Shown in pieces: positions 1-64,000 of a stretch of 64,000 bases of DNA. Position 1 is the stretch's first letter. Each line of letters begins with the position of its first letter. The position numbers were made by a program, and so were the translations under genes. The stretch is taken from the NCBI RefSeq assembly GCF_900115955.1, contig NZ_FOYL01000003.1, forward strand, positions 715,117 through 779,116, in the 5' to 3' direction. The notes below the pieces were generated by a model that saw nothing but the letters and a program-made list of their open reading frames with translations, searched no databases and was not told the DNA's origin. The stretch comes from Lentzea waywayandensis (GTDB lineage Bacteria; Actinomycetota; Actinomycetes; Mycobacteriales; Pseudonocardiaceae).

Positions 1-194
1 ATCACGCCGGCCGTCGCGAATCCGAAGACCGGCACCGAGATGCCGATCAGGGCGTAGACGCGGCAGATCCGGTGCAGCAGCTCGGGATTGCCGGCCGTGG
101 TCACCGCCTTCGGGAACATGCTCGCGGCGACGGTGACCGGGCCAATGGCGATGATGGCGGCGAGGACGTGCAGCGAGAGGAAGAGCTTGCTCAC
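1..194 (-). CDS. DUF2269-like membrane protein, 3' end beyond window
   Basis: Only the N-terminal 64 or so codons are present; the gene continues past the left edge. The visible part begins MSKLFLSLHVLAAI and holds one hydrophobic helix (about residues 5-25) and the start of a second (about 48-64), as in small integral membrane proteins of the DUF2269 type. The GTG start overlaps the stop of the upstream DJ-1/PfpI gene by four bases (GTGA), so the two are probably translationally coupled. The family assignment is a weak inference from a fragment; that it is a membrane protein is clear from the sequence. Confidence 0.65.
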   Translation of the reverse strand, partial: MSKLFLSLHVLAAIIAIGPVTVAASMFPKAVTTAGNPELLHRICRVYALIGISVPVFGFATAGV

Positions 195-769
195 GCGGCC
201 CTCCACGCGGTGCCGCGGCGTTCGTGGGCGAACAGCTCCTCGACCTCCAGGGCCTGCTGTGCGCCGATCTCGCGGTCGATCAGGTAGAGGCCGAGGTCGA
301 CGCCCGAGCTGACGCCGGCGGCGCTGACCAGGTCGCCGTCGTCCACGATCCGCGCGCGGACGGCGTTCACGCCCATGGACTCCAGCGCATGCAGGCCGAG
401 GTGGTTGGTGGTGGCGTTGCGGCCTTTGATCAAGCCGGCGATGCCGAGCAGCAACGAACCTCCGCACACGGTGGCGATGATCGCCTTCGTCTCTCTCAGC
501 ACGGGAGCGAGCGTTGCGGCACCCGCGCTGAGCAGGGCGAACACCTCCTCGTCCTGGAGGGCCGCCGCTCCGGGGACGATGACGAGGTCGGTACCGGGGT
601 CGAGCTGGGCGGTGGCCTTGAGGGACAACAGGCCCAGGCCGGCGGGGACCTCGCGCGCACCCTCCGCCGTCACCAGTGCGGCCCGGACCCCGCCCGCGGT
701 CAGCGTCTCGTACGGGCCGATCGCGTCCAACGGGTCGAAGCCGTCGAACAACACCACTTGAGCTTTCAC
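191..769 (-). CDS. DJ-1/PfpI family protein (isonitrile-hydratase-like)
   Basis: A 192-residue single-domain protein of the DJ-1/PfpI class I glutamine-amidotransferase-like fold. The nucleophile elbow is ATVCGGSLLL with the reactive cysteine near residue 102, and the N-terminal strand VVLFDGFDPLD is typical of the isonitrile hydratase/ThiJ subgroup. Substrates in this subgroup range from isonitriles to glyoxals and cannot be told from sequence. The start is GTG at 769. It is divergent from a GlxA-type regulator whose N-terminal half has the same fold, and a double palindrome lies between them, so it is probably that regulator's target. The membrane gene downstream overlaps by four bases. Confidence 0.85.
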   Translation of the reverse strand: MKAQVVLFDGFDPLDAIGPYETLTAGGVRAALVTAEGAREVPAGLGLLSLKATAQLDPGTDLVIVPGAAALQDEEVFALLSAGAATLAPVLRETKAIIATVCGGSLLLGIAGLIKGRNATTNHLGLHALESMGVNAVRARIVDDGDLVSAAGVSSGVDLGLYLIDREIGAQQALEVEELFAHERRGTAWRAA

Positions 770-818
770 TTCGTTGACTCCTCGCTTCGGTGATCAAAAC
801 CGTAGGAGCGGGAGGGCG

Positions 819-863
819 TGGCGAGAACTGGCTGGAATGCCATGTTCCAACGGATTCTCGCCA
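819..863. promoter_or_regulatory. Two-armed palindrome in divergent promoter region
   Basis: A 45-bp perfectly concentric inverted repeat. Outer arms are TGGCGAGAA (819-827) and TTCTCGCCA (855-863); inner arms are TGGAA (833-837) and TTCCA (845-849); the centre is base 841. It lies between the DJ-1 gene (start 769) and the AraC-type regulator (start about 879). The arrangement suits a dimeric AraC-family protein controlling both directions. The symmetry is seen directly; the operator role is inferred. Confidence 0.6.
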
Positions 864-878
864 GCTACGGTGGTGGAC

Positions 879-1805
879 GTGCACGAGGTGGCAGTGGTAG
901 CGATGGACAGCGTCGTCCCGTTCGACTTCGCGACGCCGGTCGACGCGTTCAACTGGGTCGGGCGGTACCGGGTGCGCGTCTGCGGTCCGAAGAGGACTGT
1001 CGACGCGGGCTGTTTCGAGCTGAAGATCCCGCACGGCTTGGAGTTGCTGTCCGAAGTGGACACGATCGTTCTTCCCGGCCACGATCCGGGCATGGTCGTG
1101 CCGAAGGCGTTGATCGACGCGCTGCGGCAGGCGGCGGCGAGGGGCACGCGGATCGCGTCGATCTGCACAGGGGCGTTCGTGTTCGCGGCGACCGGCCTGC
1201 TGGACGGGATGCGGGTGACCACGCACTGGCTGGGAGCCGAGGAGCTGGCGGAGCGGTTTCCGGCGCTGGAGGTCGACCCGGACGTGCTCTACGTCGACAA
1301 CGGGCAGTTCCTCACGTCCGCGGGTGCCGCGGCGGGGCTGGACCTGTGCCTGCACATGATCCGGCGCGATCACGGGTCGGCGGTGGCGGCCGATGCGGCG
1401 CGGTTCGCCGTGATGCCGCTGGAGAGGGAAGGCGGGCAGGCGCAGTTCATCGTGACACCGCCCGTGACGCCTCAGGGGGCGGAGCTGGAGCCCCTGCTGC
1501 GGTGGATGGAGGCCAACGCGTCGCTCGAGCTCACGCTGGAGGACCTGGCCAAACAGGCGGGCATGAGCACACGGACGTTGAACCGGCGCTTCCGCGAACA
1601 GACCGGCACGACGCCGCTCCAGTGGCTGCACCGTGCGCGGGTCCGCCAGGCGCAGCACCTGCTGGAGACGACCAAAGACCCGGTGGAGCTGATCGCGAGC
1701 CGCGTGGGCTTCGGCTCGGCCACGGCGTTCCGCGACAGGTTCAAGCGGATCGCCGGAACCTCACCGCAGAGCTACCGGGCGGCTTTTCAGGGCTGCCAGA
1801 ACTAG
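879..1805 (+). CDS. GlxA family AraC-type transcriptional regulator
   Basis: About 308 residues. The N-terminal half is a DJ-1/PfpI-like domain (VAVVAMDSVVPFD; IASICTGAF with a cysteine near residue 96) and the C-terminal third is a double helix-turn-helix AraC domain (MSTRTLNRRFREQTGTTP, then VGFGSATAFRDRFKR). This is the GlxA/FtrA architecture, in which the amidotransferase-like domain probably senses a ligand. The start is uncertain: the GTG at 879 gives the usual family beginning MHEVAVVAMD, while GTGs at 870 and 873 are possible. The stop shares a CTAG tetranucleotide with the convergent Nudix gene. The probable target is the divergent DJ-1/membrane gene pair. Confidence 0.88.
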   Translation: MHEVAVVAMDSVVPFDFATPVDAFNWVGRYRVRVCGPKRTVDAGCFELKIPHGLELLSEVDTIVLPGHDPGMVVPKALIDALRQAAARGTRIASICTGAFVFAATGLLDGMRVTTHWLGAEELAERFPALEVDPDVLYVDNGQFLTSAGAAAGLDLCLHMIRRDHGSAVAADAARFAVMPLEREGGQAQFIVTPPVTPQGAELEPLLRWMEANASLELTLEDLAKQAGMSTRTLNRRFREQTGTTPLQWLHRARVRQAQHLLETTKDPVELIASRVGFGSATAFRDRFKRIAGTSPQSYRAAFQGCQN

Positions 1806-2365
1806 GGTTGGGAGTGCTCGTGCAGCAGGAGGAGCGTGTAGGCGGCGATCGACTGGGCGTCGGTGATCTCGCCCTTCGCGATCATCGACTCGAAGTCGGC
1901 GCGCGGGAACCACGCCGAGCGCATGTCCTGCTCCTCCGTCTCCCGCTCGTGGAAGCCCTCGGTGAGCTGGGTCGCGAGGAACACGCGCCCGCGCTGCGAC
2001 GACATGCCGGGCGCGACGTCGAGCAGGCCGAGCTCGGTCATCCGGCCGGCGCGCAGCCCCGTCTCCTCGCGAAGCTCGCGGGCGGCGAGCTGCACCGGGT
2101 CGGAGTCGGCGCGGTCCGGCGCGGTGCCCTGCGGGAACTCCCAGCGGCGCAGGCCGATCGGGTAGCGGAACTGTTCGACGAGCCGCACGCGCTCGCCGTC
2201 GAGCGGGATGATCAGCGCGAAGTCGGGCTTGTCGACCACGCCGTAGATCCCGCTCGAACCGTCCGCACGCTGGATCTCGTCCTCGCGCACGGTCATCCAC
2301 GGGTTTACGTACACCTGACGGGTGCCGAGGCTTTCCACGCCACGGACCGTACCTAACGTCAGCAT
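1802..2365 (-). CDS. Nudix hydrolase (ADP-ribose pyrophosphatase-like)
   Basis: A 187-residue Nudix hydrolase. The Nudix helix ends AARELREETGL, and the preceding beta-strand/loop WEFPQG is typical of ADP-sugar pyrophosphatases, which cut ADP-ribose or nucleotide sugars to a phosphosugar and a nucleotide with Mg2+. The N-terminal strand-rich part (VYVNPWMTVREDE, IYGVVDKPDFALII) fits the dimerising domain of that group. The ATG at 2365 is the first start. If it is used, codon 4 (2354-2356) is TTA; a GTG at about 2338 would exclude it. Convergent with the GlxA regulator, and divergent from nucS with only 27 bp between starts. Confidence 0.85.
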   Translation of the reverse strand: MLTLGTVRGVESLGTRQVYVNPWMTVREDEIQRADGSSGIYGVVDKPDFALIIPLDGERVRLVEQFRYPIGLRRWEFPQGTAPDRADSDPVQLAARELREETGLRAGRMTELGLLDVAPGMSSQRGRVFLATQLTEGFHERETEEQDMRSAWFPRADFESMIAKGEITDAQSIAAYTLLLLHEHSQP

Positions 2366-2392
2366 TCTGGACACACCCCGTAGCCTGTCGCG

Positions 2393-3052
2393 GTGCGTCT
2401 CGTCATCGCTCGCTGCAAGGTCGACTACGTAGGCCGACTCACCGCCCATCTGCCCATGGCACAGCGACTGCTGCTGATCAAGGCTGACGGCTCTGTGTCG
2501 ATCCACTCCGACGACCGCGCGTACAAGCCGTTGAACTGGATGAGCCCGCCCTGCTGGCTGATCGAGGACCCGGACATCTGGACCGTGCAGAACAAGGCGG
2601 GGGAGAAGCTGATCATCACCCTCGAAGAGGTCCTGCACGACTCCAAGCACGAGCTCGGCCCCGAACCAGGCCTGCAGAAGGACGGCGTCGAAGCCGACCT
2701 GCAGAAGCTGCTCGCCGAGCACGTCACCACCCTGGGCGACGGCTGGTCCCTGGTGCGCCGCGAGTTCCCGACCCCGATCGGCCCGGTCGACCTGATGTGC
2801 CGCGACTCCGCCGGCAAGTCGGTCGCCGTGGAGATCAAGCGGCGTGGCGAGATCGACGGCGTGGAGCAGCTGACCCGGTACCTCGAACTGCTCAACCGCG
2901 ACCCGCTGCTGGCGCCGGTGCAGGGTGTGTTCGCGGCGCAGCAGATCAAGCCGCAGGCCCGCGTGCTGGCCGAGGACCGCGGGATTCGGTGCGTGGTGCT
3001 GGACTACGACGCGTTGCGCGGGATCGAGCCGGACGAGTTCCGCCTGTTCTAG
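2393..3052 (+). CDS. nucS: Endonuclease NucS (EndoMS), mismatch repair
   Basis: A 219-residue protein matching NucS/EndoMS, the mismatch-specific endonuclease that replaces MutS/MutL in actinobacteria and makes double-strand cuts at mismatches, with loading by the sliding clamp. The N-terminal domain begins [16 protein letters not shown]. The C-terminal RecB-like nuclease core shows PVDLMCRD...VAVEIKRRG, carrying the Asp and Glu-x-Lys metal-binding residues, followed by [10 protein letters not shown]. The C-terminus ends in DEFRLF, an acidic/hydrophobic tail of the kind used for clamp binding. The length is normal for the family. Start GTG at 2393. The stop overlaps the convergent zinc-ribbon gene through a shared CTAG. 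Confidence 0.95.
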
Positions 3053-3576
3053 CGGACGTCGCGGTAGTGGGGGAGGTGCACGAGCTCGACGGCCTCCTTG
3101 AGGCCGCAGCCGGCCACCTCCCTGACCCGCTTGATCGCCAGGATCGTCTTCTTCGCCTCCAGCAACCGGAGGATCTCCGCGCGGGCGGGGCCGGGCCACT
3201 TCGCCCACTCCCGTTCCGCGTGACACCACGTGCAGGACTCGCCCGCGCGCGTGCGGCTGCCGGCCTGGTCGTCGCCGCAGCCGGGGCAGGTCCACGTCGT
3301 GAGCTTCGCCGAGCAGTCGTCGCACAACGCGCCGTACGGGTAGTCGTCTCGGTTGCTCGCCGGTGCCTTGTGACAGCTGATGCAGCGCAGGTCGACGCCG
3401 ATGCGTCCGGCGAGCACGGCGACCGCTTCGGCGGCCAGCAGCCGATCGCCGTCCGGTGCCGCAGTCTGCAGCTTGTACATCGCCACGTCTGACATGCGGT
3501 GCAGGACGTACGCCCACGCTTCGGTGTAGCGGGCTTCCGGCAGCGTGTCCAAGAACGTGATCGCGGCGTCGGTCAT
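3049..3576 (-). CDS. Zinc-ribbon protein with bL12-C-terminal-like tail
   Basis: A 175-residue cytoplasmic protein. The first 65 residues are helical. The middle has several CxxC/CxxxH-type pairs (CISCHK, LCDDC, CPGCGDD, CTWCHAE), so it probably binds two zinc ions. The tail [22 protein letters not shown] closely resembles the helix-turn-helix of the ribosomal protein bL12 C-terminal domain. Proteins of this composition in actinomycetes are annotated as hypothetical; the bL12-like tail may contact translation GTPases or another partner, which is speculation. Convergent with nucS, sharing CTAG at the stops. Start ATG 3576. Confidence 0.8.
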
Positions 3577-3762
3577 GGCCTGACTGTGTGCCCTGAAGAT
3601 GTTTCGCGCACCCGTTTTTTCCCAGCTTCCGACTTCAGTGAGCGCCCCAGATCAGCTCGTGGTTTGGTGATCAACCACACGGGGTAGGAACTCGCTCACC
3701 TGGAGTACTGTCCTCTCCTGGTCGGTGATGTTCGACTTTGTTGAAAGTCTGGGAGGTGGGCA

Positions 3763-5460
3763 GTGTCGGTGTCGGTGCTGGCCGAGGCGGACCTGCGGCT
3801 CGACGCGGGACCGATCGACTACGCGTTGCTCGTCGTCTACTTCGCGGTGGTTCTCGGCATCGGCGTGATGGCACGACGATCCGTCTCCTCCAGCCTGGAC
3901 TTCCTGCTGTCGGGGCGGTCGCTGCCCGCGTGGGTCACCGGGCTCGCGTTCATCTCGGCGAACCTCGGCGCGCTCGAGCTGATGGGCATGACGGCGAACG
4001 GCGCGCAGTACGGCATGGCGACCGTGCACTACTACTGGATCGGCGCCATCCCCGCGATGGTGTTCCTCGGTCTGGTGATGATGCCGTTCTACTACGGCTC
4101 GAAAGTGCGCAGCGTTCCCGAGTTCATGCGCCGCCGGTTCGGCAAACCGGCTCACCTGGTCAACGCCATCAGCTTCGCCGTCGCGCAGATCCTGATCGCG
4201 GGCATCAACCTGTTCGCGCTCGCGGTGATCATCGACGCGCTGCTCGGGTGGCCGTTGCCGGTGTCCATTTGCGTCGCGGCGCTGGTCGTGCTCGCGTACA
4301 CGACGCTCGGTGGTTTGAGTGCCGCCATCTACAACGAGGTGCTTCAGTTCTTCGTCATCGTGGCCGCGCTGGCGCCGCTGACGATCATTGGTCTGATCAA
4401 GGTCGGTGGCTGGCAGGGCATCGTCGACAAGATCAGCGACCCGGAGCAGCTGTCCGCGTGGCCCGCGACAGAACTCACCGGCATCGACAGCCCGGTGTGG
4501 AGTGTCGTCGGGTTGGTGTTCGGTCTCGGCTTCGTGCTGTCGTTCGGTTACTGGACGACGAACTTCGCCGAGGTGCAGCGCGCGATGAGCGCCAAGTCGA
4601 TGTCCGCGGCCAAGCGCACGCCGATCATCGGTGCGTACCCGAAGGCACTCATCCCGGCGATCATCATCATTCCCGGCATCATCGCCGCGATCATCGTGCC
4701 GGAGATGGCTCAGCTCAAGGCCGGCGACACGAGCAGTGGCGTGGTCTACAACAACGTGCTGCCGCTGCTCATGCGCGACCTGCTGCCCAACGGCATCCTC
4801 GGCATCGCGATCACGGGTCTGCTGGCGAGCTTCATGGCCGGTGTGGCGGCGAACGTCAGTTCGTTCAACACCGTCTTCACGTACGACCTGTGGCAGGACT
4901 ACATCAAGAAGGACCGGCCGGACGAGTACTACCTGCGCGTCGGGCGGTTGGCCACGGTCGGCGCGTGCGTGCTCGCGATCGGCACGGCGTTCATCGCGGC
5001 GGCGCTCGGCGGGTCCAACATCATGGACTACATCCAGGCGCTGTTCTCGTTCTTCAACGCGCCGCTGTTCGCGACGTTCATCGTCGGCATGTTCTGGAAG
5101 CGGATGACGCCGACCGCCGGTTGGGTCGGTCTGCTCGCGGGCACGTTCACCGCGATGTTCATCTACGCGATCTCGGAGCCGTCGTTCGGCATCAAGCTGC
5201 TGGAGCTGCCCGGTCAGGGCGCGAGCTTCCTCGGCGCGGGTCTCGCGTTCGTGGTGGACGTCGTCGTGAGCGTCGCGGTCAGCCTGGTCACGCGGCCGAA
5301 GCCGGACAGCGAGCTCGTCGGGCTGGTCTACAGCCTGACGCCCAAGAAGGACAGGTCGCACTCCACCACCGGCGAGGACGCCGGCTGGTACCGCTCGCCC
5401 GCCCTGCTCGGCGGCGGAGTGCTGGCCCTGACGACCGTTCTCTACTTCATCTTCGGCTGA
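3763..5460 (+). CDS. Sodium:solute symporter (SSS family)
   Basis: A 565-residue membrane transporter with about 13-14 hydrophobic segments across its length. Family features include the N-terminal IDYALLVVYFAVVLGIG helix, the GRSLPAWVTGLAFISANLGALE segment and the long TM5-TM9 core (TTLGGLSAAIYNEVLQFF). It should import a sugar or other small solute with Na+. The layout resembles vSGLT-type sugar carriers, but the substrate cannot be fixed from sequence. Start GTG 3763 has a GGGAGG ribosome site at 3751-3756. A 78-codon membrane gene follows after 11 bases and probably forms an operon with it. Confidence 0.92.
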   Translation: MSVSVLAEADLRLDAGPIDYALLVVYFAVVLGIGVMARRSVSSSLDFLLSGRSLPAWVTGLAFISANLGALELMGMTANGAQYGMATVHYYWIGAIPAMVFLGLVMMPFYYGSKVRSVPEFMRRRFGKPAHLVNAISFAVAQILIAGINLFALAVIIDALLGWPLPVSICVAALVVLAYTTLGGLSAAIYNEVLQFFVIVAALAPLTIIGLIKVGGWQGIVDKISDPEQLSAWPATELTGIDSPVWSVVGLVFGLGFVLSFGYWTTNFAEVQRAMSAKSMSAAKRTPIIGAYPKALIPAIIIIPGIIAAIIVPEMAQLKAGDTSSGVVYNNVLPLLMRDLLPNGILGIAITGLLASFMAGVAANVSSFNTVFTYDLWQDYIKKDRPDEYYLRVGRLATVGACVLAIGTAFIAAALGGSNIMDYIQALFSFFNAPLFATFIVGMFWKRMTPTAGWVGLLAGTFTAMFIYAISEPSFGIKLLELPGQGASFLGAGLAFVVDVVVSVAVSLVTRPKPDSELVGLVYSLTPKKDRSHSTTGEDAGWYRSPALLGGGVLALTTVLYFIFG

Positions 5461-5471
5461 GGGAGGCTGCC

Positions 5472-5708
5472 ATGAGGTTGTTCGACCTGCGACTGATCAT
5501 CGCTTTCCTCTTCGGCCTGTACGGCGTTGTACTGGTCGTCATCGGTCTCGGCTTCACGACGGACGACGACCTGAAGAAGGCCGAAGGGGTCAACATCAAC
5601 CTGTGGGCCGGCATCGCCATGGTGGCGCTGTCGGCGGTGTTCGCTGCCTGGGCGATGCTGCGGCCTCAGTTCGCGGACACGGACAAGCAGCCGGTCAAGG
5701 AGCTATGA
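5472..5708 (+). CDS. Small two-helix membrane protein beside symporter
   Basis: A 78-residue protein starting MRLFDLRLIIAFLFGLYG, with two hydrophobic helices (about residues 8-27 and 44-63) and a polar tail ending in PVKEL. It begins 11 bases after the symporter stop, preceded by a GGGAGG-like site at 5461-5465. Small membrane proteins of this kind often accompany SSS-family carriers in actinobacteria, so it may be an accessory subunit; that is an inference from position. No enzymatic motif is present. Confidence 0.8.
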   Translation: MRLFDLRLIIAFLFGLYGVVLVVIGLGFTTDDDLKKAEGVNINLWAGIAMVALSAVFAAWAMLRPQFADTDKQPVKEL

Positions 5709-5926
5709 CTGGGGACGACCAGGGTAAACAGGGTTGAAGGCCTCGATCGTCCACGCGTCGAGCCAGTTGAATGCGCGGCGAATTCGGTTTCGCACGTCTC
5801 TCCTTCTGTCGGGGTCTTCACCCTGTACATCGCGTCGATCTTCTGAATCGTTCCCGTAGCGCTGGGTGACATGTGCCACGACTCAACTCGGGGTACCGCC
5901 CACGAACGCACGCAAAGGGCACTACC

Positions 5927-6946
5927 GTGCACGTCGTGCCTCGTTTTCGTGCCACCGCTGTGGTCGCCGCCGCCGCGTTGCTGATGGCCGGTTGTGCGAC
6001 CGGGCCGGGTCTTGCCAAGACCAACTCGCCGCGCCGCACCGTGCAGGCGGGTGCGGACGCGAACACGACCGATCCGTCGACCAAGCCGTCGGCGCAGGCG
6101 GGCAAGCCCGTCGACCCGGCGTTCGCGGCGGAGCGGCTGCGGCTGATCAACCCGTGCGCGTTGATCGAGAAGGACCTGCTGCAGACGGTCGGCACGCCGT
6201 CGAAGTACACGAGCAGTTCGTACACGCGCTGCTCCAACTACATGAAGGACAAGGGCGGCAAGACGCTCAACTTCACGCTGGACATCGGGTACTCGCTGAC
6301 GTCCACCGAGGTGAAGAACGCGACCAAGCAGATCGCGAGCCTCAAGAGCGGCGAGCAGAAGCTGAGCGCCACGTCGTGCTTCATCTGGGTCGTGACGCAG
6401 GAGAGCCCGGCGCAGGCCGTGCGGATCCAGGTGGGTACCAGCAGCGACGGCAGCGAGGCGTGCGAGCCGGGGCGCAAGGTGCTCGAAGGCGTGGTGCGCA
6501 AGCTCAAGGGCAACCCGCAGAAGTACAGCCCGCCGAAGGGGTCGCCGGTCGAGGTCGACCCGTGCACGATCGTCGAGAAGGCGGCGCTCTCGCCCGTGCT
6601 CGGTGCCTCGCCGCGTTCGCTGGAGTTCGGTCTGCACCAGTGCTCGTGGACGGGGCAGAGCGCCCAGATGCAGATCGAGTTCAAGACGGCGCGCATCCCG
6701 AAGGACGGCAAGTTCGACGAGAAGTCGGTCGAGACCGATCTCGGTGGCGGGGTGAAGGGCTACCAGGCGTTCAAGGACGGCCCGTTCCCCACGTGCGAGT
6801 TGGTGGTGGTCCGGACGAAGGACCAGAGCGACGCGGGTGAGATCGCGGAGTTCATCGTCGCGGCCTCGAAGGAGAAGGAACTGGATCGCTGCCAGGCGGC
6901 GCAAGCGTTCGCCAAGGCGGTTCTTCCTGCGCTGCCCCAGGCCTGA
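5927..6946 (+). CDS. DUF3558-like lipoprotein
   Basis: About 339 residues with a lipoprotein signal (hydrophobic run ending LLMAGC, lipid-attached cysteine near residue 22), followed by a Thr/Ser/Pro-rich linker. The mature part contains two similar modules, each starting NPCALIEKDLL or DPCTIVEKAAL and each carrying conserved cysteines (YTRCSNY, HQCSWTG), a pattern of DUF3558 lipoproteins of mycolic and non-mycolic actinomycetes. The function is unknown; it should sit on the outer face of the membrane. The GTG at 5927 places the signal peptide correctly; an upstream in-frame start at 5873 would add a polar extension and is less likely. Confidence 0.85.
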   Translation: MHVVPRFRATAVVAAAALLMAGCATGPGLAKTNSPRRTVQAGADANTTDPSTKPSAQAGKPVDPAFAAERLRLINPCALIEKDLLQTVGTPSKYTSSSYTRCSNYMKDKGGKTLNFTLDIGYSLTSTEVKNATKQIASLKSGEQKLSATSCFIWVVTQESPAQAVRIQVGTSSDGSEACEPGRKVLEGVVRKLKGNPQKYSPPKGSPVEVDPCTIVEKAALSPVLGASPRSLEFGLHQCSWTGQSAQMQIEFKTARIPKDGKFDEKSVETDLGGGVKGYQAFKDGPFPTCELVVVRTKDQSDAGEIAEFIVAASKEKELDRCQAAQAFAKAVLPALPQA

Positions 6947-7007
6947 CGGCTCCCTCCACGGGGACCAGGCGGGGGCTGAAAGTTCTTCGAGTACGCGTTA
7001 GTGTCGA

Positions 7008-7025
7008 GGTTACTGGCGAGTACCG
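7008..7025. promoter_or_regulatory. TTACy-N4-rGTA palindrome before aldehyde dehydrogenase
   Basis: The sequence GGTTACTggcgAGTACCg lies 10 bases upstream of the aldehyde dehydrogenase ATG. It matches the perfect palindrome at 22038-22055 (upstream of ccr) at 12 of 14 arm positions, with the same 4-base spacer. Similar sites precede the 3-hydroxybutyryl-CoA dehydrogenase and thiolase/epimerase genes. The position next to the start suggests repression. The binding protein is unknown. Confidence 0.5.
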
Positions 7026-7035
7026 GAGGAGTCCT

Positions 7036-8541
7036 ATGACGCAGACCGCTTCGAACAGCGCGCTGTCGGCCGATGGCGAGCAGCGGCGGTTCGCATCACT
7101 GGACCCGCGCACGGGCGAGGTCGTCGCGCATCACCCGATCCACACGGCCGCCGAGGTCGAGGACGCGGTGTCCTCGGCGCGCGAGGCCGCCGCGTGGTGG
7201 GCGGGCCTCGGGTTCGAGGGGCGCAAGACCAAGCTCGACGCGTGGCGCAAGATCCTCTCGCAGCGCTCGGACGAGTTCATCTCGTTGATCAGCTCGGAGA
7301 CGGGCAAACCCGCCGACGACTCCCGCGTCGAGGTCGCGCTGGTGATGGACCACCTGCACTGGGCCTCGCGGCACGCGGGCCGTGTGCTGGGCAAGCGCCG
7401 GGTGTCCTCGGGGATGCTGATGTTCAACCACGGCGCGACGCTGGAGTACCGGCCGTTGGGCGTCGTCGGCGTCATCGGGCCGTGGAACTACCCCGCGCAC
7501 ACGCCGATGGGTTCGATCTCCTACGCGCTGTCCGCGGGCAACGCCGTCGTGTTCAAGCCGTCGGAGTTCACGCCGGGCGTCGGCACGTTCCTCGCGTCGA
7601 CGTTCACCGAGGCGGTGCCGGAGTTCCCGGTCTTCCAGGTCGTCACGGGCTTCGGTGAGACGGGCGCGGCGCTGGTCGGCGCGGGCGTCGACAAGATCGC
7701 GTTCACCGGGTCCACGCGGACCGGCAAGAAGGTCATGGCCGCGGCCGCCTCGTCGCTGACGCCGGTGCTGGTCGAGTGCGGTGGCAAGGACGCGCTGATC
7801 GTCGACTCGGACGCCGACCTGACCGCCGCCGCCGAGGCCGCGATCTGGGGTGCGGTGTCCAACGCCGGCCAGACGTGCGCGGGCGTGGAGCGGATCTACG
7901 TGGCCGAGGACGTCGCCGACGAGTTCACCGAGATCGTCGTGAAGCGCGCGAAGAAGCTCAAGCCGGGTGGCGAGCCGAACGCGAACCTCGGGCCGATCAC
8001 GATGCCGTCGCAGGTGGAGATCATCCGCGAGCACGTGCAGGACGCGCTGGACCGCGGTGGCAAGGCACTCGTGGGCGGGCCGGACTCGATCAGGCCGCCG
8101 TACGTCGAGCCGGTGGTGCTGGTGGACGTGCCGGAGGACTCGCTGGCGGTCACCGAGGAGACCTTCGGGCCGACCGTGGTGATCAACCGGGTGCCGAACG
8201 CGCTGGAGGGCGTGCGGCTCGCGAACCAGTCGAAGTACGGGCTGGGTGCCGCCGTGTTCTCGAAGTCGCGTGGCGAGGAACTGGCGTCCGAACTGCGGGT
8301 CGGGATGGTGTCGATCAACTCGGTGCTGACCTACGCGGCGATTCCCGGGCTGCCGTTCGGCGGTGTCGGCGACTCCGGGTTCGGGCGCATCCACGGCGAC
8401 GACGGCCTGCGCGAGTTCACCTACGCCAAGGCCGTGACGAAGCTGAAGTTCTCGTCGCTGATCAACATGGCGACGTTCGACAGGTCCTCCATGGCGGGCA
8501 AGCAGATGCTGCGCCTCGCGCGGATGCTCTTCGGGCGCTGA
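7036..8541 (+). CDS. NAD(P)-dependent aldehyde dehydrogenase
   Basis: A 501-residue aldehyde dehydrogenase, the normal family length. It oxidises an aldehyde to the acid. Visible motifs are PLGVVGVIGPWNYP (residues 140-153, cofactor-binding), the general base glutamate in LVECGGKD (E247) and the catalytic cysteine in NAGQTCAGVERI (C281), then EETFGPTV and PFGGVGDSGFGR. The C-terminal tail after residue 465 (FDRSSMAGKQ) is somewhat extended. Aldehyde substrates of this branch are varied. The ATG at 7036 has a GGAGGA site. A candidate operator shared with acyl-CoA genes lies just upstream, and a strong hairpin ends the gene. Confidence 0.92.
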   Translation: MTQTASNSALSADGEQRRFASLDPRTGEVVAHHPIHTAAEVEDAVSSAREAAAWWAGLGFEGRKTKLDAWRKILSQRSDEFISLISSETGKPADDSRVEVALVMDHLHWASRHAGRVLGKRRVSSGMLMFNHGATLEYRPLGVVGVIGPWNYPAHTPMGSISYALSAGNAVVFKPSEFTPGVGTFLASTFTEAVPEFPVFQVVTGFGETGAALVGAGVDKIAFTGSTRTGKKVMAAAASSLTPVLVECGGKDALIVDSDADLTAAAEAAIWGAVSNAGQTCAGVERIYVAEDVADEFTEIVVKRAKKLKPGGEPNANLGPITMPSQVEIIREHVQDALDRGGKALVGGPDSIRPPYVEPVVLVDVPEDSLAVTEETFGPTVVINRVPNALEGVRLANQSKYGLGAAVFSKSRGEELASELRVGMVSINSVLTYAAIPGLPFGGVGDSGFGRIHGDDGLREFTYAKAVTKLKFSSLINMATFDRSSMAGKQMLRLARMLFGR

Positions 8542-8553
8542 AGAGCATCCGCG
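8519..8553. terminator. Bidirectional hairpin terminator
   Basis: A perfect 14-bp stem (8519-8532 with 8540-8553, left arm CGCGGATGCTCTTC) closes a 7-base loop. It overlaps the stop codon of the aldehyde dehydrogenase and lies 10 bases beyond the stop of the convergent iron-binding lipoprotein, so it can end transcription from both sides. Confidence 0.75.
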
Positions 8554-8563
8554 GCGGAGGTTC

Positions 8564-9556
8564 TCAGACGCCGAGCTGCGTCTTCATGTCGTCCAGGACC
8601 ACGTTCGCGGCGAGCACGCCGAGGCCGAGGAAGTAGGTCTCGTCGAGGACCGGCTTGGCCTTGCCGGCCTTCACGGCGTTCAGGCCGGTCCACAACGGAC
8701 CGCCGAGCACCGAGGCCTGCGCGGTCTTGGCCGGGTCGCCGTAGGTCGAGTAGAGGATGAAGTCGCCGTCGGCCTTGCTGATCTGCTCCGCGCTGACCTC
8801 GGCGGCCAGGTCGTCCACCTGGGACGAGGTCGGCTGGCCGATCTTGGCGTCGATCAGGATCGTGCCGATGAACGACTTCTTGGCGTACAGGCGGATGCGG
8901 CCAGGCATGAAGCGCAGCGCCGTGACCGTCGGGCGCACGCCGAGCTTCTTCTCGATGGCGTCGCCGGTCTCGGTGGCCTTCTTCGTGTAGTCCTCGAGCA
9001 TCTTCGCCGCGTCGGCCTGGCGGTCGAGTGCGGCCGCGTTGAGCAGGAAGTTCTCCTTCCACACGTAGCCGGGGCGCACGCTGAACACCGTCGGGGCGAT
9101 CGCGGCGAGCTTCGGGTAGAGGGCCTCCGCGCGCAGCTGCGAGCCCAGGATCAGGTCCGGGTTCAGCTTGGTGATCGCCTCGAGGTTGAGGTTGTTGGTC
9201 GTGCCGACGTTCTCCGGCGTGCCGCCCTTGTCGCCGATGTAGGACGGCATGGTCGGCGAGCCGTCGGTGTAGGCGATGCCGACGGGCTTGATGCCGAGCG
9301 CCACGACGTTGTCGAGCTCACCCGTGTCGAGCACGATCACCCGTTCGGGCTTCTTCTCGAGCTTGGTCTCACCCATCGCGTGCTTGATGGTGCGGGGGAA
9401 CTCGCCGGGCTTCTGCGTCGTGCCGAAACCGTTGCTCAGCTCGTACGCCTTGCCGAAGTCCTCGCCACCTTGGGCGACGGTCGGCTTGTCCGGCGTGCTG
9501 GAGCAGGCGGTCAGGGTCAGGGCGACTGCTACGAGCAGCGCTGCTCTCTTCGACAC
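8564..9556 (-). CDS. Iron-siderophore ABC transporter substrate-binding lipoprotein
   Basis: A 330-residue periplasmic-binding-type lipoprotein (signal ending TLTAC, lipid cysteine about residue 18). The domain layout is that of class III binding proteins for ferric siderophores and hemes: PERVIVLDTGELDNVVALGIKPVGI at the start of the first lobe, LEAITKLNPDLILGS, and a long helix joining the lobes. It should capture an Fe(III)-siderophore outside the membrane. No permease or ATPase gene is adjacent, so it must work with a transporter encoded elsewhere. The region upstream of its start contains an iron-box-like palindrome. Confidence 0.9.
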   Translation of the reverse strand: MSKRAALLVAVALTLTACSSTPDKPTVAQGGEDFGKAYELSNGFGTTQKPGEFPRTIKHAMGETKLEKKPERVIVLDTGELDNVVALGIKPVGIAYTDGSPTMPSYIGDKGGTPENVGTTNNLNLEAITKLNPDLILGSQLRAEALYPKLAAIAPTVFSVRPGYVWKENFLLNAAALDRQADAAKMLEDYTKKATETGDAIEKKLGVRPTVTALRFMPGRIRLYAKKSFIGTILIDAKIGQPTSSQVDDLAAEVSAEQISKADGDFILYSTYGDPAKTAQASVLGGPLWTGLNAVKAGKAKPVLDETYFLGLGVLAANVVLDDMKTQLGV

Positions 9557-9600
9557 GACGTTGTTCCTCCACTACGGAACGTGATGTTGACCTGCATTTC

Positions 9601-9614
9601 TTAGGGCGACCTAA
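9601..9614. promoter_or_regulatory. Candidate iron box (DmdR/IdeR-like)
   Basis: TTAGGgcgaCCTAA is a 14-bp inverted repeat 45 bases upstream of the siderophore-binding gene start. It resembles the half-sites of DtxR-family iron boxes (TTAGGTTAG-type arms), though shorter than the full 19-bp consensus. Iron-dependent repression of the gene at 8564-9556 is the likely role. Confidence 0.5.
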
Positions 9615-9700
9615 CGGTAGCGGGGTCCTTTGCCCGTTCCGAGTGTCAGACCCCCGGAGTAAGAAGGAACACGGTCACCGACGATCGGGAGGGCTGTTCG

Positions 9701-10693
<993 letters not shown>

Positions 10694-10694
10694 G

Positions 10695-11321
10695 GTGGGC
10701 TGCACGGCAGCGGACGTCGTGACGGCTCTGCGAGCCGCCGCGGCTGTCGTCCAGGAGCACCGCGACGAGCTGGTGCGCCTGGACCAGGCGATCGGCGACG
10801 CCGACCACGGCGAGAACATGAAGCGCGGCTTCACCGCGCTGCTGTCCCGTTTGGACGCCGAACCGCCGGACACCCCCGGCAAGGTCCTGAAACTGGTGGC
10901 CACCACGCTGATCTCCACGGTGGGCGGAGCCGCGGGCCCGTTGTACGGCACCGCTTTCCTGCGCGCGTCGGCCGCGGTGGGCGACGCGGCCGAGCTCGAC
11001 TGCGACCTGGTCGCCCGAGCGTTGCAGGGCGCGCTGGAGGGCGTGGTCGCGCGCGGCAAGGCCGTGGTGGGCGACAAGACGATGGTCGACGCCCTGACTC
11101 CAGCCGTGACAGCAGCGGCAAGCGCGCAAGGCTCAGTGGCCGCCGCCCTCTCCGCGGCGGCCGACGCGGCCGACGAAGGCGCCTCCTCGACGGTGCCGAT
11201 GGTGGCGCGCAAGGGCCGAGCCTCCTACCTCGGTGAGCGCAGCGCGGGCCACCTGGATCCGGGCGCCAGGTCGACGGCGTTGCTGCTGCGCGCCTTCGCG
11301 GACGCGGCGGCCAAGGCATGA
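10695..11321 (+). CDS. dhaL: Dihydroxyacetone kinase ADP-binding subunit DhaL
   Basis: A 208-residue DhaL, the subunit that carries ADP/ATP and transfers phosphate to DhaK-bound dihydroxyacetone. The nucleotide/Mg2+ motif LDQAIGDADHGENMKRGF (residues 29-46) contains the conserved aspartates, and GGAAGPLYGTAF and DKTMVDALTPA are standard. The GTG start lies one base after the dhaK stop. The gene ends in an ATGA overlap with dhaM, so the operon is translationally coupled. Confidence 0.95.
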   Translation: MGCTAADVVTALRAAAAVVQEHRDELVRLDQAIGDADHGENMKRGFTALLSRLDAEPPDTPGKVLKLVATTLISTVGGAAGPLYGTAFLRASAAVGDAAELDCDLVARALQGALEGVVARGKAVVGDKTMVDALTPAVTAAASAQGSVAAALSAAADAADEGASSTVPMVARKGRASYLGERSAGHLDPGARSTALLLRAFADAAAKA

Positions 11322-12025
11322 CGGCGGCCGCGGACACCAGCCGCGTGGGCCTGGTGGTCGTCTCGCACAGCGAGATGCTGGCCAACGGCGTAGCGGAACT
11401 GGCCGCTCAAATGGCCCCCGACGTCTCCGTGCTCCCGGTGGGCGGCACGGATGAGGGCGGCCTGGGCACCGACTACGCCTCGGTGGTCGAAGCCCTGGCA
11501 GACGCCGACTCCGGCGCGGGCGTCGTCGTGCTCTACGACCTGGGCAGCGCCAAGATGACGGCCGAGATGGCCGTGGAGTCGGCAGACGACCCGTCCCGCT
11601 ACGTGGTGGTGGACGCACCACTGGTGGAAGGCGCGGTGGCCGCGGCCGTCGCCGCCCAGGGAGCCGCTTCGCTGGCCGACGTGGCGGCCGCGGCAGAGGG
11701 CGCGTCCGGCGAGGCCCCGGTGGCCGCCCCCAGCCGCCCAGCCCTGCACCTGGTGCCGGACGCGGTGTCGGCGGAAGTGCTGCTGACCAACGAGGTAGGC
11801 CTGCACGCGCGCCCGGCGGCCTTGCTGGCCCGCACCGTCGCCGAACTCGACGCCGACGTGGTCGTCCGCTACGGCAACGAGGAGGCGAACGCGGCGAGCG
11901 TGCTGGCGCTGATGGGCCTGAGCGCGCCCGGCGGCAAGTCGATCACCGTGGTGGCCACGGGCAAGGACGCGGGGGAGGCGGTGCGCCGCATCGAGGAGCT
12001 GGCGGAGAGGGGGTTCGACGACTAG
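11318..12025 (+). CDS. dhaM: DhaM phosphotransferase (EIIA-Man + HPr fusion)
   Basis: A 235-residue DhaM. Residues 1-125 form an EIIA-mannose-type domain with the phospho-histidine H17 in VVVSHSEM. A flexible Ala/Pro linker follows. Residues 150-235 form an HPr domain with the phospho-histidine H163 in VGLHARPAA. It receives phosphate from PEP through enzyme I and rephosphorylates ADP bound to DhaL. No EI domain is fused, unlike in enteric DhaM, so a separate PTS enzyme I must supply phosphate. Starts in an ATGA overlap with dhaL. Confidence 0.93.
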   Translation: MTAAADTSRVGLVVVSHSEMLANGVAELAAQMAPDVSVLPVGGTDEGGLGTDYASVVEALADADSGAGVVVLYDLGSAKMTAEMAVESADDPSRYVVVDAPLVEGAVAAAVAAQGAASLADVAAAAEGASGEAPVAAPSRPALHLVPDAVSAEVLLTNEVGLHARPAALLARTVAELDADVVVRYGNEEANAASVLALMGLSAPGGKSITVVATGKDAGEAVRRIEELAERGFDD

Positions 12026-12053
12026 CGGCCGTCGCAGGTGCGGGCCCGCGCTG

Positions 12054-12290
12054 TGAGGTGCGGGCGGGCTGGCCGAGGCGGGCTGCGCGGTGTGGGCGGG
12101 CTGGCCGAGGCGGGGCTGTGAGGTGCGGGCGGGCTGGCCAAGGTGGGCTGTGCGGGTCGTGCGGCTGTTCGTGGGTGGGCTGGTCGAGGCGGGCTGTGCG
12201 GTGTGGGTGGCTGACCGAGGGTGGGGTCGCGGTGTGAGCGGCTGTTAGTGGGTGGGGCTGTGCCGTGTGAGCGGCTAGCTGGGGGTGGTG
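12054..12290 (+). repeat. Degenerate G-rich repeats after dhaM
   Basis: Imperfect copies of a G-rich unit containing GGGCGGGCTGGCCGAGG recur at about 12062, 12094, 12127, 12173 and 12205, with a spacing of 32-33 bases (46 once), fading out near 12290. The + strand is strongly G-rich, with many GGG runs, so the transcript could fold into quadruplexes. The repeats begin just after the dhaM stop. No protein-like reading frame is evident; a termination or RNA-stability role is possible. Confidence 0.6.
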
Positions 12291-12770
12291 CCGCGCGGTG
12301 TCCGATGGCGTCGCGTGGGGGCGGTCGCGTGGCGAAACCATGCCCGTCCTGAAGGCGCTGCCCCGAACCAGCCTGCTCGTCCGCCGCTGCCGGCTTCGGC
12401 CTCAACGCTGTCCTCGGCGCGGCAGCCGCCCCGACTGCGCTGAGTCCGACGCGACCCGCACGCCCCTGGAGGGTCCACCGAGTTCGATGGCACTCGCGCG
12501 TCCCGCAGTGCTTGCTAGCCGTGCTGGCTCCGTCCGGCCCGCGTCCGCATGGCGGTCCCCAGCCCCGCCAGCTCCGATGCGGCCCGCGAGCCACAAGGCC
12601 GTGCCCGACCAAGCCGTTCCCCGACTCGGATGGCGCAACTCCGCGTTCACCCACCTGGGTTCATCAGGCAAAAGGCCGGGTCTAGGCGTTTGCTGGACCG
12701 ATAACTGTTTCGATCCTGATGGCGAAGCTCACGGCTCCCGCCAGCGCTGGGAGTGGCATAGTCGCCCGCA
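12291..12770. other. Intergenic stretch without a recognisable gene
   Basis: About 480 bases between the dhaM-distal repeats and the 3-hydroxyacyl-CoA dehydrogenase promoter. Open frames exist on both strands but lack family resemblance, plausible start signals and consistent codon bias. No RNA gene is recognisable. I see only the promoter-proximal operator at its right end. Confidence 0.5.
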
Positions 12771-12788
12771 AGTTACTCCTTGGTAGCC
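12771..12788. promoter_or_regulatory. TTACy-N4-rGTA palindrome before 3-hydroxyacyl-CoA dehydrogenase
   Basis: AGTTACTccttGGTAGCC lies 29 bases upstream of the GTG start at 12818. It matches the perfect palindrome before ccr at 11 of 14 arm positions, with the same 4-base spacer. Confidence 0.5.
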
Positions 12789-12817
12789 CACGCTTTACCC
12801 CGCATGGGAGGTCTGCA

Positions 12818-14593
12818 GTGGCGCGCGAAATCAACACCGTCGGAGTCGTCGGCTTCGGAACCATGGGCGCGGGCATCGTGGAGGTACTCGCGCGCACCGG
12901 GCTCTCGGTCAAGGTGGTGGAAGTCGACGCGGCCGGTGTCGAGCGCGGGCTCGGGCACCTGGAGCACTCGACGAAGCGGGCCGTGAAGCGGGAGAAGCTG
13001 ACCGCTGACGAGAACGCGGCGCTGCACGGCCGGGTCACCACGAGCCTCGACCTGAGCAGTCTCCAGGACTGCGACCTCGTCATCGAGGCGGTGCCGGAGA
13101 GCGTCGAGCTCAAGGCGCGGATCTTCCGCGAACTGGACGAGATCCTCAAGCCCGAGGCGATCATCGCGTCCAACACGTCGTCGCTCTCGATCACCGAGAT
13201 CAGCGTGGTGACGAAGCGGCCGGGCAAGGTCGTGGGGCTGCACTTCTTCAACCCGACGCAGGTCCTCAAACTGGTCGAGGTCGTGCGCACGGTCGTCACG
13301 GAGCCGGACGTGATCACCGACGTGGTCGCGTTCACCGAGCGGCTGGGCAAGTCGCCGGTCGTGATCGGGGACAGGGCGGGCTTCATCGCGAACGCGCTCC
13401 TCTTCCCGTATCTCAACCACGCGGTCAAGATGCTGGAGTCCAGGTACGCGACGCGTGAGGACCTCGACGCGGCCATGCGGTACGGCTGCGGTTATCCGAT
13501 GGGACCGTTGGCGCTGCTGGACCTCATCGGTCTCGACACGGCGTACGAGATCCTCGACACGATGTACCACCAGTCGCGCAACCGGCTGCACTCGCCGGCG
13601 CCGCTGCTCAAGCAGATGATCACGGCGGGTCTCCTCGGCAGGAAGACCGGGCGCGGTTTCTACACCTACGACGGTCCCGACTCGCCTGTCGTCGTCAAGG
13701 ACGTGCAGACGCCGTCCGAAGTGGACAGCGCTGTGCAGGCTCGGGAAGTTCAACGGGTCGGCGTCATCGGCACGGGCACGATGGCGACGGGCATCGCCGA
13801 GGTGTTCGCCAAGCGCGGGTACGACGTCGTGCTGCGGGCCCGCGGTCTGGACAAGGCCGAGAAGGCGATCGGCGCGGTTCGCAAGTCGCTCGAGCGTGCG
13901 GTCAGCAAGGGCAAGCTGTCGGAACAGGACCGCGACGCGACGCTCGCCCGCATCTCGCCCGCCGTGGAGTTCGTGGAACTGGCGGACTGCGACCTGGTCG
14001 TCGAGGCGGTGGCCGAGGAGATCGGGATCAAGAAGGAGGTCTTCGCGGCGCTCGACGAGGTGTGCAAGCCCGGTGCGGTGCTCGCGACGACCACGTCCTC
14101 GCTGCCGGTCATCGAGGTCGCGGCCGCCACGAGCAGGCCCGCGGACGTCGTCGGCCTGCACTTCTTCAACCCCGCGCAGGTCATGAAGCTGGTCGAGATC
14201 GTGGAGACGATCTCCACGGGCGCCGACGTGGTCGCGACGGCCCGCAAGATCTGCCTCGACCTCGGCAAGCACCCGGTGCACTGCGGTGACGTGGCCGGTT
14301 TCATCGTGAACGCGCTGCTCTTCCCGTACCTCAACGACGCGGTGAAGATGCTGGAGGCCCACTACGCCGAGGCCGACGACATCGACAACGCCATGAAGGT
14401 CGGCTGTGGCCTGCCGATGGGACCGTTCGCGCTGCTCGACGTCGTGGGGCTGGACGTGTCGCTGGCGATCCAGCGCACGCTCTACAACGAGTTCCGCGAG
14501 CCGGGGTTCGCGCCGGCGCCGTTGCTGGAACACCTGGTCACGGCCGGTCGCCTCGGCCGCAAGACGGGCAAGGGATTCCGCGACTACTCGTGA
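12818..14593 (+). CDS. Tandem-fused 3-hydroxybutyryl-CoA dehydrogenase
   Basis: A 591-residue protein made of two complete 3-hydroxyacyl-CoA dehydrogenase modules. Each has an NAD(P) Rossmann motif (VGVVGFGTMGAGI near residue 7; VGVIGTGTMATGI near residue 310), the catalytic histidine motif GLHFFNP, an SSL serine element (NTSSL or TTSSL) and a C-terminal helical dimerisation domain (CGYPMGPLALLDLIGLD; CGLPMGPFALLDVVGLD). Single-module enzymes are about 285 residues, so this is an internal duplication or fusion. It should reduce acetoacetyl-CoA to 3-hydroxybutyryl-CoA, a step feeding crotonyl-CoA to Ccr. GTG start with GGGAGG at 12806-12811. A candidate operator lies at 12771. Confidence 0.92.
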   Translation: MAREINTVGVVGFGTMGAGIVEVLARTGLSVKVVEVDAAGVERGLGHLEHSTKRAVKREKLTADENAALHGRVTTSLDLSSLQDCDLVIEAVPESVELKARIFRELDEILKPEAIIASNTSSLSITEISVVTKRPGKVVGLHFFNPTQVLKLVEVVRTVVTEPDVITDVVAFTERLGKSPVVIGDRAGFIANALLFPYLNHAVKMLESRYATREDLDAAMRYGCGYPMGPLALLDLIGLDTAYEILDTMYHQSRNRLHSPAPLLKQMITAGLLGRKTGRGFYTYDGPDSPVVVKDVQTPSEVDSAVQAREVQRVGVIGTGTMATGIAEVFAKRGYDVVLRARGLDKAEKAIGAVRKSLERAVSKGKLSEQDRDATLARISPAVEFVELADCDLVVEAVAEEIGIKKEVFAALDEVCKPGAVLATTTSSLPVIEVAAATSRPADVVGLHFFNPAQVMKLVEIVETISTGADVVATARKICLDLGKHPVHCGDVAGFIVNALLFPYLNDAVKMLEAHYAEADDIDNAMKVGCGLPMGPFALLDVVGLDVSLAIQRTLYNEFREPGFAPAPLLEHLVTAGRLGRKTGKGFRDYS

Positions 14594-14636
14594 GCCGCTA
14601 ACAGGGGCACCATGTCGCGTCTGGCATGGTGGTGGC

Positions 14637-15230
14637 ATGCGGCGACTGGTGCTCCTGTTGGCTGTCCTCGTGCTCGCGTCCGGCTGTGCCCGCGCGACCA
14701 TCGAGGGCAGTCCGGTCGCGCAGGCACCGCTCGACGTCGCCTCGCCGTTCGACCAGGAGGGCTCCACGGATCCGAGCACGGATCCGAGCGAGTCGCAGGA
14801 CCCGGAGAGCTCGCCGATCGACGGCGAGATCACGCCCACCTGCGCGAAGCTGAAGTGGACGGACCTGCCCTACCCCGGCGCCAAGGCCGAGACGCCGCCC
14901 ACCCAGATCAACTACGACTCGACGTTCGAGGAGTCGTGCCGGTGGACGACGAAGATCGACGACGTCGAGGTGGGCGTCTCCCTGCGGTATCGCGAGGGCA
15001 AGCAGATCACGATCGAGCGCACCACCGGTGACTGGGACGTGAAGGGTCACAAGGTCGTCTACCTGGACCGTTCCGACGAGCAGGACGTCGAACCGTCGTG
15101 CGTGCTGGCCCTGCCCTACAACGGTGGCGGGCTCGGAATCATCATCATCGACTCGTCCGGCAAGTTCGGCAGCGTCTGCGACCAGGGCCGCAAGGTCGCC
15201 GAGGTGCTGATCGACCGCGAGACGGCCTAG
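14637..15230 (+). CDS. Small lipoprotein, DUF3558-like
   Basis: A 197-residue predicted lipoprotein beginning MRRLVLLLAVLVLASGC (lipid cysteine near 17), followed by an acidic Ser/Asp/Pro-rich linker (about residues 35-62) and a compact domain with cysteine-containing segments (PTCAKLKW, EESCRWTT, PSCVLALP, SVCDQGRK). The pattern of paired cysteines and the CRWTT motif resemble DUF3558 proteins such as the one at 5927. The function is unknown. It lies 43 bases after the dehydrogenase stop. Its own stop shares CTAG with the convergent sigma factor gene. Confidence 0.78.
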   Translation: MRRLVLLLAVLVLASGCARATIEGSPVAQAPLDVASPFDQEGSTDPSTDPSESQDPESSPIDGEITPTCAKLKWTDLPYPGAKAETPPTQINYDSTFEESCRWTTKIDDVEVGVSLRYREGKQITIERTTGDWDVKGHKVVYLDRSDEQDVEPSCVLALPYNGGGLGIIIIDSSGKFGSVCDQGRKVAEVLIDRETA

Positions 15231-16138
15231 TCCTGTCCCGCGGTTCGCCAGGACTTCAGCTTTTCCGGGTTCCGCACCGCCCAGATCCTGGTGATCTGGC
15301 CGTTCTCCGCCTCGATCGCCGCCACCGTCACCGCGACACCGTCGTACGTCGCCACCAGGCCCGGCCTGCCGTTGACCGTCCTGGCGAGGATCGTCAGATC
15401 CGGCGCCATCTTCCCGATGCCGACGAGGTAGCGGGCGATCTGCTCGCGGCCTTCCACCGGCTTCAGCACCGTGGGGACCTGGCCGCCGCCGTCGGCGATC
15501 ATGACGGCCGCCGGGTCCAGCAAGGCGATCAGGGCCCGGATGTCCTGCGCCTCCCACGCTTGCTTGAAATCTCGCACCACGTCCGCCTGCCGCGTGGCCG
15601 GGATCTCGTCGCGCTGCGATGCGCGAATCCGCCGCCGCGCGGACGTGGCCAGTTGCCGGCACGCCGCAGGGCTCCTGCCGACGATGCCCGCGATCTCCGC
15701 GAACGGGAACCGGAAGACGTCGTGCAGCACGAAGCTGACCCGTTCCGCCGGGGTCATCTGCTCCAGCACCACCAGGAACGCCATGGTGACCGACTCGTCC
15801 AGGGTGACGCGGTCCGCTGGGTCGGGCCCGCCGCCCCATTCCTCCCGGTCCGGGAGCGGCTCAGGGATCCACTCGCCCACGTAGCGTTCCCGCCTGGCCC
15901 TGGCAGACCCCAGCAGGTCCAGGCAGACGCGACCGGCCACCCTGGTCAGCCACGCTCCGGGGGACTCGATGGTGTCCCGCTGGTCCGGTGACAGGGCGTA
16001 CCACCGCGTGTAGGTCTCCTGCAGCACGTCCTCGGCGTCGGTCAGTGAACCCAGCAGGCGGTAGGCGAGGTTCAGCAGCTGCCGCCGTTCGCTCACGATC
16101 GCGTGCACACCAGGATCAGCCAACGTCCCCCGCCTCAC
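15227..16138 (-). CDS. ECF41-type sigma factor (SigJ-like) with SnoaL-like tail
   Basis: A 303-residue ECF sigma factor. Region 2 (LLNLAYRLLGSLTDAEDVLQETYTRW) and region 4 (MTPAERVSFVLHDVFRFPFAEIAGIVGRS) are clear. The C-terminal 110 residues form an NTF2/SnoaL-like domain ending IWAVRNPEKLKSW. The NPEKL segment corresponds to the NPDKL motif of ECF41 sigma factors, whose fused tail modulates activity in place of a separate anti-sigma factor. The usual oxidoreductase/decarboxylase partner gene is not adjacent. The divergent gene at 16168 carries an ECF41-like promoter and is a probable target. GTG at 16138 is the chosen start; a nearby TTG is possible. Confidence 0.9.
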   Translation of the reverse strand: MRRGTLADPGVHAIVSERRQLLNLAYRLLGSLTDAEDVLQETYTRWYALSPDQRDTIESPGAWLTRVAGRVCLDLLGSARARRERYVGEWIPEPLPDREEWGGGPDPADRVTLDESVTMAFLVVLEQMTPAERVSFVLHDVFRFPFAEIAGIVGRSPAACRQLATSARRRIRASQRDEIPATRQADVVRDFKQAWEAQDIRALIALLDPAAVMIADGGGQVPTVLKPVEGREQIARYLVGIGKMAPDLTILARTVNGRPGLVATYDGVAVTVAAIEAENGQITRIWAVRNPEKLKSWRTAGQD

Positions 16139-16159
16139 ATTTCCGGCCGCTGCGTCGTC
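16133..16159 (+). promoter_or_regulatory. Candidate ECF41-type promoter
   Basis: CCTCACA (16133-16139), exactly 16 bases, then CGTC (16156-16159). The ECF41 consensus is TGTCACA-N16-CGTC, so five of seven -35 bases, the spacer and the whole -10 element match. It points at the small membrane gene starting at 16168 and overlaps the 5' end of the divergent sigma factor gene itself. Confidence 0.45.
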
Positions 16160-16167
16160 GGACTGTC

Positions 16168-16539
16168 ATGGCCACGCAATCCACGGCAAGACCCGCCAAC
16201 CTGAAGCTCCTGCACGCCACCGTCGCTCTGCAGGCCGCGGCCGTCTTCGTTCAGTCCATCACCGCAGGGCTGATGATGACCGTCCCGTACGGACACGTCC
16301 TGCACAGCGCCGGCTCGTACACGTTGTGGGTCGTGACGGTCGTCCACGTCGTCGTCGCGGTTCTCGCGTGGCGGCCGGGCGGCGGGCCAGCTCAGCCCAT
16401 CTGGTACGCCGTGGGCTTTCTGGCGCTGATCACCGCTCAGGTGTACATCGGCGTGTTCCACCTCACGGCCCTGCACGTTCCCCTCGCCGCGGCGCTGCTC
16501 GTCGCGAGCGTGCTTTACCTGTTGCGGATCCGGCGCTAG
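16168..16539 (+). CDS. Small four-helix membrane protein
   Basis: A 123-residue protein with four hydrophobic helices (about residues 13-35, 48-66, 75-95 and 100-118) and almost no loops. The composition resembles small actinobacterial integral membrane proteins of unknown function. The ATG at 16168 is only 30 bases from the sigma factor start on the other strand and lies just behind an ECF41-like promoter, so it is probably controlled by that sigma factor. The stop shares CTAG with the convergent zinc-ribbon gene. Confidence 0.78.
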   Translation: MATQSTARPANLKLLHATVALQAAAVFVQSITAGLMMTVPYGHVLHSAGSYTLWVVTVVHVVVAVLAWRPGGGPAQPIWYAVGFLALITAQVYIGVFHLTALHVPLAAALLVASVLYLLRIRR

Positions 16540-16739
16540 CCGCAGCAGCCTCCACCGCAGCACCCGCCGCCACCACCGGCCGCGGCCTGCTGCGTGCCGC
16601 CGATACCGGCCATGGACAGCAGTTTCACCGTGTCGGGGTGGCCCTCGGGGCAGTTCGCCGGCGAGGACGACTCGCTCATCGGGCGCTGCACGTCGAAGGT
16701 GTCGTCGCAGGTTCGGCAACGGAACTCGTAGGTCGGCAC
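16536..16739 (-). CDS. FmdB family zinc-ribbon protein
   Basis: A 67-residue protein of the FmdB (putative regulatory protein) zinc-ribbon family: MPTYEFRCRTCDDTFDV supplies the first CxxC pair and ANCPEGH the second ligand group. The tail is unusually rich in glycine and cysteine (GGGGGCCGGGCCG), which may bind additional metal. The family name comes from formamidase operons, but most members have no proven role. Convergent with the membrane gene, sharing CTAG. Confidence 0.88.
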   Translation of the reverse strand: MPTYEFRCRTCDDTFDVQRPMSESSSPANCPEGHPDTVKLLSMAGIGGTQQAAAGGGGGCCGGGCCG

Positions 16740-16771
16740 GGACCGATTCTACGAGCGGTTAACGTGTTGTC

Positions 16772-17065
16772 GTGCCACGTCGTAACAGCCCCAAGCCAGA
16801 AGAATCCCGTCCCCTTGGAGGGGGCGTCGGCTGGGCGCGCGCCGAGTCAGGCCCGGACGGCGACTGGCTGGTCCGCGCCATCTCGGGCGCGCAGGCCCAG
16901 AAGACCTACCGCTGCCCCGGCTGCGACCACGAGATCCGCCCCGGCGTCGCGCACGTCGTGGCGTGGCCCGCGCAGGACACGGGTTCGGTCGAGGAACGCC
17001 GCCACTGGCACCAGACGTGCTGGGACTCGCGCGGCCGGCGAGGCCCGACCGCGCGCCGCTGGTAG
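16772..17065 (+). CDS. Conserved small zinc-binding-like protein
   Basis: A 97-residue basic protein with a likely metal site: YRCPGCDHEI supplies a CxxC pair, and later HV and HWHQTCW supply histidines and a cysteine. Such proteins are widespread and uncharacterised in actinobacteria. The start is GTG 16772, 32 bases from the divergent FmdB-like gene, and the stop is immediately followed by the long palindrome at 17069-17235. The function is unknown; a nucleic-acid role is possible given its charge, but this is a guess. Confidence 0.75.
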   Translation: MPRRNSPKPEESRPLGGGVGWARAESGPDGDWLVRAISGAQAQKTYRCPGCDHEIRPGVAHVVAWPAQDTGSVEERRHWHQTCWDSRGRRGPTARRW

Positions 17066-17068
17066 TCG

Positions 17069-17235
17069 CTAGTGGCGTGGCCCGGAATGTTGCCGGGCGA
17101 ATTCGCGGTCAGACGGGTGCATCGTCGTACCGCCCCCACGTCCTCGTACTGGTTGTACGTGGGCGTGGGGGCGACACCACGAGGTGCCCTGCTGAGCGTG
17201 AATTACCCAGCCGACGTTCCGGGCCACGCCGCTAG
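17069..17235. repeat. 167-bp concentric palindrome between convergent genes
   Basis: Outer arms of 21 bases (17069-17089 and 17215-17235, both ending in CTAG) match at 19 of 21 positions. Inner arms of 19 bases (17131-17149 and 17155-17173) match at 17 of 19 and close a 5-base loop. Both are centred on base 17152, and the sequence between them also aligns in part. The element fills the gap between two convergent genes exactly. It could be a very strong bidirectional terminator or a folded miniature element. Confidence 0.75.
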
Positions 17236-17924
17236 ATCTCGACCTGCTCGCGCCACCGCTCCAGTCGTGCCCGGAACTCCTCCGGCTGCTCGACGGGCGG
17301 CAGGTGTCCCGCGTCCTCGATGCGTTCGCTGGTGGAGTGCCTGAGCGTCACGGCGAGCTTCGCGGCCACGTCGGGCGGCGTGAGCTTGTCGTGTTCGCCC
17401 ACGAGCACGAGCGACGGGACGTCCAGCGACTCCAGCACGTCCGTGGAGTCCGGCCGCTTCGCCATCGCGCGCTGCCACCACGCCACGTCCTCGGCCCGCT
17501 GCTCCAGGATCATGGTGCGCACAGAGGCCCGTGCTGTGTCCGAGGCGTTGGGGCCGAGCAGGTTCGGCAGCATCGCGTCCGCGAGCCAGTCGCCGACGCC
17601 CTCGCGTTCCACGCGGTCGGCCATCGCGTGCCGGTTCGCGGCCGCTTCCGGCGCGTCCGCGGTGTGCTTGGTGTCGACGAAGATCAGGCCCCGCACGCGT
17701 TCCGGTGCGCGCCTGAGCAACGCCATCGTGATGTAGCCGCCCATCGAGCAGCCGCCGAGCACGACGCTGTCCAGCTTCCGTTCGTCGAGCACGCCGAGCA
17801 CCTGCTCCGCGACGGTGTCGAGGTCGGGCTCGCCGTGGCCGCGCAACGACGGCGTCAGCGCGCCCGGCACGTCCCACATCCGCGCGTCGAGCGGAAAGGC
17901 GTGCAGCAGCACCAGATCGTCCAT
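17232..17924 (-). CDS. Alpha/beta-fold hydrolase
   Basis: A 230-residue alpha/beta hydrolase. VLLHAFPLDARMWD carries the oxyanion region, the nucleophile serine is in GGCSMGGYI (about residue 60), the acid in VGEHDKLTP and the histidine in DAGHLPPVEQP, giving a complete triad. Such small enzymes hydrolyse esters or C-C bonds; the substrate is not evident. The ATG overlaps the upstream acetyltransferase stop by four bases (ATGA), so both proteins are likely made from one transcript starting near 18480. Its stop lies inside the terminal repeat of the 167-bp palindrome. Confidence 0.9.
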   Translation of the reverse strand: MDDLVLLHAFPLDARMWDVPGALTPSLRGHGEPDLDTVAEQVLGVLDERKLDSVVLGGCSMGGYITMALLRRAPERVRGLIFVDTKHTADAPEAAANRHAMADRVEREGVGDWLADAMLPNLLGPNASDTARASVRTMILEQRAEDVAWWQRAMAKRPDSTDVLESLDVPSLVLVGEHDKLTPPDVAAKLAVTLRHSTSERIEDAGHLPPVEQPEEFRARLERWREQVEI

Positions 17925-18469
17925 CAGCTCTCCCACTCCGGCGCCAGCACCGACCACACCTCGAGGTCCTGACGAACCCCGTGGTGCAGGAAGTACGAGC
18001 GCAGCACGCCGTCCCTGCTCATGCCGAGCCGCCGCGCGACCGCGATGCTGGGCGCGTTCTCCGACGACACCAGCCACTCAACCCGATGCACGCCGCGCTC
18101 GCAGATCGCCCAGTCGATCAGGATCCTCGACGCCCGCGTGATCAGCCCCTTGCCCGTCGCGGCCGGCTCCAGCCAGCAGCCGACCTCGGCGCGCCCCTGC
18201 GGGATGTCCATCACGCGGAACAGCACGCCGCCGACCAGCTTGTCGTCCAGCCAGATCCCGAAGATCCGCCCGGTGTCGGCCGCCGCCTTGTCCGCGTAGT
18301 CCTGCAGGAGGTCCCGCGCGCTCTCCAGGTCCTTGGCCTTGTCCGCGAACCCGATGTGCTGCCCGATGAACTCCCGGCCGCGCTCCATGTGCGCGAAGAA
18401 CTCCTCGGCCTGCCACGGGTCCAACGGCCTGAGCTCGGCGCCGTCGACGCCCAGCGATTTCACGAACAT
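17924..18469 (-). CDS. GNAT acetyltransferase, RimJ/RimL type
   Basis: A 181-residue GNAT-fold acetyltransferase of the RimJ/RimL group: LRPLDPWQAEEFFAHMER at the N-terminus, AEVGCWLEPAATGKGLITRASRILIDW with the acetyl-CoA loop (about residues 103-122), and SENAPSIAVARRLGMSRDGVLRSYF near the end. Members acetylate ribosomal protein N-termini or small amines. First gene of a two-gene unit with the hydrolase. Divergent from the phosphatase gene, with only 24 bases between starts, which implies overlapping, probably leaderless promoters. Confidence 0.9.
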   Translation of the reverse strand: MFVKSLGVDGAELRPLDPWQAEEFFAHMERGREFIGQHIGFADKAKDLESARDLLQDYADKAAADTGRIFGIWLDDKLVGGVLFRVMDIPQGRAEVGCWLEPAATGKGLITRASRILIDWAICERGVHRVEWLVSSENAPSIAVARRLGMSRDGVLRSYFLHHGVRQDLEVWSVLAPEWES

Positions 18470-18493
18470 CCTGTTCCCCCAAGATGGTGTGTT

Positions 18494-19021
18494 GTGTCCA
18501 CGCGAATCGTATTGGTACGCCATGCGCAATCCGTCCTGCCGCGCCTCGGCGAGCCCGACGACGACCAACGGCCGCTGGCCCCTGCCGGGCTGGCCGCCGC
18601 GGAGGCGCTGGTCGAGCGACTCGCCGCGTACGCACCCGCCGCAGTGCTGTCGAGCCCGCTGTTGCGCGCCGTGCAGACCGTCAGGCCGGCCGCGGACGCG
18701 CTGGGGCTCGCGGTGACGACCTGGCCGTCGTTGCGGGAGTGGGAGTCGGGGTTGTTGCCGAGCGCGGACTGGGAGACGCGGTACGCCTACAGCTGGGCTC
18801 ATCCCGGCTTCGCCCACGGGGAGGGGGAGAGCCTCGACGCGCTGACCGTGCGGGCGGGGAAAGCGTTGGCGCGCATGGGTGAGGAGTATCCGGACGCGAC
18901 TGTGCTCGTCGGGTCGCACGGGACGTTCCTGACGCGCGCGCTGATCGCGGCGGGGCAGCGCGCGGACTGGGAGTTCTGCCGCGCGATGCCGATGCCGGCG
19001 ATCTACGAAGTCATGGGCTGA
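18494..19021 (+). CDS. Histidine phosphatase family protein (phosphoglycerate-mutase fold)
   Basis: A 175-residue histidine phosphatase. The RHG-type motif is VLVRHAQSV (phospho-histidine near residue 9; the glycine is replaced by alanine, which is tolerated in the family), with LLRAVQT (Arg), WESGLLPS and GSHGTFL carrying the second histidine. It should be a phosphatase with an unknown small substrate. GTG start at 18494. Followed by a strong hairpin at 19068 and tandem repeats. Confidence 0.88.
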   Translation: MSTRIVLVRHAQSVLPRLGEPDDDQRPLAPAGLAAAEALVERLAAYAPAAVLSSPLLRAVQTVRPAADALGLAVTTWPSLREWESGLLPSADWETRYAYSWAHPGFAHGEGESLDALTVRAGKALARMGEEYPDATVLVGSHGTFLTRALIAAGQRADWEFCRAMPMPAIYEVMG

Positions 19022-19067
19022 CCTGCGCGGACGCGAAATTGTCGGTGCCGGCTGGGATAATTGAAAT

Positions 19068-19096
19068 CAGGGGTCCCCCTGGGCGGGGGACCCCTG
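19068..19096 (+). terminator. Hairpin terminator after phosphatase gene
   Basis: A perfect 12-bp stem (CAGGGGTCCCCC at 19068-19079 with its complement at 19085-19096) and a 5-base loop, 47 bases after the stop at 19021. A typical actinobacterial terminator without a U-tract. Confidence 0.75.
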
Positions 19097-19097
19097 C

Positions 19098-19250
19098 GTG
19101 AGCTTGCGGTGCGCGCTCGCGAGGTGGGCTCGCGGTGCGGGCTCGCGAGGTGAGCTTGCGGTGCGCGCTTGCGAGGTGAGCTTGCGGCGCGGGCTTGCGG
19201 TGCACGCTTGCGAGGTGAGCTTGCGGCGCGGGCTCGCGAGGTGGGATTGC
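19098..19250 (+). repeat. 26-bp imperfect tandem repeats
   Basis: Five and a half units of 26 bases begin at 19098, 19124, 19150, 19176 and 19215. The first unit starts GTGAGCTTGCGGTGC; the fourth unit carries an internal 13-base expansion, and the last copy is truncated. The units alternate between AGCTTGCG and GGCTCGCG variants. They lie directly between a terminator and the stop of the convergent DivIVA-like gene. There are no spacers, so it is not a CRISPR array. Confidence 0.75.
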
Positions 19251-19254
19251 TGCG

Positions 19255-20643
19255 TCAGGACTTCTTGGCCGTCTGCGGGCGCGCGAGCTTGGCCGTGGGG
19301 CCGTCGACCTGAGGTGACTGAGCCTGCGACGCCTGAGCTGGGGCCTGGGATGCCTGAGCTTGCGATGCTTGGCCCTGGGATGCCTGGCCCTGAGGAGACT
19401 GGCCCTGCGATCCCTGCGCCGGCTTGTTCTGCGCCGAGGGCGCGGCCTGCGGAGCCGGTGCCTGGGCGGGCTTGTTCGGCGCGGCAGGAGCGGCTTGAGC
19501 CCCCTGGGCCTGGGCGGGAGCCTGCGGCGCGGCGGGCCTCGCCGGACCGGGCTGCGGAGCCTGGGCGGGCTGGGCCGGCACCGGAGCGCCGCCCTGTCCC
19601 TGAGCCGGAGCTTGGGCCGGAGCCTGGGCGGGAGCCGCGGGCTTCTCCTCGTCCACCGGGTCGAGCAGCGGCACGACCTCCTGGAGCGCCGTCCGCACGT
19701 TGTGGAGCTGGTGCGAGAGGCGGTTGCGGAGGTTGCGGAGCTGGTCGACGCGCTGCGTGGCGGCGGTGGTGCGGCGGTTGGCTTCCTCGGTGGCCTCGCG
19801 GACGCGGCGGTTCGACTCGTCGGTCGCTTCCTGGATGCGCGCGGTGGCCTCGGTGATCGAGTCGTGGCGGCGGCGGTTCGCCTCTTCGGTGGCCTCGCGG
19901 ACTCGGCGTTCGGCGTCGGCCTTCGAGGTGGTCTGCTCGGTCGCGATCGCGGCGCGGACTCGGGCGGCCTCCTCGGCGGCTTCGCGCAGGCGCCGGTCTG
20001 CCTCGCCCTTGGAGTTTGCCTCCTGGGAGGCCAACGTTGCCATCGCCTCGGAGCGGCGGGCGGCCATCGCGATCTCGAAGTCCTCTTCGACGGTCACGCG
20101 GCGCTGCTCGGACTCGTCGGCGATCTTGCGGGCGGCGGACTCCGCCTCGGAGACGATCTTCTCCGCCTCGTTGCGCGCGGTCTCGAGAACGCTCTTGTGC
20201 TCGGACTCCATGGCGGCACGGCGCTCGTCGAGTTCGGCGATGAGCTTCTCGTAGCGCTGGCGCAGCACACCCGCGTCGGCCTCGGCCTTGGCGCGGATGT
20301 GCCCGCCCTCCGCTTCGGCACGGGCCTTGATCTCGTTGGCCTCGTCCTGGGCCAGCCGCAGCATGCGCTGGAGGCGCTCGGAGAGCCCCTCCAGCGTCGT
20401 CGGCGGCAGCGACAGGCGCTCCACCTGGTTGCGCATCTCGGTGATCTCCGAGCGTGCGGCTTCCAGCTGGCGCGCCAGATCTGACGTCTGGGAGACGGCG
20501 GCATCGCGGTCCGCGGCGAGCAGCCGCAGATCCGAGTCGAGGCGTTCGAGATGATCCTCGACCTGAGCGCGGTCGTAACCGCGCTTGACGATGTCGAAGC
20601 CGGATCCCAGTGGGACGAGGTCACGGTCGTCGGCGAGGCCCAT
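19255..20643 (-). CDS. DivIVA/Wag31-like coiled-coil protein with Ala/Gln/Pro-rich tail
   Basis: About 462 residues. The N-terminus (VPLGSGFDIVKRGYDRAQVEDHLERLDSDL) is a DivIVA-type dimerisation motif. Residues 40-330 form one long coiled coil rich in Glu/Arg/Ala, with repeats of the form REATEEANRR. The last 130 residues are low-complexity AQAPAQ/SQGQ sequence. Proteins of this design form polar or septal scaffolds in actinomycetes (Wag31, Scy, FilP); this may be such a cytoskeletal scaffold or a DivIVA-domain accessory. ATG at 20643 is chosen; a GTG three codons upstream is possible. The palindrome TACCCGttCGGGTA lies just upstream. Confidence 0.82.
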   Translation of the reverse strand: MGLADDRDLVPLGSGFDIVKRGYDRAQVEDHLERLDSDLRLLAADRDAAVSQTSDLARQLEAARSEITEMRNQVERLSLPPTTLEGLSERLQRMLRLAQDEANEIKARAEAEGGHIRAKAEADAGVLRQRYEKLIAELDERRAAMESEHKSVLETARNEAEKIVSEAESAARKIADESEQRRVTVEEDFEIAMAARRSEAMATLASQEANSKGEADRRLREAAEEAARVRAAIATEQTTSKADAERRVREATEEANRRRHDSITEATARIQEATDESNRRVREATEEANRRTTAATQRVDQLRNLRNRLSHQLHNVRTALQEVVPLLDPVDEEKPAAPAQAPAQAPAQGQGGAPVPAQPAQAPQPGPARPAAPQAPAQAQGAQAAPAAPNKPAQAPAPQAAPSAQNKPAQGSQGQSPQGQASQGQASQAQASQAPAQASQAQSPQVDGPTAKLARPQTAKKS

Positions 20644-20654
20644 GCCCCTCACGC

Positions 20655-20668
20655 TACCCGTTCGGGTA
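20655..20668. promoter_or_regulatory. Short palindrome before DivIVA-like gene
   Basis: TACCCGttCGGGTA is a perfect 6-bp inverted repeat with a 2-base centre, 12 bases upstream of the DivIVA-like start and 12 bases after the ccr stop. It may be an operator; it is too short for a strong terminator. Confidence 0.35.
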
Positions 20669-20679
20669 ACCCCAGAAGG

Positions 20680-21993
20680 TCACACACCCCGGAATCGATT
20701 GATAGCCGTGAGGTGTTGTGCGCGTAGTTCGTGATCCAGCACACCAAGACCTTCTTCGGGCGCAAGGCAGAGCACGCCGACCTTGCCCTGGTGTGCGTTG
20801 CGGTGCACGTCGTGTGCTGCCTGGCCCGTTTCGTCCATTGAGTACACCTTGGACACTGTCGGGTGGATCTTTCCCTTGGCGACCAACCGGTTCGCCTCCC
20901 AGGCCTCGCGGTAGTTCGCGAAGTGCGAGGAGATGATGCTCTTGAGGTTCATCCAGAGGTACCGGTTGTCGTACTGGTGCATGTAGCCGGACGTCGACGC
21001 GCACGTGACGATCTTGCCGCCCTTGCGCGCCACGAACACCGACGCGCCGAACGTCTCCCGGCCGGGGTGCTCGAACACGATGTCCGGGTCCTCGCCACCG
21101 GTGAGCTCGCGGATGCGCGCGCCGAACCGCTTCCACTCGCGCGGGTCCTGCTCGTGCTCGTTCTTCCAGAACTTGTAGCCCTCCGCCGAGCGATCGATGA
21201 TCAGTTCGGCACCCATGGAACGAACGATCTCCGCCTTCTCCGGCGAGGAGACGACGCAAATCGGCGTGGCGCCACCGTTCAACGCGAACTGCGTGGCGTA
21301 CGAACCCAGACCGCCGGACGCACCCCAGATCAGGACCGTGTCGCCCTGCTTCATGTTGCCGCCGTTGGTCGACACCAGCTGGCGGTACGCGGTGGAGTTC
21401 ACCAGGCCCGGCGACGCGGCCTCTTCCCACGTGAGGTGCTTGGGCATCGGCATCAGCTGGTTCGACTTCACCAGCGCCAGGTCGGCGAGTCCACCGAAGT
21501 TCGTCTCGAAGCCCCAGATCCGCTGCTGCGGGTCGAGCATCGTGTCGTTGTGCCCGTCCGGCGCTTCCAGCGGCACGTCCAGACAGTGCGCCACGACGCG
21601 GTCGCCCGGCTTCCACGCGGTGACGCCGGGGCCGACCCGCACGACGACGCCGGCCAGGTCCGATCCCACGACGTGGTACGGCAGGTCGTGGCGGCCGCCC
21701 AGCTTCTTCAGGAAGCCGAACGTGGACACCGGCTCGAAGATCGAGGTCCACACGGTGTTGTAGTTGATCGCGGAGGCCATGACGGCGACCAGCGCCTCGC
21801 CCGGCCCGAGTTCGGGCGTGGCGACCTCGTCGACGTGCAGCGACTTGCGAGGGTCCTTGTCCCTCGTCTCGAGGCCCGAGAACATGTCGGCCTCGTCCGC
21901 GTGCACGGTCACGCCCCGATAGCTCTCCGGAACGTCCAACGAACCGATGGCGTCCAGCTCGTCGGCCAGGATCGCGTCAAGGATCTTCTGCAC
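20680..21993 (-). CDS. ccr: Crotonyl-CoA carboxylase/reductase
   Basis: A 437-residue medium-chain dehydrogenase matching crotonyl-CoA carboxylase/reductase, which reduces crotonyl-CoA with NADPH while fixing CO2 to give (2S)-ethylmalonyl-CoA, the key step of the ethylmalonyl-CoA pathway and a source of extender units for polyketides. Diagnostic stretches are ASAINYNTVWTSIFEPVSTF, NTAYR-type STAYRQL after LVN, the NADPH loop WGASGGLGSYA, and TCASTSGYMHQYDNRYLWM. An 18-bp palindrome precedes it at 22038. In many actinomycetes ccr is next to ethylmalonyl-CoA mutase; here it is alone, but thiolase, epimerase and MeaB lie within 3 kb. Confidence 0.95.
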   Translation of the reverse strand: MQKILDAILADELDAIGSLDVPESYRGVTVHADEADMFSGLETRDKDPRKSLHVDEVATPELGPGEALVAVMASAINYNTVWTSIFEPVSTFGFLKKLGGRHDLPYHVVGSDLAGVVVRVGPGVTAWKPGDRVVAHCLDVPLEAPDGHNDTMLDPQQRIWGFETNFGGLADLALVKSNQLMPMPKHLTWEEAASPGLVNSTAYRQLVSTNGGNMKQGDTVLIWGASGGLGSYATQFALNGGATPICVVSSPEKAEIVRSMGAELIIDRSAEGYKFWKNEHEQDPREWKRFGARIRELTGGEDPDIVFEHPGRETFGASVFVARKGGKIVTCASTSGYMHQYDNRYLWMNLKSIISSHFANYREAWEANRLVAKGKIHPTVSKVYSMDETGQAAHDVHRNAHQGKVGVLCLAPEEGLGVLDHELRAQHLTAINRFRGV

Positions 21994-22037
21994 GGCGGCA
22001 TTCCTTCCCTAGTGAGGGATAGTCGCAGGTTGCCGGA

Positions 22038-22055
22038 GGTTACTCAGCAGTAACC
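22038..22055. promoter_or_regulatory. Perfect 18-bp palindrome upstream of ccr
   Basis: GGTTACTcagcAGTAACC has perfect 7-bp arms and a 4-base spacer, 45 bases upstream of the ccr start. It is the best copy of a motif seen also at 7008, 12771 and 23601, always before genes for aldehyde or short-chain acyl-CoA metabolism. It is probably bound by a TetR-type regulator. Confidence 0.6.
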
Positions 22056-22157
22056 GATTCAGATGCACGCCTGTGAGGGATTCCACTCAGAAGTGTTGAC
22101 CGGGCGGCCAACCAAAGAGGATTATCGAAGGTGTCCGAGAAGGAGGAGGTGGTGGAG

Positions 22158-22517
22158 ATGACCAAGGCGTGGACCAGGTGGCAGGACTGGACCGAGGTGG
22201 CGATCGGTGTTCTGGTGCTGCTGTCTCCGCTCGTCGTGGACACCTCGAACGCGGCCATGTGGACGATGATCGTGCTCGGCGCGCTCATCGCGATCGACGG
22301 ACTCGTCGACCTCGCCATGCCCGCGATGATCTACGGGGAGTACGTGCAGATGGTGCTCGGAGCACTGCTGTTCATCTCTCCGTGGGTGATGAGCTACAGC
22401 GACCTGATGGCGGCCTCGTGGGTCTCCTGGGTCGGTGGCGTGCTCACCATTGCCGCGGGAGCGCTGGCGATGCCCTCCGCGAACGCGGCACACTCGGCTG
22501 CGGCGCAACCGCACTGA
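22158..22517 (+). CDS. SPW repeat membrane protein
   Basis: A 119-residue membrane protein with four hydrophobic segments and two SPW-type repeats (LLSPLVVDTSN about residues 22-32 and FISPWVMSYSD about 75-85), the signature of SPW repeat proteins, whose function is unknown. The ATG at 22158 follows a perfect AGGAGG at 22144-22149 with 8-base spacing; an in-frame GTG at 22131 would give nine more residues but lacks such a site. It is divergent from ccr and is followed by a palindrome and a TetR gene. Confidence 0.85.
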   Translation: MTKAWTRWQDWTEVAIGVLVLLSPLVVDTSNAAMWTMIVLGALIAIDGLVDLAMPAMIYGEYVQMVLGALLFISPWVMSYSDLMAASWVSWVGGVLTIAAGALAMPSANAAHSAAAQPH

Positions 22518-22531
22518 TCAGTCAGGAAACC

Positions 22532-22561
22532 TGTGGGCCCAGGAACGTTCTTGGGCCCACA
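22532..22561. promoter_or_regulatory. 30-bp loopless palindrome before TetR gene
   Basis: Outer arms TGTGGGCCCA (22532-22541) and TGGGCCCACA (22552-22561) flank GAACGTTC; only one base pair of 15 is mismatched. It lies between the SPW stop (22517) and the TetR start (22578). It can act as an autoregulatory operator or as a terminator for the SPW gene; the absence of a loop favours an operator. Confidence 0.55.
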
Positions 22562-22577
22562 CACCCATGGAGGACGC

Positions 22578-23135
22578 GTGGAGGATTCGGCCAAGGAGCG
22601 CATCCTGGCCGCGGCCGAGGAGCTGTTCGCCGACGGAGGCTTCGACGCCACCCCGACCTCGCGGATCGCCGAACGCGCCGGCGTGCCCAAAGGCCTGGTG
22701 CACTACTACTTCAACCGCAAGAAGGATCTGCTCGCCGCGCTCGTCGCGCGGTTGCCGGACAGCACGGTCGACCACCGCCGCGTCGTCGTGGCGGGGGACA
22801 TCGCGGAGTCGCTCAGGCGCCTGGTCGCCGCACTCGACGCACGCCTGAACGCCTCGCCGCTGCTGTCACACCTGTTGTGGCGTGAAGCGGATACGCATTC
22901 GGCTGTGCGCGACGCGATGCAGGCGCGCTACGAGAACGTCGCGGCGCAGATCAAGCAGGTCATCCTGGCCGCGGGCGGCGCGGCGGTCGCGATCAAGGAC
23001 GTCGAGGCGGCCGCGGCGCTCCTCGCGCTGGCCGTCAGCTACCGGCATTCGGTGGCGAGGCACAGCGACGAGGAGGACCCGATCGACCGCGAACTGAGCT
23101 TCGTGGCTAACGCGCTGGCTCGACCAGCTCGATGA
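22578..23135 (+). CDS. TetR family transcriptional regulator
   Basis: A 185-residue TetR-family regulator. The N-terminal helix-turn-helix is ERILAAAEELFADGGFDATPTSRIAERAGVPKGLVHYYFNRKKDLL; the C-terminal ligand domain is ordinary. GTG at 22578 is chosen because upstream codons run through the palindrome. Located among ccr, epimerase and thiolase genes, so it may respond to an acyl-CoA. It is a candidate for binding either the local 30-bp palindrome or the TTACy-N4-rGTA sites; the sequence alone does not decide. Its 3' end overlaps the convergent epimerase gene by 29 bases. Confidence 0.9.
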   Translation: MEDSAKERILAAAEELFADGGFDATPTSRIAERAGVPKGLVHYYFNRKKDLLAALVARLPDSTVDHRRVVVAGDIAESLRRLVAALDARLNASPLLSHLLWREADTHSAVRDAMQARYENVAAQIKQVILAAGGAAVAIKDVEAAAALLALAVSYRHSVARHSDEEDPIDRELSFVANALARPAR

Positions 23136-23544
23136 GCACGCCGCCGGCGTCCTTGGGGTGCACGAAGTTGACCCGGCTGTTCGACGTGCCGCGTCGCGCC
23201 TCCTCGTAGAGCAGGCGCAGGCCCTTCGCCCGCAGAGCGTCGGCCGCGACGTCCACATCGGACACCCGGTAGGCGAGCTGCTGGAGGCCGGGCCCCGAGC
23301 GGCCGATGAACTTGGCGATCGTCGAGTCCTCGTTCAGCGGCGCCAGCAGCTGGATCGCGGTGCCGTCGTGGTCGCCGGGCGCGTGCAGCATCGCCTCGCG
23401 CACGCCCTGCTCCTCGTTGACCTCTTCGTGCGCCACTTCGAGGCCGAAGTTGTCGCGGTAGAACGCGATGGCCACGTCGAGATCGGGCACCGCGATGCCC
23501 ACATGGTCGATCGCGGTCACGAATCGAGCGAGTTCTGCGTTCAT
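23107..23544 (-). CDS. mce: Methylmalonyl-CoA epimerase
   Basis: A 145-residue vicinal-oxygen-chelate protein matching methylmalonyl-CoA epimerase, which interconverts (2R)- and (2S)-methylmalonyl-CoA (and ethylmalonyl-CoA). The first metal histidine is in AIDHVGIAVPDLD, with further ligands in TAIQLLAPL, LQQLAYRV and the terminal glutamate in GVLIELVEP; NFVHPKDAGG is a typical family segment. The ATG at 23544 gives the usual N-terminus. Divergent from thiolase, sharing a 125-bp intergenic region that holds a TTACy-N4-rGTA site. Convergent with the TetR gene, overlapping by 29 bases. Confidence 0.93.
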   Translation of the reverse strand: MNAELARFVTAIDHVGIAVPDLDVAIAFYRDNFGLEVAHEEVNEEQGVREAMLHAPGDHDGTAIQLLAPLNEDSTIAKFIGRSGPGLQQLAYRVSDVDVAADALRAKGLRLLYEEARRGTSNSRVNFVHPKDAGGVLIELVEPAR

Positions 23545-23600
23545 AGCGGGCAAGGGTATCTACGTGATCGGTGCAGGTGCTCCTGTGCGGGGTCTCACAC

Positions 23601-23618
23601 GATTACCGCCCAGTAGCC
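23601..23618. promoter_or_regulatory. TTACy-N4-rGTA palindrome between epimerase and thiolase
   Basis: GATTACCgcccAGTAGCC matches the ccr palindrome at 11 of 14 arm positions with the same spacer. It sits 57 bases from the epimerase start and 52 from the thiolase start, so one site could control both directions. Confidence 0.5.
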
Positions 23619-23669
23619 CCAGGTATGGTGCCTAGTTAACGACCGTTCGCTCTTCCAATGGAGGCAGTT

Positions 23670-24860
23670 GTGTCCGGTTCCGTGATCGTCGCCGGGGCGC
23701 GTACCCCGATGGGCCGACTGCTGGGATCGCTCAAGGACTTCTCGGGCGCCCAGCTGGGTGGCGTCGCGATCAAGGCGGCACTGGAACGCGCGGGCGTGGC
23801 CCCCGAGCAGGTGCAGTACGTGATCATGGGTCAGGTGCTCACCGCCGGCGCGGGCCAGATTCCCGCCCGCCAGGCCGCGGTCGCCGCAGGCATCCCGATG
23901 AGCGTGCCCGCGCTGACCATCAACAAGGTGTGCCTGTCCGGCATCGACGCGATCGCGCTGGCCGACCAGCTGATCCGCGCCGGCGAGTTCGACGTCGTCG
24001 TGGCCGGTGGCCAGGAGTCGATGACGCAGGCGCCGCACCTGCTGCCGAAGTCGCGCGGCGGGTTCAAGTACGGCGACGTGACGATGGTCGACCACATGGC
24101 GCACGACGGCCTGTTCTGCGCGTTCGACCAGGTCGCGATGGGCGTCTCGACCGAGAAGTACAACGGCCGCTACGGCGTCACGCGCGAGGAGCAGGACGCG
24201 TTCTCCGCGCGGTCGCACCAGCTCGCCGCGAAGGCCGCCGGGAACGGTGTCTTCGAGGCCGAGATCGCGCCGGTCGCGATCCCGCAGCGCAAGGGCGACC
24301 CGGTCCTGTTCAGCACGGACGAGGGCGTGCGCGCCGACACGACCGCCGACTCGCTCGGCAAGCTGCGCCCGGCGTTCGCGCCGGACGGCACGATCACCGC
24401 GGGTTCGGCGTCGCAGATCTCCGACGGCGCGGCCGCCGTGGTCGTGATGAGCAAGGCGAAGGCCGAGGAACTGGGCCTCGAGTGGATCGCGGAGATCGGC
24501 GCGCACGGCGTCGTCGCGGGTCCGGACGCCTCGCTGCACGAGCAGCCGTCCAACGCCATCAAGGCCGCGTGCGCCAAGGAGGGCATCGACCCCTCCGACC
24601 TCGACCTGATCGAGATCAACGAGGCGTTCGCGGCGGTCGGCATCGTGTCCTCCCGTCAGCTCGGAATCTCCGAGGACAAGGTCAACGTCAACGGCGGCGC
24701 CATCGCGCTGGGCCACCCGATCGGCATGTCCGGCGCCCGCATCGCCCTGCACCTCGCTCTGGAGCTGCAGCGCCGGGGCGGCGGCGTGGGTGCGGCGGCG
24801 CTGTGCGGTGGTGGTGGTCAGGGCGACGCTCTGATCATCCGCGTGCCCTCCAAGGCCTAG
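23670..24860 (+). CDS. Acetyl-CoA acetyltransferase (thiolase)
   Basis: A 396-residue thiolase of normal length. It condenses two acetyl-CoA to acetoacetyl-CoA or the reverse. The acylated cysteine is in TINKVCLSG (about residue 86), the catalytic histidine in [16 protein letters not shown] and the second cysteine in [12 protein letters not shown]. The GTG at 23670 is preceded by TGGAGG at 23659-23664 with 5-base spacing; an ATG at 23658 is possible but would hide that site. It feeds the 3-hydroxybutyryl-CoA dehydrogenase and Ccr. The meaB gene starts on the last base of its stop codon. Confidence 0.94.
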
Positions 24861-25822
24861 TGTCCTTGGCTGTGGCCACAGCTGTTGACGTAGCAGGACT
24901 GGTCGACCGCGCGCGTGACGGCGAACCGCGCGCGGTCGCCAGGCTGATCTCCCTGGTGGAACAGGGGAGTGCACAGCTGCCCCTGGTGGCGGCGGCCCTC
25001 GCCCCGCACACCGGGCACGCGCGGGTCATCGGCATCACCGGTGCTCCCGGCGTCGGCAAGTCGACCTCCACGAACGCGCTGGTGCGTGCCTTTCGCGAGC
25101 AGGACAAGCGCGTCGCGGTCATCGCCGTCGACCCGTCCAGCCCGTTCTCCGGCGGCGCGCTGCTGGGCGACCGCGTGCGGATGGGCGACCACGCGACCGA
25201 TCCCGGCGTCTTCATCCGTTCCATGGCCACGCGCGGCCACCTCGGCGGCCTGTCCTGGGCCACCCCGCAGGCGCTGCGGGTCCTGGACGCGGCCGGGTTC
25301 GACGTGATCATCGTGGAGACGGTCGGCGTCGGTCAGTCCGAGGTCGAGATCGTGGCGCTGGCCGACACGACGCTCGTGCTCCTCGCGCCGGGCATGGGCG
25401 ACGGCATCCAGGCCGCGAAGGCGGGCATCCTGGAGATCGCCGACGTCTTCGTCGTCAACAAGGCCGATCGCGACGGCGCCGACCAGACCGCGCGCGACCT
25501 CAAGTACATGATCTCGCTCGGCCGCAAGGACCGCGAAGGCCCGTCGTGGCGCGTCCCCGTCGTGAAGACGGTGGCCGCGCGCATGGAAGGCCTCGACCGC
25601 GTGGTCGAGGCGATCACCGAACACCAGTCGTGGATGGCCGAGCACGGCGAACTGACCGAACGCCGCCTGCGCCGCGCGGGCGCCGAGATCGAGGCGATCG
25701 CCGTCGAACGCGTCCGCACCCGCTTCGGCCCCGTCGACCAGCTCGCCAAGCGCGTGGTCGAGGGTGAACTGGACCCGTTCGCGGCGGCGGAGCTGTTGAT
25801 CAGCGGTAACCTGCGGCCATGA
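24860..25822 (+). CDS. meaB: MeaB, methylmalonyl-CoA mutase-associated GTPase
   Basis: A 320-residue G3E-family GTPase of the MeaB/ArgK type, which guards and loads the B12-dependent methylmalonyl-CoA (or ethylmalonyl-CoA) mutase. The P-loop is ITGAPGVGKST (about residue 56), the switch region carries AVDPSSPFSGGALLGDRVRM, the Walker B-like ETVGVGQSE follows, and NKAD is the guanine-specificity motif. The C-terminal helix VDQLAKRVVEGELDPFAAAE forms the dimer arm. The start overlaps the thiolase stop as TAGTG. No mutase gene is visible, so its partner is encoded elsewhere. Confidence 0.94.
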   Translation: MSLAVATAVDVAGLVDRARDGEPRAVARLISLVEQGSAQLPLVAAALAPHTGHARVIGITGAPGVGKSTSTNALVRAFREQDKRVAVIAVDPSSPFSGGALLGDRVRMGDHATDPGVFIRSMATRGHLGGLSWATPQALRVLDAAGFDVIIVETVGVGQSEVEIVALADTTLVLLAPGMGDGIQAAKAGILEIADVFVVNKADRDGADQTARDLKYMISLGRKDREGPSWRVPVVKTVAARMEGLDRVVEAITEHQSWMAEHGELTERRLRRAGAEIEAIAVERVRTRFGPVDQLAKRVVEGELDPFAAAELLISGNLRP

Positions 25823-26427
25823 CCGCTTGGGGAGCGCCTCCGCCTGTCGTCATCGACCTCGGCAAGAGCGACACCCGCAAAGTCCTGATCGGCGGCTCGG
25901 TCGCCGGGATCCTGGGCATCCTGGCCCTGGTCGGCGCCGTCACCGCGTTCATGGACGGTGAACCGGTGGGTGGCAGCATCGCGGCCGTCATCGGCATCGT
26001 GTTCACCGGCATCGGCGTGATGGCCGTGGTCAAGTGGAAGACGATCTCCCGGCCCCGCAAGCTGATCATCGAGCAGCAGGGCATCCGCCTGGACGACCCG
26101 CAGGGCATGCCGTGGGCGGTCGCCTGGCAGGAGCTGGGCGCGATCTCGATCTCCCGGACCCAGGAGCGCGCGGTCCAGCTCGCGGACGCCCTGGTGCGCC
26201 GGACCCTGGTGCGCGTCGACCTGCATCCGCGCGATCCGCAGCAGTTCCGCCCAGGGCACCCGACGATGGAGCCGTTGTGGGAGTTCCACCGGGTGCAGAA
26301 CGGGTACCGGCTGCCGCTGGGCGACTCGGCCGGGTTCATCGCGCCGCTCGACCACGGGTTGCGGACCTTCGCCCCGCAGATCTACCGCGGAGTCATCGAC
26401 GAGGGGTTCAGCGTCGGCCTGCATTGA
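25819..26427 (+). CDS. Two-helix membrane protein with PH-like cytoplasmic part
   Basis: A 202-residue protein starting in an ATGA overlap with meaB. Two transmembrane helices (about residues 23-45 and 54-72) are followed by a soluble domain RKLIIEQQGIRLDDPQGMPWAVAWQELGAISISR that resembles the strand pattern of bacterial PH-like domains. Uncharacterised actinobacterial membrane proteins share this layout. There is no evident link to B12 metabolism apart from the overlap. The stop is followed by a regulatory region for the two-component genes. Confidence 0.78.
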   Translation: MTAWGAPPPVVIDLGKSDTRKVLIGGSVAGILGILALVGAVTAFMDGEPVGGSIAAVIGIVFTGIGVMAVVKWKTISRPRKLIIEQQGIRLDDPQGMPWAVAWQELGAISISRTQERAVQLADALVRRTLVRVDLHPRDPQQFRPGHPTMEPLWEFHRVQNGYRLPLGDSAGFIAPLDHGLRTFAPQIYRGVIDEGFSVGLH

Positions 26428-26462
26428 GCCGCCTGGCCCCCCAAGCAAGACGCCCCTCTACT

Positions 26463-26518
26463 CTCAGTAGTCCCAAAGTTCACTGTTTGCAGTGATGGTC
26501 TCCCCCTTGACTACTGAG
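26463..26518. promoter_or_regulatory. Inverted repeats before two-component operon
   Basis: CTCAGTAGTC (26463-26472) and GACTACTGAG (26509-26518) are perfect 10-bp arms 36 bases apart; between them lies CACTGtttgCAGTG (26481-26494). On the minus strand, 26469-26477 reads TTTGGGACT, like one half of a DosR/DevR box (TTSGGGACTWWAGTCCCSAA). Probably the binding region for the response regulator encoded downstream. Confidence 0.45.
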
Positions 26519-26576
26519 TGGAGTTACCCTCAGTCGTTCGTGCGGTGTCACTTCTATCCCCCCAGGGGGTGAAGCC

Positions 26577-28088
26577 GTGGGCGGCAACGTGAGCACAGAA
26601 CAGCGAGTGCTGGACGTCGTGCTGTCGTTCGCCGAAGTCGACACCCTCCCCGATCTCCTCCGTCACACCGTCGAGTCGGCCTGCGACCTGATCGGGGCCC
26701 CCTACGGAGCGTTGGCCGTGATCAACGGCCACAAGGAGCTGACGGAGTTCACCGCCCACCACGACGGCCAGGTGCAGATCACGTCCGGTGATCCGCGCTC
26801 GATCGGCCTGGCGGACTTCCTGGGCGCACCGATCAAGGTGCACGACGAGACGTTCGGCAACCTCTTCCTGAGCGGGAAGGCGGAGTTCACCAACCAGGAC
26901 CGCGACATCCTCACCGCGCTGGCCACGGCAGCGGGAAGCGCCGTGGAGCACCTGGACCGCTACGAACAGACGCGCAAGCGTGAGGTCTGGCTGCGCGCCG
27001 CCGCCGAGGTGACCACCAACCTGCTGATGGGCACGGACGGCCGTGACGCCCTCTACCTCGTGGCGAAGACAGCACGCACAACGGCCAACGCCGACTTCGC
27101 GGCCGTTGTACTGCCCGACCACACCGGTGACCTCGTCATCGAGGTGACCGATGGCGGCACGTACGACGCCGAAGGGATGTGGGTGCCCAAGGAGGGCACG
27201 GTCACCTACCGGGTCTACGAGTCCGGCCAGGGCGAGTGCCACGCCGAGGGCAAGGTGCCCGCGGTGCCGGGACCGTGCGCGGTCGTGCCGCTCAAGGTGG
27301 GGAAGCGGACGATCGGCGTGCTGATCCTGTCCAGGTCCAGCACCGAGCCCGGCTTCGACGACCCCGACCTCATCGAGGCCTTCGCCGCGCAGGCCGCGCT
27401 GGTGCTGGAGTTCACGCGGGCGCGGGGCGACACCGAACGGCTGGCGGTGCTGGAGGATCGCGACCGCATCGCCAGGGACCTGCACGACCTGGTCATCCAG
27501 CGGCTGTTCGGGCTCGGCCTCGGGTTGCAGGGGCTGACCGGGACGAGCGTCAGGCCTCAGGTCTCCGAGCGGATCAGCGGGTTCGTGGAGGAGGTCGACC
27601 GCACGATCCGCGAGATCCGCCGCACCATCTTCTCCCTGCAGGAACCGCCGGCCGGGGGCACGAGCCTGCGCGGGCAGTTGCTGAACGTCGTGCACGAGTC
27701 CGCTCGGCTGCTGGGGTTCGAGCCGGACGTGTCGCTCGAAGGGCCGTTGGACACCGTGGTGCCGGACCAGGTCAGGCCCGATTTGCTGGCCACGCTCCGA
27801 GAGGCGCTCACGAACGTGGTGCGTCACGCGCGAGCGAAGCACGTTGCTGTTGCCGTGAGCGTCGATCGCACCGTGACGAGTGTTGAGCTCATGGTCAAGG
27901 ACGACGGCAGTGGCTTGCCGTTGGCTGACGATTCCGGCGGGGCGTCCCATCACGCGGGCGGGCTCGCGAACATGGCGGCTCGGGCGCGGCGCCACCACGG
28001 CGACTGCGCGGTCGACTCGATCCCCGGAGCCGGGGTGAGCATCACCTGGTTCGTTCCACTGGTGCTGCAGGAGGCGAGATGGCGATAG
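26577..28088 (+). CDS. GAF-domain histidine kinase (DevS/NarX-type)
   Basis: A 503-residue sensor kinase without transmembrane segments. Two GAF domains (about residues 12-125 and 140-280) are followed by HisKA_3: RDRIARDLHDLVIQRLF with phospho-histidine about 302, then an ATP-binding domain (LREALTNVVRHARAKHV, KDDGSGLP, GGLANMAARAR). The architecture matches mycobacterial DevS/DosT, but the first GAF is short: it lacks the segment that carries the heme-ligand histidine in DevS, so heme binding is unlikely. Start GTG 26577, or GTG 26589. It overlaps the response regulator gene by 10 bases. Confidence 0.92.
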   Translation: MGGNVSTEQRVLDVVLSFAEVDTLPDLLRHTVESACDLIGAPYGALAVINGHKELTEFTAHHDGQVQITSGDPRSIGLADFLGAPIKVHDETFGNLFLSGKAEFTNQDRDILTALATAAGSAVEHLDRYEQTRKREVWLRAAAEVTTNLLMGTDGRDALYLVAKTARTTANADFAAVVLPDHTGDLVIEVTDGGTYDAEGMWVPKEGTVTYRVYESGQGECHAEGKVPAVPGPCAVVPLKVGKRTIGVLILSRSSTEPGFDDPDLIEAFAAQAALVLEFTRARGDTERLAVLEDRDRIARDLHDLVIQRLFGLGLGLQGLTGTSVRPQVSERISGFVEEVDRTIREIRRTIFSLQEPPAGGTSLRGQLLNVVHESARLLGFEPDVSLEGPLDTVVPDQVRPDLLATLREALTNVVRHARAKHVAVAVSVDRTVTSVELMVKDDGSGLPLADDSGGASHHAGGLANMAARARRHHGDCAVDSIPGAGVSITWFVPLVLQEARWR

Positions 28089-28732
28089 CAGTGCTGTTGG
28101 TGGACGACCACGAGATCGTGCGGCGCGGGCTGGTGCAGTTGCTCGCGCAGGCAGAGGACGTCCAGGTCGTGGGCCAGGCGGACAGCGCCGCGGCCGCGAT
28201 CGCGCAGGCACCGCGGCTCAAACCCGACGTGGCGATCATCGACGTGCGGTTGCCCGACGGTGACGGCGTCACGGTGTGCCGCGAGATCAGGAGCCTGGTG
28301 CAGCCGCCGCCCGCGTGCCTGATGCTCACGTCCTATTCGGACGATGAAGCCCTGTTCGGCGCGATCATGGCGGGCGCGTCCGGGTACATGCTGAAAGAGG
28401 TGTCCGGCAACGATCTCGTCGCCGCCGTCCGCACTCTCGCCTCCGGTGGATCGCTCCTGCACGCCGGCGTCACGGCCACTGTCCTGCAACGCCTCAGAGG
28501 TGGCCCAGAAGAAGATCCGCGCTATGCCGCGCTGAGCCCGCAGGAACGCCGCATCCTCGACCTCATCGCCGAAGGCATGACGAACCGGCAGATCGCGAAC
28601 CGCCTGTTCCTCGCCGAGAAGACGGTCAAGAACTACGTGTCGTCGCTCCTGCACAAGCTCGGCTTCGACCGCCGCACCGAGGCGGGCGTCTACGCGGCAA
28701 GACGCAGACGTACCCACCCCGGTGCTTTCTAG
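28079..28732 (+). CDS. NarL/LuxR-type response regulator (DevR-like)
   Basis: A 217-residue response regulator. The receiver domain has D9-D10, the phospho-acceptor D55 (VAIIDVRLPDGDG), LTS and the lysine in YMLKEVSG. The C-terminal LuxR-type helix-turn-helix is LSPQERRILDLIAEGMTNRQIANRLFLAEKTVKNYVSSLLHKLGF, characteristic of the DevR/NarL group. It is coupled to the kinase by a 10-base overlap and presumably phosphorylated by it. The inverted repeats upstream of the kinase are candidate autoregulatory sites. Confidence 0.94.
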   Translation: MAIAVLLVDDHEIVRRGLVQLLAQAEDVQVVGQADSAAAAIAQAPRLKPDVAIIDVRLPDGDGVTVCREIRSLVQPPPACLMLTSYSDDEALFGAIMAGASGYMLKEVSGNDLVAAVRTLASGGSLLHAGVTATVLQRLRGGPEEDPRYAALSPQERRILDLIAEGMTNRQIANRLFLAEKTVKNYVSSLLHKLGFDRRTEAGVYAARRRRTHPGAF

Positions 28733-28737
28733 GAGGT

Positions 28738-30255
28738 TCACCAGCCGGCTTGAGCCGCCAGCTGTCGTGCCGTGGTGAGCGGGTTGCCCTTGCTCTCACC
28801 GGGTGCCGGCAGCGGCACGCCGGGACAGCTCAGGTCCTTCGCCGGCACCACGCCGTCGACGAGGTAGCTCTCCACCACGTCGCTGACGCAGTCGTTGCCG
28901 AACCCGTAGATGCCGTGGTCACCCTCGTCCTTGACGGTCAGCATCCGCGAGTTGGCGAACCCGGCGTGAGCCCGTTGCGCGCCTGCGAGAGGCGTCGCGG
29001 GGTCACGCACCGACTGCACCATGAGCGCGGAGTCGACGCCCTTTCCGTTGGGGCGCTTGAGCTGCACGTCCGGGCGATCCCACCACGCGCACGGGCCGGT
29101 CACCTGGTAGCCGCCCACGAGCGAGTACCGCTTGACGCTCTTGTTCCCCTCGCGCTCCAACGACTTCCGGTCACCGTGGAACGGGGTGTCGTTGCACAGG
29201 ATCGACATCTGCGTGCCCATCAGCGCGTCCGGGTACTGCTTCGGAGCGGCCAGTGACATGGGCAGCGTGCCCGCGATCAGCGCGAGCAGTTGCGCCGTGC
29301 CCTCGAAGGAGTCCTTGCTGTACAGACCTGTGAAGATCAGGGCGTCCAGCACGACCGGTGTGACGACGGTGCCGTCCGGCAACGTGGCGGGCTGCTCGAC
29401 CAGCCGTGCACGCGTGGTCTCGTAGCTCTGCCGCACCTCCTCGGCGGTCTTGCCGAGATGGAACACGTTGTCGTACTTCGCCACCCACGGCAGGAAGTCC
29501 ACGCGGAACCGGAGCTCGGACCCGGCCGGCAGGTTGTCGAAGACCTTCTGCCACGACACGGTGAACTCGGCGTTGGAGTCGAGGACGATCTTGTCGAGGG
29601 TCTTCGGGAAGTACGTGGCGTAGTAGGCGCCCATCCAGGTGCCCGCGGAGTAGCCGAGCCAGCTGACCTTCTTGCGGCCGAGAACCTGGCGGAGCAGGTC
29701 CAGGTCGCGCACGGTCTGTTCGGTGGTGATGAACTCGCCGAGCTCGCCGGACTTGGTCTGGCAGAACTTCGCCTGCAGTTCCATGCCGCCGTAGATCAGG
29801 TCGAGGTTGGCCTTGCTCCGGTCGCGCCAGTCGGTGGCGAGGCGGTGCTGGTAGGAGCCGCACGTGACGTTGTCGCTGCCGCCGGTGCCGCGCACGTCGA
29901 TGCCGATGATCTCGGCGTTCTCACTGAGCTTCGGCCGGTTCAGGTAGACCAGCGGCAACGTGCGCCCGGCGCCGCCAGGGCCGCCGGGGTTGGTGAAGAC
30001 CGTGCTCTTCGCGTTGCCGTTCAACGGAACCGTGCGGCTGACCGCGATCGTGATGGTCTTGCCGTTGCGCGGGTTGTGCCAGTCCATCGGCGCGGTGAAC
30101 TCGCCGCACTCCAGCCGTTCGAAGCCCGGCTCGTCGGTGCACCTCTGCCAGGTGATCTTCTGGCTCGCGAACTCCGTGCTCGCCGAAGCCTGCGGTGCGA
30201 CCAACAACGACGTCGCCATGGTCACGGCGGCCACGGCCGCCAACTGCTTTCTCAT
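28738..30255 (-). CDS. Secreted S33 alpha/beta-hydrolase peptidase, copy A
   Basis: A 505-residue secreted hydrolase of the tripeptidyl-aminopeptidase (SlpD/SlpE, TAP-like C-terminal) group. The Sec signal peptide ends near VAPQASAS (residue 26). NPGGPGG (residues 89-95) is the oxyanion motif, the nucleophile is S203 in GYSAGTWMGAYYA, the acid is in QSVRDPATP and the histidine in DEGDHGIYG. It should cleave small peptides from extracellular proteins. Last of three tandem paralogs on the minus strand. It differs from the other two at GYSAGT, where they have GYSGGS. Its stop lies 5 bases from the response regulator stop. Confidence 0.92.
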   Translation of the reverse strand: MRKQLAAVAAVTMATSLLVAPQASASTEFASQKITWQRCTDEPGFERLECGEFTAPMDWHNPRNGKTITIAVSRTVPLNGNAKSTVFTNPGGPGGAGRTLPLVYLNRPKLSENAEIIGIDVRGTGGSDNVTCGSYQHRLATDWRDRSKANLDLIYGGMELQAKFCQTKSGELGEFITTEQTVRDLDLLRQVLGRKKVSWLGYSAGTWMGAYYATYFPKTLDKIVLDSNAEFTVSWQKVFDNLPAGSELRFRVDFLPWVAKYDNVFHLGKTAEEVRQSYETTRARLVEQPATLPDGTVVTPVVLDALIFTGLYSKDSFEGTAQLLALIAGTLPMSLAAPKQYPDALMGTQMSILCNDTPFHGDRKSLEREGNKSVKRYSLVGGYQVTGPCAWWDRPDVQLKRPNGKGVDSALMVQSVRDPATPLAGAQRAHAGFANSRMLTVKDEGDHGIYGFGNDCVSDVVESYLVDGVVPAKDLSCPGVPLPAPGESKGNPLTTARQLAAQAGW

Positions 30256-30267
30256 CGAACCTCCCCC

Positions 30268-31785
30268 TTACCAGCCGAGCCGGGTTGCCAGGGTCCGCGC
30301 CTGCTCCAGCGTCCCGGCCTGCTGCTGACCCGGCTCGGGCAGCGGCACTCCGGGGCAGGACAGGTCGCGGGACGGCGTCACGCGGTCGACGAGGTAGCGC
30401 TCGACCACGTCGTTGACGCAGTCGTTGTCGAACCCGTAGATGCCGTGGTCGCCCTCGTCCTTCACGGTCAGCATCCGCGATCCGGCGAACCCGGCGTGCG
30501 CCTTGCGCGCACCCTCGATCGGCGTCGGCGCGTCACGTTCGGACTGCACCATCAGCGTCGGCGTGACGCCGATTCCGGTGGGCTGCTTGAGGGTGACGTT
30601 CGGCCGGTCCCAGAACGCGCAGGGACCCATGATCTGGTAGTAGCCCAGCAGCGGCCACTTGGCGCCGTCCCGCGCGGCGTCGCGTTCCAGGAACTTGCGA
30701 TCACCGCGGAACTTGTTGTCGTTGCAGACGATCGAGTGCAGCGTGGCGTTCGCCGCGTCCGGGTAGGACGCCTGCGCCGTCATCGGCGCCGGCACCGTGC
30801 CGGCCAGTTCGGCGAGCTTGCGCGCGGCGCCGTCGAACGCGTACTTGCTGTACTGGCCCTGGACGAGCACCAGGTCCAGCGTGACCGGGTAGTACGTGCC
30901 TTCGGGCAGGGTGACGGGCTGCTGTGCGAGCTTCGCGCGCGTCCGTTCGTAGCTCTGCCGCACCTCTTCACCGGTCTTGCCGAGGTGGTAGATGTCGTCG
31001 TACTTGGCGACCCACGGTGCGAAGTCGACGCGAAATCGCCGCTCGAAGCCCATGCCGAAGTCGCCGAACACCGACTGCCACGTCCCGGTGAACTCGGTGT
31101 TGGAGTCGAGGACGATCTTGTCGAGCGTCTTGGGGAAGTAGGTGGCGTAGTAGGCGCCCATCCAGCTGCCGCCGGAGTAGCCGAGCCAGTCGACCTTCTT
31201 GCGGCCGAGAACCTGGCGGAGCAGGTCCAGGTCGCGCACGGTCTGTTCGGTGGTGATGAACTTGCCGAGCTCGCCGGACTTGGTCTGGCAGAACTTCGCC
31301 TGCAGTTCCATGCCGCCGTAGATCAGGTCGAGGTTGGCCTTGCCGCGGTCCCTCGGGTCCGTCGAGCCGAGCGTGTCGAACCCGCCGCACGTGACGTTGC
31401 TGCTGGCGCCGGTTCCGCGGACGTCGATGCCGTAGATCTCGGCGTTCTCGCTGAGCTTCGGCCGGTCGAGGTAGACAAACGGCAGCGTGCGTCCCTCACC
31501 GCCCGGTCCGCCGGGGTTGGTGAAGACCGCGGTCTTCGCCTTGCCGTTCAACGGAACCGTGCGGCTGACCGCGATGGAGATGGTCTTGCCGTTGCGCGGG
31601 TTGTTCCAGTCCATCGGCGCGGTGAAGCTGCCGCACTCCAGCCGTTCGAATCCCGGCTCGTCGGTGCACTGCTGCCAGGTGATCTTCTGATCGGCCAGGC
31701 CGGTCGCCGCCTGAGCCTGTGGGGCGACGAACAGCGACGTCGCCGTGACGACGGTGAGTGCCGCCGCGATCTTCTTGCGGTACAT
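30268..31785 (-). CDS. Secreted S33 alpha/beta-hydrolase peptidase, copy B
   Basis: A 505-residue paralog of copy A with the same signal peptide pattern (LFVAPQAQAA), NPGGPGG motif, nucleophile GYSGGSWMGAYYA, acid (QSERDAPTP) and histidine (DEGDHGIYG). The start ATG at 31785 follows a GGGGGAAA-type purine run. Twelve bases separate it from copy A and 16 from copy C, so the three are likely co-transcribed. A 152-base stretch around the nucleophile (31192-31343) is identical to copy A (29665-29816) at all but one position, well above the flanking similarity, suggesting recent gene conversion. Confidence 0.92.
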   Translation of the reverse strand: MYRKKIAAALTVVTATSLFVAPQAQAATGLADQKITWQQCTDEPGFERLECGSFTAPMDWNNPRNGKTISIAVSRTVPLNGKAKTAVFTNPGGPGGEGRTLPFVYLDRPKLSENAEIYGIDVRGTGASSNVTCGGFDTLGSTDPRDRGKANLDLIYGGMELQAKFCQTKSGELGKFITTEQTVRDLDLLRQVLGRKKVDWLGYSGGSWMGAYYATYFPKTLDKIVLDSNTEFTGTWQSVFGDFGMGFERRFRVDFAPWVAKYDDIYHLGKTGEEVRQSYERTRAKLAQQPVTLPEGTYYPVTLDLVLVQGQYSKYAFDGAARKLAELAGTVPAPMTAQASYPDAANATLHSIVCNDNKFRGDRKFLERDAARDGAKWPLLGYYQIMGPCAFWDRPNVTLKQPTGIGVTPTLMVQSERDAPTPIEGARKAHAGFAGSRMLTVKDEGDHGIYGFDNDCVNDVVERYLVDRVTPSRDLSCPGVPLPEPGQQQAGTLEQARTLATRLGW

Positions 31786-31801
31786 GCGTTTCCCCCTTCA
31801 A

Positions 31802-33325
31802 TCAGCCGAGCTGGGTGGCGAGCTGCCGTGCCTTCGCGAGCGAGTTGTGCGTGGACTCGCCGGGTGCGGGGAGCGGAACTCCCTGACACGTCAGGTCTTT
31901 CGCAGGCGTGACGCCGTCGATGAAGTAGCTCTCGACGATGTCGTTCACGCAGTCGTTGCCGAACCCGTAGATGCCGTGGTCGCCTTCGTTCTCGACCGTG
32001 AGCATCACCGAGTTCTTGAAGTTGCGATGTGCTCGTTGCGCGCCTTCGAGCGGCGTCGCCGGGTCGCGCACCGACTGCACCATCAACGTCGTCGGCACGC
32101 CGATTCCGTTGGGCTGCTTGAGCTGCACGTTCGGCCGGTCCCAGAACGCGCACGGCGCGGCGACCTGGTAGTAGCCGACGAGCGGCCACTTCGCGCCGTT
32201 GACCGCGGCCTCGCGTTCGAGGAACTTCCGGTCGCCCTTGAACTTCGTGTCGTTGCAGAGGATCGAGTAGGCCGTGGCGTTCTGCGCGTCCGGATAGGTG
32301 GCCTGCGCCTTCAACCGCGCGGGCGCGGTACCGGCGAGCTCGGCGAAGATCTGCGCGCCGATCTCGAAGCCGTCCTTGACGTAGAGCGTGCCGCGCAACA
32401 GGAAGTCGAGCTGCACGCCGTTGTACACGCCCTCAGGTCGCGTCACGGGCTGCTCGTTCAGCTTGGCGCGAGTGCGTTCGTACGACTGACGAACCTCCTC
32501 GCCGGTCTTGCCGAGGTGGTAAACGCTGTCGTACTTCGCCACCCACGGCAGGAAGTCGACGCGGAACCGGCGCTCGAAGCCCATGCCCCAGTCGTCGAAG
32601 GAGTCCTGCCACGGCGCGGTGAACTCGACGTTGGAGTCGAGCACGATCTTGTCGAGCGTCTTGGGGAAGTAAGTGGCGTAGTAGGCGCCCATCCAGCTGC
32701 CGCCGGAGTACCCGAGCCAGCTGACCTTGTTCTTGCCCAGCACCTGCCGCAGCAGGTCCAGGTCCTTCACGGTCTGGTCGGTGGTGACGTACCTGCCGAA
32801 CTCGCCGGACCTGGTCTGGCAGAACTTGGCGTGCAGCTCGATGCTGCCGTAGAGCAGATCGAGGTTTGCCTTGCCGCGGTCACGCGGATCGGTCAGTCGC
32901 TCGGCGTCGTAGCCTCCGCACGTGACGTTGTTGCTTGCGCCCGTGCCGCGCACGTCGATGCCGATGATCTCGGCGTTCTCGCTCAGCTTCGGCCGGTCGA
33001 GGTAGATCAGCGGGATCGTGAGACCGGGCCCGCCAGGACCGCCGGGGTTGGTGAAGATGGTCTGCTTGGCCGTGCCGTTCTTCGGCGTCAGGCGGCTGAC
33101 CGCGATGGTGATCGTCTTGCCGTTGCGCGGGTTGTTCCAGTCCATCGGCGCGGTGAAGCTGCCGCACTCCAGTCGTTCGCCGCCCGGCGGAAGACCCGGC
33201 GTTCCCGGGTCGAAGCACTTCTGCCACTGGATCCGCTGGGTCGGCGCCGCCGGCGCCTGTGGTGCGATGAGCAGGGATGTGGCCGTCACGACGGCAAGTG
33301 CCGCCGCGATTCTCCTTCGTAGCAT
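31802..33325 (-). CDS. Secreted S33 alpha/beta-hydrolase peptidase, copy C
   Basis: A 507-residue paralog, first gene of the three. The signal peptide ends near IAPQAPAAP; NPGGPGG, GYSGGSWMGAYYA, QSVRDPATP and NEGDHGIYG supply the catalytic elements. It carries a short insert near residue 45 (DPGTPGLPPGGE) relative to A and B. The ATG at 33325 has a GGAGGGGG ribosome site at about 33332-33339; a TTG five codons upstream is rejected for that reason. It shows no conversion tract with the other copies. All three probably digest extracellular peptides for uptake. Confidence 0.92.
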   Translation of the reverse strand: MLRRRIAAALAVVTATSLLIAPQAPAAPTQRIQWQKCFDPGTPGLPPGGERLECGSFTAPMDWNNPRNGKTITIAVSRLTPKNGTAKQTIFTNPGGPGGPGLTIPLIYLDRPKLSENAEIIGIDVRGTGASNNVTCGGYDAERLTDPRDRGKANLDLLYGSIELHAKFCQTRSGEFGRYVTTDQTVKDLDLLRQVLGKNKVSWLGYSGGSWMGAYYATYFPKTLDKIVLDSNVEFTAPWQDSFDDWGMGFERRFRVDFLPWVAKYDSVYHLGKTGEEVRQSYERTRAKLNEQPVTRPEGVYNGVQLDFLLRGTLYVKDGFEIGAQIFAELAGTAPARLKAQATYPDAQNATAYSILCNDTKFKGDRKFLEREAAVNGAKWPLVGYYQVAAPCAFWDRPNVQLKQPNGIGVPTTLMVQSVRDPATPLEGAQRAHRNFKNSVMLTVENEGDHGIYGFGNDCVNDIVESYFIDGVTPAKDLTCQGVPLPAPGESTHNSLAKARQLATQLG

Positions 33326-33488
33326 TCGAGCCCCCTCCAATGTGCCTCAAGCTCATCGGTTTTCAGGACTCTGAACATCCGCTGAAGGATGACGGACTCG
33401 TACGACTTGGGTCTTAGGCCACCCGGCCAAACAGCCATGACATGCGTAATGGTCCCGTAGGTGGTGACCCCGGTGTCATGATCGGGGT

Positions 33489-33896
33489 ATGGGGAAGACC
33501 GAGATCGTCAACGTCGCCGGGGTGACCGGGGAAGAGCTTGTGCTGGAGGTGGCCTCGCACCCGTTCTCGATCCGCGTGCTGGAGCCCGGGAACTTGGCGT
33601 CGATCGAGGGCGTCGGTGACGACGTGCTCGACTGCTTTCTCGACGTGCGGAGTCAGCTGGAGGAACACGGGATCCTGTTGTGCTGCATGGGTGCCCGACC
33701 GGACGTGTGGCCGTCCGGGATGCTGCGGCAGTTCTCCGACGGCAGGAAGGCCTACCTCCAGCGCGAGGGAGTGCGGACCACCGAGGACGACGTGGTGGAC
33801 ATCTTCGCGCCCGCCGACGCCGCGGACGTCGTGACGGTGCGGGAGCAGCGCGAGGCGTTGCGCAGGCGGTTCCAGGCCATGAAGGACCGCCGATAG
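33489..33896 (+). CDS. Conserved hypothetical protein
   Basis: A 135-residue acidic soluble protein with no signal peptide or membrane helix. It reads as an alpha/beta domain (residues 4-75, containing HGILLCCMGARPDVWPSGMLRQFSDGRKAY) followed by a charged helical tail (VREQREALRRRFQAM). I do not recognise the family. ATG start at 33489; it stands alone between the divergent peptidase array and a convergent hairpin, so it is a single-gene unit. Codon use is typical for the region, which supports it being real. Confidence 0.75.
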   Translation: MGKTEIVNVAGVTGEELVLEVASHPFSIRVLEPGNLASIEGVGDDVLDCFLDVRSQLEEHGILLCCMGARPDVWPSGMLRQFSDGRKAYLQREGVRTTEDDVVDIFAPADAADVVTVREQREALRRRFQAMKDRR

Positions 33897-33901
33897 CGCG
33901 A

Positions 33902-33930
33902 AGGGCCGTCCCCGCGACGGGAACGGCCCT
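33902..33930. terminator. Convergent hairpin terminator
   Basis: AGGGCCGTcCCC (33902-33913) pairs with GGGaACGGCCCT (33919-33930) with one mismatch and a 5-base loop. It lies between the stops of the hypothetical gene (33896) and the sugar-binding lipoprotein (33945), serving both strands. Confidence 0.7.
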
Positions 33931-33944
33931 CCACAGCGCTGAAC

Positions 33945-34919
33945 TCAGCAGGACTGCTTGTAGAAGTACTTCGAGTTGGCCGACGCGTTGTCCTTCGTGA
34001 TGGCGACGAGGTCCGTCTCGATGTTGCGCTTGTTCTCCTTGCCGTCGATCGCGGCGAGGGCCTGCTCGACGCCCTGCTTGCCGATCGTGCCGGGGTCCTG
34101 CGCGATCAGGGCCTGCACGGTGCCCGCCTGGAGGTCCTGCACCTGCTTGGGCGAGGCGTCGAAGCCGACCAGGTTCACCGTGCCGGTCTTGCCCGCGTTG
34201 CGCAGGCCGGTCGCCGCGCCCTCACCGGTGTTGAGGTTGGTCGCGAACACGCCGATCAGGTCCGGGTTCGCGGCCAGGGTCGCGGTCACCTTCGAGGCCG
34301 CGGTGGCGGGCTCGTTGTCGGTGTACTGCTGGCCGATGTACTTGAGGTTCGGGTAGGCCTTGATGGCGTCCTCGAAGCCCTTGGCGCGCGCGTCCGTCGT
34401 GGACGTGCCGGCCTTGGTGTTGAGCACCAGCACCGAGCCGGACTTGCCGGCGGCGAGCTTGTTCAGCGTCTCGGCCGCGAGCTTGCCGCCCTGCTCGTTG
34501 TTGGACGAGATGGAGGAGACGCCGATCGAGGTGTCCTGGAGCTTGGTGTCGACCTCGACGACCTTGATGCCCGCGTCCTTGAGTTGCTTCATCGGGCCGG
34601 CCATGGCCTTGTCGTCGGTCGGCGCGATGAGGACCGCGGCCGGCTTCGACGCGAGGATGCCCGTGACGATCGGGGTCTGCTGGGCCGCGTCGAACTTGGC
34701 GGGGGCCTGCGTGTCGAACTCGTAGCCCGCGGCCTTCGCCGCCTCCTCGAAACCGCACTGCATCGAGATGTAGAACGGTTCCGCCGTGATGCCGGGGATC
34801 AGCACCAGTTTCTTGTTCGCGGCCGAGTTGCCCGAGTTCGAGTCACCGATCTGGCCACCCCCACCACACGCGGCGAGCAGGAAAGCGGCACAGACAGCCA
34901 CTGCGGAGCGGATCTTCAT
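33945..34919 (-). CDS. Sugar ABC transporter substrate-binding lipoprotein (CUT2 / FrcB-like)
   Basis: A 324-residue ribose/fructose-type periplasmic binding lipoprotein (signal ending LLAACGG, lipid cysteine about 18). Both lobes are seen: KLVLIPGITAEPFYISMQCGFEEAA, AAVLIAPTDDKAM, TTDARAKGFEDAI and LVGFDASPKQVQDLQAGTVQALIAQDP, standard for CUT2 binding proteins that take monosaccharides. Last gene of the lacI-manA-ATPase-permease operon, 16 bases after the permease. Together with ManA the likely sugars are mannose or fructose, which is an inference from context. Confidence 0.92.
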   Translation of the reverse strand: MKIRSAVAVCAAFLLAACGGGGQIGDSNSGNSAANKKLVLIPGITAEPFYISMQCGFEEAAKAAGYEFDTQAPAKFDAAQQTPIVTGILASKPAAVLIAPTDDKAMAGPMKQLKDAGIKVVEVDTKLQDTSIGVSSISSNNEQGGKLAAETLNKLAAGKSGSVLVLNTKAGTSTTDARAKGFEDAIKAYPNLKYIGQQYTDNEPATAASKVTATLAANPDLIGVFATNLNTGEGAATGLRNAGKTGTVNLVGFDASPKQVQDLQAGTVQALIAQDPGTIGKQGVEQALAAIDGKENKRNIETDLVAITKDNASANSKYFYKQSC

Positions 34920-34935
34920 TGGTCCAGCACCTTCC

Positions 34936-35973
34936 CTAACGTTGGTTGCGCGCCCGCCGCCGTGTCTGGTCCAGCCACACGGCGGCCACCAGCACGATCG
35001 CCACGGCGATCGGCTGCCAGAACTCCTTGACCCCGATGATCACGAGGCCCTTCTCCAACACCGCCGGGATGAACACGCCGAAGACCGTGCCCAGCACCGA
35101 ACCCATGCCGCCGAAGATGCTCGTCCCACCCAGGACGACGGCGGCGATCGCGTTCAGGTTGTCCGTCTCGTGGCCGGTGACGACCGCGACGCGGAAGAAC
35201 GCGTTGCCCATGAACCCCGCGAGACCCGCCAGGGTGCCCGCGAGCAGGTAGACCTTCGTCAGGTGGCCGCGCACCGAGATGCCGACGCGCCTGGCCGCCT
35301 CCTCGTTCGACCCGACCGCGTAGGTGTAGCGGCCGAACCGCGTGGTGGACAACAGCAACGCGCCGAGAGCGGTGACGACCGCGGCCACGATCACGATGTT
35401 CGGGATGCCGAGGTACGTGCCGGAGCCGAACGTGCGGTTGAGCTTGTCCGGGATGCCGGACACGTTGGAACCGTTGTTCAGCAACAGGGCCGCGCCCTGC
35501 GCCGCACCGAACGAGCCCAGGGTCACGATCAGCGGCGGGATCTTCGCCCGCGAGATCAGCAGGCCGTTGAGCAGTCCCCAGACCGCGCCGCTGACCACGG
35601 CGACCAGCAGGCCGAACGCGATCACGCCCCAGCCCGCGTTCGTCGCGTCGCCGCCGGACACCGCGTTCATGGCCATGGCCGACGACACCGACGCGAACAC
35701 CAGCACCGAACCGACGGACAGGTCGATGCCGGACGTGATGATCACGAACGTCATGCCGACCGACAGCACCAGCAGCACGGCGGTCTCCGCGAGCAGGAAC
35801 TGCAGCGTGGTCACCTGGAAGATCGCGTCCGGGCGGATCGCGCCGAACGTGGCGACCAGGACCAGCAGCACCAGGCCGATCCACAGCGTGTTCGCGCCGG
35901 TCAGACGCTTGAGCAACGGGGTGCGCTGCTCGTCCGGCAGAGTTGACAACGTTGTCTTCTCGTCGGTGGTCAT
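34936..35973 (-). CDS. Sugar ABC transporter permease (RbsC/FrcC-like)
   Basis: A 345-residue permease of the BPD_transp_2 family with about 10 transmembrane helices. The signatures VGMTFVIITSGIDLSVGS (about residues 71-88) and AVGSNEEAARRVGISV are characteristic of RbsC/FrcC/XylH. It forms the membrane channel with the single-domain ATPase encoded just upstream (TAATG overlap). The palindrome GACAACGTTGTC lies inside codons 6-10 (35945-35956), so an operator-like site is embedded in the coding region. Confidence 0.92.
   Translation of the reverse strand: MTTDEKTTLSTLPDEQRTPLLKRLTGANTLWIGLVLLVLVATFGAIRPDAIFQVTTLQFLLAETAVLLVLSVGMTFVIITSGIDLSVGSVLVFASVSSAMAMNAVSGGDATNAGWGVIAFGLLVAVVSGAVWGLLNGLLISRAKIPPLIVTLGSFGAAQGAALLLNNGSNVSGIPDKLNRTFGSGTYLGIPNIVIVAAVVTALGALLLSTTRFGRYTYAVGSNEEAARRVGISVRGHLTKVYLLAGTLAGLAGFMGNAFFRVAVVTGHETDNLNAIAAVVLGGTSIFGGMGSVLGTVFGVFIPAVLEKGLVIIGVKEFWQPIAVAIVLVAAVWLDQTRRRARNQR
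35945..35956. promoter_or_regulatory. LacI-type operator copy inside permease gene
   Basis: GACAACGTTGTC, a perfect 12-bp palindrome identical to the one over the lacI start codon (38792-38803). It lies 17 bases inside the permease gene and may act as a roadblock or looping site; chance is possible, but two exact copies of a 12-mer in one operon are unlikely. Confidence 0.5.
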
Positions 35974-36737
35974 TACGCCGCGTCCTCCTGAGTGAGCGCG
36001 CCGGTCATCGCGCCGACGAGCTCTTCCACGCTGGTGTCCGAGGCCTTGAAACGGGCCACGCGCCGGCCGAGACGCAACACCTCGACGCGGTCGGAGACCG
36101 ACAGCACCTCGGGCATGTTGTGCGAGATCAGCACCACGGCGATGCCCTCGTCGCGGACGCGCTTGATCACTTCCAGCACGCGTTCCCGCTGCACCACACC
36201 GAGTGCGGCCGTCGGCTCGTCCATGAACACGAGCTTCGACGCCCACGCCACCGACCGCGCGACCGCGACGGACTGGCGCTGGCCACCGGAGAGCGCCGCG
36301 ATCGGCACGTCGATGCTCTGCAGCGTCGCGCCGAACCGGGTGAAGTGCTCGGCGGCCTGCCTGCGCATCGCCTTCTTGTCCAGCACGCCCAGGAGGCCGA
36401 GGACGCCGGGCTTGAGGATCTCCCTGCCCAGGAACATGTTCGCGGCCGGATCGAGGTCCGGCGCGACAGCGAGGTCCTGGAACACCGTCTCGATGCCGAG
36501 GTCGCGGGCGCTGTTGGGGGAGTCGAGCACGAGCGGCTCGCCGTCGAAGAACAGCGTGCCGCTGGTCGGCTGCTCCACCCCGGACAGGCACTTCACCAGG
36601 GTGGACTTGCCCGCGCCGTTGTCGCCGATCAGCGACACGACCTCGCCGGGATAGGCGGTGAACGAGGCACCGCGGAGAGCTTCCACGGTGCCGTAGTTCT
36701 TCGTGAGATCACGAGCCTCCAGCAACGGCTGGCTCAC
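35973..36737 (-). CDS. Sugar ABC transporter ATPase, single-domain FrcA type
   Basis: A 254-residue ABC ATPase. Walker A is GDNGAGKST, the Q-loop VFQDLAV, the signature LSGGQRQSVAVAR, Walker B LVFMDEPTAAL and the switch histidine is in LISHNMPEV. Most CUT2 transporters use a duplicated ATPase of about 500 residues; a single domain is typical of FrcA, the fructose/mannose/ribose transporter of Sinorhizobium. Start GTG 36737 overlaps the manA stop (GTGA), and its stop overlaps the permease start. Confidence 0.93.
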   Translation of the reverse strand: MSQPLLEARDLTKNYGTVEALRGASFTAYPGEVVSLIGDNGAGKSTLVKCLSGVEQPTSGTLFFDGEPLVLDSPNSARDLGIETVFQDLAVAPDLDPAANMFLGREILKPGVLGLLGVLDKKAMRRQAAEHFTRFGATLQSIDVPIAALSGGQRQSVAVARSVAWASKLVFMDEPTAALGVVQRERVLEVIKRVRDEGIAVVLISHNMPEVLSVSDRVEVLRLGRRVARFKASDTSVEELVGAMTGALTQEDAA

Positions 36738-37765
36738 GGAATCACATCCTCCACAGTGGACAACACGGGTGGGCGGCAGCGGATCGCCACCAGGTCGCCG
36801 GTCAGCCCCAGCTCGCCGGCCGCGTGCGGTACGACGACGGTGCTGCCCTTGTGCACCTCCAGCGCACCGAGCTGGCCGGAACCCTCCAGCACCACCAGCA
36901 CGGCGAACGACGGCTCCAGTGCGAAGGAACCCTCCACGTGCAGGCGGTCGGCCTGGAAGAACGGGTCCGCGTCGTGGCCGAGCAGATCGACCGACGGCGC
37001 CCACTTCTCGGACGTCTGGCGCACCAGCTCCTCGAGCTTGCCGCTCCAGCCCTGCCGGTCCACGCAGTCCAGGGCGACGCCGTAGCCGAGGCCGAGGTGA
37101 CCGATGTCGGCGTTCGCGAGGAAGCCCTGCCATTCCAGCGTCACCGAGAAGTCGGTGGGCTGCTGGAGTTCGACGATGAAGACGCCCTCGCCGATCGCGT
37201 GCGGCACACCGGCGGGCACGAAGACCGTGTCACCGGGCCGGACGCAGACCGGGTTGAGCGCGTCGAGCATCGCCGAGGTGTTCTGCGTGGCGACCCAGTC
37301 CGCGACGGTCGCGGCCGGCACGTCGTCGCGGAATCCGATGTAGACGGTCGGGGTCGCCCCCGTCGTGCCCACGACGATCCACGCTTCCGTCTTGCCGTGG
37401 CGGCAGTTCAGGTGTGAGGACGCGAAGGCGTTCGACGGGTGGCAGTGCACGGGCAGGCGCTGGCCCGCGTCGAGCAGCTTCACCAGCAACGCCGTGTCGC
37501 CGCCGAACTTCGCGGCGTGGTCCGCGCCGAGCCATCCCGTCGGGTCGGCCTTGACCGCGTCGCGCAGGAGAACGCCGTTTGGCAACGTTGTCAACCCGGC
37601 GTCGTCGCGCCCGTAGAGCGTCGTCGTGGACGCCACCCAGTCCTCGGGGCCGAAGTCGCCGCTCGTGCCGCCGCGCAGCGCGGCGATCGCCTCACCGCCG
37701 CGGTAGAACTGCTTCGGCTGGTTGGCGGGCAAGTTGACAGGCTGGTGGAGAACACCAGAACTCAC
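36734..37765 (-). CDS. manA: Mannose-6-phosphate isomerase, class I
   Basis: A 343-residue type I phosphomannose isomerase, interconverting mannose-6-phosphate and fructose-6-phosphate with zinc. The metal ligands are in LPVHCHPS (about residues 104-111), the glutamate in KTEAWIV and the histidine in FVPAGVPHAIG. It overlaps lacI upstream and the ATPase downstream by four bases each. Its presence in a sugar-transport operon indicates that the imported sugar is mannose or is metabolised through mannose-6-phosphate; no mannokinase is encoded here. A near copy of the LacI-type palindrome lies at 37579. Confidence 0.92.
   Translation of the reverse strand: MSSGVLHQPVNLPANQPKQFYRGGEAIAALRGGTSGDFGPEDWVASTTTLYGRDDAGLTTLPNGVLLRDAVKADPTGWLGADHAAKFGGDTALLVKLLDAGQRLPVHCHPSNAFASSHLNCRHGKTEAWIVVGTTGATPTVYIGFRDDVPAATVADWVATQNTSAMLDALNPVCVRPGDTVFVPAGVPHAIGEGVFIVELQQPTDFSVTLEWQGFLANADIGHLGLGYGVALDCVDRQGWSGKLEELVRQTSEKWAPSVDLLGHDADPFFQADRLHVEGSFALEPSFAVLVVLEGSGQLGALEVHKGSTVVVPHAAGELGLTGDLVAIRCRPPVLSTVEDVIP
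37579..37590. promoter_or_regulatory. LacI-type operator-like copy inside manA
   Basis: GGCAACGTTGTC differs from the palindrome GACAACGTTGTC at one base. It lies in the manA coding region, 175 bases after the manA start. The third copy within this operon. Confidence 0.35.
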
Positions 37766-38805
37766 GCGTGGACCTCCCCGGATCCTCGTGGCACCAAGCG
37801 CACCGGCAGCACGACGCGGCGCGGTGGTGAGTTGTCGCCGTCCAGTCGGGCGAACAACAAATCGGTGGCCGCCTTGCCGAGCGCGCTCGCGTCGTGCGCG
37901 ATCACGGTCACCGGCGGCGACAACAGGTCGGCGAGTTCGAAGTCGTCGAAGCCCACCAGAGCGGGCCTTTCCGCGACGCCCGCGAGAGCGCGCAGGATGT
38001 ACACGGTGATGCGGTTGTTGCCCGCCACGATCGCCGTCGCGGGCTCCCGCATGCTCTGCAGGCGCTGCAACGTGGTCCTGACGCTGCTTTCGTCGTGCGG
38101 TCCCATCGCCACGAGTTCCTCGTGGTAGCCGATGCCGGCCCGTACGCAGCCCTCGCGGTAGCCCCGCAGGCGCTCGTTGGCGGTGAAGATGTCCGGCGCG
38201 TCCCCGAGGAACGCGATGCGGCGGTGGCCGTGCGCGGCGAGGTGCGTGACCGCCTCGACGGTGCCGCCGATGTTGTCCACCAGCACGGTGTCGGCCACGA
38301 CGTCACCGGCGGGCCGGTCCAGGAACACCACGGGCGTGCCCGCGCGCATCTCCGGCACCAGATAGCTGTGCTGGAGGCCGGCGGGCACGATCAGCAGCCC
38401 GTCCACGCGCCTGCTGCAGAACTCCAGCGCCAGTTCGCGCTCGCGGCTCGGATCCTCGTCCGACGACCCCGAGATCACCTGTCTGCCGCGCAAACGGGCG
38501 ATCTCCTCGACAGCGCGCGTCACGCCGGAGTAGAACGGGTTGCCGACGTCTTCCAGCACCAGCCCGATGGTGCCGGTGGACGAGCCTCGGCGCAGGTTGC
38601 GGGCACTCAGGTTCCGCCGGAACCCGAGCTGGTCGATGGCCGCCAGCACGCGCTCCGCGGTGGACGGGTGCACGCCCGGCTCGTCGTTGACCACGCGCGA
38701 GACGGTCTTGATGCTCACGCCCGCGAGCCGCGCGACGTCGTTCATCGTCGCGCGACGTACCTTGCGCTGACCGGCTACGGGCCCGCTGGGGGACAACGTT
38801 GTCAT
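37762..38805 (-). CDS. LacI family transcriptional regulator
   Basis: A 347-residue LacI/GalR repressor. The DNA-binding helices are TMNDVARLAGVSIKTVSRVVNDEPGVHPSTAERV (about residues 20-53), with the hinge helix LSARNLRR and a periplasmic-binding-type effector domain (IGLVLEDVGNPFYSGV; LVGFDDFELADLLSPPVTVIAHD). It is the first gene of the operon with manA, so the repressor controls its own synthesis: GACAACGTTGTC overlaps its start codon (38792-38803). Ligand likely a monosaccharide or a phosphorylated derivative. Confidence 0.94.
   Translation of the reverse strand: MTTLSPSGPVAGQRKVRRATMNDVARLAGVSIKTVSRVVNDEPGVHPSTAERVLAAIDQLGFRRNLSARNLRRGSSTGTIGLVLEDVGNPFYSGVTRAVEEIARLRGRQVISGSSDEDPSRERELALEFCSRRVDGLLIVPAGLQHSYLVPEMRAGTPVVFLDRPAGDVVADTVLVDNIGGTVEAVTHLAAHGHRRIAFLGDAPDIFTANERLRGYREGCVRAGIGYHEELVAMGPHDESSVRTTLQRLQSMREPATAIVAGNNRITVYILRALAGVAERPALVGFDDFELADLLSPPVTVIAHDASALGKAATDLLFARLDGDNSPPRRVVLPVRLVPRGSGEVHA
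38792..38803. promoter_or_regulatory. LacI operator over lacI start codon
   Basis: The perfect palindrome GACAACGTTGTC overlaps the start codon of lacI (38803-38805). Binding here would block transcription and translation initiation, giving autoregulation of the whole operon. Related copies lie at 35945, 37579 and 41037. Confidence 0.65.
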
Positions 38806-38880
38806 AGTGGGCGTATCTCACCTTGGCTTTACGGCCTTGTCAACAGTTCCTGACCGGTCAAGGGCGCGGACGCCTATGGC

Positions 38881-39615
38881 TCACAACGCTGCCTGCGACG
38901 CGACGAGCCGGGTCATGTGCGCCGACGGAGTGACGCCCAGCTCGCGGTGCAGAAGGGCGCGGTACTGCTGGTAGTGCCGCAGCGCCGACCCGTGGTTGCC
39001 CTGGGCGAGATGTGCTGCGATCACCGTCCGGTGCGCGGTCTCCCGGACCGGGTCGATGGAGATCGCGGTGAACGCGGCCTCCAGCGCGGCGAGGTGCGCG
39101 CCGGTCGAGATGAGGTGCTGGGCGATCGCCTCCAGCGCGTGCAGCCGGACCTGCTCCCAGCGGCGCCGTTGCGGAGCCAGCCAGTCGTCGGCCCAGTAGG
39201 GCAGCAGGTCCCGGGACAGGGCGCCGACCAGGTCCTCCGCGGCGGGCGCGGCGGAGCCGACGACGAGATGGGCCGCCTCGACCGCCCGGCAGAAGTCGAC
39301 GGTCAGCGCGGGGGACAGCCGCAGCCGGTCCACCGAGGGTTCGACGACCGGCCGTTCCGTCGCCCGGCGCAGGTGCCACAGCGCCTGCCGCACGTTGGCG
39401 GTCGCGCGCTGCCTGCGGCACTCGGGCCACAGTTGCTCGGCGGCGGCCTGCCGGCTCACCGCGTCGCCGTGGTGGATCGCGAGGTAGGCCAGCAGCCGCT
39501 GCGCGCCCTTGGGCAGCGTGACGTCACCGCATCCGGCGAGCAGCTCGAACCGGCCCAGCAACACCAGCTGGGCTCCCCCAGTGCCGGCCCGTCTGCCGCC
39601 TTCCGCTTCCGTCAT
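38881..39615 (-). CDS. BTAD-domain regulator (SARP-like)
   Basis: A 244-residue regulator with an OmpR-type winged helix (LVLLGRFELLAGCGDVTLPKGAQRLLAYLA) and a C-terminal bacterial transcriptional activator domain of TPR helices (WEQVRLHALEAIAQHLISTGAHLAALEAAFTAISIDPVRETAHR). This is the SARP layout without any ATPase part. ATG at 39615 follows GGAGGGG; an upstream start at 39681 is possible. Divergent from the unknown protein at 40007 across a 391-bp gap that holds a small open frame. Its target is most likely that neighbour. Confidence 0.88.
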   Translation of the reverse strand: MTEAEGGRRAGTGGAQLVLLGRFELLAGCGDVTLPKGAQRLLAYLAIHHGDAVSRQAAAEQLWPECRRQRATANVRQALWHLRRATERPVVEPSVDRLRLSPALTVDFCRAVEAAHLVVGSAAPAAEDLVGALSRDLLPYWADDWLAPQRRRWEQVRLHALEAIAQHLISTGAHLAALEAAFTAISIDPVRETAHRTVIAAHLAQGNHGSALRHYQQYRALLHRELGVTPSAHMTRLVASQAAL

Positions 39616-39733
39616 CGTGGTCCCCTCCGTCAGCGCCGACGCCGTCGTCCCGAGCATTGCCCGGAAGCGTCTCCGGGGCATCTCGCACTCGCCTGCCGCA
39701 GCGTCCGGTCCGCCGCCGGTCGGCCGTGGCCAC

Positions 39734-39961
39734 TCAGTCGTGCGCGGACTTGACGTCCACTCCTGAGGTCACCTGGTCGGGAGGGAGCGGCGACGGCGCG
39801 TCGCCGATCTCCCAGAGGATCGGCGGGCGGCCGTAACGCCAATGGCCCAACGGAACCCGCTTGGCCCAGTCCAGCCCATCGAGTGACGCCGATGCGGCCG
39901 TGACAGCACGTCGTGCGTCGCGGCGACCTTCGGGAGACGCGGCCACCGGAGCGTGTGTCAC
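39734..39961 (-). CDS. Possible small gene upstream of BTAD regulator
   Basis: A 75-codon frame starting GTG 39961. The second half reads DGLDWAKRVPLGHWRYGRPP and then ILWEIGDAP, with several tryptophans and good third-position GC, more protein-like than the usual shadow frames. It is co-oriented with the BTAD regulator (118 bases further on) and ends in SAHD. No family is recognised, and no ribosome site is obvious. It may be a real small protein or chance. Confidence 0.35.
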   Translation of the reverse strand: MTHAPVAASPEGRRDARRAVTAASASLDGLDWAKRVPLGHWRYGRPPILWEIGDAPSPLPPDQVTSGVDVKSAHD

Positions 39962-40006
39962 CGGGGTCGGACCGGCCCCGACGACATCCAGCCCAGGAGC
40001 GCCACC

Positions 40007-40945
40007 ATGACGGACGGCCAGATCAAGAGCGTCGACATCCAGATCGCCCAGGCGGACCTCAAGACGCTGAAGGACAGCGGGTACAAGCTCTGCTTCGCGA
40101 AGAAGGTCAACGGCACCTACAACGTCGTGTGGCAGTCGGCCGAGAAGTACCTCCACGACAACACGTTCTCGTGGCAGCCGCTCTACCAGCTCTTCGGCAG
40201 CAACACCTTCCAGGGCAACGTGAACGTCAAGGTCGCCACCAACGAGGTGGCCGTCGGCCTCGGCGACCAGGCGACGCTGGACAAGGACGGCAACCTCGGC
40301 GAAGCCTCCACCGGCGGCCCGGCGACCGGGATCACGATGATCAACCAGTTCGGCCCGATCCACCCCGGACTGTCCGCGTACTCGACGGACATCAACGGCA
40401 ACGGCTCGACGACCCCCATCTACGTCGGCGAGTCCCCGATCGTCCTGGGCAACGACCTCCTCACGCCGGTCGAGGCCGTGCAGGTCTGGTTCGAACAGGA
40501 CGTCGCCACGGGCACCATGTTCAGCGTGGCCAGGTCCAACGCCGTCGACATCGATCTGACCTCGGGCAACTCGGCGGTCCGGCTCTACAGCGACGGCAAG
40601 TGGTCGACGCCGAAGTCCCAGGCGCTCTACGCGGACCCGGCGACGATCCTGACCATCATCGCCGGCCTGACCGCGGCCGTCATCGTCCACGACCTCGCGA
40701 CGAAGATCGCCTCGAAGCTGAGCGGCGTCTACAAGGACATCCAGGTCAGCGTCACGGCGGCGGACGGCCAGAGCGTCAAGATCGTGTACAGCGAGAAGCC
40801 ACGCCTCACCGGGACCAGGCAGACCCAGACGCAGTTGCTGCTGCTCAACCCGGCCACGATCGACCAGCTCTCCGAGTTCGCCCTGGAGGCGTTCGCGCAG
40901 CTCGGCGTCGGCTACCGGACGCTGAACGCGATGCCGGGCCGCTGA
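40007..40945 (+). CDS. Unrecognised 312-residue protein
   Basis: A soluble, beta-rich protein with no signal peptide; there is one moderately hydrophobic stretch near residues 217-232 (ILTIIAGLTAAVIVHDLA). Residues 1-190 contain segments such as LCFAKKVNGTYNVVWQSAEK, LFGSNTFQG and a VEAVQVWFEQDV region with many aromatic and Asn/Gly residues, suggesting a sandwich fold. The C-terminal part (residues 230-312) looks like an alpha/beta extension. I do not recognise a family. ATG at 40007 follows AGGAG. It is divergent from the BTAD regulator and ends before a candidate LacI site. Composition and codon use support a real gene. Confidence 0.78.
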   Translation: MTDGQIKSVDIQIAQADLKTLKDSGYKLCFAKKVNGTYNVVWQSAEKYLHDNTFSWQPLYQLFGSNTFQGNVNVKVATNEVAVGLGDQATLDKDGNLGEASTGGPATGITMINQFGPIHPGLSAYSTDINGNGSTTPIYVGESPIVLGNDLLTPVEAVQVWFEQDVATGTMFSVARSNAVDIDLTSGNSAVRLYSDGKWSTPKSQALYADPATILTIIAGLTAAVIVHDLATKIASKLSGVYKDIQVSVTAADGQSVKIVYSEKPRLTGTRQTQTQLLLLNPATIDQLSEFALEAFAQLGVGYRTLNAMPGR

Positions 40946-41036
40946 CCCGGCGGCCCGGCATCGATGTCCGGAACCGGACAAGTGATCGTCATGGGCTTGA
41001 CCTCGACCGTGTGCGCTCAGCGATGATCTGGTGACG

Positions 41037-41048
41037 GACAGCGTTGTC
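41037..41048. promoter_or_regulatory. LacI-type operator-like copy upstream of GH92 gene
   Basis: GACAgCGTTGTC matches the lacI operator at 11 of 12 positions. It lies 138 bases upstream of the alpha-mannosidase start and 91 bases after the preceding stop. If bound by the LacI of the mannose operon, it would place the mannosidase in the same regulon. Confidence 0.45.
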
Positions 41049-41076
41049 AGGCCACGCGGGTCCGGCGAGTAGGCCC

Positions 41077-41120
41077 CCGGGCCGGGGTGCGCATGCGGCG
41101 GCGGTCGCACCCCGGCCCGG
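41077..41120 (+). terminator. Strong hairpin upstream of GH92 gene
   Basis: A perfect 15-bp stem (CCGGGCCGGGGTGCG at 41077-41091 with its complement at 41106-41120) closes a 14-base loop. It most simply terminates the 312-residue gene ending at 40945, but it lies between the LacI-like site and the GH92 start, so a promoter near the site would have to read through it. Confidence 0.65.
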
Positions 41121-41186
41121 TCCCTCCCGGCAACCACCCGACCGGACCACTGCGCCACCCCACACCACCCCAAGATCCCAACTAGG

Positions 41187-43403
41187 GTGAAAGTCGTGGA
41201 CGCACTGGATCCCATTGAGTCGGTCAACACCTTCATCGGCACAAAGGACGAGGGCAACACGTTCCCCGGTGCGTCCATGCCGTTCGGCAAGGCGCACTCC
41301 AGCCCGATCGGCTCCCACTACGCCGGCTACCGCTACGACGACCAGCAGATCCGGGGCTTCGGGCACTTCTTCCTGTCCGGCGCCGGCTGCTGGGAACAGG
41401 GCGGCCTGGTCCCGATCCTCCCGGTCACCCAGCTGCCGCAGAACTTCGACCACAAGCGGTACGCCAGCGGCTACACGCACGACGGCGAGATCGGCAAGCC
41501 CGGCTACTACAAGGTCAAGCTGGACCGCGACATCACCGTCGAGTGCACGGCGACCACGCGCGCGGGCGTCGAGCGGTACACGTTCCCCGGTGGCGTCAAG
41601 GGCACGCTGCTCGTCAACGTGGGGCAGGCCAACGACAAGGAACCGGTGAGCGCCAGTTCCGTGAGGATCGTCGGCGACCGCACGATCGTCGGAACCGTGG
41701 AGACGCAGGCGTTCTGCGGTGGCCGTCCGTACCTCACGCACTTCACCACCAGGTTCGACCGCCCGTTCACGCAGTTCGGCACGTGGGGTCCGACAGGATC
41801 CAAGCCGGGCCAACGGGATTCCGCCGGTGGCGCCGGACTGCGGGGCGCCTGGGTGACGTTCGACCCCGGCCCGGTCACGGCCACCACCGCACTGTCCCAA
41901 GTGGACGAACAGGGGGCGGCGAACAACCTGGAGACCGAGACCGGCGGCAAGACGTTCGACGACGTTCGCAACGAGGCGCAGGAAGCCTGGCGCGCGGAGC
42001 TCGGGTGCGTCGAGATCGAGACCGAGGACTGGGACGAGCGCGCGGTCTTCTACACCGCGCTCTACCACGTGCTGCTCCAGCCGCTGACCGGCAGCGACGC
42101 GGACGGCAGGTACCGGGGCTTCGACAACCAGATCCACCAGGCCGATGGCTGGACCTACTACGAGTACTACTCGCTGTGGGACACCTACCGCGCGCACAAC
42201 CAGCTCCTGGCGCTGCTCCGCACGAAACGCTCCCAGGACATCGCGCGGAGCATCCTGGCCATTCACGAACAGGGCGGTTGGCTCCCGCGCTGGGCGTACG
42301 CGAACCAGGAGACGAACTGCATGACCGGCGACCCGGTCACGCCGTTCCTGGTCGACCTCTGGCGCTTCGGCCACCTCAAGGGCTTCGAAGAGCAGGCGTA
42401 CCAGGCACTTCTCCGCAACGCCGACGGCGTCCCGCCGCAGAGCTCCCGTTTCCAGGGCAGGTCCGGCAACCCGAACTACCTCGCGAACGGATTCGTCCAG
42501 TACGACAAGCGCTTCCCGAAGAAGGGCCAGGACACCGACCCGCACCACGGCGCGTCGGCGACCCTGGAGTACGCGCTGGCCGACGCCACGCTCGCGATCA
42601 TGGCCGCGGAACTGGGCCACGCGGAAGACGCGGAACGACTCCGCAAGCGAGGCCTCAACCACCGCACCCTCTGGGACAACAGCGTCACGGACCGGGGCTT
42701 CACCGGGTTCCCACGGCCGAAGCTCCAGGGCGGCGCGTGGCTCACCCCGTTCACGCCGCAGGGCCCGGAAGGGTTCCACGAGGGCACGGCGTGGCAGTAC
42801 CAGTGGCTCTGCCAGCACGACATACCCGGGTTGATCACGGCGCTCGGCGGCAAGGCGGCGGCCGAGGCGCGGCTGGACGACTTCTTCGCGTACCCCGACC
42901 TCCTGAAAGACCCAGCGAAGACCGTCCGCGAGAAGTGGGTCGTGGGGCCGTACGACTACTACAACCAGTTCAGGTACAACCCGAACAACGAGCCCGACCT
43001 GCACGCGCCGTGGATGTACGCGCTCATCGGCAAGCCGGAGAAGACGTCGGTGGTCGTGCGAGCCGCGCAGACGTTGTTCGTCAACGGGCCGGCAGGCGTC
43101 ACGGGCAACGACGACCTCGGCACGATGTCGGCCTGGTACGTGTTCAGCGCGCTCGGGATGTATCCGGCCGTGCCCGGAACCGGCGAGTTCGTGCCACACG
43201 CTCCCAAGTTCACGAAAGCCGTGATCCATCTGGAGAACGGCAAGGACATCGTGATCAGGGCGGAGGCGGCCGACATCACGAAGACGCAGGTGGTGCAGCG
43301 AATCCGCAGCGGCTGGCGCTCCAGGACGAAGGATCGGATCGAGCTCGCGGAGCTGCGTTCGGGTACCACGCTGGAGGTCGACCTTCACACACTTTCCAAT
43401 TGA
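41187..43403 (+). CDS. GH92 alpha-mannosidase, cytoplasmic
   Basis: A 738-residue glycoside hydrolase family 92 enzyme, which removes terminal alpha-linked mannose by a calcium-assisted inverting mechanism. The N-terminal beta domain (VNTFIGTKDEGNTFPGASMPFGK) and the (alpha/alpha)6 barrel are complete. Hallmarks include GFHEGTAWQYQW (general acid region), NEPDLHAPWMY and GNDDLGTMSAWYVFSALGMYP (base aspartates). Unlike most GH92 enzymes it has no signal peptide, so it probably trims imported manno-oligosaccharides or glycosides. GTG at 41187, or GTG 41196. It fits functionally with ManA and the sugar transporter nearby. Confidence 0.93.
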   Translation: MKVVDALDPIESVNTFIGTKDEGNTFPGASMPFGKAHSSPIGSHYAGYRYDDQQIRGFGHFFLSGAGCWEQGGLVPILPVTQLPQNFDHKRYASGYTHDGEIGKPGYYKVKLDRDITVECTATTRAGVERYTFPGGVKGTLLVNVGQANDKEPVSASSVRIVGDRTIVGTVETQAFCGGRPYLTHFTTRFDRPFTQFGTWGPTGSKPGQRDSAGGAGLRGAWVTFDPGPVTATTALSQVDEQGAANNLETETGGKTFDDVRNEAQEAWRAELGCVEIETEDWDERAVFYTALYHVLLQPLTGSDADGRYRGFDNQIHQADGWTYYEYYSLWDTYRAHNQLLALLRTKRSQDIARSILAIHEQGGWLPRWAYANQETNCMTGDPVTPFLVDLWRFGHLKGFEEQAYQALLRNADGVPPQSSRFQGRSGNPNYLANGFVQYDKRFPKKGQDTDPHHGASATLEYALADATLAIMAAELGHAEDAERLRKRGLNHRTLWDNSVTDRGFTGFPRPKLQGGAWLTPFTPQGPEGFHEGTAWQYQWLCQHDIPGLITALGGKAAAEARLDDFFAYPDLLKDPAKTVREKWVVGPYDYYNQFRYNPNNEPDLHAPWMYALIGKPEKTSVVVRAAQTLFVNGPAGVTGNDDLGTMSAWYVFSALGMYPAVPGTGEFVPHAPKFTKAVIHLENGKDIVIRAEAADITKTQVVQRIRSGWRSRTKDRIELAELRSGTTLEVDLHTLSN

Positions 43404-43408
43404 GACGT
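43395..43408. promoter_or_regulatory. 14-bp box TCCAAyTGAGACGT, copy 1
   Basis: TCCAATTGAGACGT lies 24 bases upstream of the LuxR regulator start and overlaps the GH92 stop codon. A copy differing at one base (45683-45696) follows the regulator gene and precedes the next gene. Possibly a binding site for this regulator. Confidence 0.35.
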
Positions 43409-43431
43409 CAGAACGGTCGTAGTCTCGTGCG

Positions 43432-45678
43432 ATGGGCATCTGCGCGAGCTGTGGCACGGGCTTCGCGCCCCTGCCCTCGCGGGCGCGGTACTGCTCGAAC
43501 GCCTGCCGTCAGCGTGCCTATCGTCAGCGTTCCGCCGGAACGTCCACTGTGGTCGCGGAGCTGCCCCGCTACGACGACGCGTTCGTCGGCAGGGAGAGCG
43601 AGCTCGCGGAGCTGCTTTCGTTGCTGCGCAAGCACAGGATGCTCACGCTCGTCGGGCCGGCCGGGGCCGGCAAGACGCGGCTCGCGGCCGAGCTCGCCGG
43701 ACGTGCCAGACGCACCGAGGTCCGCACCGTCGAGCTGGGCAGGCTGAGCCGGCCGGAGCAGGTGGTGCAGGCCGTCGCGGAAGCCGTTGGGGTGTACCAG
43801 CACGCGGGTGTCGCGCTGCGGACCACGTTGCTCCAGGAGCTGACCAATCGTCGAATCTTGCTGCTTGTCGACAACTGCGAGCATCTCGTCGAAGAATGCT
43901 GTGCCGTCGTGGACGCGCTCCTGTCGCGGTGCCCGAACGTGCAGATTCTCGCGACCAGCCGGGAAGCACTGAGATCCATCGGCGAGGTCGTCTATCCGCT
44001 GCACGGCATGGAGAGCGACGCGGCGAAGTTGTTCGCCGAACGCGCTGGAACCAGTGGTGACGAGGCCGCGATCGCGGCGATCTGCGCGCGGCTGGACGGC
44101 CTGCCGTTGGCCGTGGAACTGGCCGCGAAGCTCTCCAGGTCCGTGCCTCTGTCCGAGCTCGCGGACCGCCTCGACCACCGGCTCGACCTGCTCAGCGACG
44201 CCGGGGAGCAGGCACGGCACCAGAGCCTGCGCGCCGCCATCGCGTGGAGCCACGACCTGCTGACCACACCCGAGAAGGAGCTGTTCCGGCGGCTCGCCCT
44301 GCTGCCGGGCGGGTTCGGGCTGGAGATCGCCCAGGTCGTGCACGGCGGCGCGGTGATCGGCCTGCTCACGGCGTTGCAGGCGAAGTCGTTGGTGGCACGG
44401 GAGAACGACGGCCGGTTCCGGATGCTCGAATCGGTCCGCCTCTACGCCCAGGAGCGCCTCGAAGAGCACGGTGAGCGCGAGGTGACGGCCGAACGGATCA
44501 TCGCCTGGCTGTGCGAGAAGGGCGAACCCGCCGTCTCGTCGTCGATCCTCACGCCGGAGCAGGTGAAGGCGCAGCACCAGGAGTACGACAACGTGACGTA
44601 CGCGTTCGCCCATCTGGTGGCATCGCGGGACGACCGGCGGCTGATGCTCGCCACGATGCTGCTCAGGGTGTGCTTCGACCGCGGCTACTTCGCCGAGGCC
44701 GGCGCGGTGCTGATGCAGGTGCTGGACCGGTCGCCCGCCGACGCCCGCTACCGCATCCTCGCGTTGGAATACGCGTCTTTGCTGGCGGGCCACGAGCAAC
44801 GGCACGACGAGGCGGTGAAGTACGCCATCGAGGCGGTCGAGACCGCCGAGGCAGGCGGGCAGGACCTGATCATGTGCCGCCTCTTCCGGACGTTAGCGAG
44901 CGCTTACGACGGCATGGGCGACGTGGTGAACACCGCGTGGGCGTTGCGCCAATCGATCCAGCACGGCGTGCGCAACGGCAACGACGTGAGTGTCGCTGTG
45001 TCCAGCCAGAACCTCGGCTGGCGGCTGCTCGTCCAGGGTGACGTGGACGCCGCCGCCGTCCTGATCGAGGGCGCGTTGCCGGTGCTCAGACTCCATGCAC
45101 GGCAGGACGTCGTGGCCGTCGCCGTGCACACGTCGGGCTGCATCGCGTTGGAACGAGGGGACTTGGCGGCGGCCGGCGCCCGGTTCGCCGAGAGCGCGCG
45201 CATGACGGCGACCACACCCCGGGCGGTGCTGGAGTCGGTCGAGGGCCGCGGCCTGGTAGCGATGCTGTCCGGACGCCACGAGCTCGGCGTGCGGCTTCTG
45301 GCCGCCTGTCAGCAGATGCGCGCGGCGTGGGTCGTTCCGTCCGAAACGTGGTGGCGGCGGAAGATGGGCGCCGCACTGGACCTCGCACGGGAATCCCTGT
45401 CTCCAGCGGCTTTTCAGCGGGCGCTCGGTGCGGGCCGGGCGATGGACGTGCGGCACGCCCTGGAAACCGCGCTGGACAAGGAGATCGTGCAGGACCCGGT
45501 GCTCAGCGACCGGCAGCGCATGGTCGTCGAACTGGTGGCGCGGGGCCTGACGAACGCGCAGGTCGCGGCCAAGCTCGGCATCTCGCACCGCACCGTGGAA
45601 TCCCACGTGCACAACGTGAAAACCGTGCTGAATCTTTCGTCTCGCGCGCAGCTCTCGGCCTGGGCCCAGTCGCGCTGA
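43432..45678 (+). CDS. LuxR family regulator with zinc finger, NB-ARC-like ATPase and TPR
   Basis: A 748-residue regulator. Residues 1-35 hold a C4 zinc finger (C4, C7, C21, C25) in a YCSNACRQRAYRQR context. An NTPase follows with Walker A GPAGAGKTR (about 75-83) and Walker B-like ILLLVDNCEH. A long TPR-like helical region (about 340-660) leads to a C-terminal LuxR helix-turn-helix (LSDRQRMVVELVARGLTNAQVAAKLGISHRTVESHVHNV). Such regulators sense signals through the ATPase/TPR part. Codon 488 (44893-44895) is TTA, so expression may depend on the bldA tRNA. A related 14-bp box flanks it on both sides. Confidence 0.92.
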   Translation: MGICASCGTGFAPLPSRARYCSNACRQRAYRQRSAGTSTVVAELPRYDDAFVGRESELAELLSLLRKHRMLTLVGPAGAGKTRLAAELAGRARRTEVRTVELGRLSRPEQVVQAVAEAVGVYQHAGVALRTTLLQELTNRRILLLVDNCEHLVEECCAVVDALLSRCPNVQILATSREALRSIGEVVYPLHGMESDAAKLFAERAGTSGDEAAIAAICARLDGLPLAVELAAKLSRSVPLSELADRLDHRLDLLSDAGEQARHQSLRAAIAWSHDLLTTPEKELFRRLALLPGGFGLEIAQVVHGGAVIGLLTALQAKSLVARENDGRFRMLESVRLYAQERLEEHGEREVTAERIIAWLCEKGEPAVSSSILTPEQVKAQHQEYDNVTYAFAHLVASRDDRRLMLATMLLRVCFDRGYFAEAGAVLMQVLDRSPADARYRILALEYASLLAGHEQRHDEAVKYAIEAVETAEAGGQDLIMCRLFRTLASAYDGMGDVVNTAWALRQSIQHGVRNGNDVSVAVSSQNLGWRLLVQGDVDAAAVLIEGALPVLRLHARQDVVAVAVHTSGCIALERGDLAAAGARFAESARMTATTPRAVLESVEGRGLVAMLSGRHELGVRLLAACQQMRAAWVVPSETWWRRKMGAALDLARESLSPAAFQRALGAGRAMDVRHALETALDKEIVQDPVLSDRQRMVVELVARGLTNAQVAAKLGISHRTVESHVHNVKTVLNLSSRAQLSAWAQSR

Positions 45679-45682
45679 CGCG

Positions 45683-45696
45683 TCCAACTGAGACGT
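45683..45696. promoter_or_regulatory. 14-bp box TCCAAyTGAGACGT, copy 2
   Basis: TCCAACTGAGACGT, one mismatch from the copy at 43395. It lies 77 bases before the unknown gene at 45774 and just after the LuxR regulator stop, so both genes are preceded by the same box. Confidence 0.35.
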
Positions 45697-45773
45697 AACG
45701 CTGCGGTTCATCCGGATGACTTCCCGCCCCCTGCCGTTCATTGTGAGTACAACGACGGAAGGGGAGGGGTGAC

Positions 45774-46568
45774 GTGGAACCGTTCCGCCTGCTGCACCCC
45801 GACCTCGTGCCCCAGCAGCGCGAGTCGTTGCAGCACGCCGCGTCCACGCTCGTCCAGATGGGGCTGGACGACACGGTGCTCTCCGCGTCGCCCGTGCACC
45901 AGCGGCTCGCGCGCGTGGTGCTGGCCAGCAGCGGCGTCATCGAGTGGACGCCCGGCTACTGGGTCCAGGACAACGCCCTCGACGAGCGCTTCGGCGTCGT
46001 CCGGGTCGGCGGCGACCGCGGCGGGATCTTCCTCTCGGGCGTCCTGATCGCCTACCTCGACGTGCTGGAGAACGCGGCCAGGATGGGCACCTCGATCACC
46101 GAGGACTCCTGGCGCACCCTGCTCTGGGCCCCGACCGCGCTCTTCGACCACGTGCTGCGCCGCCCCCAGGTCGGCATGACCGTCGTGACGCCCGGCTGCG
46201 GCGCCGAGGACCTGCCGTTCGAACGCACCCAGGCCGGGCAGCGCCTCTACCTCGCGCTGATGCAGGCCGTCCGGTTCGCCGTCAGCGGCGTCCTGCGTGC
46301 CCAGGACGACCGCACGCTCGTCGAGGATTGCGTGACGCTCGCGACCGCGTGCCTGCGTGCCGCTGCGGTGGCGCTGGCGTTCGCCTGCGACGTCCCCGGC
46401 GACCCGGCGCTGCCGGCCGTGGAGACCGCTGAGCACCGCTACCTGTGGCAGGTGATCAGCGAGGTCCGCGCGGCCGTTCCGAGGGCCCGATTCGAGCAGT
46501 TCGCGGCCGCTCTCCGCAGGTTGAACGACGTGTACACCGCCTGCCCGTTGCTGGTTGCAGGCGGCTGA
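45774..46568 (+). CDS. Unrecognised alpha-helical protein
   Basis: A 264-residue soluble protein that appears all-helical, with many Ala/Leu-rich amphipathic segments (LIAYLDVLENAARMG, LYLALMQAVRFAVSGVL, LATACLRAAAVALAFA) and a short strand-like part near residues 60-85. No signal peptide, cofactor motif or known family is apparent. GTG 45774 follows GGAAGGGGAGGGG. It follows the LuxR regulator and precedes an exporter operon, so it may be controlled by that regulator. Confidence 0.7.
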   Translation: MEPFRLLHPDLVPQQRESLQHAASTLVQMGLDDTVLSASPVHQRLARVVLASSGVIEWTPGYWVQDNALDERFGVVRVGGDRGGIFLSGVLIAYLDVLENAARMGTSITEDSWRTLLWAPTALFDHVLRRPQVGMTVVTPGCGAEDLPFERTQAGQRLYLALMQAVRFAVSGVLRAQDDRTLVEDCVTLATACLRAAAVALAFACDVPGDPALPAVETAEHRYLWQVISEVRAAVPRARFEQFAAALRRLNDVYTACPLLVAGG

Positions 46569-46646
46569 CCTCGTTCGTCTCGACTTGGCTTCGACTTTCG
46601 TCTTTCCGCCACGCGAACCAGCAGGTGCTGACCTACCGTCTCGTCC

Positions 46647-47558
46647 ATGACGGAGGAACGGTCGGCGGTCGTGGTGCGGGACATCCGCAAGAGCTACGGC
46701 GAGCTGAAGGCGGTGGACGGGGTCTCGTTCACCGTGGCCGAAGGCGAGTTCTTCGGCATCCTGGGGCCCAACGGCGCCGGGAAGACCACCACGCTGGAGA
46801 TCGTCGAGGGGCTGCGCAAGCCCGACAGCGGTGAGGTGCGGCTGCTCGGCGAGAGCCCGTGGCCACGCAACGTGAAGTTGTTGCCGCGCATCGGTGTTCA
46901 GCTCCAGGCGACGTCGTTCTTCGACAAGCTGACGGCCAAGGAGCAGCTGCAGACGTTCGGCTCGCTCTACGGCGTGAGTCACGGCACGGCCGCGGACATG
47001 CTGGAGCTGGTCGGCCTCGCGGACAAGGCGAACGAGCAGGAGAACAAACTCTCCGGAGGTCAGCGCCAACGGCTCTCGATCGCGTGCGCGCTGGTGCACG
47101 ACCCGGACATCGTGTTCCTCGACGAACCGACCGCGGCGCTCGACCCGCAGGCCCGCCGCAACCTCTGGGACGTGCTGCGCGCCATCCAGGAACGCGGCAA
47201 GACCATCGTCTACACCACGCACTACCTGGACGAGGCCGAGATCCTCTGCGACCGCGTGGCCATCATGGACACCGGCAGGATCCTCGCGCTCGACCCGCCG
47301 GCCGTGCTGGTGCGCGGTCTCGACGCGCCGACCCACGTGACGCTCCAGAAGGGCGTTCTGTCCGTTGTGGACGCTTCCGCTCTCGAAGGTGTCGACGAGG
47401 CGCACGAGGACGAGGTGTCGCTGACGCTCTCCACGCGCCGCCCGGCTCCCGTGCTGTCGGCGCTGGCCGAACGCGGCGCGCTCGACGGCCTTCAGGTCCG
47501 CACGGCCACCCTCGAAGATGTTTTCCTCAACCTGACCGGTCGGGAGTACCGCGCGTGA
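46647..47558 (+). CDS. ABC exporter ATPase (DrrA/Ycf-type, multidrug)
   Basis: A 303-residue ABC ATPase of the DrrA/CcmA group. Walker A is GPNGAGKTT (about residues 41-49), the signature LSGGQRQRLSIAC, Walker B DIVFLDEPTAALDP and the switch histidine is in TTHYLDEAE. The C-terminal extension (residues 225-303, ending LEDVFLNLTGREYRA) is typical of drug or lipid exporters. Translation is coupled to the permease (GTGA overlap at 47555). Substrate unknown; the distance from any biosynthetic cluster gives no hint. Confidence 0.92.
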   Translation: MTEERSAVVVRDIRKSYGELKAVDGVSFTVAEGEFFGILGPNGAGKTTTLEIVEGLRKPDSGEVRLLGESPWPRNVKLLPRIGVQLQATSFFDKLTAKEQLQTFGSLYGVSHGTAADMLELVGLADKANEQENKLSGGQRQRLSIACALVHDPDIVFLDEPTAALDPQARRNLWDVLRAIQERGKTIVYTTHYLDEAEILCDRVAIMDTGRILALDPPAVLVRGLDAPTHVTLQKGVLSVVDASALEGVDEAHEDEVSLTLSTRRPAPVLSALAERGALDGLQVRTATLEDVFLNLTGREYRA

Positions 47559-48598
47559 ACGCGTTCAAGACGCTCTCGGTGGCGATGCTCAAGGGATTCC
47601 TGCGGGACAAGGTGACGTTGTTCTTCACCTTCTTGTTCCCGTTGATGTTCCTCGTCATCTTCGGCCTGATCCTGCGCGACGTCGGTGCGGACAAGACGCG
47701 GATCGCGGTGGTCGGCGACGGCCCGATCGTGTCCGCGCTGCGCGACAGCGGTGCGCTGGAACTGGAGCCGTACAACGACGAGAGCTCCGCCGTGCAGAAG
47801 GTGAAGGACGGCGACCTGCCCGCCGCGCTGATCGTCCGCGGGCAACAGCTCGACGTGCGGTTCGCGCAGAGCGACCAGGTCAAGTCCGCGACCGTGCTCG
47901 GCATCATCAACGGGTTCGTGGACAAGGCGAACCTCGCCGCGACCGGTCAGCCGCCGACCTTCACGTTCGCCGCGGAGAAGGTCGAGGACGCCTCGCTGAA
48001 GCCGATCCAGTACCTGACGCCGGGCATCCTGTCGTGGGGTGTGGCGGTGTCGGCGGTGTTCGGCTCGGCGCTGACCCTCGTGTCGTGGCGCCGCAAGCAG
48101 GTGCTGCGGCGCATCCGGCTGGCACCCGTCTCAACGGGTTCCGTGCTGTCCTCGCGGATCCTGGTCAGCGCCGGCGTCGCGCTGGTGCAGGGCGTGACCT
48201 TCATCGGCATCGCGTCACTGCCGGTGTTCGGGCTGAAGCTCTCCGGGCAGTGGTGGCTGGCGATTCCGTTGCTGCTGCTGGGAACCGTCGCGTTCTTCGC
48301 GCTCGGCATGCTGGTCGGCGCGTTCGCCAAGACCGAGGAAGCGGCGTCGGCGGCCGCGAACATCGTGGTGCTGCCGATGGCGTTCCTGTCCGGCACGTTC
48401 TTTCCCGTCGACCAGGCGCCCGCGTGGCTGCAGACCGTCTCGAAGATCTTCCCGTTGCGGCACATGAACGACGGCATGCTCGACGTGCTGGTGCGGGGCA
48501 AGGGGATCGAGGCTTTGGCGATGCCGGCGGCGATCCTCGTCGGCTTCTCGCTCGTCGTCGGATTCGTGGCCTCCCGCGTCTTCAAATGGGAGGAATAG
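47555..48598 (+). CDS. ABC-2 type exporter permease (DrrB-like)
   Basis: A 347-residue ABC-2 permease. An N-terminal helix (VTLFFTFLFPLMFLVIFGLIL) is followed by an extracytoplasmic part of about 130 residues, then five helices with FGSALTLVSWRRKQVLRRIRLAPVS and FLSGTFFPVDQAPAWLQ, the usual pattern of YhgE/DrrB-type exporters. It pairs with the ATPase upstream. A compact hairpin terminator (48613-48629) follows the stop. Confidence 0.9.
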   Translation: MNAFKTLSVAMLKGFLRDKVTLFFTFLFPLMFLVIFGLILRDVGADKTRIAVVGDGPIVSALRDSGALELEPYNDESSAVQKVKDGDLPAALIVRGQQLDVRFAQSDQVKSATVLGIINGFVDKANLAATGQPPTFTFAAEKVEDASLKPIQYLTPGILSWGVAVSAVFGSALTLVSWRRKQVLRRIRLAPVSTGSVLSSRILVSAGVALVQGVTFIGIASLPVFGLKLSGQWWLAIPLLLLGTVAFFALGMLVGAFAKTEEAASAAANIVVLPMAFLSGTFFPVDQAPAWLQTVSKIFPLRHMNDGMLDVLVRGKGIEALAMPAAILVGFSLVVGFVASRVFKWEE

Positions 48599-48612
48599 AC
48601 AGTGTTGGATTG

Positions 48613-48629
48613 CCGCGCCTCCGGCGCGG
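48613..48629 (+). terminator. Hairpin terminator after exporter operon
   Basis: CCGCGCC (48613-48619) pairs perfectly with GGCGCGG (48623-48629) around a 3-base loop, 14 bases after the permease stop. Confidence 0.65.
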
Positions 48630-48727
48630 CGGAGGGTTCGCCTTCAAGTCGGTCGTCCGGCCGAATCGCTCACGAACCCTCAGGGTGGTTGCCGTGTGCC
48701 GCCGGTCACGGTTCATGATGGGGAACC

Positions 48728-49051
48728 ATGACGTTCTCCAGCGTGGTCGGACGGTTCCGCATCCTCGCCCTGGCCGAGGCCATCTCCTGGGCGGGCCTGC
48801 TGCTCGGGATGTTCTTCAAGTACGTCGTCGTGCAGAACGAGATCGGCGTCAAGGTCTTCGGCCCGATCCACGGCCTGATCTTCGTCGGCTACGTGCTGGT
48901 GACGCTGATGGCCGTCGCGCCGCTGAAGTGGGACGCGCGCACGACGGTCCTCGCGCTGTTCGCGAGCATCCCGCCGTTCGGCACGGTGATCTTCGAGCGC
49001 TGGGCCTCGAAGACCGGCCGCCTCAGCGAACCAGCCGCCGAACAGCTCTGA
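48728..49051 (+). CDS. DUF3817 family membrane protein
   Basis: A 107-residue protein with three hydrophobic helices. The pattern FRILALAEAISWAGLLLGMFFKYV...GPIHGLIFVGYVL is the DUF3817 signature, a family of small membrane proteins of unknown function that are also found at the C-terminus of some transporters. ATG at 48728. Its 3' end overlaps the convergent phosphotransferase gene by 29 bases. Confidence 0.88.
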   Translation: MTFSSVVGRFRILALAEAISWAGLLLGMFFKYVVVQNEIGVKVFGPIHGLIFVGYVLVTLMAVAPLKWDARTTVLALFASIPPFGTVIFERWASKTGRLSEPAAEQL

Positions 49052-50066
49052 GCTCCACCTCGGGGTCGCCGTCGTGGTAGATCCGCTCGGACTCCTCGAT
49101 GTTGTCCAGGAACTCCTGGTACTTCACCGCGTTGTGCAGGTGTGACGCGCGGCGGGCGACGTCGAGCGCTTCGAGCGGACGGCTGTCCGGGCGGTGCGCG
49201 AGCCACGCCTCGCTCCACACCTTCCGGATGTGGTCGTGCAGTTCGGGCCCGGCGTACTCCATGGCCCGGCACGCGTCGAGCGCCGGATGGCCCCACACGG
49301 CGTCGGACCAGTCGATGACCTCGCCGCTGCGGCGCCAGTTGCCGGGGTGGAAGTCGCCGTGCGTCAGCGTGTCCGGCAGCCCGAACGACGGCATCGGCAC
49401 GGTGGTCGGACGCAGCCGCGCCGCGCCGGCCAGCGCGTTCTGCACGGCCACCCAGCGCGGCACGATCAACTCGACCTGCTCCGCCGTGACGGGCCAGCAC
49501 TTGTCGCCCGGCGCGTCGGCGAGCAGGATCCGGTGCGGCGCCGAGGCGATCAGCGTGGGGACCAGCGTCGGGTCGTGCGCGCCGACCATCTCGATCACCG
49601 CGCCCTCGTCGGCGAAGAACGACGGAATGGCCTTCAGCCACACCGGGCCGTTCGCGGTGGGCAGCCGGTGCACGGTCGAGAGGTTCCACGTGCGGACCTG
49701 AACGGACGGGCCGGTGCGTTCGACGTGCGTGTCGGCCCACGCGATCAGCTCGGAAGGGCCGCCCAACCGTGCGTACGGTGCGAGGAACTCCGCGTCCGCC
49801 TCGGGCTCCTGTGCCGGGTGCAGCTTCGTGCGGTCGGGCTCGCCGTACGCCTCGACGTGGTAGGTGACCAGGCCGTCCTGCGGCACGGTGCCGCCCTCGG
49901 CCGAGATCAGCCTGAGCACGTTCGTCCGGACGCCCAGGTGTGCTTCGAGCACCTCGTTGACCGGTTCGACGTGGTACCAGTCGCGGGTGGGCACCGGGAG
50001 CGCGTCCGTCCGGCCCGCGAACCCTCCGGGCGCGCTGACCAGGGCGATGATCTTCCGTGCCGTCAC
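49023..50066 (-). CDS. Phosphotransferase (APH family), copy 2 of tandem pair
   Basis: A 347-residue aminoglycoside-phosphotransferase-fold protein. The catalytic loop [10 protein letters not shown] and the metal motif VIDWSDAVWGHP are intact, so kinase activity on a small hydroxylated substrate is plausible. The N-terminal 110 residues carry a Nudix-like or sensor-like extension (ALVSAPGGFAGRTDALPV). It is closely related throughout to the gene immediately upstream and overlaps it by four bases (GTGA). The substrate is unknown; resistance or metabolite phosphorylation are both possible. Confidence 0.85.
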   Translation of the reverse strand: MTARKIIALVSAPGGFAGRTDALPVPTRDWYHVEPVNEVLEAHLGVRTNVLRLISAEGGTVPQDGLVTYHVEAYGEPDRTKLHPAQEPEADAEFLAPYARLGGPSELIAWADTHVERTGPSVQVRTWNLSTVHRLPTANGPVWLKAIPSFFADEGAVIEMVGAHDPTLVPTLIASAPHRILLADAPGDKCWPVTAEQVELIVPRWVAVQNALAGAARLRPTTVPMPSFGLPDTLTHGDFHPGNWRRSGEVIDWSDAVWGHPALDACRAMEYAGPELHDHIRKVWSEAWLAHRPDSRPLEALDVARRASHLHNAVKYQEFLDNIEESERIYHDGDPEVELRAVRRLVR

Positions 50067-51109
50067 GTGGTCACCAGTTCTCTGACGGTCCTGAGCTCGT
50101 GCGCGGGGTCGTTCTCGTGGTAGATCCGCTCGGAGTCCTCGATGTTGTCCAGGAACTCCTGGTACTTCACGGCGTTCAGCAGGTGCGAGGCGCGCCGGGC
50201 GGCGTCGAGCGCGTCGAGCGGGCGGCTGTCCGGACGGTGCCGCAGCCACGCCTCGCTCCACACGCGACGGATCAGGTCACCCAGTTCGGGCGGGCAGAAC
50301 CCGATGAGCCGGCCGGCGTCCAGTGCGGGATGGCCCCAGACGACGTCGGACCAGTCGATGATCACGCCACCGCTGAACCAGTTGCCGGGGTGGAAGTCGC
50401 CGTGCACCAGCGTGTCCGGCAGTCCGAACGACGGCATCGGCACGACGCACGGCCGCACCCGAGGCGCGCCCGCCAGCGCGTGCTGCACCGCGACCCAGCG
50501 CGGCACGATCTCCTCGACGTGCTCGGGCCTGGTGTTCCAGCAGTCCTCGCCGGGAGCCTCACCGAGCAGGACTCGCAGCGGCGCCGAGGCGATCAGTCCG
50601 GGCACCAGGCCGGGGTCGTGCGCGGCGACCATCTCGATCACCGCGCCCTCGTCGGCGAAGAACGGCGGGACGGTCTTCAGCCAGGCGGAGCCGTTCGCGG
50701 TCGGGAGCCGGTGCACGCTCGACAGGTTCCACGACTTGACCTGCACGGCCGGGCCGGTGCGTTCGACGTGCTCGTCGGCCCACGCGAGGAGTTCGGACGG
50801 TCCGCCCAGGCGGGCCCACGGCAGTCTGCGCGGAGCGTCCGGGGCGGGCTCTTCCGCCGGGCGGAGACGGGTGCGGTCAGGTTCGCCGTGCGCCTCGACG
50901 TGATAGGTGACCAGACCGCCGCCGGGTGGGTCGCCGCCCTCGGCGGAGATCAGTCTGAGCACGCTCGTCCGGACGCCCAGCAACCGTTCCAGCGCCGCGT
51001 TGACGGGTTCGGTGTCGGCCCACCACGGTGACTCGACCGGGATCGCGCCGGTCCGGCCCGCGAACCCGCTGGGGCCGCTGACCAGGGCGATGATCGACCG
51101 TTCCGTCAC
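50063..51109 (-). CDS. Phosphotransferase (APH family), copy 1 of tandem pair
   Basis: A 348-residue paralog of the downstream gene, with catalytic loop [10 protein letters not shown] and [12 protein letters not shown], a similar N-terminus ([21 protein letters not shown]) and a near-identical tail ([17 protein letters not shown]). The two genes clearly arose by tandem duplication and are translated from one transcript. Differences are concentrated in residues 20-45 and 80-100, which may set substrate choice. Start GTG 51109, 32 bases from the end of the MarR gene upstream. Confidence 0.85.
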
Positions 51110-51141
51110 GCGACCATCATCGCGGGACGATCAACCGGATT

Positions 51142-51639
51142 TCAGTCCTCGAAGTCGCCGCTGGCCCGGCGGACCTTGGCGAGCAGGTCCGTGAGCTGCT
51201 CGGTCTGCCGGTCGGTCAGGCCCTTGAGACCCAGGTTGACGTCGACGACGGCCGCGGTCGCGCTCTCACGGCGCTGCAGCCCCGCGTCGGTGATCTCGAC
51301 CAGCGTCGTGCGGCGGTCGGTCGGGTGCGGCGTGCGGCGCACGAGGCCGTCGCTCTCCAGCCGGTCGACGATGTTGGTCACGCTCGTCGGGTGCAGCTGG
51401 AGGCGCTCGCCCATGACCCGCATCGGCAGCGCGCCCTTGCGGGAGAAGTAGAGCAGCACCAACGCCTCGTAGCGCGCGAACGTGAGTCCGTGCGGCTTGA
51501 GGGCTGCGTCCACGGCGGACTGGATGATTTGCTGGACACGCATGACGCTCGTGACGGCGGCCATCGATGTGGAGGAACCCACCCGGTCGTCCCACAGTTC
51601 GGCCGCGCGGGCGATCGGATCGAACGGCAGCGGTGTCAT
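51142..51639 (-). CDS. MarR family transcriptional regulator
   Basis: A 165-residue MarR regulator with the winged helix [69 protein letters not shown], including the DxRxx wing motif. ATG 51639 is chosen; GTG 51645 is possible. It is upstream of the phosphotransferase pair in the same direction and divergent from a thiamine-binding-like gene, so either may be its target. Confidence 0.92.
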
Positions 51640-51690
51640 GGGCACCGAAGCTACCAGTCAGTACCACCCGTGGATCACCAGGAGGCACGT

Positions 51691-51996
51691 GTGCTTGTCG
51701 CGTTCAGTGTTGCTCCGTCCGGTTCGGACGAGACAGGAGGTGTCGCGAAGGCAGTCGCCGAGGCGATCCGGGTCGTGCGGGAGTCCGGCCTGCCCAACGA
51801 GACGAACGCGATGTTCACCCTGATCGAGGGGGAGTGGGACGAGGTGATGGACGTGGTCAAGCGCGCGACGGAAGCCGTGCAGGCCAGTGCCTCGCGCGTG
51901 TCTCTCGTGCTCAAGGCGGACATCCGGCCCGGCTACACCGGTCAGCTCAGGGCCAAGGTCGAACGGGTTGAGGAGCACCTCGCCGACACGCCATGA
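51691..51996 (+). CDS. MTH1187/YkoF-like thiamine-binding protein
   Basis: A 101-residue ferredoxin-like-fold protein of the MTH1187 family ([58 protein letters not shown]), members of which bind thiamine or related molecules as multimers. GTG 51691 follows GGAGG at 51681-51685 with 5-base spacing. It is divergent from the MarR regulator, with 51 bases between starts. Ligand role inferred from family. Confidence 0.88.
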
Positions 51997-52042
51997 TTCG
52001 GGTCCGCCGCCGACCGTTGGGAGTCGAGCGGAGGCGTGTCTC

Positions 52043-53839
52043 GTGAGATTCGTGATCACCCTGCTGGCCGTGGTGCTGGCGATCGCTCCAACAGCTCATG
52101 CCGGGCCGTCCACCAGGTGGGACAACATCGGTCCGAACGGCGCGGGCGGATATCTGGCGTTCGCCGGGAACGTCGCCTACGTGTTGCCGGGCGCGGGCCA
52201 GCAGGTGTTCCGGTCCGGCGACCGGGGCCGCAGCTGGCGGCAGGGACGGCTGTTCCCGGAGATGCGCGGTGCCGCGGTGGCGGCCGATCCGTCGCGGCCG
52301 GACACCGTGCTCGTGGCCGGGTACGAAGGCGGTGGCGGTGCGGGCGCCGTGCTGCGCTCTGTGGACGGTGCCGGGACTTTCTCGGTCGCTCTGCGGACGC
52401 CTTCCGAGGTGCAGGACGTGGCGTTCGGCGGTGGCTTCTCGTACGCGGCTTCGGCCGAGGGGGTTTATCGCGGCGTTGGCGGGCTTGGGTGGTCGTTGCT
52501 GCCCGGCTCGCCTGTCGACGCTGAGGACGTGCAGGTCGTCGGGGCTGATGTCGTTGTGGCAGCCGGTGGCGTTGTGCACGTGTTGAGGTCTGGGCGGTGG
52601 ACTGCCACGAGCGTGCCGGCGGACAAGATCACCTCGTTGGGCGACGTCGTGGTGGCGCGGAAGTTCAGCGGTGGCGTGCACCTGTCGTTGGACCGTGGGG
52701 CTTCCTGGCGTGTGGTCACAGGGCCGTGGACGGCGTCGTGGATCTTGTATGGCGGGATCACGGCCAACGGCTGGATTCAGGTGCAGACGCTGGACGGGCA
52801 CTTCATCAGCTCGGACCTCGGGGCGTCCTGGAAGCGGACCGACGCGGTGGAGCGGGTCGACGTCTACACGGAGATCGGCAGCTTCGCCGACCAGCCCGAG
52901 TGGCAGTGGGTCTACGGGAGCGGCGGCGTTTACGCGACGGCTGACCACGAGCACTTCAAGCGGGTCGGGGTGCCGGGTGCGCACGTGCTGTCGCTCGCGG
53001 TGGCCGGGCGTTCGCTCGTGGCCGGGACGATGCAGGGCTCGTACCGGACCGATCTGCCGGTCGTGACGCAGGAGTGGGACTTCGACGGATCCGCGCCTCA
53101 CGCGGTGGGCAACCGGATCGGGGCGCTGGCGGCTCGGGACGGGGTGCTGCTGCGCGGCCGCAACGCCTATCGAGGGTCGTTGGACACGATCTTCGTCGAG
53201 CGGTCGCTGGACGAGGGGCGGACGTGGGTGACGACCGCGACGGTGCCGGGCAACACGCGTTCGCTGGTGTTCGGACCGGGTTCCCAGGTCTATCTGGGCG
53301 CGTACCTGGTCAACGCGTTCTACGTGTCCTTCGACGGCGGGCTGTCGTTCGTGCAGCGGGTGCATGGCGCGTTGCGCGGGATTCGGACGGTCGCGGCTGA
53401 CGCTTCGGGTGTCTGGCTCGCGGACGCCGGTGGGCTGTACCGGTCGACCGATGCCGGGGTGACGGTGAAGCAGGTGCTGCCGGGACGGATGAACTCGGTG
53501 CTCGTAGACCCGCGCGATCCGCAGCACGTGGTGGCGGTCGGGCAGAACTCGGTGTTCGTGTCGTTCGACGGGGTGTCGTTCTCCGAGGTGCGTGACGTGT
53601 CGGCCGAGCAGTTGTCGGCGGTCGCCATGGGGCCCGATGGCGTGCTCTACCTCGGCTCGATCGCGTTCTCCGGTTCCAGCAAAGGGGTGTTGCGGTCGCT
53701 GGACGGTGGCCGTTCGTGGAGCGTGTTCGGGGGCCCGGAGGTGGAGCGTGGCGTGGAGGCGTTGCTCGTCTCCTCGGATGGCCGAACGCTCTACGCCGGC
53801 ACGGTGAGCGGATCCGTGCACCGGCGTTCGCTGGGTTAG
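52043..53839 (+). CDS. Secreted Asp-box (BNR/sortilin-like) beta-propeller protein
   Basis: A 598-residue protein with a Sec signal peptide (VVLAIAPTAHA, cleavage near residue 20) and at least seven Asp-box motifs of the SxDxGxxW type spread along the sequence (SGDRGRSW, SLDRGASW, SSDLGASW, SLDEGRTW, SFDGGLSF, STDAGVTV, SLDGGRSW). These mark blades of beta-propellers such as sialidases and sortilin-like VPS10 domains. Sialidase catalytic residues are not evident, so a binding or unknown hydrolytic role is more likely. Start GTG 52043 with GGAGG at 52030-52034. The next gene begins one base after its stop. Confidence 0.82.
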   Translation: MRFVITLLAVVLAIAPTAHAGPSTRWDNIGPNGAGGYLAFAGNVAYVLPGAGQQVFRSGDRGRSWRQGRLFPEMRGAAVAADPSRPDTVLVAGYEGGGGAGAVLRSVDGAGTFSVALRTPSEVQDVAFGGGFSYAASAEGVYRGVGGLGWSLLPGSPVDAEDVQVVGADVVVAAGGVVHVLRSGRWTATSVPADKITSLGDVVVARKFSGGVHLSLDRGASWRVVTGPWTASWILYGGITANGWIQVQTLDGHFISSDLGASWKRTDAVERVDVYTEIGSFADQPEWQWVYGSGGVYATADHEHFKRVGVPGAHVLSLAVAGRSLVAGTMQGSYRTDLPVVTQEWDFDGSAPHAVGNRIGALAARDGVLLRGRNAYRGSLDTIFVERSLDEGRTWVTTATVPGNTRSLVFGPGSQVYLGAYLVNAFYVSFDGGLSFVQRVHGALRGIRTVAADASGVWLADAGGLYRSTDAGVTVKQVLPGRMNSVLVDPRDPQHVVAVGQNSVFVSFDGVSFSEVRDVSAEQLSAVAMGPDGVLYLGSIAFSGSSKGVLRSLDGGRSWSVFGGPEVERGVEALLVSSDGRTLYAGTVSGSVHRRSLG

Positions 53840-53840
53840 C

Positions 53841-54674
53841 GTGTCGGGCGTGGACGCGAGACAACTGTGGTTGAGGTTCGAGCCCTACCACGACGTCACG
53901 TACTTCACGCCCGAATCCCGCGCGGCGACCGACGCGCTGGGTTGCAAGGGCGGATGGATGGGCTACTTCGGCATGCGCGCCGCACCTCTGGGCGCCGCGT
54001 CGCCGGAGCTGGTGACGGCGGTCTTCTACAACTTCGCGCCGCGCATGGTCTCCCGTGCGCTGCCGGACGCGTGGGCGGTCGCCTCACCGTCCGAGTACCT
54101 GAGGGTTCGGCTGGCAGGCGCGGACGGTGCGTTGCGTCGTCTGCTGGGCTCGGTGGACACGCCCGAAATCGCCGAGGCGGCCTCGCTGGCTCGTGTCGCG
54201 GCTCTGGCGGCGCCTCTCGCCGGGCGTCCGTTGGCCGCGGCGAACCGTGCGTTGCCGTGGCCCGTCGAGCCTCACCTGGAGCTGTGGCACGCCTGCACGA
54301 TCCTGCGCGAAGCACGCGGTGATGGTCATGTCGCCGCGCTGGTGGCCGCCGGCGTGGGACCGCGCCAAGCGCTTGCGCTCTATGCGCGTGAGCATTCCCT
54401 CGATCCGGCATACATGCGCACCGCGCGTGGTTGGACTGTCGAAGAATGGGAAGCAGTGGAGGGAATGCCCGGCGACCTTCCTTCGGTGGAACGTGCCACT
54501 GATATGGCCGCTCTAGCTCCGTGGGAAGCGCTGGGTGCAGTTGGTACGTCGCGGTTCATCGACCTGATGACACCGCTAGCTCTACGCATCGCCTCAGCCA
54601 ACGAGGCGATGCGCGTCAACCCGATGGCCCTGGACCCGGTCCGGGAACTAGCCGTGCCAGGATGGAACACGTGA
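53841..54674 (+). CDS. SCO6745 family protein
   Basis: A 277-residue helical soluble protein of the SCO6745 family found in actinomycetes. Its opening RQLWLRFEPYHDVTYFTPESRAATDALGCKGGWMGYFGMRAAPLG, the central LELWHACTILREARGDGHVAALVAAGV and GWTVEEWE are conserved family features. The histidines in ITYF- and HACTILREARGDGH-type segments could bind a ligand; the function is unknown. GTG 53841 follows the propeller gene by one base; the stop overlaps the next start (GTGA). Confidence 0.83.
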   Translation: MSGVDARQLWLRFEPYHDVTYFTPESRAATDALGCKGGWMGYFGMRAAPLGAASPELVTAVFYNFAPRMVSRALPDAWAVASPSEYLRVRLAGADGALRRLLGSVDTPEIAEAASLARVAALAAPLAGRPLAAANRALPWPVEPHLELWHACTILREARGDGHVAALVAAGVGPRQALALYAREHSLDPAYMRTARGWTVEEWEAVEGMPGDLPSVERATDMAALAPWEALGAVGTSRFIDLMTPLALRIASANEAMRVNPMALDPVRELAVPGWNT

Positions 54675-55645
54675 CAAGGCCTGATCCTCGCAAGACCGCC
54701 GCACTGTCCGCCGCGCTCTCGGGCGCCGTCGATCTGGGCGCCCTGAAGGCCCGCGCCGACGCCGCCCGCACCGCCGCCGCCACGCCGGCTGCTCCCGCTG
54801 GTGCTTCCGCGCCCGACAACGGCTCTGTGCCGTGGATCGTGGACGTCACCGAGGCCTCTTTCCAGGCCGTGGTCGAGCAGTCCCTGCAGGTGCCCGTCGT
54901 GGTGCTGCTGGGTGCTTCCTACAGTCCTGAGTCGCAGCAGCTGGCCGCGTCCTTGACCCGGTTCGCCTCGGCTTCCGGTGGGTCCTGGATTCTTGCCCGC
55001 GTTGATCTGGAGTCGTCGCCTCGGATCGGGCAGGCGTTCGGGGTGCAGTCCGTGCCCACGACTGTCGCCGTTGCCGCTGGTCAGCCCATTGACGCATTTG
55101 CCGGGCCCATTGCCGACGCTGAGTTGTCGCAGTGGATTGCCCGGTTGCTGGATGCCTTGCGAGAGCGGCTTCCTGGGATTCGGGCTGGGGAGGCTCGGGC
55201 TGGGTCTCCTGTTGTCGCTGAAGAGGACGTTGTCGAGGATCCTCGGATCGTTGCGGCTGAGGAAGCCTTTGAGCGTGGCGACTATGTTGCCGCTCAGGGG
55301 TATTACTCGGAGATTCTCGCTTCTGAGCCTGGCAATGAGCTGGCCAAGGAAGGGCTTGCCCAGGCTCGGTTCGCTGAGCGGGCTGAGGCTGTTGATCCTG
55401 CGGTGATCGGGAAGGCTGATTCCGCGCCTGAGGATGTCGACGCTCAGTTGGCCGCTGCTGATGCCGAGGTTGCCGGGCAGATGGTCGACGAGGCGTTTTC
55501 TCGGCTTGTTGCGACTGTTCGGCGGGTTTATGGGGACGATCGGGATCGGGTTCGGTCGCATTTGGTCGGGTTGTTCGAGTTGTTCCCCGCTGATGATGCT
55601 CGGGTTGCTGCGGCTCGGCGGAATTTGGCTTCTGCGTTGTACTGA
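54671..55645 (+). CDS. CnoX/YbbN-like thioredoxin-TPR co-chaperone
   Basis: A 324-residue protein with an N-terminal Ala-rich helix (residues 1-45), a thioredoxin-like domain (about 55-165) and a C-terminal TPR region (about 205-324: DPRIVAAEEAFERGDYVAAQGYYSEIL and the YGDDRDRVRSHLVGLFELFP ending). This is the YbbN/CnoX architecture, a chaperone-linked redox protein. The redox CxxC is absent: the corresponding loop reads GASYSPESQQ. Redox activity is therefore unlikely, as in several YbbN members. GTG 54671 overlaps the previous stop. The last third uses noticeably more A/T-ending codons than its neighbours. Confidence 0.88.
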   Translation: MTRPDPRKTAALSAALSGAVDLGALKARADAARTAAATPAAPAGASAPDNGSVPWIVDVTEASFQAVVEQSLQVPVVVLLGASYSPESQQLAASLTRFASASGGSWILARVDLESSPRIGQAFGVQSVPTTVAVAAGQPIDAFAGPIADAELSQWIARLLDALRERLPGIRAGEARAGSPVVAEEDVVEDPRIVAAEEAFERGDYVAAQGYYSEILASEPGNELAKEGLAQARFAERAEAVDPAVIGKADSAPEDVDAQLAAADAEVAGQMVDEAFSRLVATVRRVYGDDRDRVRSHLVGLFELFPADDARVAAARRNLASALY

Positions 55646-55812
55646 TCTTGTCGGACCTGCTGAGTAGGTTGAGTTGTAGGGGTTCCCGGATCGGGGGGAC
55701 GCCTGCGTTAGCGTTGGGTTTCGCCGGTTTCGTGCGTTCCCTGGCTTGTGGGCCTGCGGCTTTGCGGGGTGGTCACCTTGCGGGCGGCCGGCTTGCGGTT
55801 GCGTGCTTCCCT

Positions 55813-55831
55813 CTGGGGGCTCTGCCCCCAG
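55813..55831 (+). terminator. Hairpin terminator in distal intergenic region
   Basis: CTGGGGGC (55813-55820) pairs perfectly with GCCCCCAG (55824-55831) around a 3-base loop, followed by a run of Cs. It lies 168 bases after the CnoX-like stop in a 476-bp gene-free stretch. Confidence 0.6.
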
Positions 55832-55925
55832 ACCCCCGGCAATCTGATCGGGGGAGGGCGCCGTGGGTGGGTTGATGGCACGCCTGTTGGGTTGGGCGGC
55901 TGCGCGTTGCTTTGAGGGTTGCGTT

Positions 55926-56067
55926 GGCGGTGTGTCCCGTCACGAGCCGCACCAAGAGCGGGCCACATGCAAGGAGGGGTGTCAAGCGGACGAAAAGCGT
56001 GTCCGCTTGACACCCCTCCTTGCATGCAGCAAGAGCTGTGGCGCGACTCGTGACGGGACCCACCGCC
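55926..56067. repeat. 142-bp concentric palindrome with 26-bp perfect core
   Basis: The core arms 55966-55991 and 56001-56026 are perfect 26-bp complements around a 9-base loop (GAAAAGCGT). Outer arms 55926-55954 and 56039-56067 match at 26 of 29 positions. All are centred on base 55996. It sits in the 476-bp gene-free gap between the convergent CnoX-like and ArsR-acetyltransferase genes; the rest of that gap contains only the hairpin at 55813. Confidence 0.75.
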
Positions 56068-56121
56068 TGGCCCGTTCGGTAAAGACGGCTCGCCTTCGGC
56101 TTCGCTGGTGAGTGGGCGTTG

Positions 56122-56916
56122 TTATGGGCGCCTTCGTTCCAAAAGGACTGTGTCTCGCCATTCGTCGTGGTGTTTGGCGATTCGTTCTCGTACGCCCACT
56201 GTTCGGAAGCCTGCTTTGTGGTGCAGGGCGATGCTTGCTCGGTTCTCCGGGAAGATCACTGCTTGGAGGGTCCAGAGGTCGTCTGCGTCTGCTGACGTGA
56301 CCTGGTGGTGCAGCAGGGTTTTGCCCACGCCCTTGCCCTGGGAGGCGTCGGCCACGTAGATCGAGGTTTCCACCACGCCCGCGTAGCACTCGCGTGCCGA
56401 TACCGGGGTGGCTGCTGCCCAGCCTGCGATTGTGCCGTCCACCTCGGCTATCCAGCGGTGGTCTGGTAGCCACTTGGATTCCAGGGTTCTGCGGGACGGG
56501 ACTTCGGTTTCGAACGTCGCGTTGCCTGAGGCTATGCCTTCGCCGTAGATGCGGCGGACGTCTGACCAGTCGGCTGTGGTCATGGGGCGGATGGTCACGC
56601 CTGGCATGGGGCGGACCGTGCCTGTGGGCAGGGTGCCCATGACCGCGTCCGCTGCCTGGGGGAGGCCCGTGCAGCAGGCCGGGTTGACTGTGACGAGGGT
56701 GGTTGTGCCTTCGCGCTGGACGTGGAGGAAGCCGACCTCTGCCAGTTTGCGGACGTGGTGTGAGCAGGTGGACTGGCTCACGCCCAGCAGGGTGGTCAGT
56801 TCGCCGACGGTGACTGGAACCGAGGCTGAGGCCACGTGGTGGAGCAGGCGGACTCGGGTCGGGTCGGACAGCGTCGAGAACCATGAGGCGTAGGTCGTGG
56901 CTTCATCGGTTAGCAC
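56122..56916 (-). CDS. ArsR-type regulator fused to GNAT acetyltransferase
   Basis: A 264-residue fusion. Residues 1-90 form an ArsR winged helix (LSDPTRVRLLHHV, TVGELTTLLGVSQSTCSHHVRKLAEVGFL) with C51 in the recognition helix and adjacent C81-C82 (NPACCTG). Residues 103-264 form a GNAT acetyltransferase of the PAT/ArsN group (TIRPMTTADWSDVRRIYGEGI, FETEVPSRRTLESKW, GVGKTLLHHQV, NRASIALHHKAGFRTVGVRE). Relatives acetylate phosphinothricin or arsinothricin. GTG 56916 is the start. The zinc peptidase gene upstream ends 32 bases away and may be co-transcribed. Confidence 0.88.
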   Translation of the reverse strand: MLTDEATTYASWFSTLSDPTRVRLLHHVASASVPVTVGELTTLLGVSQSTCSHHVRKLAEVGFLHVQREGTTTLVTVNPACCTGLPQAADAVMGTLPTGTVRPMPGVTIRPMTTADWSDVRRIYGEGIASGNATFETEVPSRRTLESKWLPDHRWIAEVDGTIAGWAAATPVSARECYAGVVETSIYVADASQGKGVGKTLLHHQVTSADADDLWTLQAVIFPENRASIALHHKAGFRTVGVRERIAKHHDEWRDTVLLERRRP

Positions 56917-56948
56917 CGGGCAAGTATCGACGGTGGTCGATGGAAGAA

Positions 56949-58391
56949 TCAAACTGAATACTTTTTGACGCAGAACGAGAGGCCTCGGAAGAAGCCGTCG
57001 CCGAACGCTTCCACTCGGGCGAAGCCCGAGGGGACGGCTTTGCCGTTCACGTCCGCTGCGATGAGGCTGTCGTCGGCCAGGAGTTCTGCCACCGCCTCGT
57101 CTAGGTCTCCTGGGGACAGGCGCAGGCCCGCTGCCGCGTCCGGGCGGTTCGTCAGGCCTGCCCAGGCTCCTGTCAGGCAGGCGGTGCGCTGGCCTGCCGC
57201 GTCGTCGTCCAGCTTGAAGCCTGTGGCGTGCTGGATGGAGAGGGAGAAGCGGGAGGCGATGACGGCGAACGCCGCGAAGTCGCCGATTCCGCCCTTCGAG
57301 CCCCTCTTCGGGGGTGTGCCGATCTTCACCAGTGACGGGAGGTCGAGCTGGAGTTGGTTGACGGCCGGGCAGTAGGAGGCCGGGGACGTGGTCTGGGCGT
57401 CCGCGCAGGGCTTGATGCCGGCCTTGTCGAAGGCCGGGAAGGCCGCGCCGCTCGTCTTGTAGGCGTCGCGGAGGGACTCTTCGAGGGCCCTGAGGTACTT
57501 GTCCTCGTCGATCTTGGCGTTGCCGCGGCCCTGGCCCTGGTCGGTGTCGGAGAGGTCGAAGGGGCGTTCGGTGATGCGCTTGGCGATCTCGGCCTCGTTG
57601 ATCTCGGCGCAGCGGGCCGCGCCTCGGGTGAAGCCGAACTGGAAGGCCGAGACTCGGTCGAACGCGCTGCCGTGGGCGCCCTGCTTCTCGAACGACGTGC
57701 CGGCGCTGTCGCGGATGAAGAACATCGTCTGCAGGACCTGGTTGAGGCCCTCGCCGGTGGAGAGTTCGAAGTGCTTCGACTTGTTCTCGGCGATCCAGCG
57801 CATGAAGACGCCGGTGTAGCAGTCGGCCTGCTGCTCCTTGACGATCGACGGGGTGTTGGCACCGATGTTGGAGGCCGGGCCGAGCTTGTACTGGACGGCG
57901 TGGCCCATCTCGTGCGCGAGGACCGTCACGACGGCCATCGGGCCGAACGAGTCCTTGAGCATCGGGAGGAGTTCGCCGCGGTCCCAGGTGATGCTGTCGT
58001 CGAGGGCGCAGTAGAACGCGTTCGCTATGCCGGTGGTGTTGAGCTTGCAGACCTCGACGCCCTTGCCGTTGGAGTCGTAGGAGATCACGCGCTTCACCGG
58101 CTCGAAGGTCTTGCCGGGGAACGAGTTCGGGAACTCGCCCTTCCAGAACTCCTGCACGTCGGCGAGGGTGTTGATCGCGAGGCGGTCCATCTCGCCGCCG
58201 TCGCCGTTCTCCACGCTCAGGTCCGCGTCGGGCACACCTGCCTTGGGGCCGGACGGGCCGTTGGAGATCTCCAGGCCCGCGACCTTGGACGGGTCGGGGC
58301 GCTCGCCCTTCGGTTCGCCCTCGACCACGGAAGCGCACGCGGTCAAGGCTGCGGTCACGGCCAGCGCGACGGCGATTCGTCCGAATCCCAT
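56949..58391 (-). CDS. Neutral zinc metallopeptidase lipoprotein, copy 1
   Basis: A 480-residue lipoprotein (signal ending ALTACASV, lipid cysteine about 19) of the YpfJ-like neutral zinc metallopeptidase family. HEMGH (about residue 160) supplies two zinc histidines and the catalytic glutamate, and EQQADCYTG the third ligand region. The usual FGDGFFRGL tail is present. It should act outside the cell membrane; the substrate is unknown. Divergent from the DUF6230 gene across 183 bases; a related gene lies on the far side of that operon. Confidence 0.9.
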   Translation of the reverse strand: MGFGRIAVALAVTAALTACASVVEGEPKGERPDPSKVAGLEISNGPSGPKAGVPDADLSVENGDGGEMDRLAINTLADVQEFWKGEFPNSFPGKTFEPVKRVISYDSNGKGVEVCKLNTTGIANAFYCALDDSITWDRGELLPMLKDSFGPMAVVTVLAHEMGHAVQYKLGPASNIGANTPSIVKEQQADCYTGVFMRWIAENKSKHFELSTGEGLNQVLQTMFFIRDSAGTSFEKQGAHGSAFDRVSAFQFGFTRGAARCAEINEAEIAKRITERPFDLSDTDQGQGRGNAKIDEDKYLRALEESLRDAYKTSGAAFPAFDKAGIKPCADAQTTSPASYCPAVNQLQLDLPSLVKIGTPPKRGSKGGIGDFAAFAVIASRFSLSIQHATGFKLDDDAAGQRTACLTGAWAGLTNRPDAAAGLRLSPGDLDEAVAELLADDSLIAADVNGKAVPSGFARVEAFGDGFFRGLSFCVKKYSV

Positions 58392-58574
58392 GAGGTCAGA
58401 CCCTACTAAGCGCGTTGTGGGCTGTTCGGCGAGGACCCTGCGGCCAAACGTGAAACTCTCTCACCCCCTGGGGTGATTCCAAGACTGCGCGGACTCGTTT
58501 TCGTTGTCTCGCATCGGTTTTGAGGCGCACTCTCCCTCCGAGGCAAGCCTTCAGCGTGGAAGGAGTTCGGCGGT

Positions 58575-59165
58575 ATGGGTAGAACGCGCTGGGCACGGTT
58601 CGTCGGGGTGCTCGGTATCGGTGTCGTCGGCGCCGGTGCCCTCCTCTTCGGCATGTCCCAGGGAGCGCTGGCCGCATCGTTCGCGGTGTCCGGCACTAAT
58701 TTCAAGGTCTCCGCCGACAACTTGACGGGCCAGGGATTCGTCCAGTTCGGCGGCGTGGACGCGGGTGCGGGCAAGGTGCACGTCGTCGCGGTCAGCGGGT
58801 TCAAGACGGCAAGGCTCGACAAGTTCTGCCAGTCGGTGTTCGTCCCGGGCATGCCGATCGTCGGTGACGTGACGATGCGCATCACCGCGGACAGCGTGGG
58901 CGGCATGTCCGCCGACAACCTGGTCGTCAACCTCACGGACCTCAACGGTGACCTGGTCCTCGGCAACCCCGAGATCGGCGTCGACGCGAGCAAGGTGACG
59001 AAGGGACCGGAGAACCTCAGGGGTCTGCCGGGGTCGTTCGGTCTGCAGGCTGACACGGCGAACATCACCTCGCTGCAGCAGACCGCCTGGGCCACCACGG
59101 CCCAGACCATCAGGTTCAAGGGCATGAACCTGACGATTCGCCAGGGGAAGCAAGAGTGCTTCTGA
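58575..59165 (+). CDS. DUF6230 family secreted protein
   Basis: A 196-residue protein with an N-terminal hydrophobic segment (FVGVLGIGVVGAGALLFGM) and a possible signal cleavage after ALAA (about 34), then a beta-rich domain (ASFAVSGTNFKVSADNLTGQG, VAVSGFKTARLDKFCQSV). This matches the uncharacterised DUF6230 family of actinomycetes, which is usually followed by a DUF6114 gene. ATG 58575 follows GGAAGGAG. It overlaps the DUF6114 gene by 10 bases and is probably membrane-attached or secreted. Confidence 0.87.
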   Translation: MGRTRWARFVGVLGIGVVGAGALLFGMSQGALAASFAVSGTNFKVSADNLTGQGFVQFGGVDAGAGKVHVVAVSGFKTARLDKFCQSVFVPGMPIVGDVTMRITADSVGGMSADNLVVNLTDLNGDLVLGNPEIGVDASKVTKGPENLRGLPGSFGLQADTANITSLQQTAWATTAQTIRFKGMNLTIRQGKQECF

Positions 59166-59623
59166 CGGTCTGGCACGGCTTCACCGCGTGGCGACGTGGC
59201 CGGCCCTTCTGGGCCGGCCTGTTCGTGGCCGCGGGCGCACTCATCATCCTGTTCCCGCCGTTCGTCGGCGTGAAGCTCGGCGACATGGTCATCTCGATCA
59301 AGACGATCGGTGGCGTCTCCGCGCTGCTGATCGGCGCGTTGCTGGCGATCTGCGCGGTCTCGTTGTGGCTGCAGCCCAAGTTCCGGCTCGCGGCCGGCCT
59401 CGTCACGGTGCTGTTGTCGCTGGTCGCGCTCGTCGTGACCAACCTCGGCGGCTTCCTGGCCGGAACCGTTCTGAGTCTGCTCGGCGGCGCGCTCGCCGTG
59501 GCGTGGACCGACGAACCCAAGAAGCCGAAGGAGGCGAAGGGGTCGAAGAAGGCGAGGCGTGAGAACGCTGCCGTGGAACCAGAGCTAGCGCCGGAGACGA
59601 CCCAAAGGGTTCAACCCACATGA
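59156..59623 (+). CDS. DUF6114 family membrane protein
   Basis: A 155-residue membrane protein with four hydrophobic helices (about residues 20-37, 50-70, 75-93 and 95-115) and a charged tail rich in Lys/Glu/Pro (TDEPKKPKEAKGSKKARR). The segment WRRGRPFWAGLFVAAGALIILFPPF is the DUF6114 signature. It starts 10 bases inside the DUF6230 gene (GTG 59156) and ends in an ATGA overlap with the next gene, so three genes form one unit. Function unknown. Confidence 0.87.
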   Translation: MLLTVWHGFTAWRRGRPFWAGLFVAAGALIILFPPFVGVKLGDMVISIKTIGGVSALLIGALLAICAVSLWLQPKFRLAAGLVTVLLSLVALVVTNLGGFLAGTVLSLLGGALAVAWTDEPKKPKEAKGSKKARRENAAVEPELAPETTQRVQPT

Positions 59624-60324
59624 TGCGAACACAGCCGCTGGCCGCCGTCGCGATGGTCGCGGTGCTGGCGCTGCAACCGCCGTCGAGCACCGAGCCACCG
59701 CCGTCGTCGACCCCCGGCAGCAGCTCACCGGCCCCGACCAGCACCACGTCGGAGCCGCCCCCGTCGAGCACCAGCTCCACCCCGCCGCCGACGTCGTCGT
59801 CCGTGCCGGTCCAGCCGCCCAGCACGGAGCCGACTTCGACGCCGGCGCCCCCGCCACCGGCCCCTGCCCCGGTGGCGGCCGGAGGGCGTGAGTGGACCCT
59901 GACGGCGTCGCGGCTCGACCTCGGCGGTCTCAACTTCGTCGGGGTCGTCGACGCGCTGGTCGGCGGGCAGATCGTCAAGGTCCTGAAGTTCACGGCCAAC
60001 GACATGAAGATCAAGGACCTGGTGCAGTCCGGCGAGATCTCGCCGGGCGTCAGGCTGGTCACGGCGGCACGGCCGGGAAGCACGTCCACGGTGTCACCGG
60101 GGCGCATCGAGCTGTACACGGTGCAGCTCAAGGGCAACCTGGACCTGCTCGGGATCAAGATCCCGGTGAACTACACGGCCGCGCACCCGCCGCCGTTGAA
60201 CGTGCCGTTCGTGACCTTCACCGAGGTCACGGTGCGCAACACGGATCTGATCGGCGGCACGCTGAAGATCCCGGGCGCACGGATCTCGGTCGTGTCCGAC
60301 CAGGCACCGGTCGAAAGACGCTGA
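59620..60324 (+). CDS. Secreted Pro/Ser/Thr-rich protein, DUF6230-like C-terminus
   Basis: A 234-residue protein with a short signal-like N-terminus (AAVAMVAVLALQ), a 65-residue Pro/Ser/Thr linker (TEPPPSSTPGSS pattern, likely extended and wall-spanning) and a C-terminal beta domain from about residue 90 (EWTLTASRLDLGGLNFVGVVD; IELYTVQLKGNLDLLGIKIPV). The C-terminal domain has the same strand-rich look as the DUF6230 protein two genes upstream, possibly a paralogous fold. Terminated by a perfect 11-bp hairpin. Function unknown. Confidence 0.83.
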   Translation: MMRTQPLAAVAMVAVLALQPPSSTEPPPSSTPGSSSPAPTSTTSEPPPSSTSSTPPPTSSSVPVQPPSTEPTSTPAPPPPAPAPVAAGGREWTLTASRLDLGGLNFVGVVDALVGGQIVKVLKFTANDMKIKDLVQSGEISPGVRLVTAARPGSTSTVSPGRIELYTVQLKGNLDLLGIKIPVNYTAAHPPPLNVPFVTFTEVTVRNTDLIGGTLKIPGARISVVSDQAPVERR

Positions 60325-60357
60325 AGCCCGCACCTGGCCCTGAGCCGGTGCGGGCTT
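60324..60357 (+). terminator. Hairpin terminator between convergent genes
   Basis: AAGCCCGCACC (60324-60334) pairs perfectly with GGTGCGGGCTT (60347-60357), with a 12-base loop. It begins at the last base of the upstream stop codon and ends 18 bases before the convergent peptidase stop. Confidence 0.72.
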
Positions 60358-60375
60358 CCGCTTGTCCTCAGAACC

Positions 60376-61746
60376 TCAGACGCCGCACTTCTTCGCGCCC
60401 TCGAACACGCCCTCGCGGAACCGCGCCACGCGCTCGAAGCCGGGATCCACGGGGTTGCCGCCCTTGGCGTCCCTGGCCGCGTAGTCGAACTGGAGCAGCA
60501 CGGTCACGGCCTCGTCGAAGTCGCCCGGCGAGAGCCCGAACCCGTCCTGCCGCTGGAACACCGCGCCCGTGTACGCCCCGGCCAGGCACAGCGCCGCCGC
60601 GGAGGCGCCCTCGCCCTCGGTCGGCTTGCCGAACACGGCCAGTTCGGCCATCGCGTACCTGGACGCGATCAGCGTGCCCGTCGCGTAGTCGCCGAGCTCC
60701 TTGTGCAGGGCCGGCAGCTCGTCCTTGGTGTCGATCTTGATGGTCTTGTCCGACGGGCAGTACGCGACCGGACCCTGGTCGCCGGAGCAGTTCGGCTCGG
60801 ACTGGGCGGCCTCCGCGCGCGGCGACGGCCAGGTCTTGCCCCCGGTCGTGGCCAGGTTCTTGAAGAAGCCGTCGAGGTCGGGCGTGACGGACTCGAGCAT
60901 CTCCGAGAACGGCAGGTTGCCGCCGTTCGCACGGTCCTTGACGCTGGTGAACGCGCGCTGCGTGAACTGGCGGTTCTGCACCGACATGGCCGCGCAGAAC
61001 TTCGTGCCCTGCTCGTAGCCGTCCTGGAACGCCGCCACGCGGTCGAACGCGCTGCCGTGCGCCTGCTCGTCCTCCGGGGAGGTGCCCACCGGGTCGCGGA
61101 ACGTGATCAGCGCGCCCAGGGCCTTGTCCAGGGCGTCCGCGTTGATGTCCAGACGCGGCGACTTGCCGTCCGTCACGTTGCGGACGAACGAGCCGGCGAA
61201 GCAGTCGGCCTGCGCCTCGGTGAGGATCGTCGGGTACTTCTCCGGCTCACGGCGCTCGGCCTCCGGCGTGATGCCCATGCGGTTCTGCACCGCGTGGCCG
61301 ATCTCGTGCGCGAGCACCACGACCACGGCGGCCTCGCCGAAGCGGTCCTGCAACACCGGCAGCAGGGACGCCCTGTCCCAGGCGATCGCGTCGGCGGCCG
61401 GGCAGTAGAACGCGTTGCCCTCCACGTCGGCGGCCTTCTGCGTGCACGGTGGCGGCTTCGCGGTGGCGTCGGCCGTGTCGACCGAGAAGTAACCGCCGCT
61501 CAGCGGCTTCCACGGCTTGTTGAAGGTCGACTGGAACGAGTCGGACCAGAACTCGTCGATGTCGGTGAGCGCGGTGGCGGCCAGCTTGTCGATCGCGCCG
61601 TTGTCCGTGCCGCGGATCTGGATCGTGGGGTTGGAGGCTTCCTTCTTCACCACCTTCGCCGCACGCGGGCGCCCTGGGATCTCGGCGGTGCAGCCCACCG
61701 CGAGCAGGGCGATGGCGACGATCAGCGCGATGCTCCGGTGCCGCAT
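60376..61746 (-). CDS. Neutral zinc metallopeptidase lipoprotein, copy 2
   Basis: A 456-residue paralog of the protein at 56949, with a lipoprotein signal (ALLAVGCTAE, cysteine about 19), HEIGH (about residue 146) and the third ligand region EAQADCFAG. Both share the terminal pattern RFREGVFEG / AFGDGFFRG and a conserved EQAHGSAFDRVAAFQDG segment. It converges on the DUF6230 operon. Four conserved cysteines differ in spacing from the first copy, which may change stability or substrate. ATG 61746. Confidence 0.9.
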   Translation of the reverse strand: MRHRSIALIVAIALLAVGCTAEIPGRPRAAKVVKKEASNPTIQIRGTDNGAIDKLAATALTDIDEFWSDSFQSTFNKPWKPLSGGYFSVDTADATAKPPPCTQKAADVEGNAFYCPAADAIAWDRASLLPVLQDRFGEAAVVVVLAHEIGHAVQNRMGITPEAERREPEKYPTILTEAQADCFAGSFVRNVTDGKSPRLDINADALDKALGALITFRDPVGTSPEDEQAHGSAFDRVAAFQDGYEQGTKFCAAMSVQNRQFTQRAFTSVKDRANGGNLPFSEMLESVTPDLDGFFKNLATTGGKTWPSPRAEAAQSEPNCSGDQGPVAYCPSDKTIKIDTKDELPALHKELGDYATGTLIASRYAMAELAVFGKPTEGEGASAAALCLAGAYTGAVFQRQDGFGLSPGDFDEAVTVLLQFDYAARDAKGGNPVDPGFERVARFREGVFEGAKKCGV

Positions 61747-61884
61747 GAACCCATTGTGCCTGCCGGCCGGCTTCATGGGCGTCCTAGTCGTCCAAGTCAG
61801 GCGCATACAAGGGGCAACGTGCGCCGGGCTGATCAGGTTCACCGTGTTGGAGTCACCCGATCGACCCAGCGCCGCCACTCCAGG

Positions 61885-64000
61885 TCAGTCGGTTTCGGCC
61901 GCCGGATCCGGGACCAGCCACAGCACACCGGACGGCGGCAGCTGAAGCAGCGCGGAGTACGGCCGCCCGTGCCACGGCCTGGCCTCGGCCTCGACGCCAC
62001 CGAGGTTGCCCACACCGGAACCGCCGTAGTGCGCGGCGTCGGTGTTCACGAGCTCCTTCCAGCGTCCAGACGTTGGCAGGCCGACGCGGTAGTCGTGGTG
62101 CGGCGACCCGGAGAAGTTCGCCACGCAGGCGAGCGTCGAGCCGTCCTCACCGATCCGCAGGAACGACAGCACGTTGCCCGCCGAGTCGTTCGCGTCGATC
62201 CACTGGAACCCCTCCGGCGTGACGTCGTGCGAGAACAACGCCGCCGCCGTCTTGTACACCGAGTTCAGGTCCCGCGTCAGTGCCTGGATGCCCTGGTGCA
62301 GCGGTTCCTGCTCGACCAGGTGCCAGTCGAGCGACCGCGACTCCGACCACTCCTGGCGCTGCCCGAACTCACCACCCATGAACAGCAGCTGCTTGCCCGG
62401 ATGCGCCCACATGAACGCCAGCAGCGACCGAACGCCGGCGGCCTTGTTCCAGTCGTCACCCGGCATCCGCTCCCACAGCGAGCCCTTGCCGTGCACCACC
62501 TCGTCGTGCGAGAGCGGCAGCACGAAGTTCTCACTCCACGCGTACACCAGCGAGAACGTCATCTCGTTGTGGTGGAACGAGCGGTGGATCGGCTCGCGCG
62601 ACAGGTAGTGCAGCGAGTCGTGCATCCAGCCCATGTTCCACTTGAAGCCGAACCCGAGCCCGCCCAGATGCGTCGGCCGCGTGACGCCCGGCCACGCCGT
62701 CGACTCCTCGGCGATCATGACCACGCCGGGGTGCCGCCGGTACACGGTCGCGTTCAGCTCCTGCAGGAACCGCACCGCGTCGAGGTTCTCCCGGCCACCG
62801 AACTCGTTGGGCAGCCACTGACCCTCGGGCCGTGAGTAGTCGAGGTAGAGCATCGACGCGACGGCGTCCACGCGCAGACCGTCGAGGTGGAACTCCTCGA
62901 TCCAGTACAGCGCGTTCGCCACGAGGAAGTTCCGGACCTCGTTGCGCCCGAAGTCGAAGACGTACGTGCCCCAGTCGAGCTGCTCACCACGGCGCGGGTC
63001 GGCGTGCTCGTACAGCGGCGTGCCGTCGAACTTCGCGAGCGCCCAGGCGTCCTTCGGGAAGTGCGCGGGCACCCAGTCGACCAGCACGCCGATGCCGCGC
63101 TGGTGCAACGTGTCCACGAAGTACCGGAAGTCGTCCGGCGACCCGAACCGCGAGGTCGGCGCGTAGTACGAGGTGACCTGGTAGCCCCACGAACCACCGA
63201 ACGGGTGCTCGGCCACCGGCAGCATCTCGATGTGCGTGAAGCCCATGTCCTCGCAGTAGTCCGCGAGTTCCGTGGCCAGCTCCCGATACCCGAGACCCGG
63301 CTTCCACGAGCCGAGATGCACCTCGTAGGTCGACATCGGCGCGTTCGCCCACTGCGTGGCCTCGCGCCGGGCCTCCCACTCCGCGTCCTGCCACTGGTAC
63401 TCGGACCGCGTCACGACCGAGGCCGTCTGCGGCGGAACCTCCGTCGCGAACGCCATCGGGTCGGCCTTCTCGTGCCAGATGCCGTCCTGGCCGAGGATGC
63501 GGAACTTGTACCGCGAGCCCACCACGACGTTCGGCAGGAACACTTCCCAGACACCGCTGGAACCCATGGAGCGCAACGGGTTCGCGCGCCCGTCCCAGCC
63601 GTCGAAGTCACCGGTCACGCGCACACCGCGCGCGTTCGGCGCCCACACGGCGAACGAGATGCCGGTGACGTCCCCGGACGCCGTTTCGTAGGAACGGACG
63701 TGCGCGCCGAGGACGTCCCAGAGCCGTTCGTGCCGGCCCTCGCCGATCAGGTGCAGGTCCAGCTCGCCCACGGTCGGCAGCCACCGGTACGGGTCGTCGA
63801 CCTCGACCGCCGGACCACCGTTGTACTTCACCAGCAGCCGGTAGTCGCCGGGCACCTCCGGCAGCTCGCCCTCGAACAGGGCGTCGGCGATGCGCGGCAG
63901 CTCGACCTGCTTGTCGCCCCACGCCACGGAGACCGAGGTCGCGCCGGGCCGAAGAGCCCGTGCGATGACCTGGTCGCCCACGGCGTGCACACCCAGCACC
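61885..64000 (-). CDS. glgB: 1,4-alpha-glucan branching enzyme, 5' end beyond window
   Basis: The C-terminal 704 residues of a GH13 glycogen branching enzyme; the gene starts beyond the right edge. A CBM48 domain ([24 protein letters not shown]) is followed by the (beta/alpha)8 barrel with [18 protein letters not shown], the nucleophile region [19 protein letters not shown], the general acid in [11 protein letters not shown] and [14 protein letters not shown]. The C-terminal beta domain is complete. It introduces alpha-1,6 branches into glycogen. The N-terminus usual for actinomycetes, with an additional beta domain, is partly visible. Confidence 0.95.

What the first reader, a model, noticed from the sequence alone, without database searches (positions are those of the whole stretch)
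7008..23618. One 18-bp palindrome before four acyl-CoA and aldehyde metabolism promoters
The sites 7008-7025 (aldehyde dehydrogenase), 12771-12788 (double 3-hydroxybutyryl-CoA dehydrogenase), 22038-22055 (ccr) and 23601-23618 (between epimerase and thiolase) align without gaps as rrTTACy-N4-rGTA-nC. TTAC, GTA and one C are invariant, and the ccr copy is a perfect palindrome. All lie 10-62 bases from a start. This suggests a regulon joining the scattered ethylmalonyl-CoA route genes with an aldehyde dehydrogenase, possibly under the TetR regulator encoded at 22578.
Basis: partly seen in the sequence, partly recalled or inferred. Interest (0 to 1): 0.75.

Follow-up and report, generated by a model that had tools for sequence, protein, structure and literature searches.

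The report
Operator of an acyl-CoA breakdown regulon
The four DNA palindromes are real and belong to a switch repeated at about fifty promoters of fat-breakdown and other genes in a Lentzea-like actinomycete, probably read by a relative of the fatty-acid sensor FasR and not by the regulator gene next door.

Summary
All four sites are present as described. The core TTACYNNNNRGTA occurs at four places in the window (0.05 strand hits expected) and at 56 places in the genome (66 strand hits, reversed control 9). Of the 56, 50 are intergenic and at most 150 bp upstream of a predicted start (random positions 7.6%).

About half of the site-led promoters (25 of 52 site regions, my count) have acyl-CoA or lipid genes: acyl-CoA dehydrogenases, thiolases, enoyl-CoA hydratases, ccr, mutases, a malyl-CoA-type lyase, ETF, lipases. 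The ccr site is kept in 45 of 48 non-Streptomyces relatives.

The TetR at 22578 is not supported as regulator: 29 of those 45 loci lack it in the DNA held round ccr. The best candidate is the FasR (Rv3208) ortholog. Its promoter has the site, as do 31 of 90 FasR loci examined, in 15 families. The published FasR crystal oligo shares 11 consecutive bases with the window 7008 site.

A second TetR, FdmR-like by inference, may read a variant. ccr and thiolase promoters also carry a CRP-like box. Binding, ligand and sign of regulation are inferred.

The parts
7008..7025 (+). operator-type site GGTTACTGGCGAGTACCG before the aldehyde dehydrogenase gene
   Evidence: shares TACTGGCGAGT with the published FasR-DNA crystal oligo; site in 13 of 29 family homologs, own one included
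7036..8541 (+). aldehyde dehydrogenase (PF00171; best NCBIfam model succinic semialdehyde dehydrogenase, below its cut-off)
12718..12733 (+). weak CRP-like box GATGGCGAAGCTCACG (6 of 10 consensus letters)
12771..12788 (+). operator-type site AGTTACTCCTTGGTAGCC before the 3-hydroxyacyl-CoA dehydrogenase gene
   Evidence: 16 of 20 family homologs (own one included) have a site of 12 bits or more
12818..14593 (+). double-length 3-hydroxyacyl-CoA (3-hydroxybutyryl-CoA) dehydrogenase, two 3HCDH_N and two 3HCDH stretches
20680..21993 (-). ccr, crotonyl-CoA carboxylase/reductase
   Evidence: TIGR01751, 608.8 bits against cut-off 378.55
22038..22055 (-). operator-type site GGTTACTCAGCAGTAACC, 44 bp before the ccr start
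   Evidence: kept in 45 of 48 non-Streptomyces ccr loci
22072..22087 (-). CRP-like box AGTGGAATCCCTCACA upstream of the ccr operator
   Evidence: 8 of 10 consensus letters; 20 of 49 ccr promoters with an operator have 8 or more against 0.7 expected
22578..23135 (+).
   Evidence: PF00440; not found near ccr in 29 of 45 loci with the site
23107..23544 (-). methylmalonyl-CoA epimerase (equivalog)
   Evidence: TIGR03081, 138.9 bits against cut-off 114.95
23584..23599 (+). CRP-like box TGTGCGGGGTCTCACA directly upstream of the thiolase operator
   Evidence: 9 of 10 consensus letters; aligned in 7 Lentzea/Saccharothrix loci
23601..23618 (+). operator-type site GATTACCGCCCAGTAGCC between epimerase and thiolase
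23670..24860 (+). acetyl-CoA C-acetyltransferase-type thiolase

Best explanation
The 18-bp palindromes are operators of one global acyl-CoA regulon. Shown: about 50 promoters in this genome carry TTACY-N4-RGTA close to the start codon; about half of them drive identifiable beta-oxidation, ethylmalonyl-CoA, methylmalonyl-CoA or lipase genes; and homologs of several of these carry the site in distant Actinomycetes. Inferred: the site is bound by the FasR (Rv3208) ortholog (G000:C10:114619-115245, locus L001 4120-4749), a TetR dimer that also regulates itself through a site in its own promoter. Inferred: because operators sit mostly 10-110 bp from the start codon, binding represses, and long-chain acyl-CoA releases the repressor. 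Inferred: a CRP-type activator adds cAMP control at ccr, thiolase and some other promoters. A second, FdmR-like TetR (L015 4275-4913) may bind a CTTAC...GTAAG variant, for example at fadA2/fabG4.
For: Genome-wide excess and promoter placement. Target functions; 7 of 36 acyl-CoA dehydrogenase matches lie in site-led units, six as first gene and one as second. Cross-family: sites before best hits of the L016 acyl-CoA dehydrogenase, the L017 FeS protein and etfB in each of G264, G258 and G299, of the fadA2/fabG4 pair in G264 and G299, and of ECH, thiolases or HADH in some. FasR link: the L001 TetR matches FasR structures 6o6p/6o6n at E 2e-64 and 8e-62, with AGVSKPVLYQHF identical in the helix-turn-helix; FasR's own promoter has a site of 12 bits or more in 12 of 30 loci plus 19 of 60 (0.7% of composition shuffles), recounted as 31 of 90 (one locus has no upstream DNA); the crystal oligo printed in PMC7382501 holds two partial sites, 10.3 and 8.4 bits (P 0.003 by shuffling), and that paper describes neighbouring dimers bound consecutively on one fragment; motif excess of 2-fold or more in 49 of 103 FasR-only genomes against 2 of 17 with neither TetR (P 0.002). 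All four window sites score nearer to FasR-own than to FdmR-like-own sites (8.4, 2.0, 4.7, 8.5 bits).
Against: No binding or expression data. 36 of 103 FasR-only genomes show no motif excess, and 59 of 90 FasR loci show no site of 12 bits, among them the three distant genomes with the regulon, G264, G258 and G299. Among 17 genomes without either TetR, G255 (13 against 1) and G209 (3 against 1) reach 2-fold. The two site classes overlap: leave-one-out is right for 21 of 25 and 5 of 8, and a site before the FdmR-like gene itself falls on the FasR side. M. tuberculosis FasR is described as an activator of fas-acpS, not a repressor of catabolism. The genome has many TetR genes (185 first-look candidates) and only three were tested. 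About half of the site-led regions have no evident lipid function.
Confidence: 0.6

Rival explanations
1. The FdmR-like TetR (L015 4275-4913; best structure match 3f1b, then FasR) is the main regulator of all sites, as FdmR is for fatty-acid catabolism in mycobacteria.
For: It is flanked by site-led SCP2/acyl-CoA dehydrogenase and fadA2/fabG4 promoters; its own promoter carries a non-repeat site of 12 bits or more in 7 of 29 loci; genomes with an ortholog have a motif excess of 2-fold or more in 23 of 25; FdmR is cited as regulator of fadE5 and fatty-acid catabolism.
Against: Found in only 33 of 148 class genomes at E 1e-25, and in four of these the match is FasR itself; G264 and G258 keep the regulon without a match; its own sites favour CTTAC...GTAAG, while the window sites begin GTTAC or ATTAC. 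Its own-promoter sites in L087 and L090 are copies of a dispersed repeat. That it is FdmR is inferred; the FdmR paper was not held.
Confidence: 0.22
2. Another, untested TetR of the same recognition-helix type reads the sites (for example the SKPVLYRHF protein at L001 6568-7173).
For: The genome encodes many TetR proteins (185 first-look candidates), and at least one more has a SKPxLY helix.
Against: FasR satisfies site in its own promoter, helix identity and phylogenetic profile together. The other TetR genes were not tested, so this is not excluded.
Confidence: 0.15
3. The first reader's TetR at 22578-23135 binds these sites.
For: It lies about 500 bp from the ccr operator, perhaps in one unit with the gene 22131-22517 that the site precedes by 84 bp, and is found near ccr in 16 of 45 site-bearing loci.
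Against: Not found in the DNA held round ccr in 29 of 45 loci that keep the site; no site before the displaced pair in L113, L117 and L120; different recognition helix. Copies elsewhere in those genomes were not searched for.
Confidence: 0.03
4. The sites are chance or a dispersed repeat.
For: In G207 and G227 the same core does come from a dispersed repeat, and G226 lists many identical copies.
Against: In this genome spacers and flanks differ from site to site and 50 of 56 are promoter-proximal; sites are kept before homologous genes in other families.
Confidence: 0.01

Closest known systems
FasR (Rv3208) of Mycobacterium tuberculosis and its fas-acpS operator
   Same: Homologous TetR with the same helix stretch; crystal oligo contains ACTCGCCAGTA, identical over 11 bases to the window ALDH site; DNA binding is disrupted by acyl-CoA of C16 or longer (paper passages).
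   Different: Its described target is the FAS I operon, which it activates. Here the sites are at degradation and ethylmalonyl-CoA genes, close to the start codon, so repression is expected; fas or fab promoters were not looked at here.
FdmR of Mycobacterium marinum (Dong et al. 2021)
   Same: Works alike: a TetR regulator of fadE5 and other fatty-acid catabolism genes, as cited in PMC9262360 (passages); a TetR beside fadA2/fabG4-like genes exists here (L015).
   Different: The primary paper is not held, so its operator and locus could not be compared; the regulon here includes ccr, epimerase, mutases and a malyl-CoA-type lyase.
E. coli FadR plus CRP control of fad genes (recalled, no call)
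   Same: Works alike: acyl-CoA-released repressor plus cAMP-type activator at beta-oxidation promoters.
   Different: FadR of E. coli is GntR-family (recalled); unrelated protein and operator.
RamB control of the ethylmalonyl-CoA route in Paracoccus denitrificans (PMC10370305; listing and start of abstract only)
   Same: Transcriptional control linked to the ethylmalonyl-CoA pathway.
   Different: Different regulator and bacterium; no relation of sites tested.

Membership tests
FasR (Rv3208-type) regulon | an ortholog of FasR is encoded in the genome | tested here: met
   L001 4120-4749, phmmer E 2.1e-64 to 6o6p; one match at E<=1e-30 in G000
FasR (Rv3208-type) regulon | operator resembles the FasR-bound fas promoter DNA | tested here: met
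   oligo from PMC7382501: 10.3-bit and 8.4-bit partial sites, shuffle P 0.0028; 11 shared bases with the window 7008 site
FasR (Rv3208-type) regulon | site in the regulator's own promoter | tested here: met
   present in this genome (L001 4039, a site that helped build the matrix) and in 31 of 90 FasR loci overall, 15 families; 59 of 90 have none of 12 bits
FasR (Rv3208-type) regulon | presence of regulator and of motif excess go together over genomes | tested here: inconclusive
   49 of 103 FasR-only against 2 of 17 with neither; but 36 of 103 show none
FasR (Rv3208-type) regulon | control of the fas-acpS operon | not tested
   fas promoters were not fetched
FasR (Rv3208-type) regulon | DNA binding released by acyl-CoA of C16 or longer | not testable with these tools
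   described for the M. tuberculosis protein (passages); needs bench work here
FdmR-like regulon | this TetR has sites of its own class at its own and the fadA2/fabG4 promoter | tested here: inconclusive
   sites are present (L015 4193 and 6907); the fadA2/fabG4 site classes as FdmR-like (-2.6), the own-promoter site L015 4193 does not (2.7)
FdmR-like regulon | regulon absent where this TetR is absent | tested here: not met
   G264 and G258 keep the regulon with no match at E<=1e-25
Regulon of the TetR at window 22578 | TetR stays with the site, or keeps a site when it moves | tested here: not met
   near ccr in 16 of 45 site-bearing loci; no site before the displaced pair in L113, L117, L120
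CRP-co-regulated promoters | TGTGA-N6-TCACA box (consensus recalled) upstream of the operator | tested here: inconclusive
   8 of 52 sites of this genome with 8 or more of 10 letters against 0.9 expected; ccr relatives 20 of 49 against 0.7; three Crp-type HTH proteins of E<1e-14 exist; binding untested

The most novel reading that the evidence does not exclude
FasR orthologs, known as activators of FAS I in mycobacteria, are in many Actinomycetes the acyl-CoA-sensing repressor of a wide degradation regulon that in Pseudonocardiaceae, Nocardioides, Kribbella and Blastococcus also governs the ethylmalonyl-CoA route; FAS I control in mycobacteria would be a derived use, and an FdmR-like paralog with a shifted operator would have taken over part of the regulon.
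Probability: 0.45. Interest if true: 0.78.

Novelty: new variant of a known kind. Interest (0 to 1): 0.66.

Why it matters
A 2017 paper on Streptomyces beta-oxidation says that the regulatory signals and genes of storage-lipid and fatty-acid catabolism in these bacteria had not been described so far (PMC5539140, introduction passage). This finding gives a concrete operator, a list of about 50 promoters and a named candidate regulator for that gap, and ties extender-unit supply (ccr, ethylmalonyl-CoA) to fatty-acid sensing, which matters for polyketide producers. It also asks what FasR does in the many Actinomycetes that have it (129 of 148 genomes searched).

Tried and rejected
The window TetR at 22578 as regulator: disfavoured. 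The FdmR-like TetR as sole regulator: disfavoured, because two distant genomes keep the regulon without a match to it. The very high motif counts of G207 and G227 first looked like a giant regulon; they are a dispersed palindromic repeat (20 of 20 G207 regions read), and with G226 (many identical TTACTGGTGAGTAG places) they were dropped; one search is the count before the drop and after it. One search (phylum-wide TTACTNNNNAGTAA) showed excess mainly in this genome, its order and the Streptomyces-like genus f4/g5.

Correction made on re-checking: the site lists were typed by hand; one FasR entry did not match any output exactly, four entries were below 12 bits, one site was left out and one FdmR-like entry was the repeat. 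rebuilt the lists from the data (25 FasR sites without this genome's own, 8 FdmR-like sites without this genome's own and the repeats); the result is 46 of 56 sites on the FasR side (40 of 56). I use.

Literature: the consensus string found no paper; searches for beta-oxidation TetR regulons, FasR, Rv0238/fadA2/fabG4, FdmR, ccr and TetR, Rv3208 and beta-oxidation, Streptomyces fatty-acid degradation and TetR and Rhodococcus/FasR/GlxR listed no paper describing this regulon in the titles and abstract starts shown; each listing shows only the top rows. Operators of Rv0158, MftR, MadR and SCO3201, read in passages, differ. The C. glutamicum FasR paper gave no operator in the passages searched. 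Assignment of -10/-35 elements was not attempted. The strict core misses variants such as TTACCGACGCGTAG (L186), so 56 is a lower bound. The shuffles (oligo) and 78 keep base composition only, not dinucleotides; related loci are not independent.
Full report
What was checked. The four 18-base sites are in the window exactly as written. The core TTACYNNNNRGTA occurs there at those four places and nowhere else, against 0.05 strand hits expected from dinucleotide shuffles. In the whole genome G000 it gives 66 strand hits, 56 distinct places, against 9 strand hits for the reversed control. The nearest ccr relatives are Lentzea species at 93-98% identity, so the genome is Lentzea or close to it; that is an inference from one gene.

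Placement. I fetched the DNA round all 56 places (and the window) and called genes with a simple codon model. Of the 56, 4 lie inside a predicted gene and 50 are intergenic and at most 150 bp upstream of a start, with a median of 36.5 bp; random positions in the same DNA satisfy this 7.6% of the time (binomial P about 2e-49). Four regions carry two sites 23-32 bp apart (L012, L016, L025, L038), which leaves 52 site regions.

Targets. Pfam was run on 40 proteins and NCBIfam on 10 of them, chosen because they lie near a site or looked identifiable; they are not all site-led genes, and one is the window TetR. Site-led regions include six that begin with an acyl-CoA dehydrogenase (L002, L010, L016, L021, L024, L025), an SCP2 gene followed by another acyl-CoA dehydrogenase (L015), two enoyl-CoA hydratases (L006, L027), three thiolases (L015, L038, window), the double 3-hydroxyacyl-CoA dehydrogenase, ccr, the epimerase, mutA (L020), a B12-dependent mutase (L026), a lyase closest to malyl-CoA/beta-methylmalyl-CoA lyase in the PDB (L002 4662, E 3e-68), etfB (L028), an FeS oxidoreductase (L017), two GDSL lipases (L023, L024), a DUF4442 protein and an Abhydrolase_3 protein. 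By my count 25 of 52 site regions have such a lipid or acyl-CoA gene (including the FasR/hydrolase region and the aldehyde dehydrogenase); the other 27 have other or unknown functions. The genome has 36 acyl-CoA dehydrogenase matches, seven of them in site-led units. Whether L026 is ethylmalonyl-CoA mutase and L002 2556 methylsuccinyl-CoA dehydrogenase is not settled: the latter's best structure match is FadE3, and 6es9, which I recall to be methylsuccinyl-CoA dehydrogenase, is third.

Conservation. A matrix was built from the 56 sites. Within 300 bp upstream of ccr a site of 12 bits or more is found in 49 of 80 named relatives against 1.5% of shuffles: 45 of 48 that are not Streptomyces or Kitasatospora-like, and 4 of 32 that are, the latter about 200 bp upstream. 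The three misses among the 48 are second ccr copies in two Lentzea (L107, L108) and Actinocrispum (L120). HADH: 16 of 20 homologs found in 30 family genomes, own one included; aldehyde dehydrogenase: 13 of 29, where the more distant matches may be paralogs. In three distant genomes I read 16 of 16, 22 of 31 and 23 of 25 listed places (G264, G258, G299; a fourth, G292, was listed but not fetched). Sites precede best hits, among the G000 genes in hand and not tested reciprocally, of the L016 dehydrogenase, the L017 FeS protein and etfB in all three, of fadA2/fabG4 in G264 and G299, and of ECH, thiolases, HADH and, by eye, acyl-CoA synthetases in some; other sites there precede unrelated genes.

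The regulator. The ccr site does lie 84 bp before the small gene 22131-22517, which may share a transcript with this TetR; but where the pair sits away from ccr (L113, L117, L120) no site precedes it. Two other TetR genes have sites in their promoters. The first, L001 4120-4749, is the FasR ortholog: E 2.1e-64 to the M. tuberculosis FasR structure, with AGVSKPVLYQHF identical in the helix-turn-helix. FasR is found in 129 of 148 class genomes. A site of 12 bits or more precedes it in 12 of the 30 loci returned (8 of these 12 are one Streptomyces-like genus, f4/g5) and in 19 of 60 further genomes (shuffles 0.7%); one search recounts 31 of 90, 15 families, with one locus lacking upstream DNA. The other 39 FasR genomes were not examined. 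The oligo of the FasR-DNA crystal, printed in the methods of PMC7382501 (passage), holds two partial matches, one of them containing ACTCGCCAGTA, identical over 11 bases to the window 7008 site. The same paper reports neighbouring FasR dimers bound consecutively on one fragment (section 10). The second, L015 4275-4913, is nearest to 3f1b and then FasR and lies between an SCP2/dehydrogenase unit and the fadA2/fabG4 pair (these two names are recalled). I call it FdmR-like by inference only: FdmR is cited as regulator of fadE5 (PMC9262360, passages) but its own paper was not held.

Which TetR reads which site. Own-promoter sites of FasR favour GTTAC, those of the FdmR-like TetR CTTAC...GTAAG. A log-ratio matrix puts all four window sites on the FasR side (8.4, 2.0, 4.7, 8.5 bits) and 46 of 56 sites overall, but leave-one-out is right for only 21 of 25 and 5 of 8, and the site before the FdmR-like gene itself falls on the FasR side. 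Over 145 genomes (three with repeats dropped), a motif excess of 2-fold or more is seen in 49 of 103 genomes with FasR only, 21 of 23 with both, 2 of 2 with the FdmR-like TetR only, and 2 of 17 with neither (P 0.002 for FasR-only against neither). The 36 of 103 FasR-only genomes without any excess tell against a simple rule.

A second element. Aligning promoters of Lentzea and Saccharothrix showed a conserved CRP-like box upstream of the operator at ccr (22072-22087) and thiolase (23584-23599), and a weak one at HADH; none was seen at the aldehyde dehydrogenase (best 4 of 10). Against the recalled consensus TGTGA-N6-TCACA, 20 of 49 ccr promoters with an operator have 8 or more of 10 letters (0.7 expected), all 20 with the box centre 23-25 or 45-48 bases from the operator edge; in this genome it is 8 of the 52 sites that have a start within 150 bp (0.9 expected; the L038 box is counted for both its sites). 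Three Crp-type helix-turn-helix proteins of E<1e-14 are encoded.

Mechanism. Shown: one operator-type palindrome, many promoters, conserved targets. Inferred: FasR binds as a dimer, represses because the operator lies near the start codon, and is released by long-chain acyl-CoA; CRP adds activation when cAMP is high. The sign of regulation is the weakest step, since FasR of M. tuberculosis is described as an activator of fas-acpS.

Comparison with the known. It works like FdmR of mycobacteria and like the FadR/CRP control of E. coli fad genes (the latter recalled). As a member of the FasR regulon kind it meets three of the features tested, with the genome-profile test inconclusive, fas control not tested, and binding and ligand not testable here. 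New here are the wide beta-oxidation and ethylmalonyl-CoA membership, the conservation over families, the link of this operator to FasR, and the CRP-like partner. That it is unpublished rests only on the searches in an open-licence library; papers outside it could describe it.

Noticed in passing
window 22072-22087 (-) and 23584-23599 (+); weak 12718-12733: CRP-like boxes upstream of the operators, conserved at ccr promoters of several families at fixed spacing.
   Followed up: partly
L349-L368 (genome G207), L087, L090; also G227: 72 and 109 places of TTACTNNNNAGTAA per genome; in all 20 regions of G207 read, and in L087 and L090, the core is the centre of a dispersed near-perfect palindrome of about 45 bp or more (REP-like). 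It imitates the operator and inflates counts.
   Followed up: yes
L107, L108: Lentzea indica and L. flava loci with a ccr of 86-87% identity (in L. indica a second copy) lack the operator and the window neighbours searched for.
   Followed up: no
L035 4221-5033: A predicted protein made of many DSVRITA-like repeats, divergent from a transporter-like gene (by eye), with a site between them.
   Followed up: no
L183, L185, L186, L188 upstream of HADH: Some family members have TTACC-N4-CGTAG instead of TTACY-N4-RGTAR, like the TACC-N4-CGTAG part of the FasR crystal oligo.
   Followed up: partly
L070 1419 and 1435, L071 2146 and 2162, L075 2144 and 2160: Three FdmR-like TetR promoters carry tandem sites exactly 16 bp apart.
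   Followed up: no
L001 6568-7173: A second TetR-like gene with a similar recognition helix (SKPVLYRHF) lies 1.8 kb from FasR.
   Followed up: no
window 19255-20652: A divIVA-like gene (by eye) is found near ccr in many Pseudonocardiaceae loci, for no evident reason.
   Followed up: no
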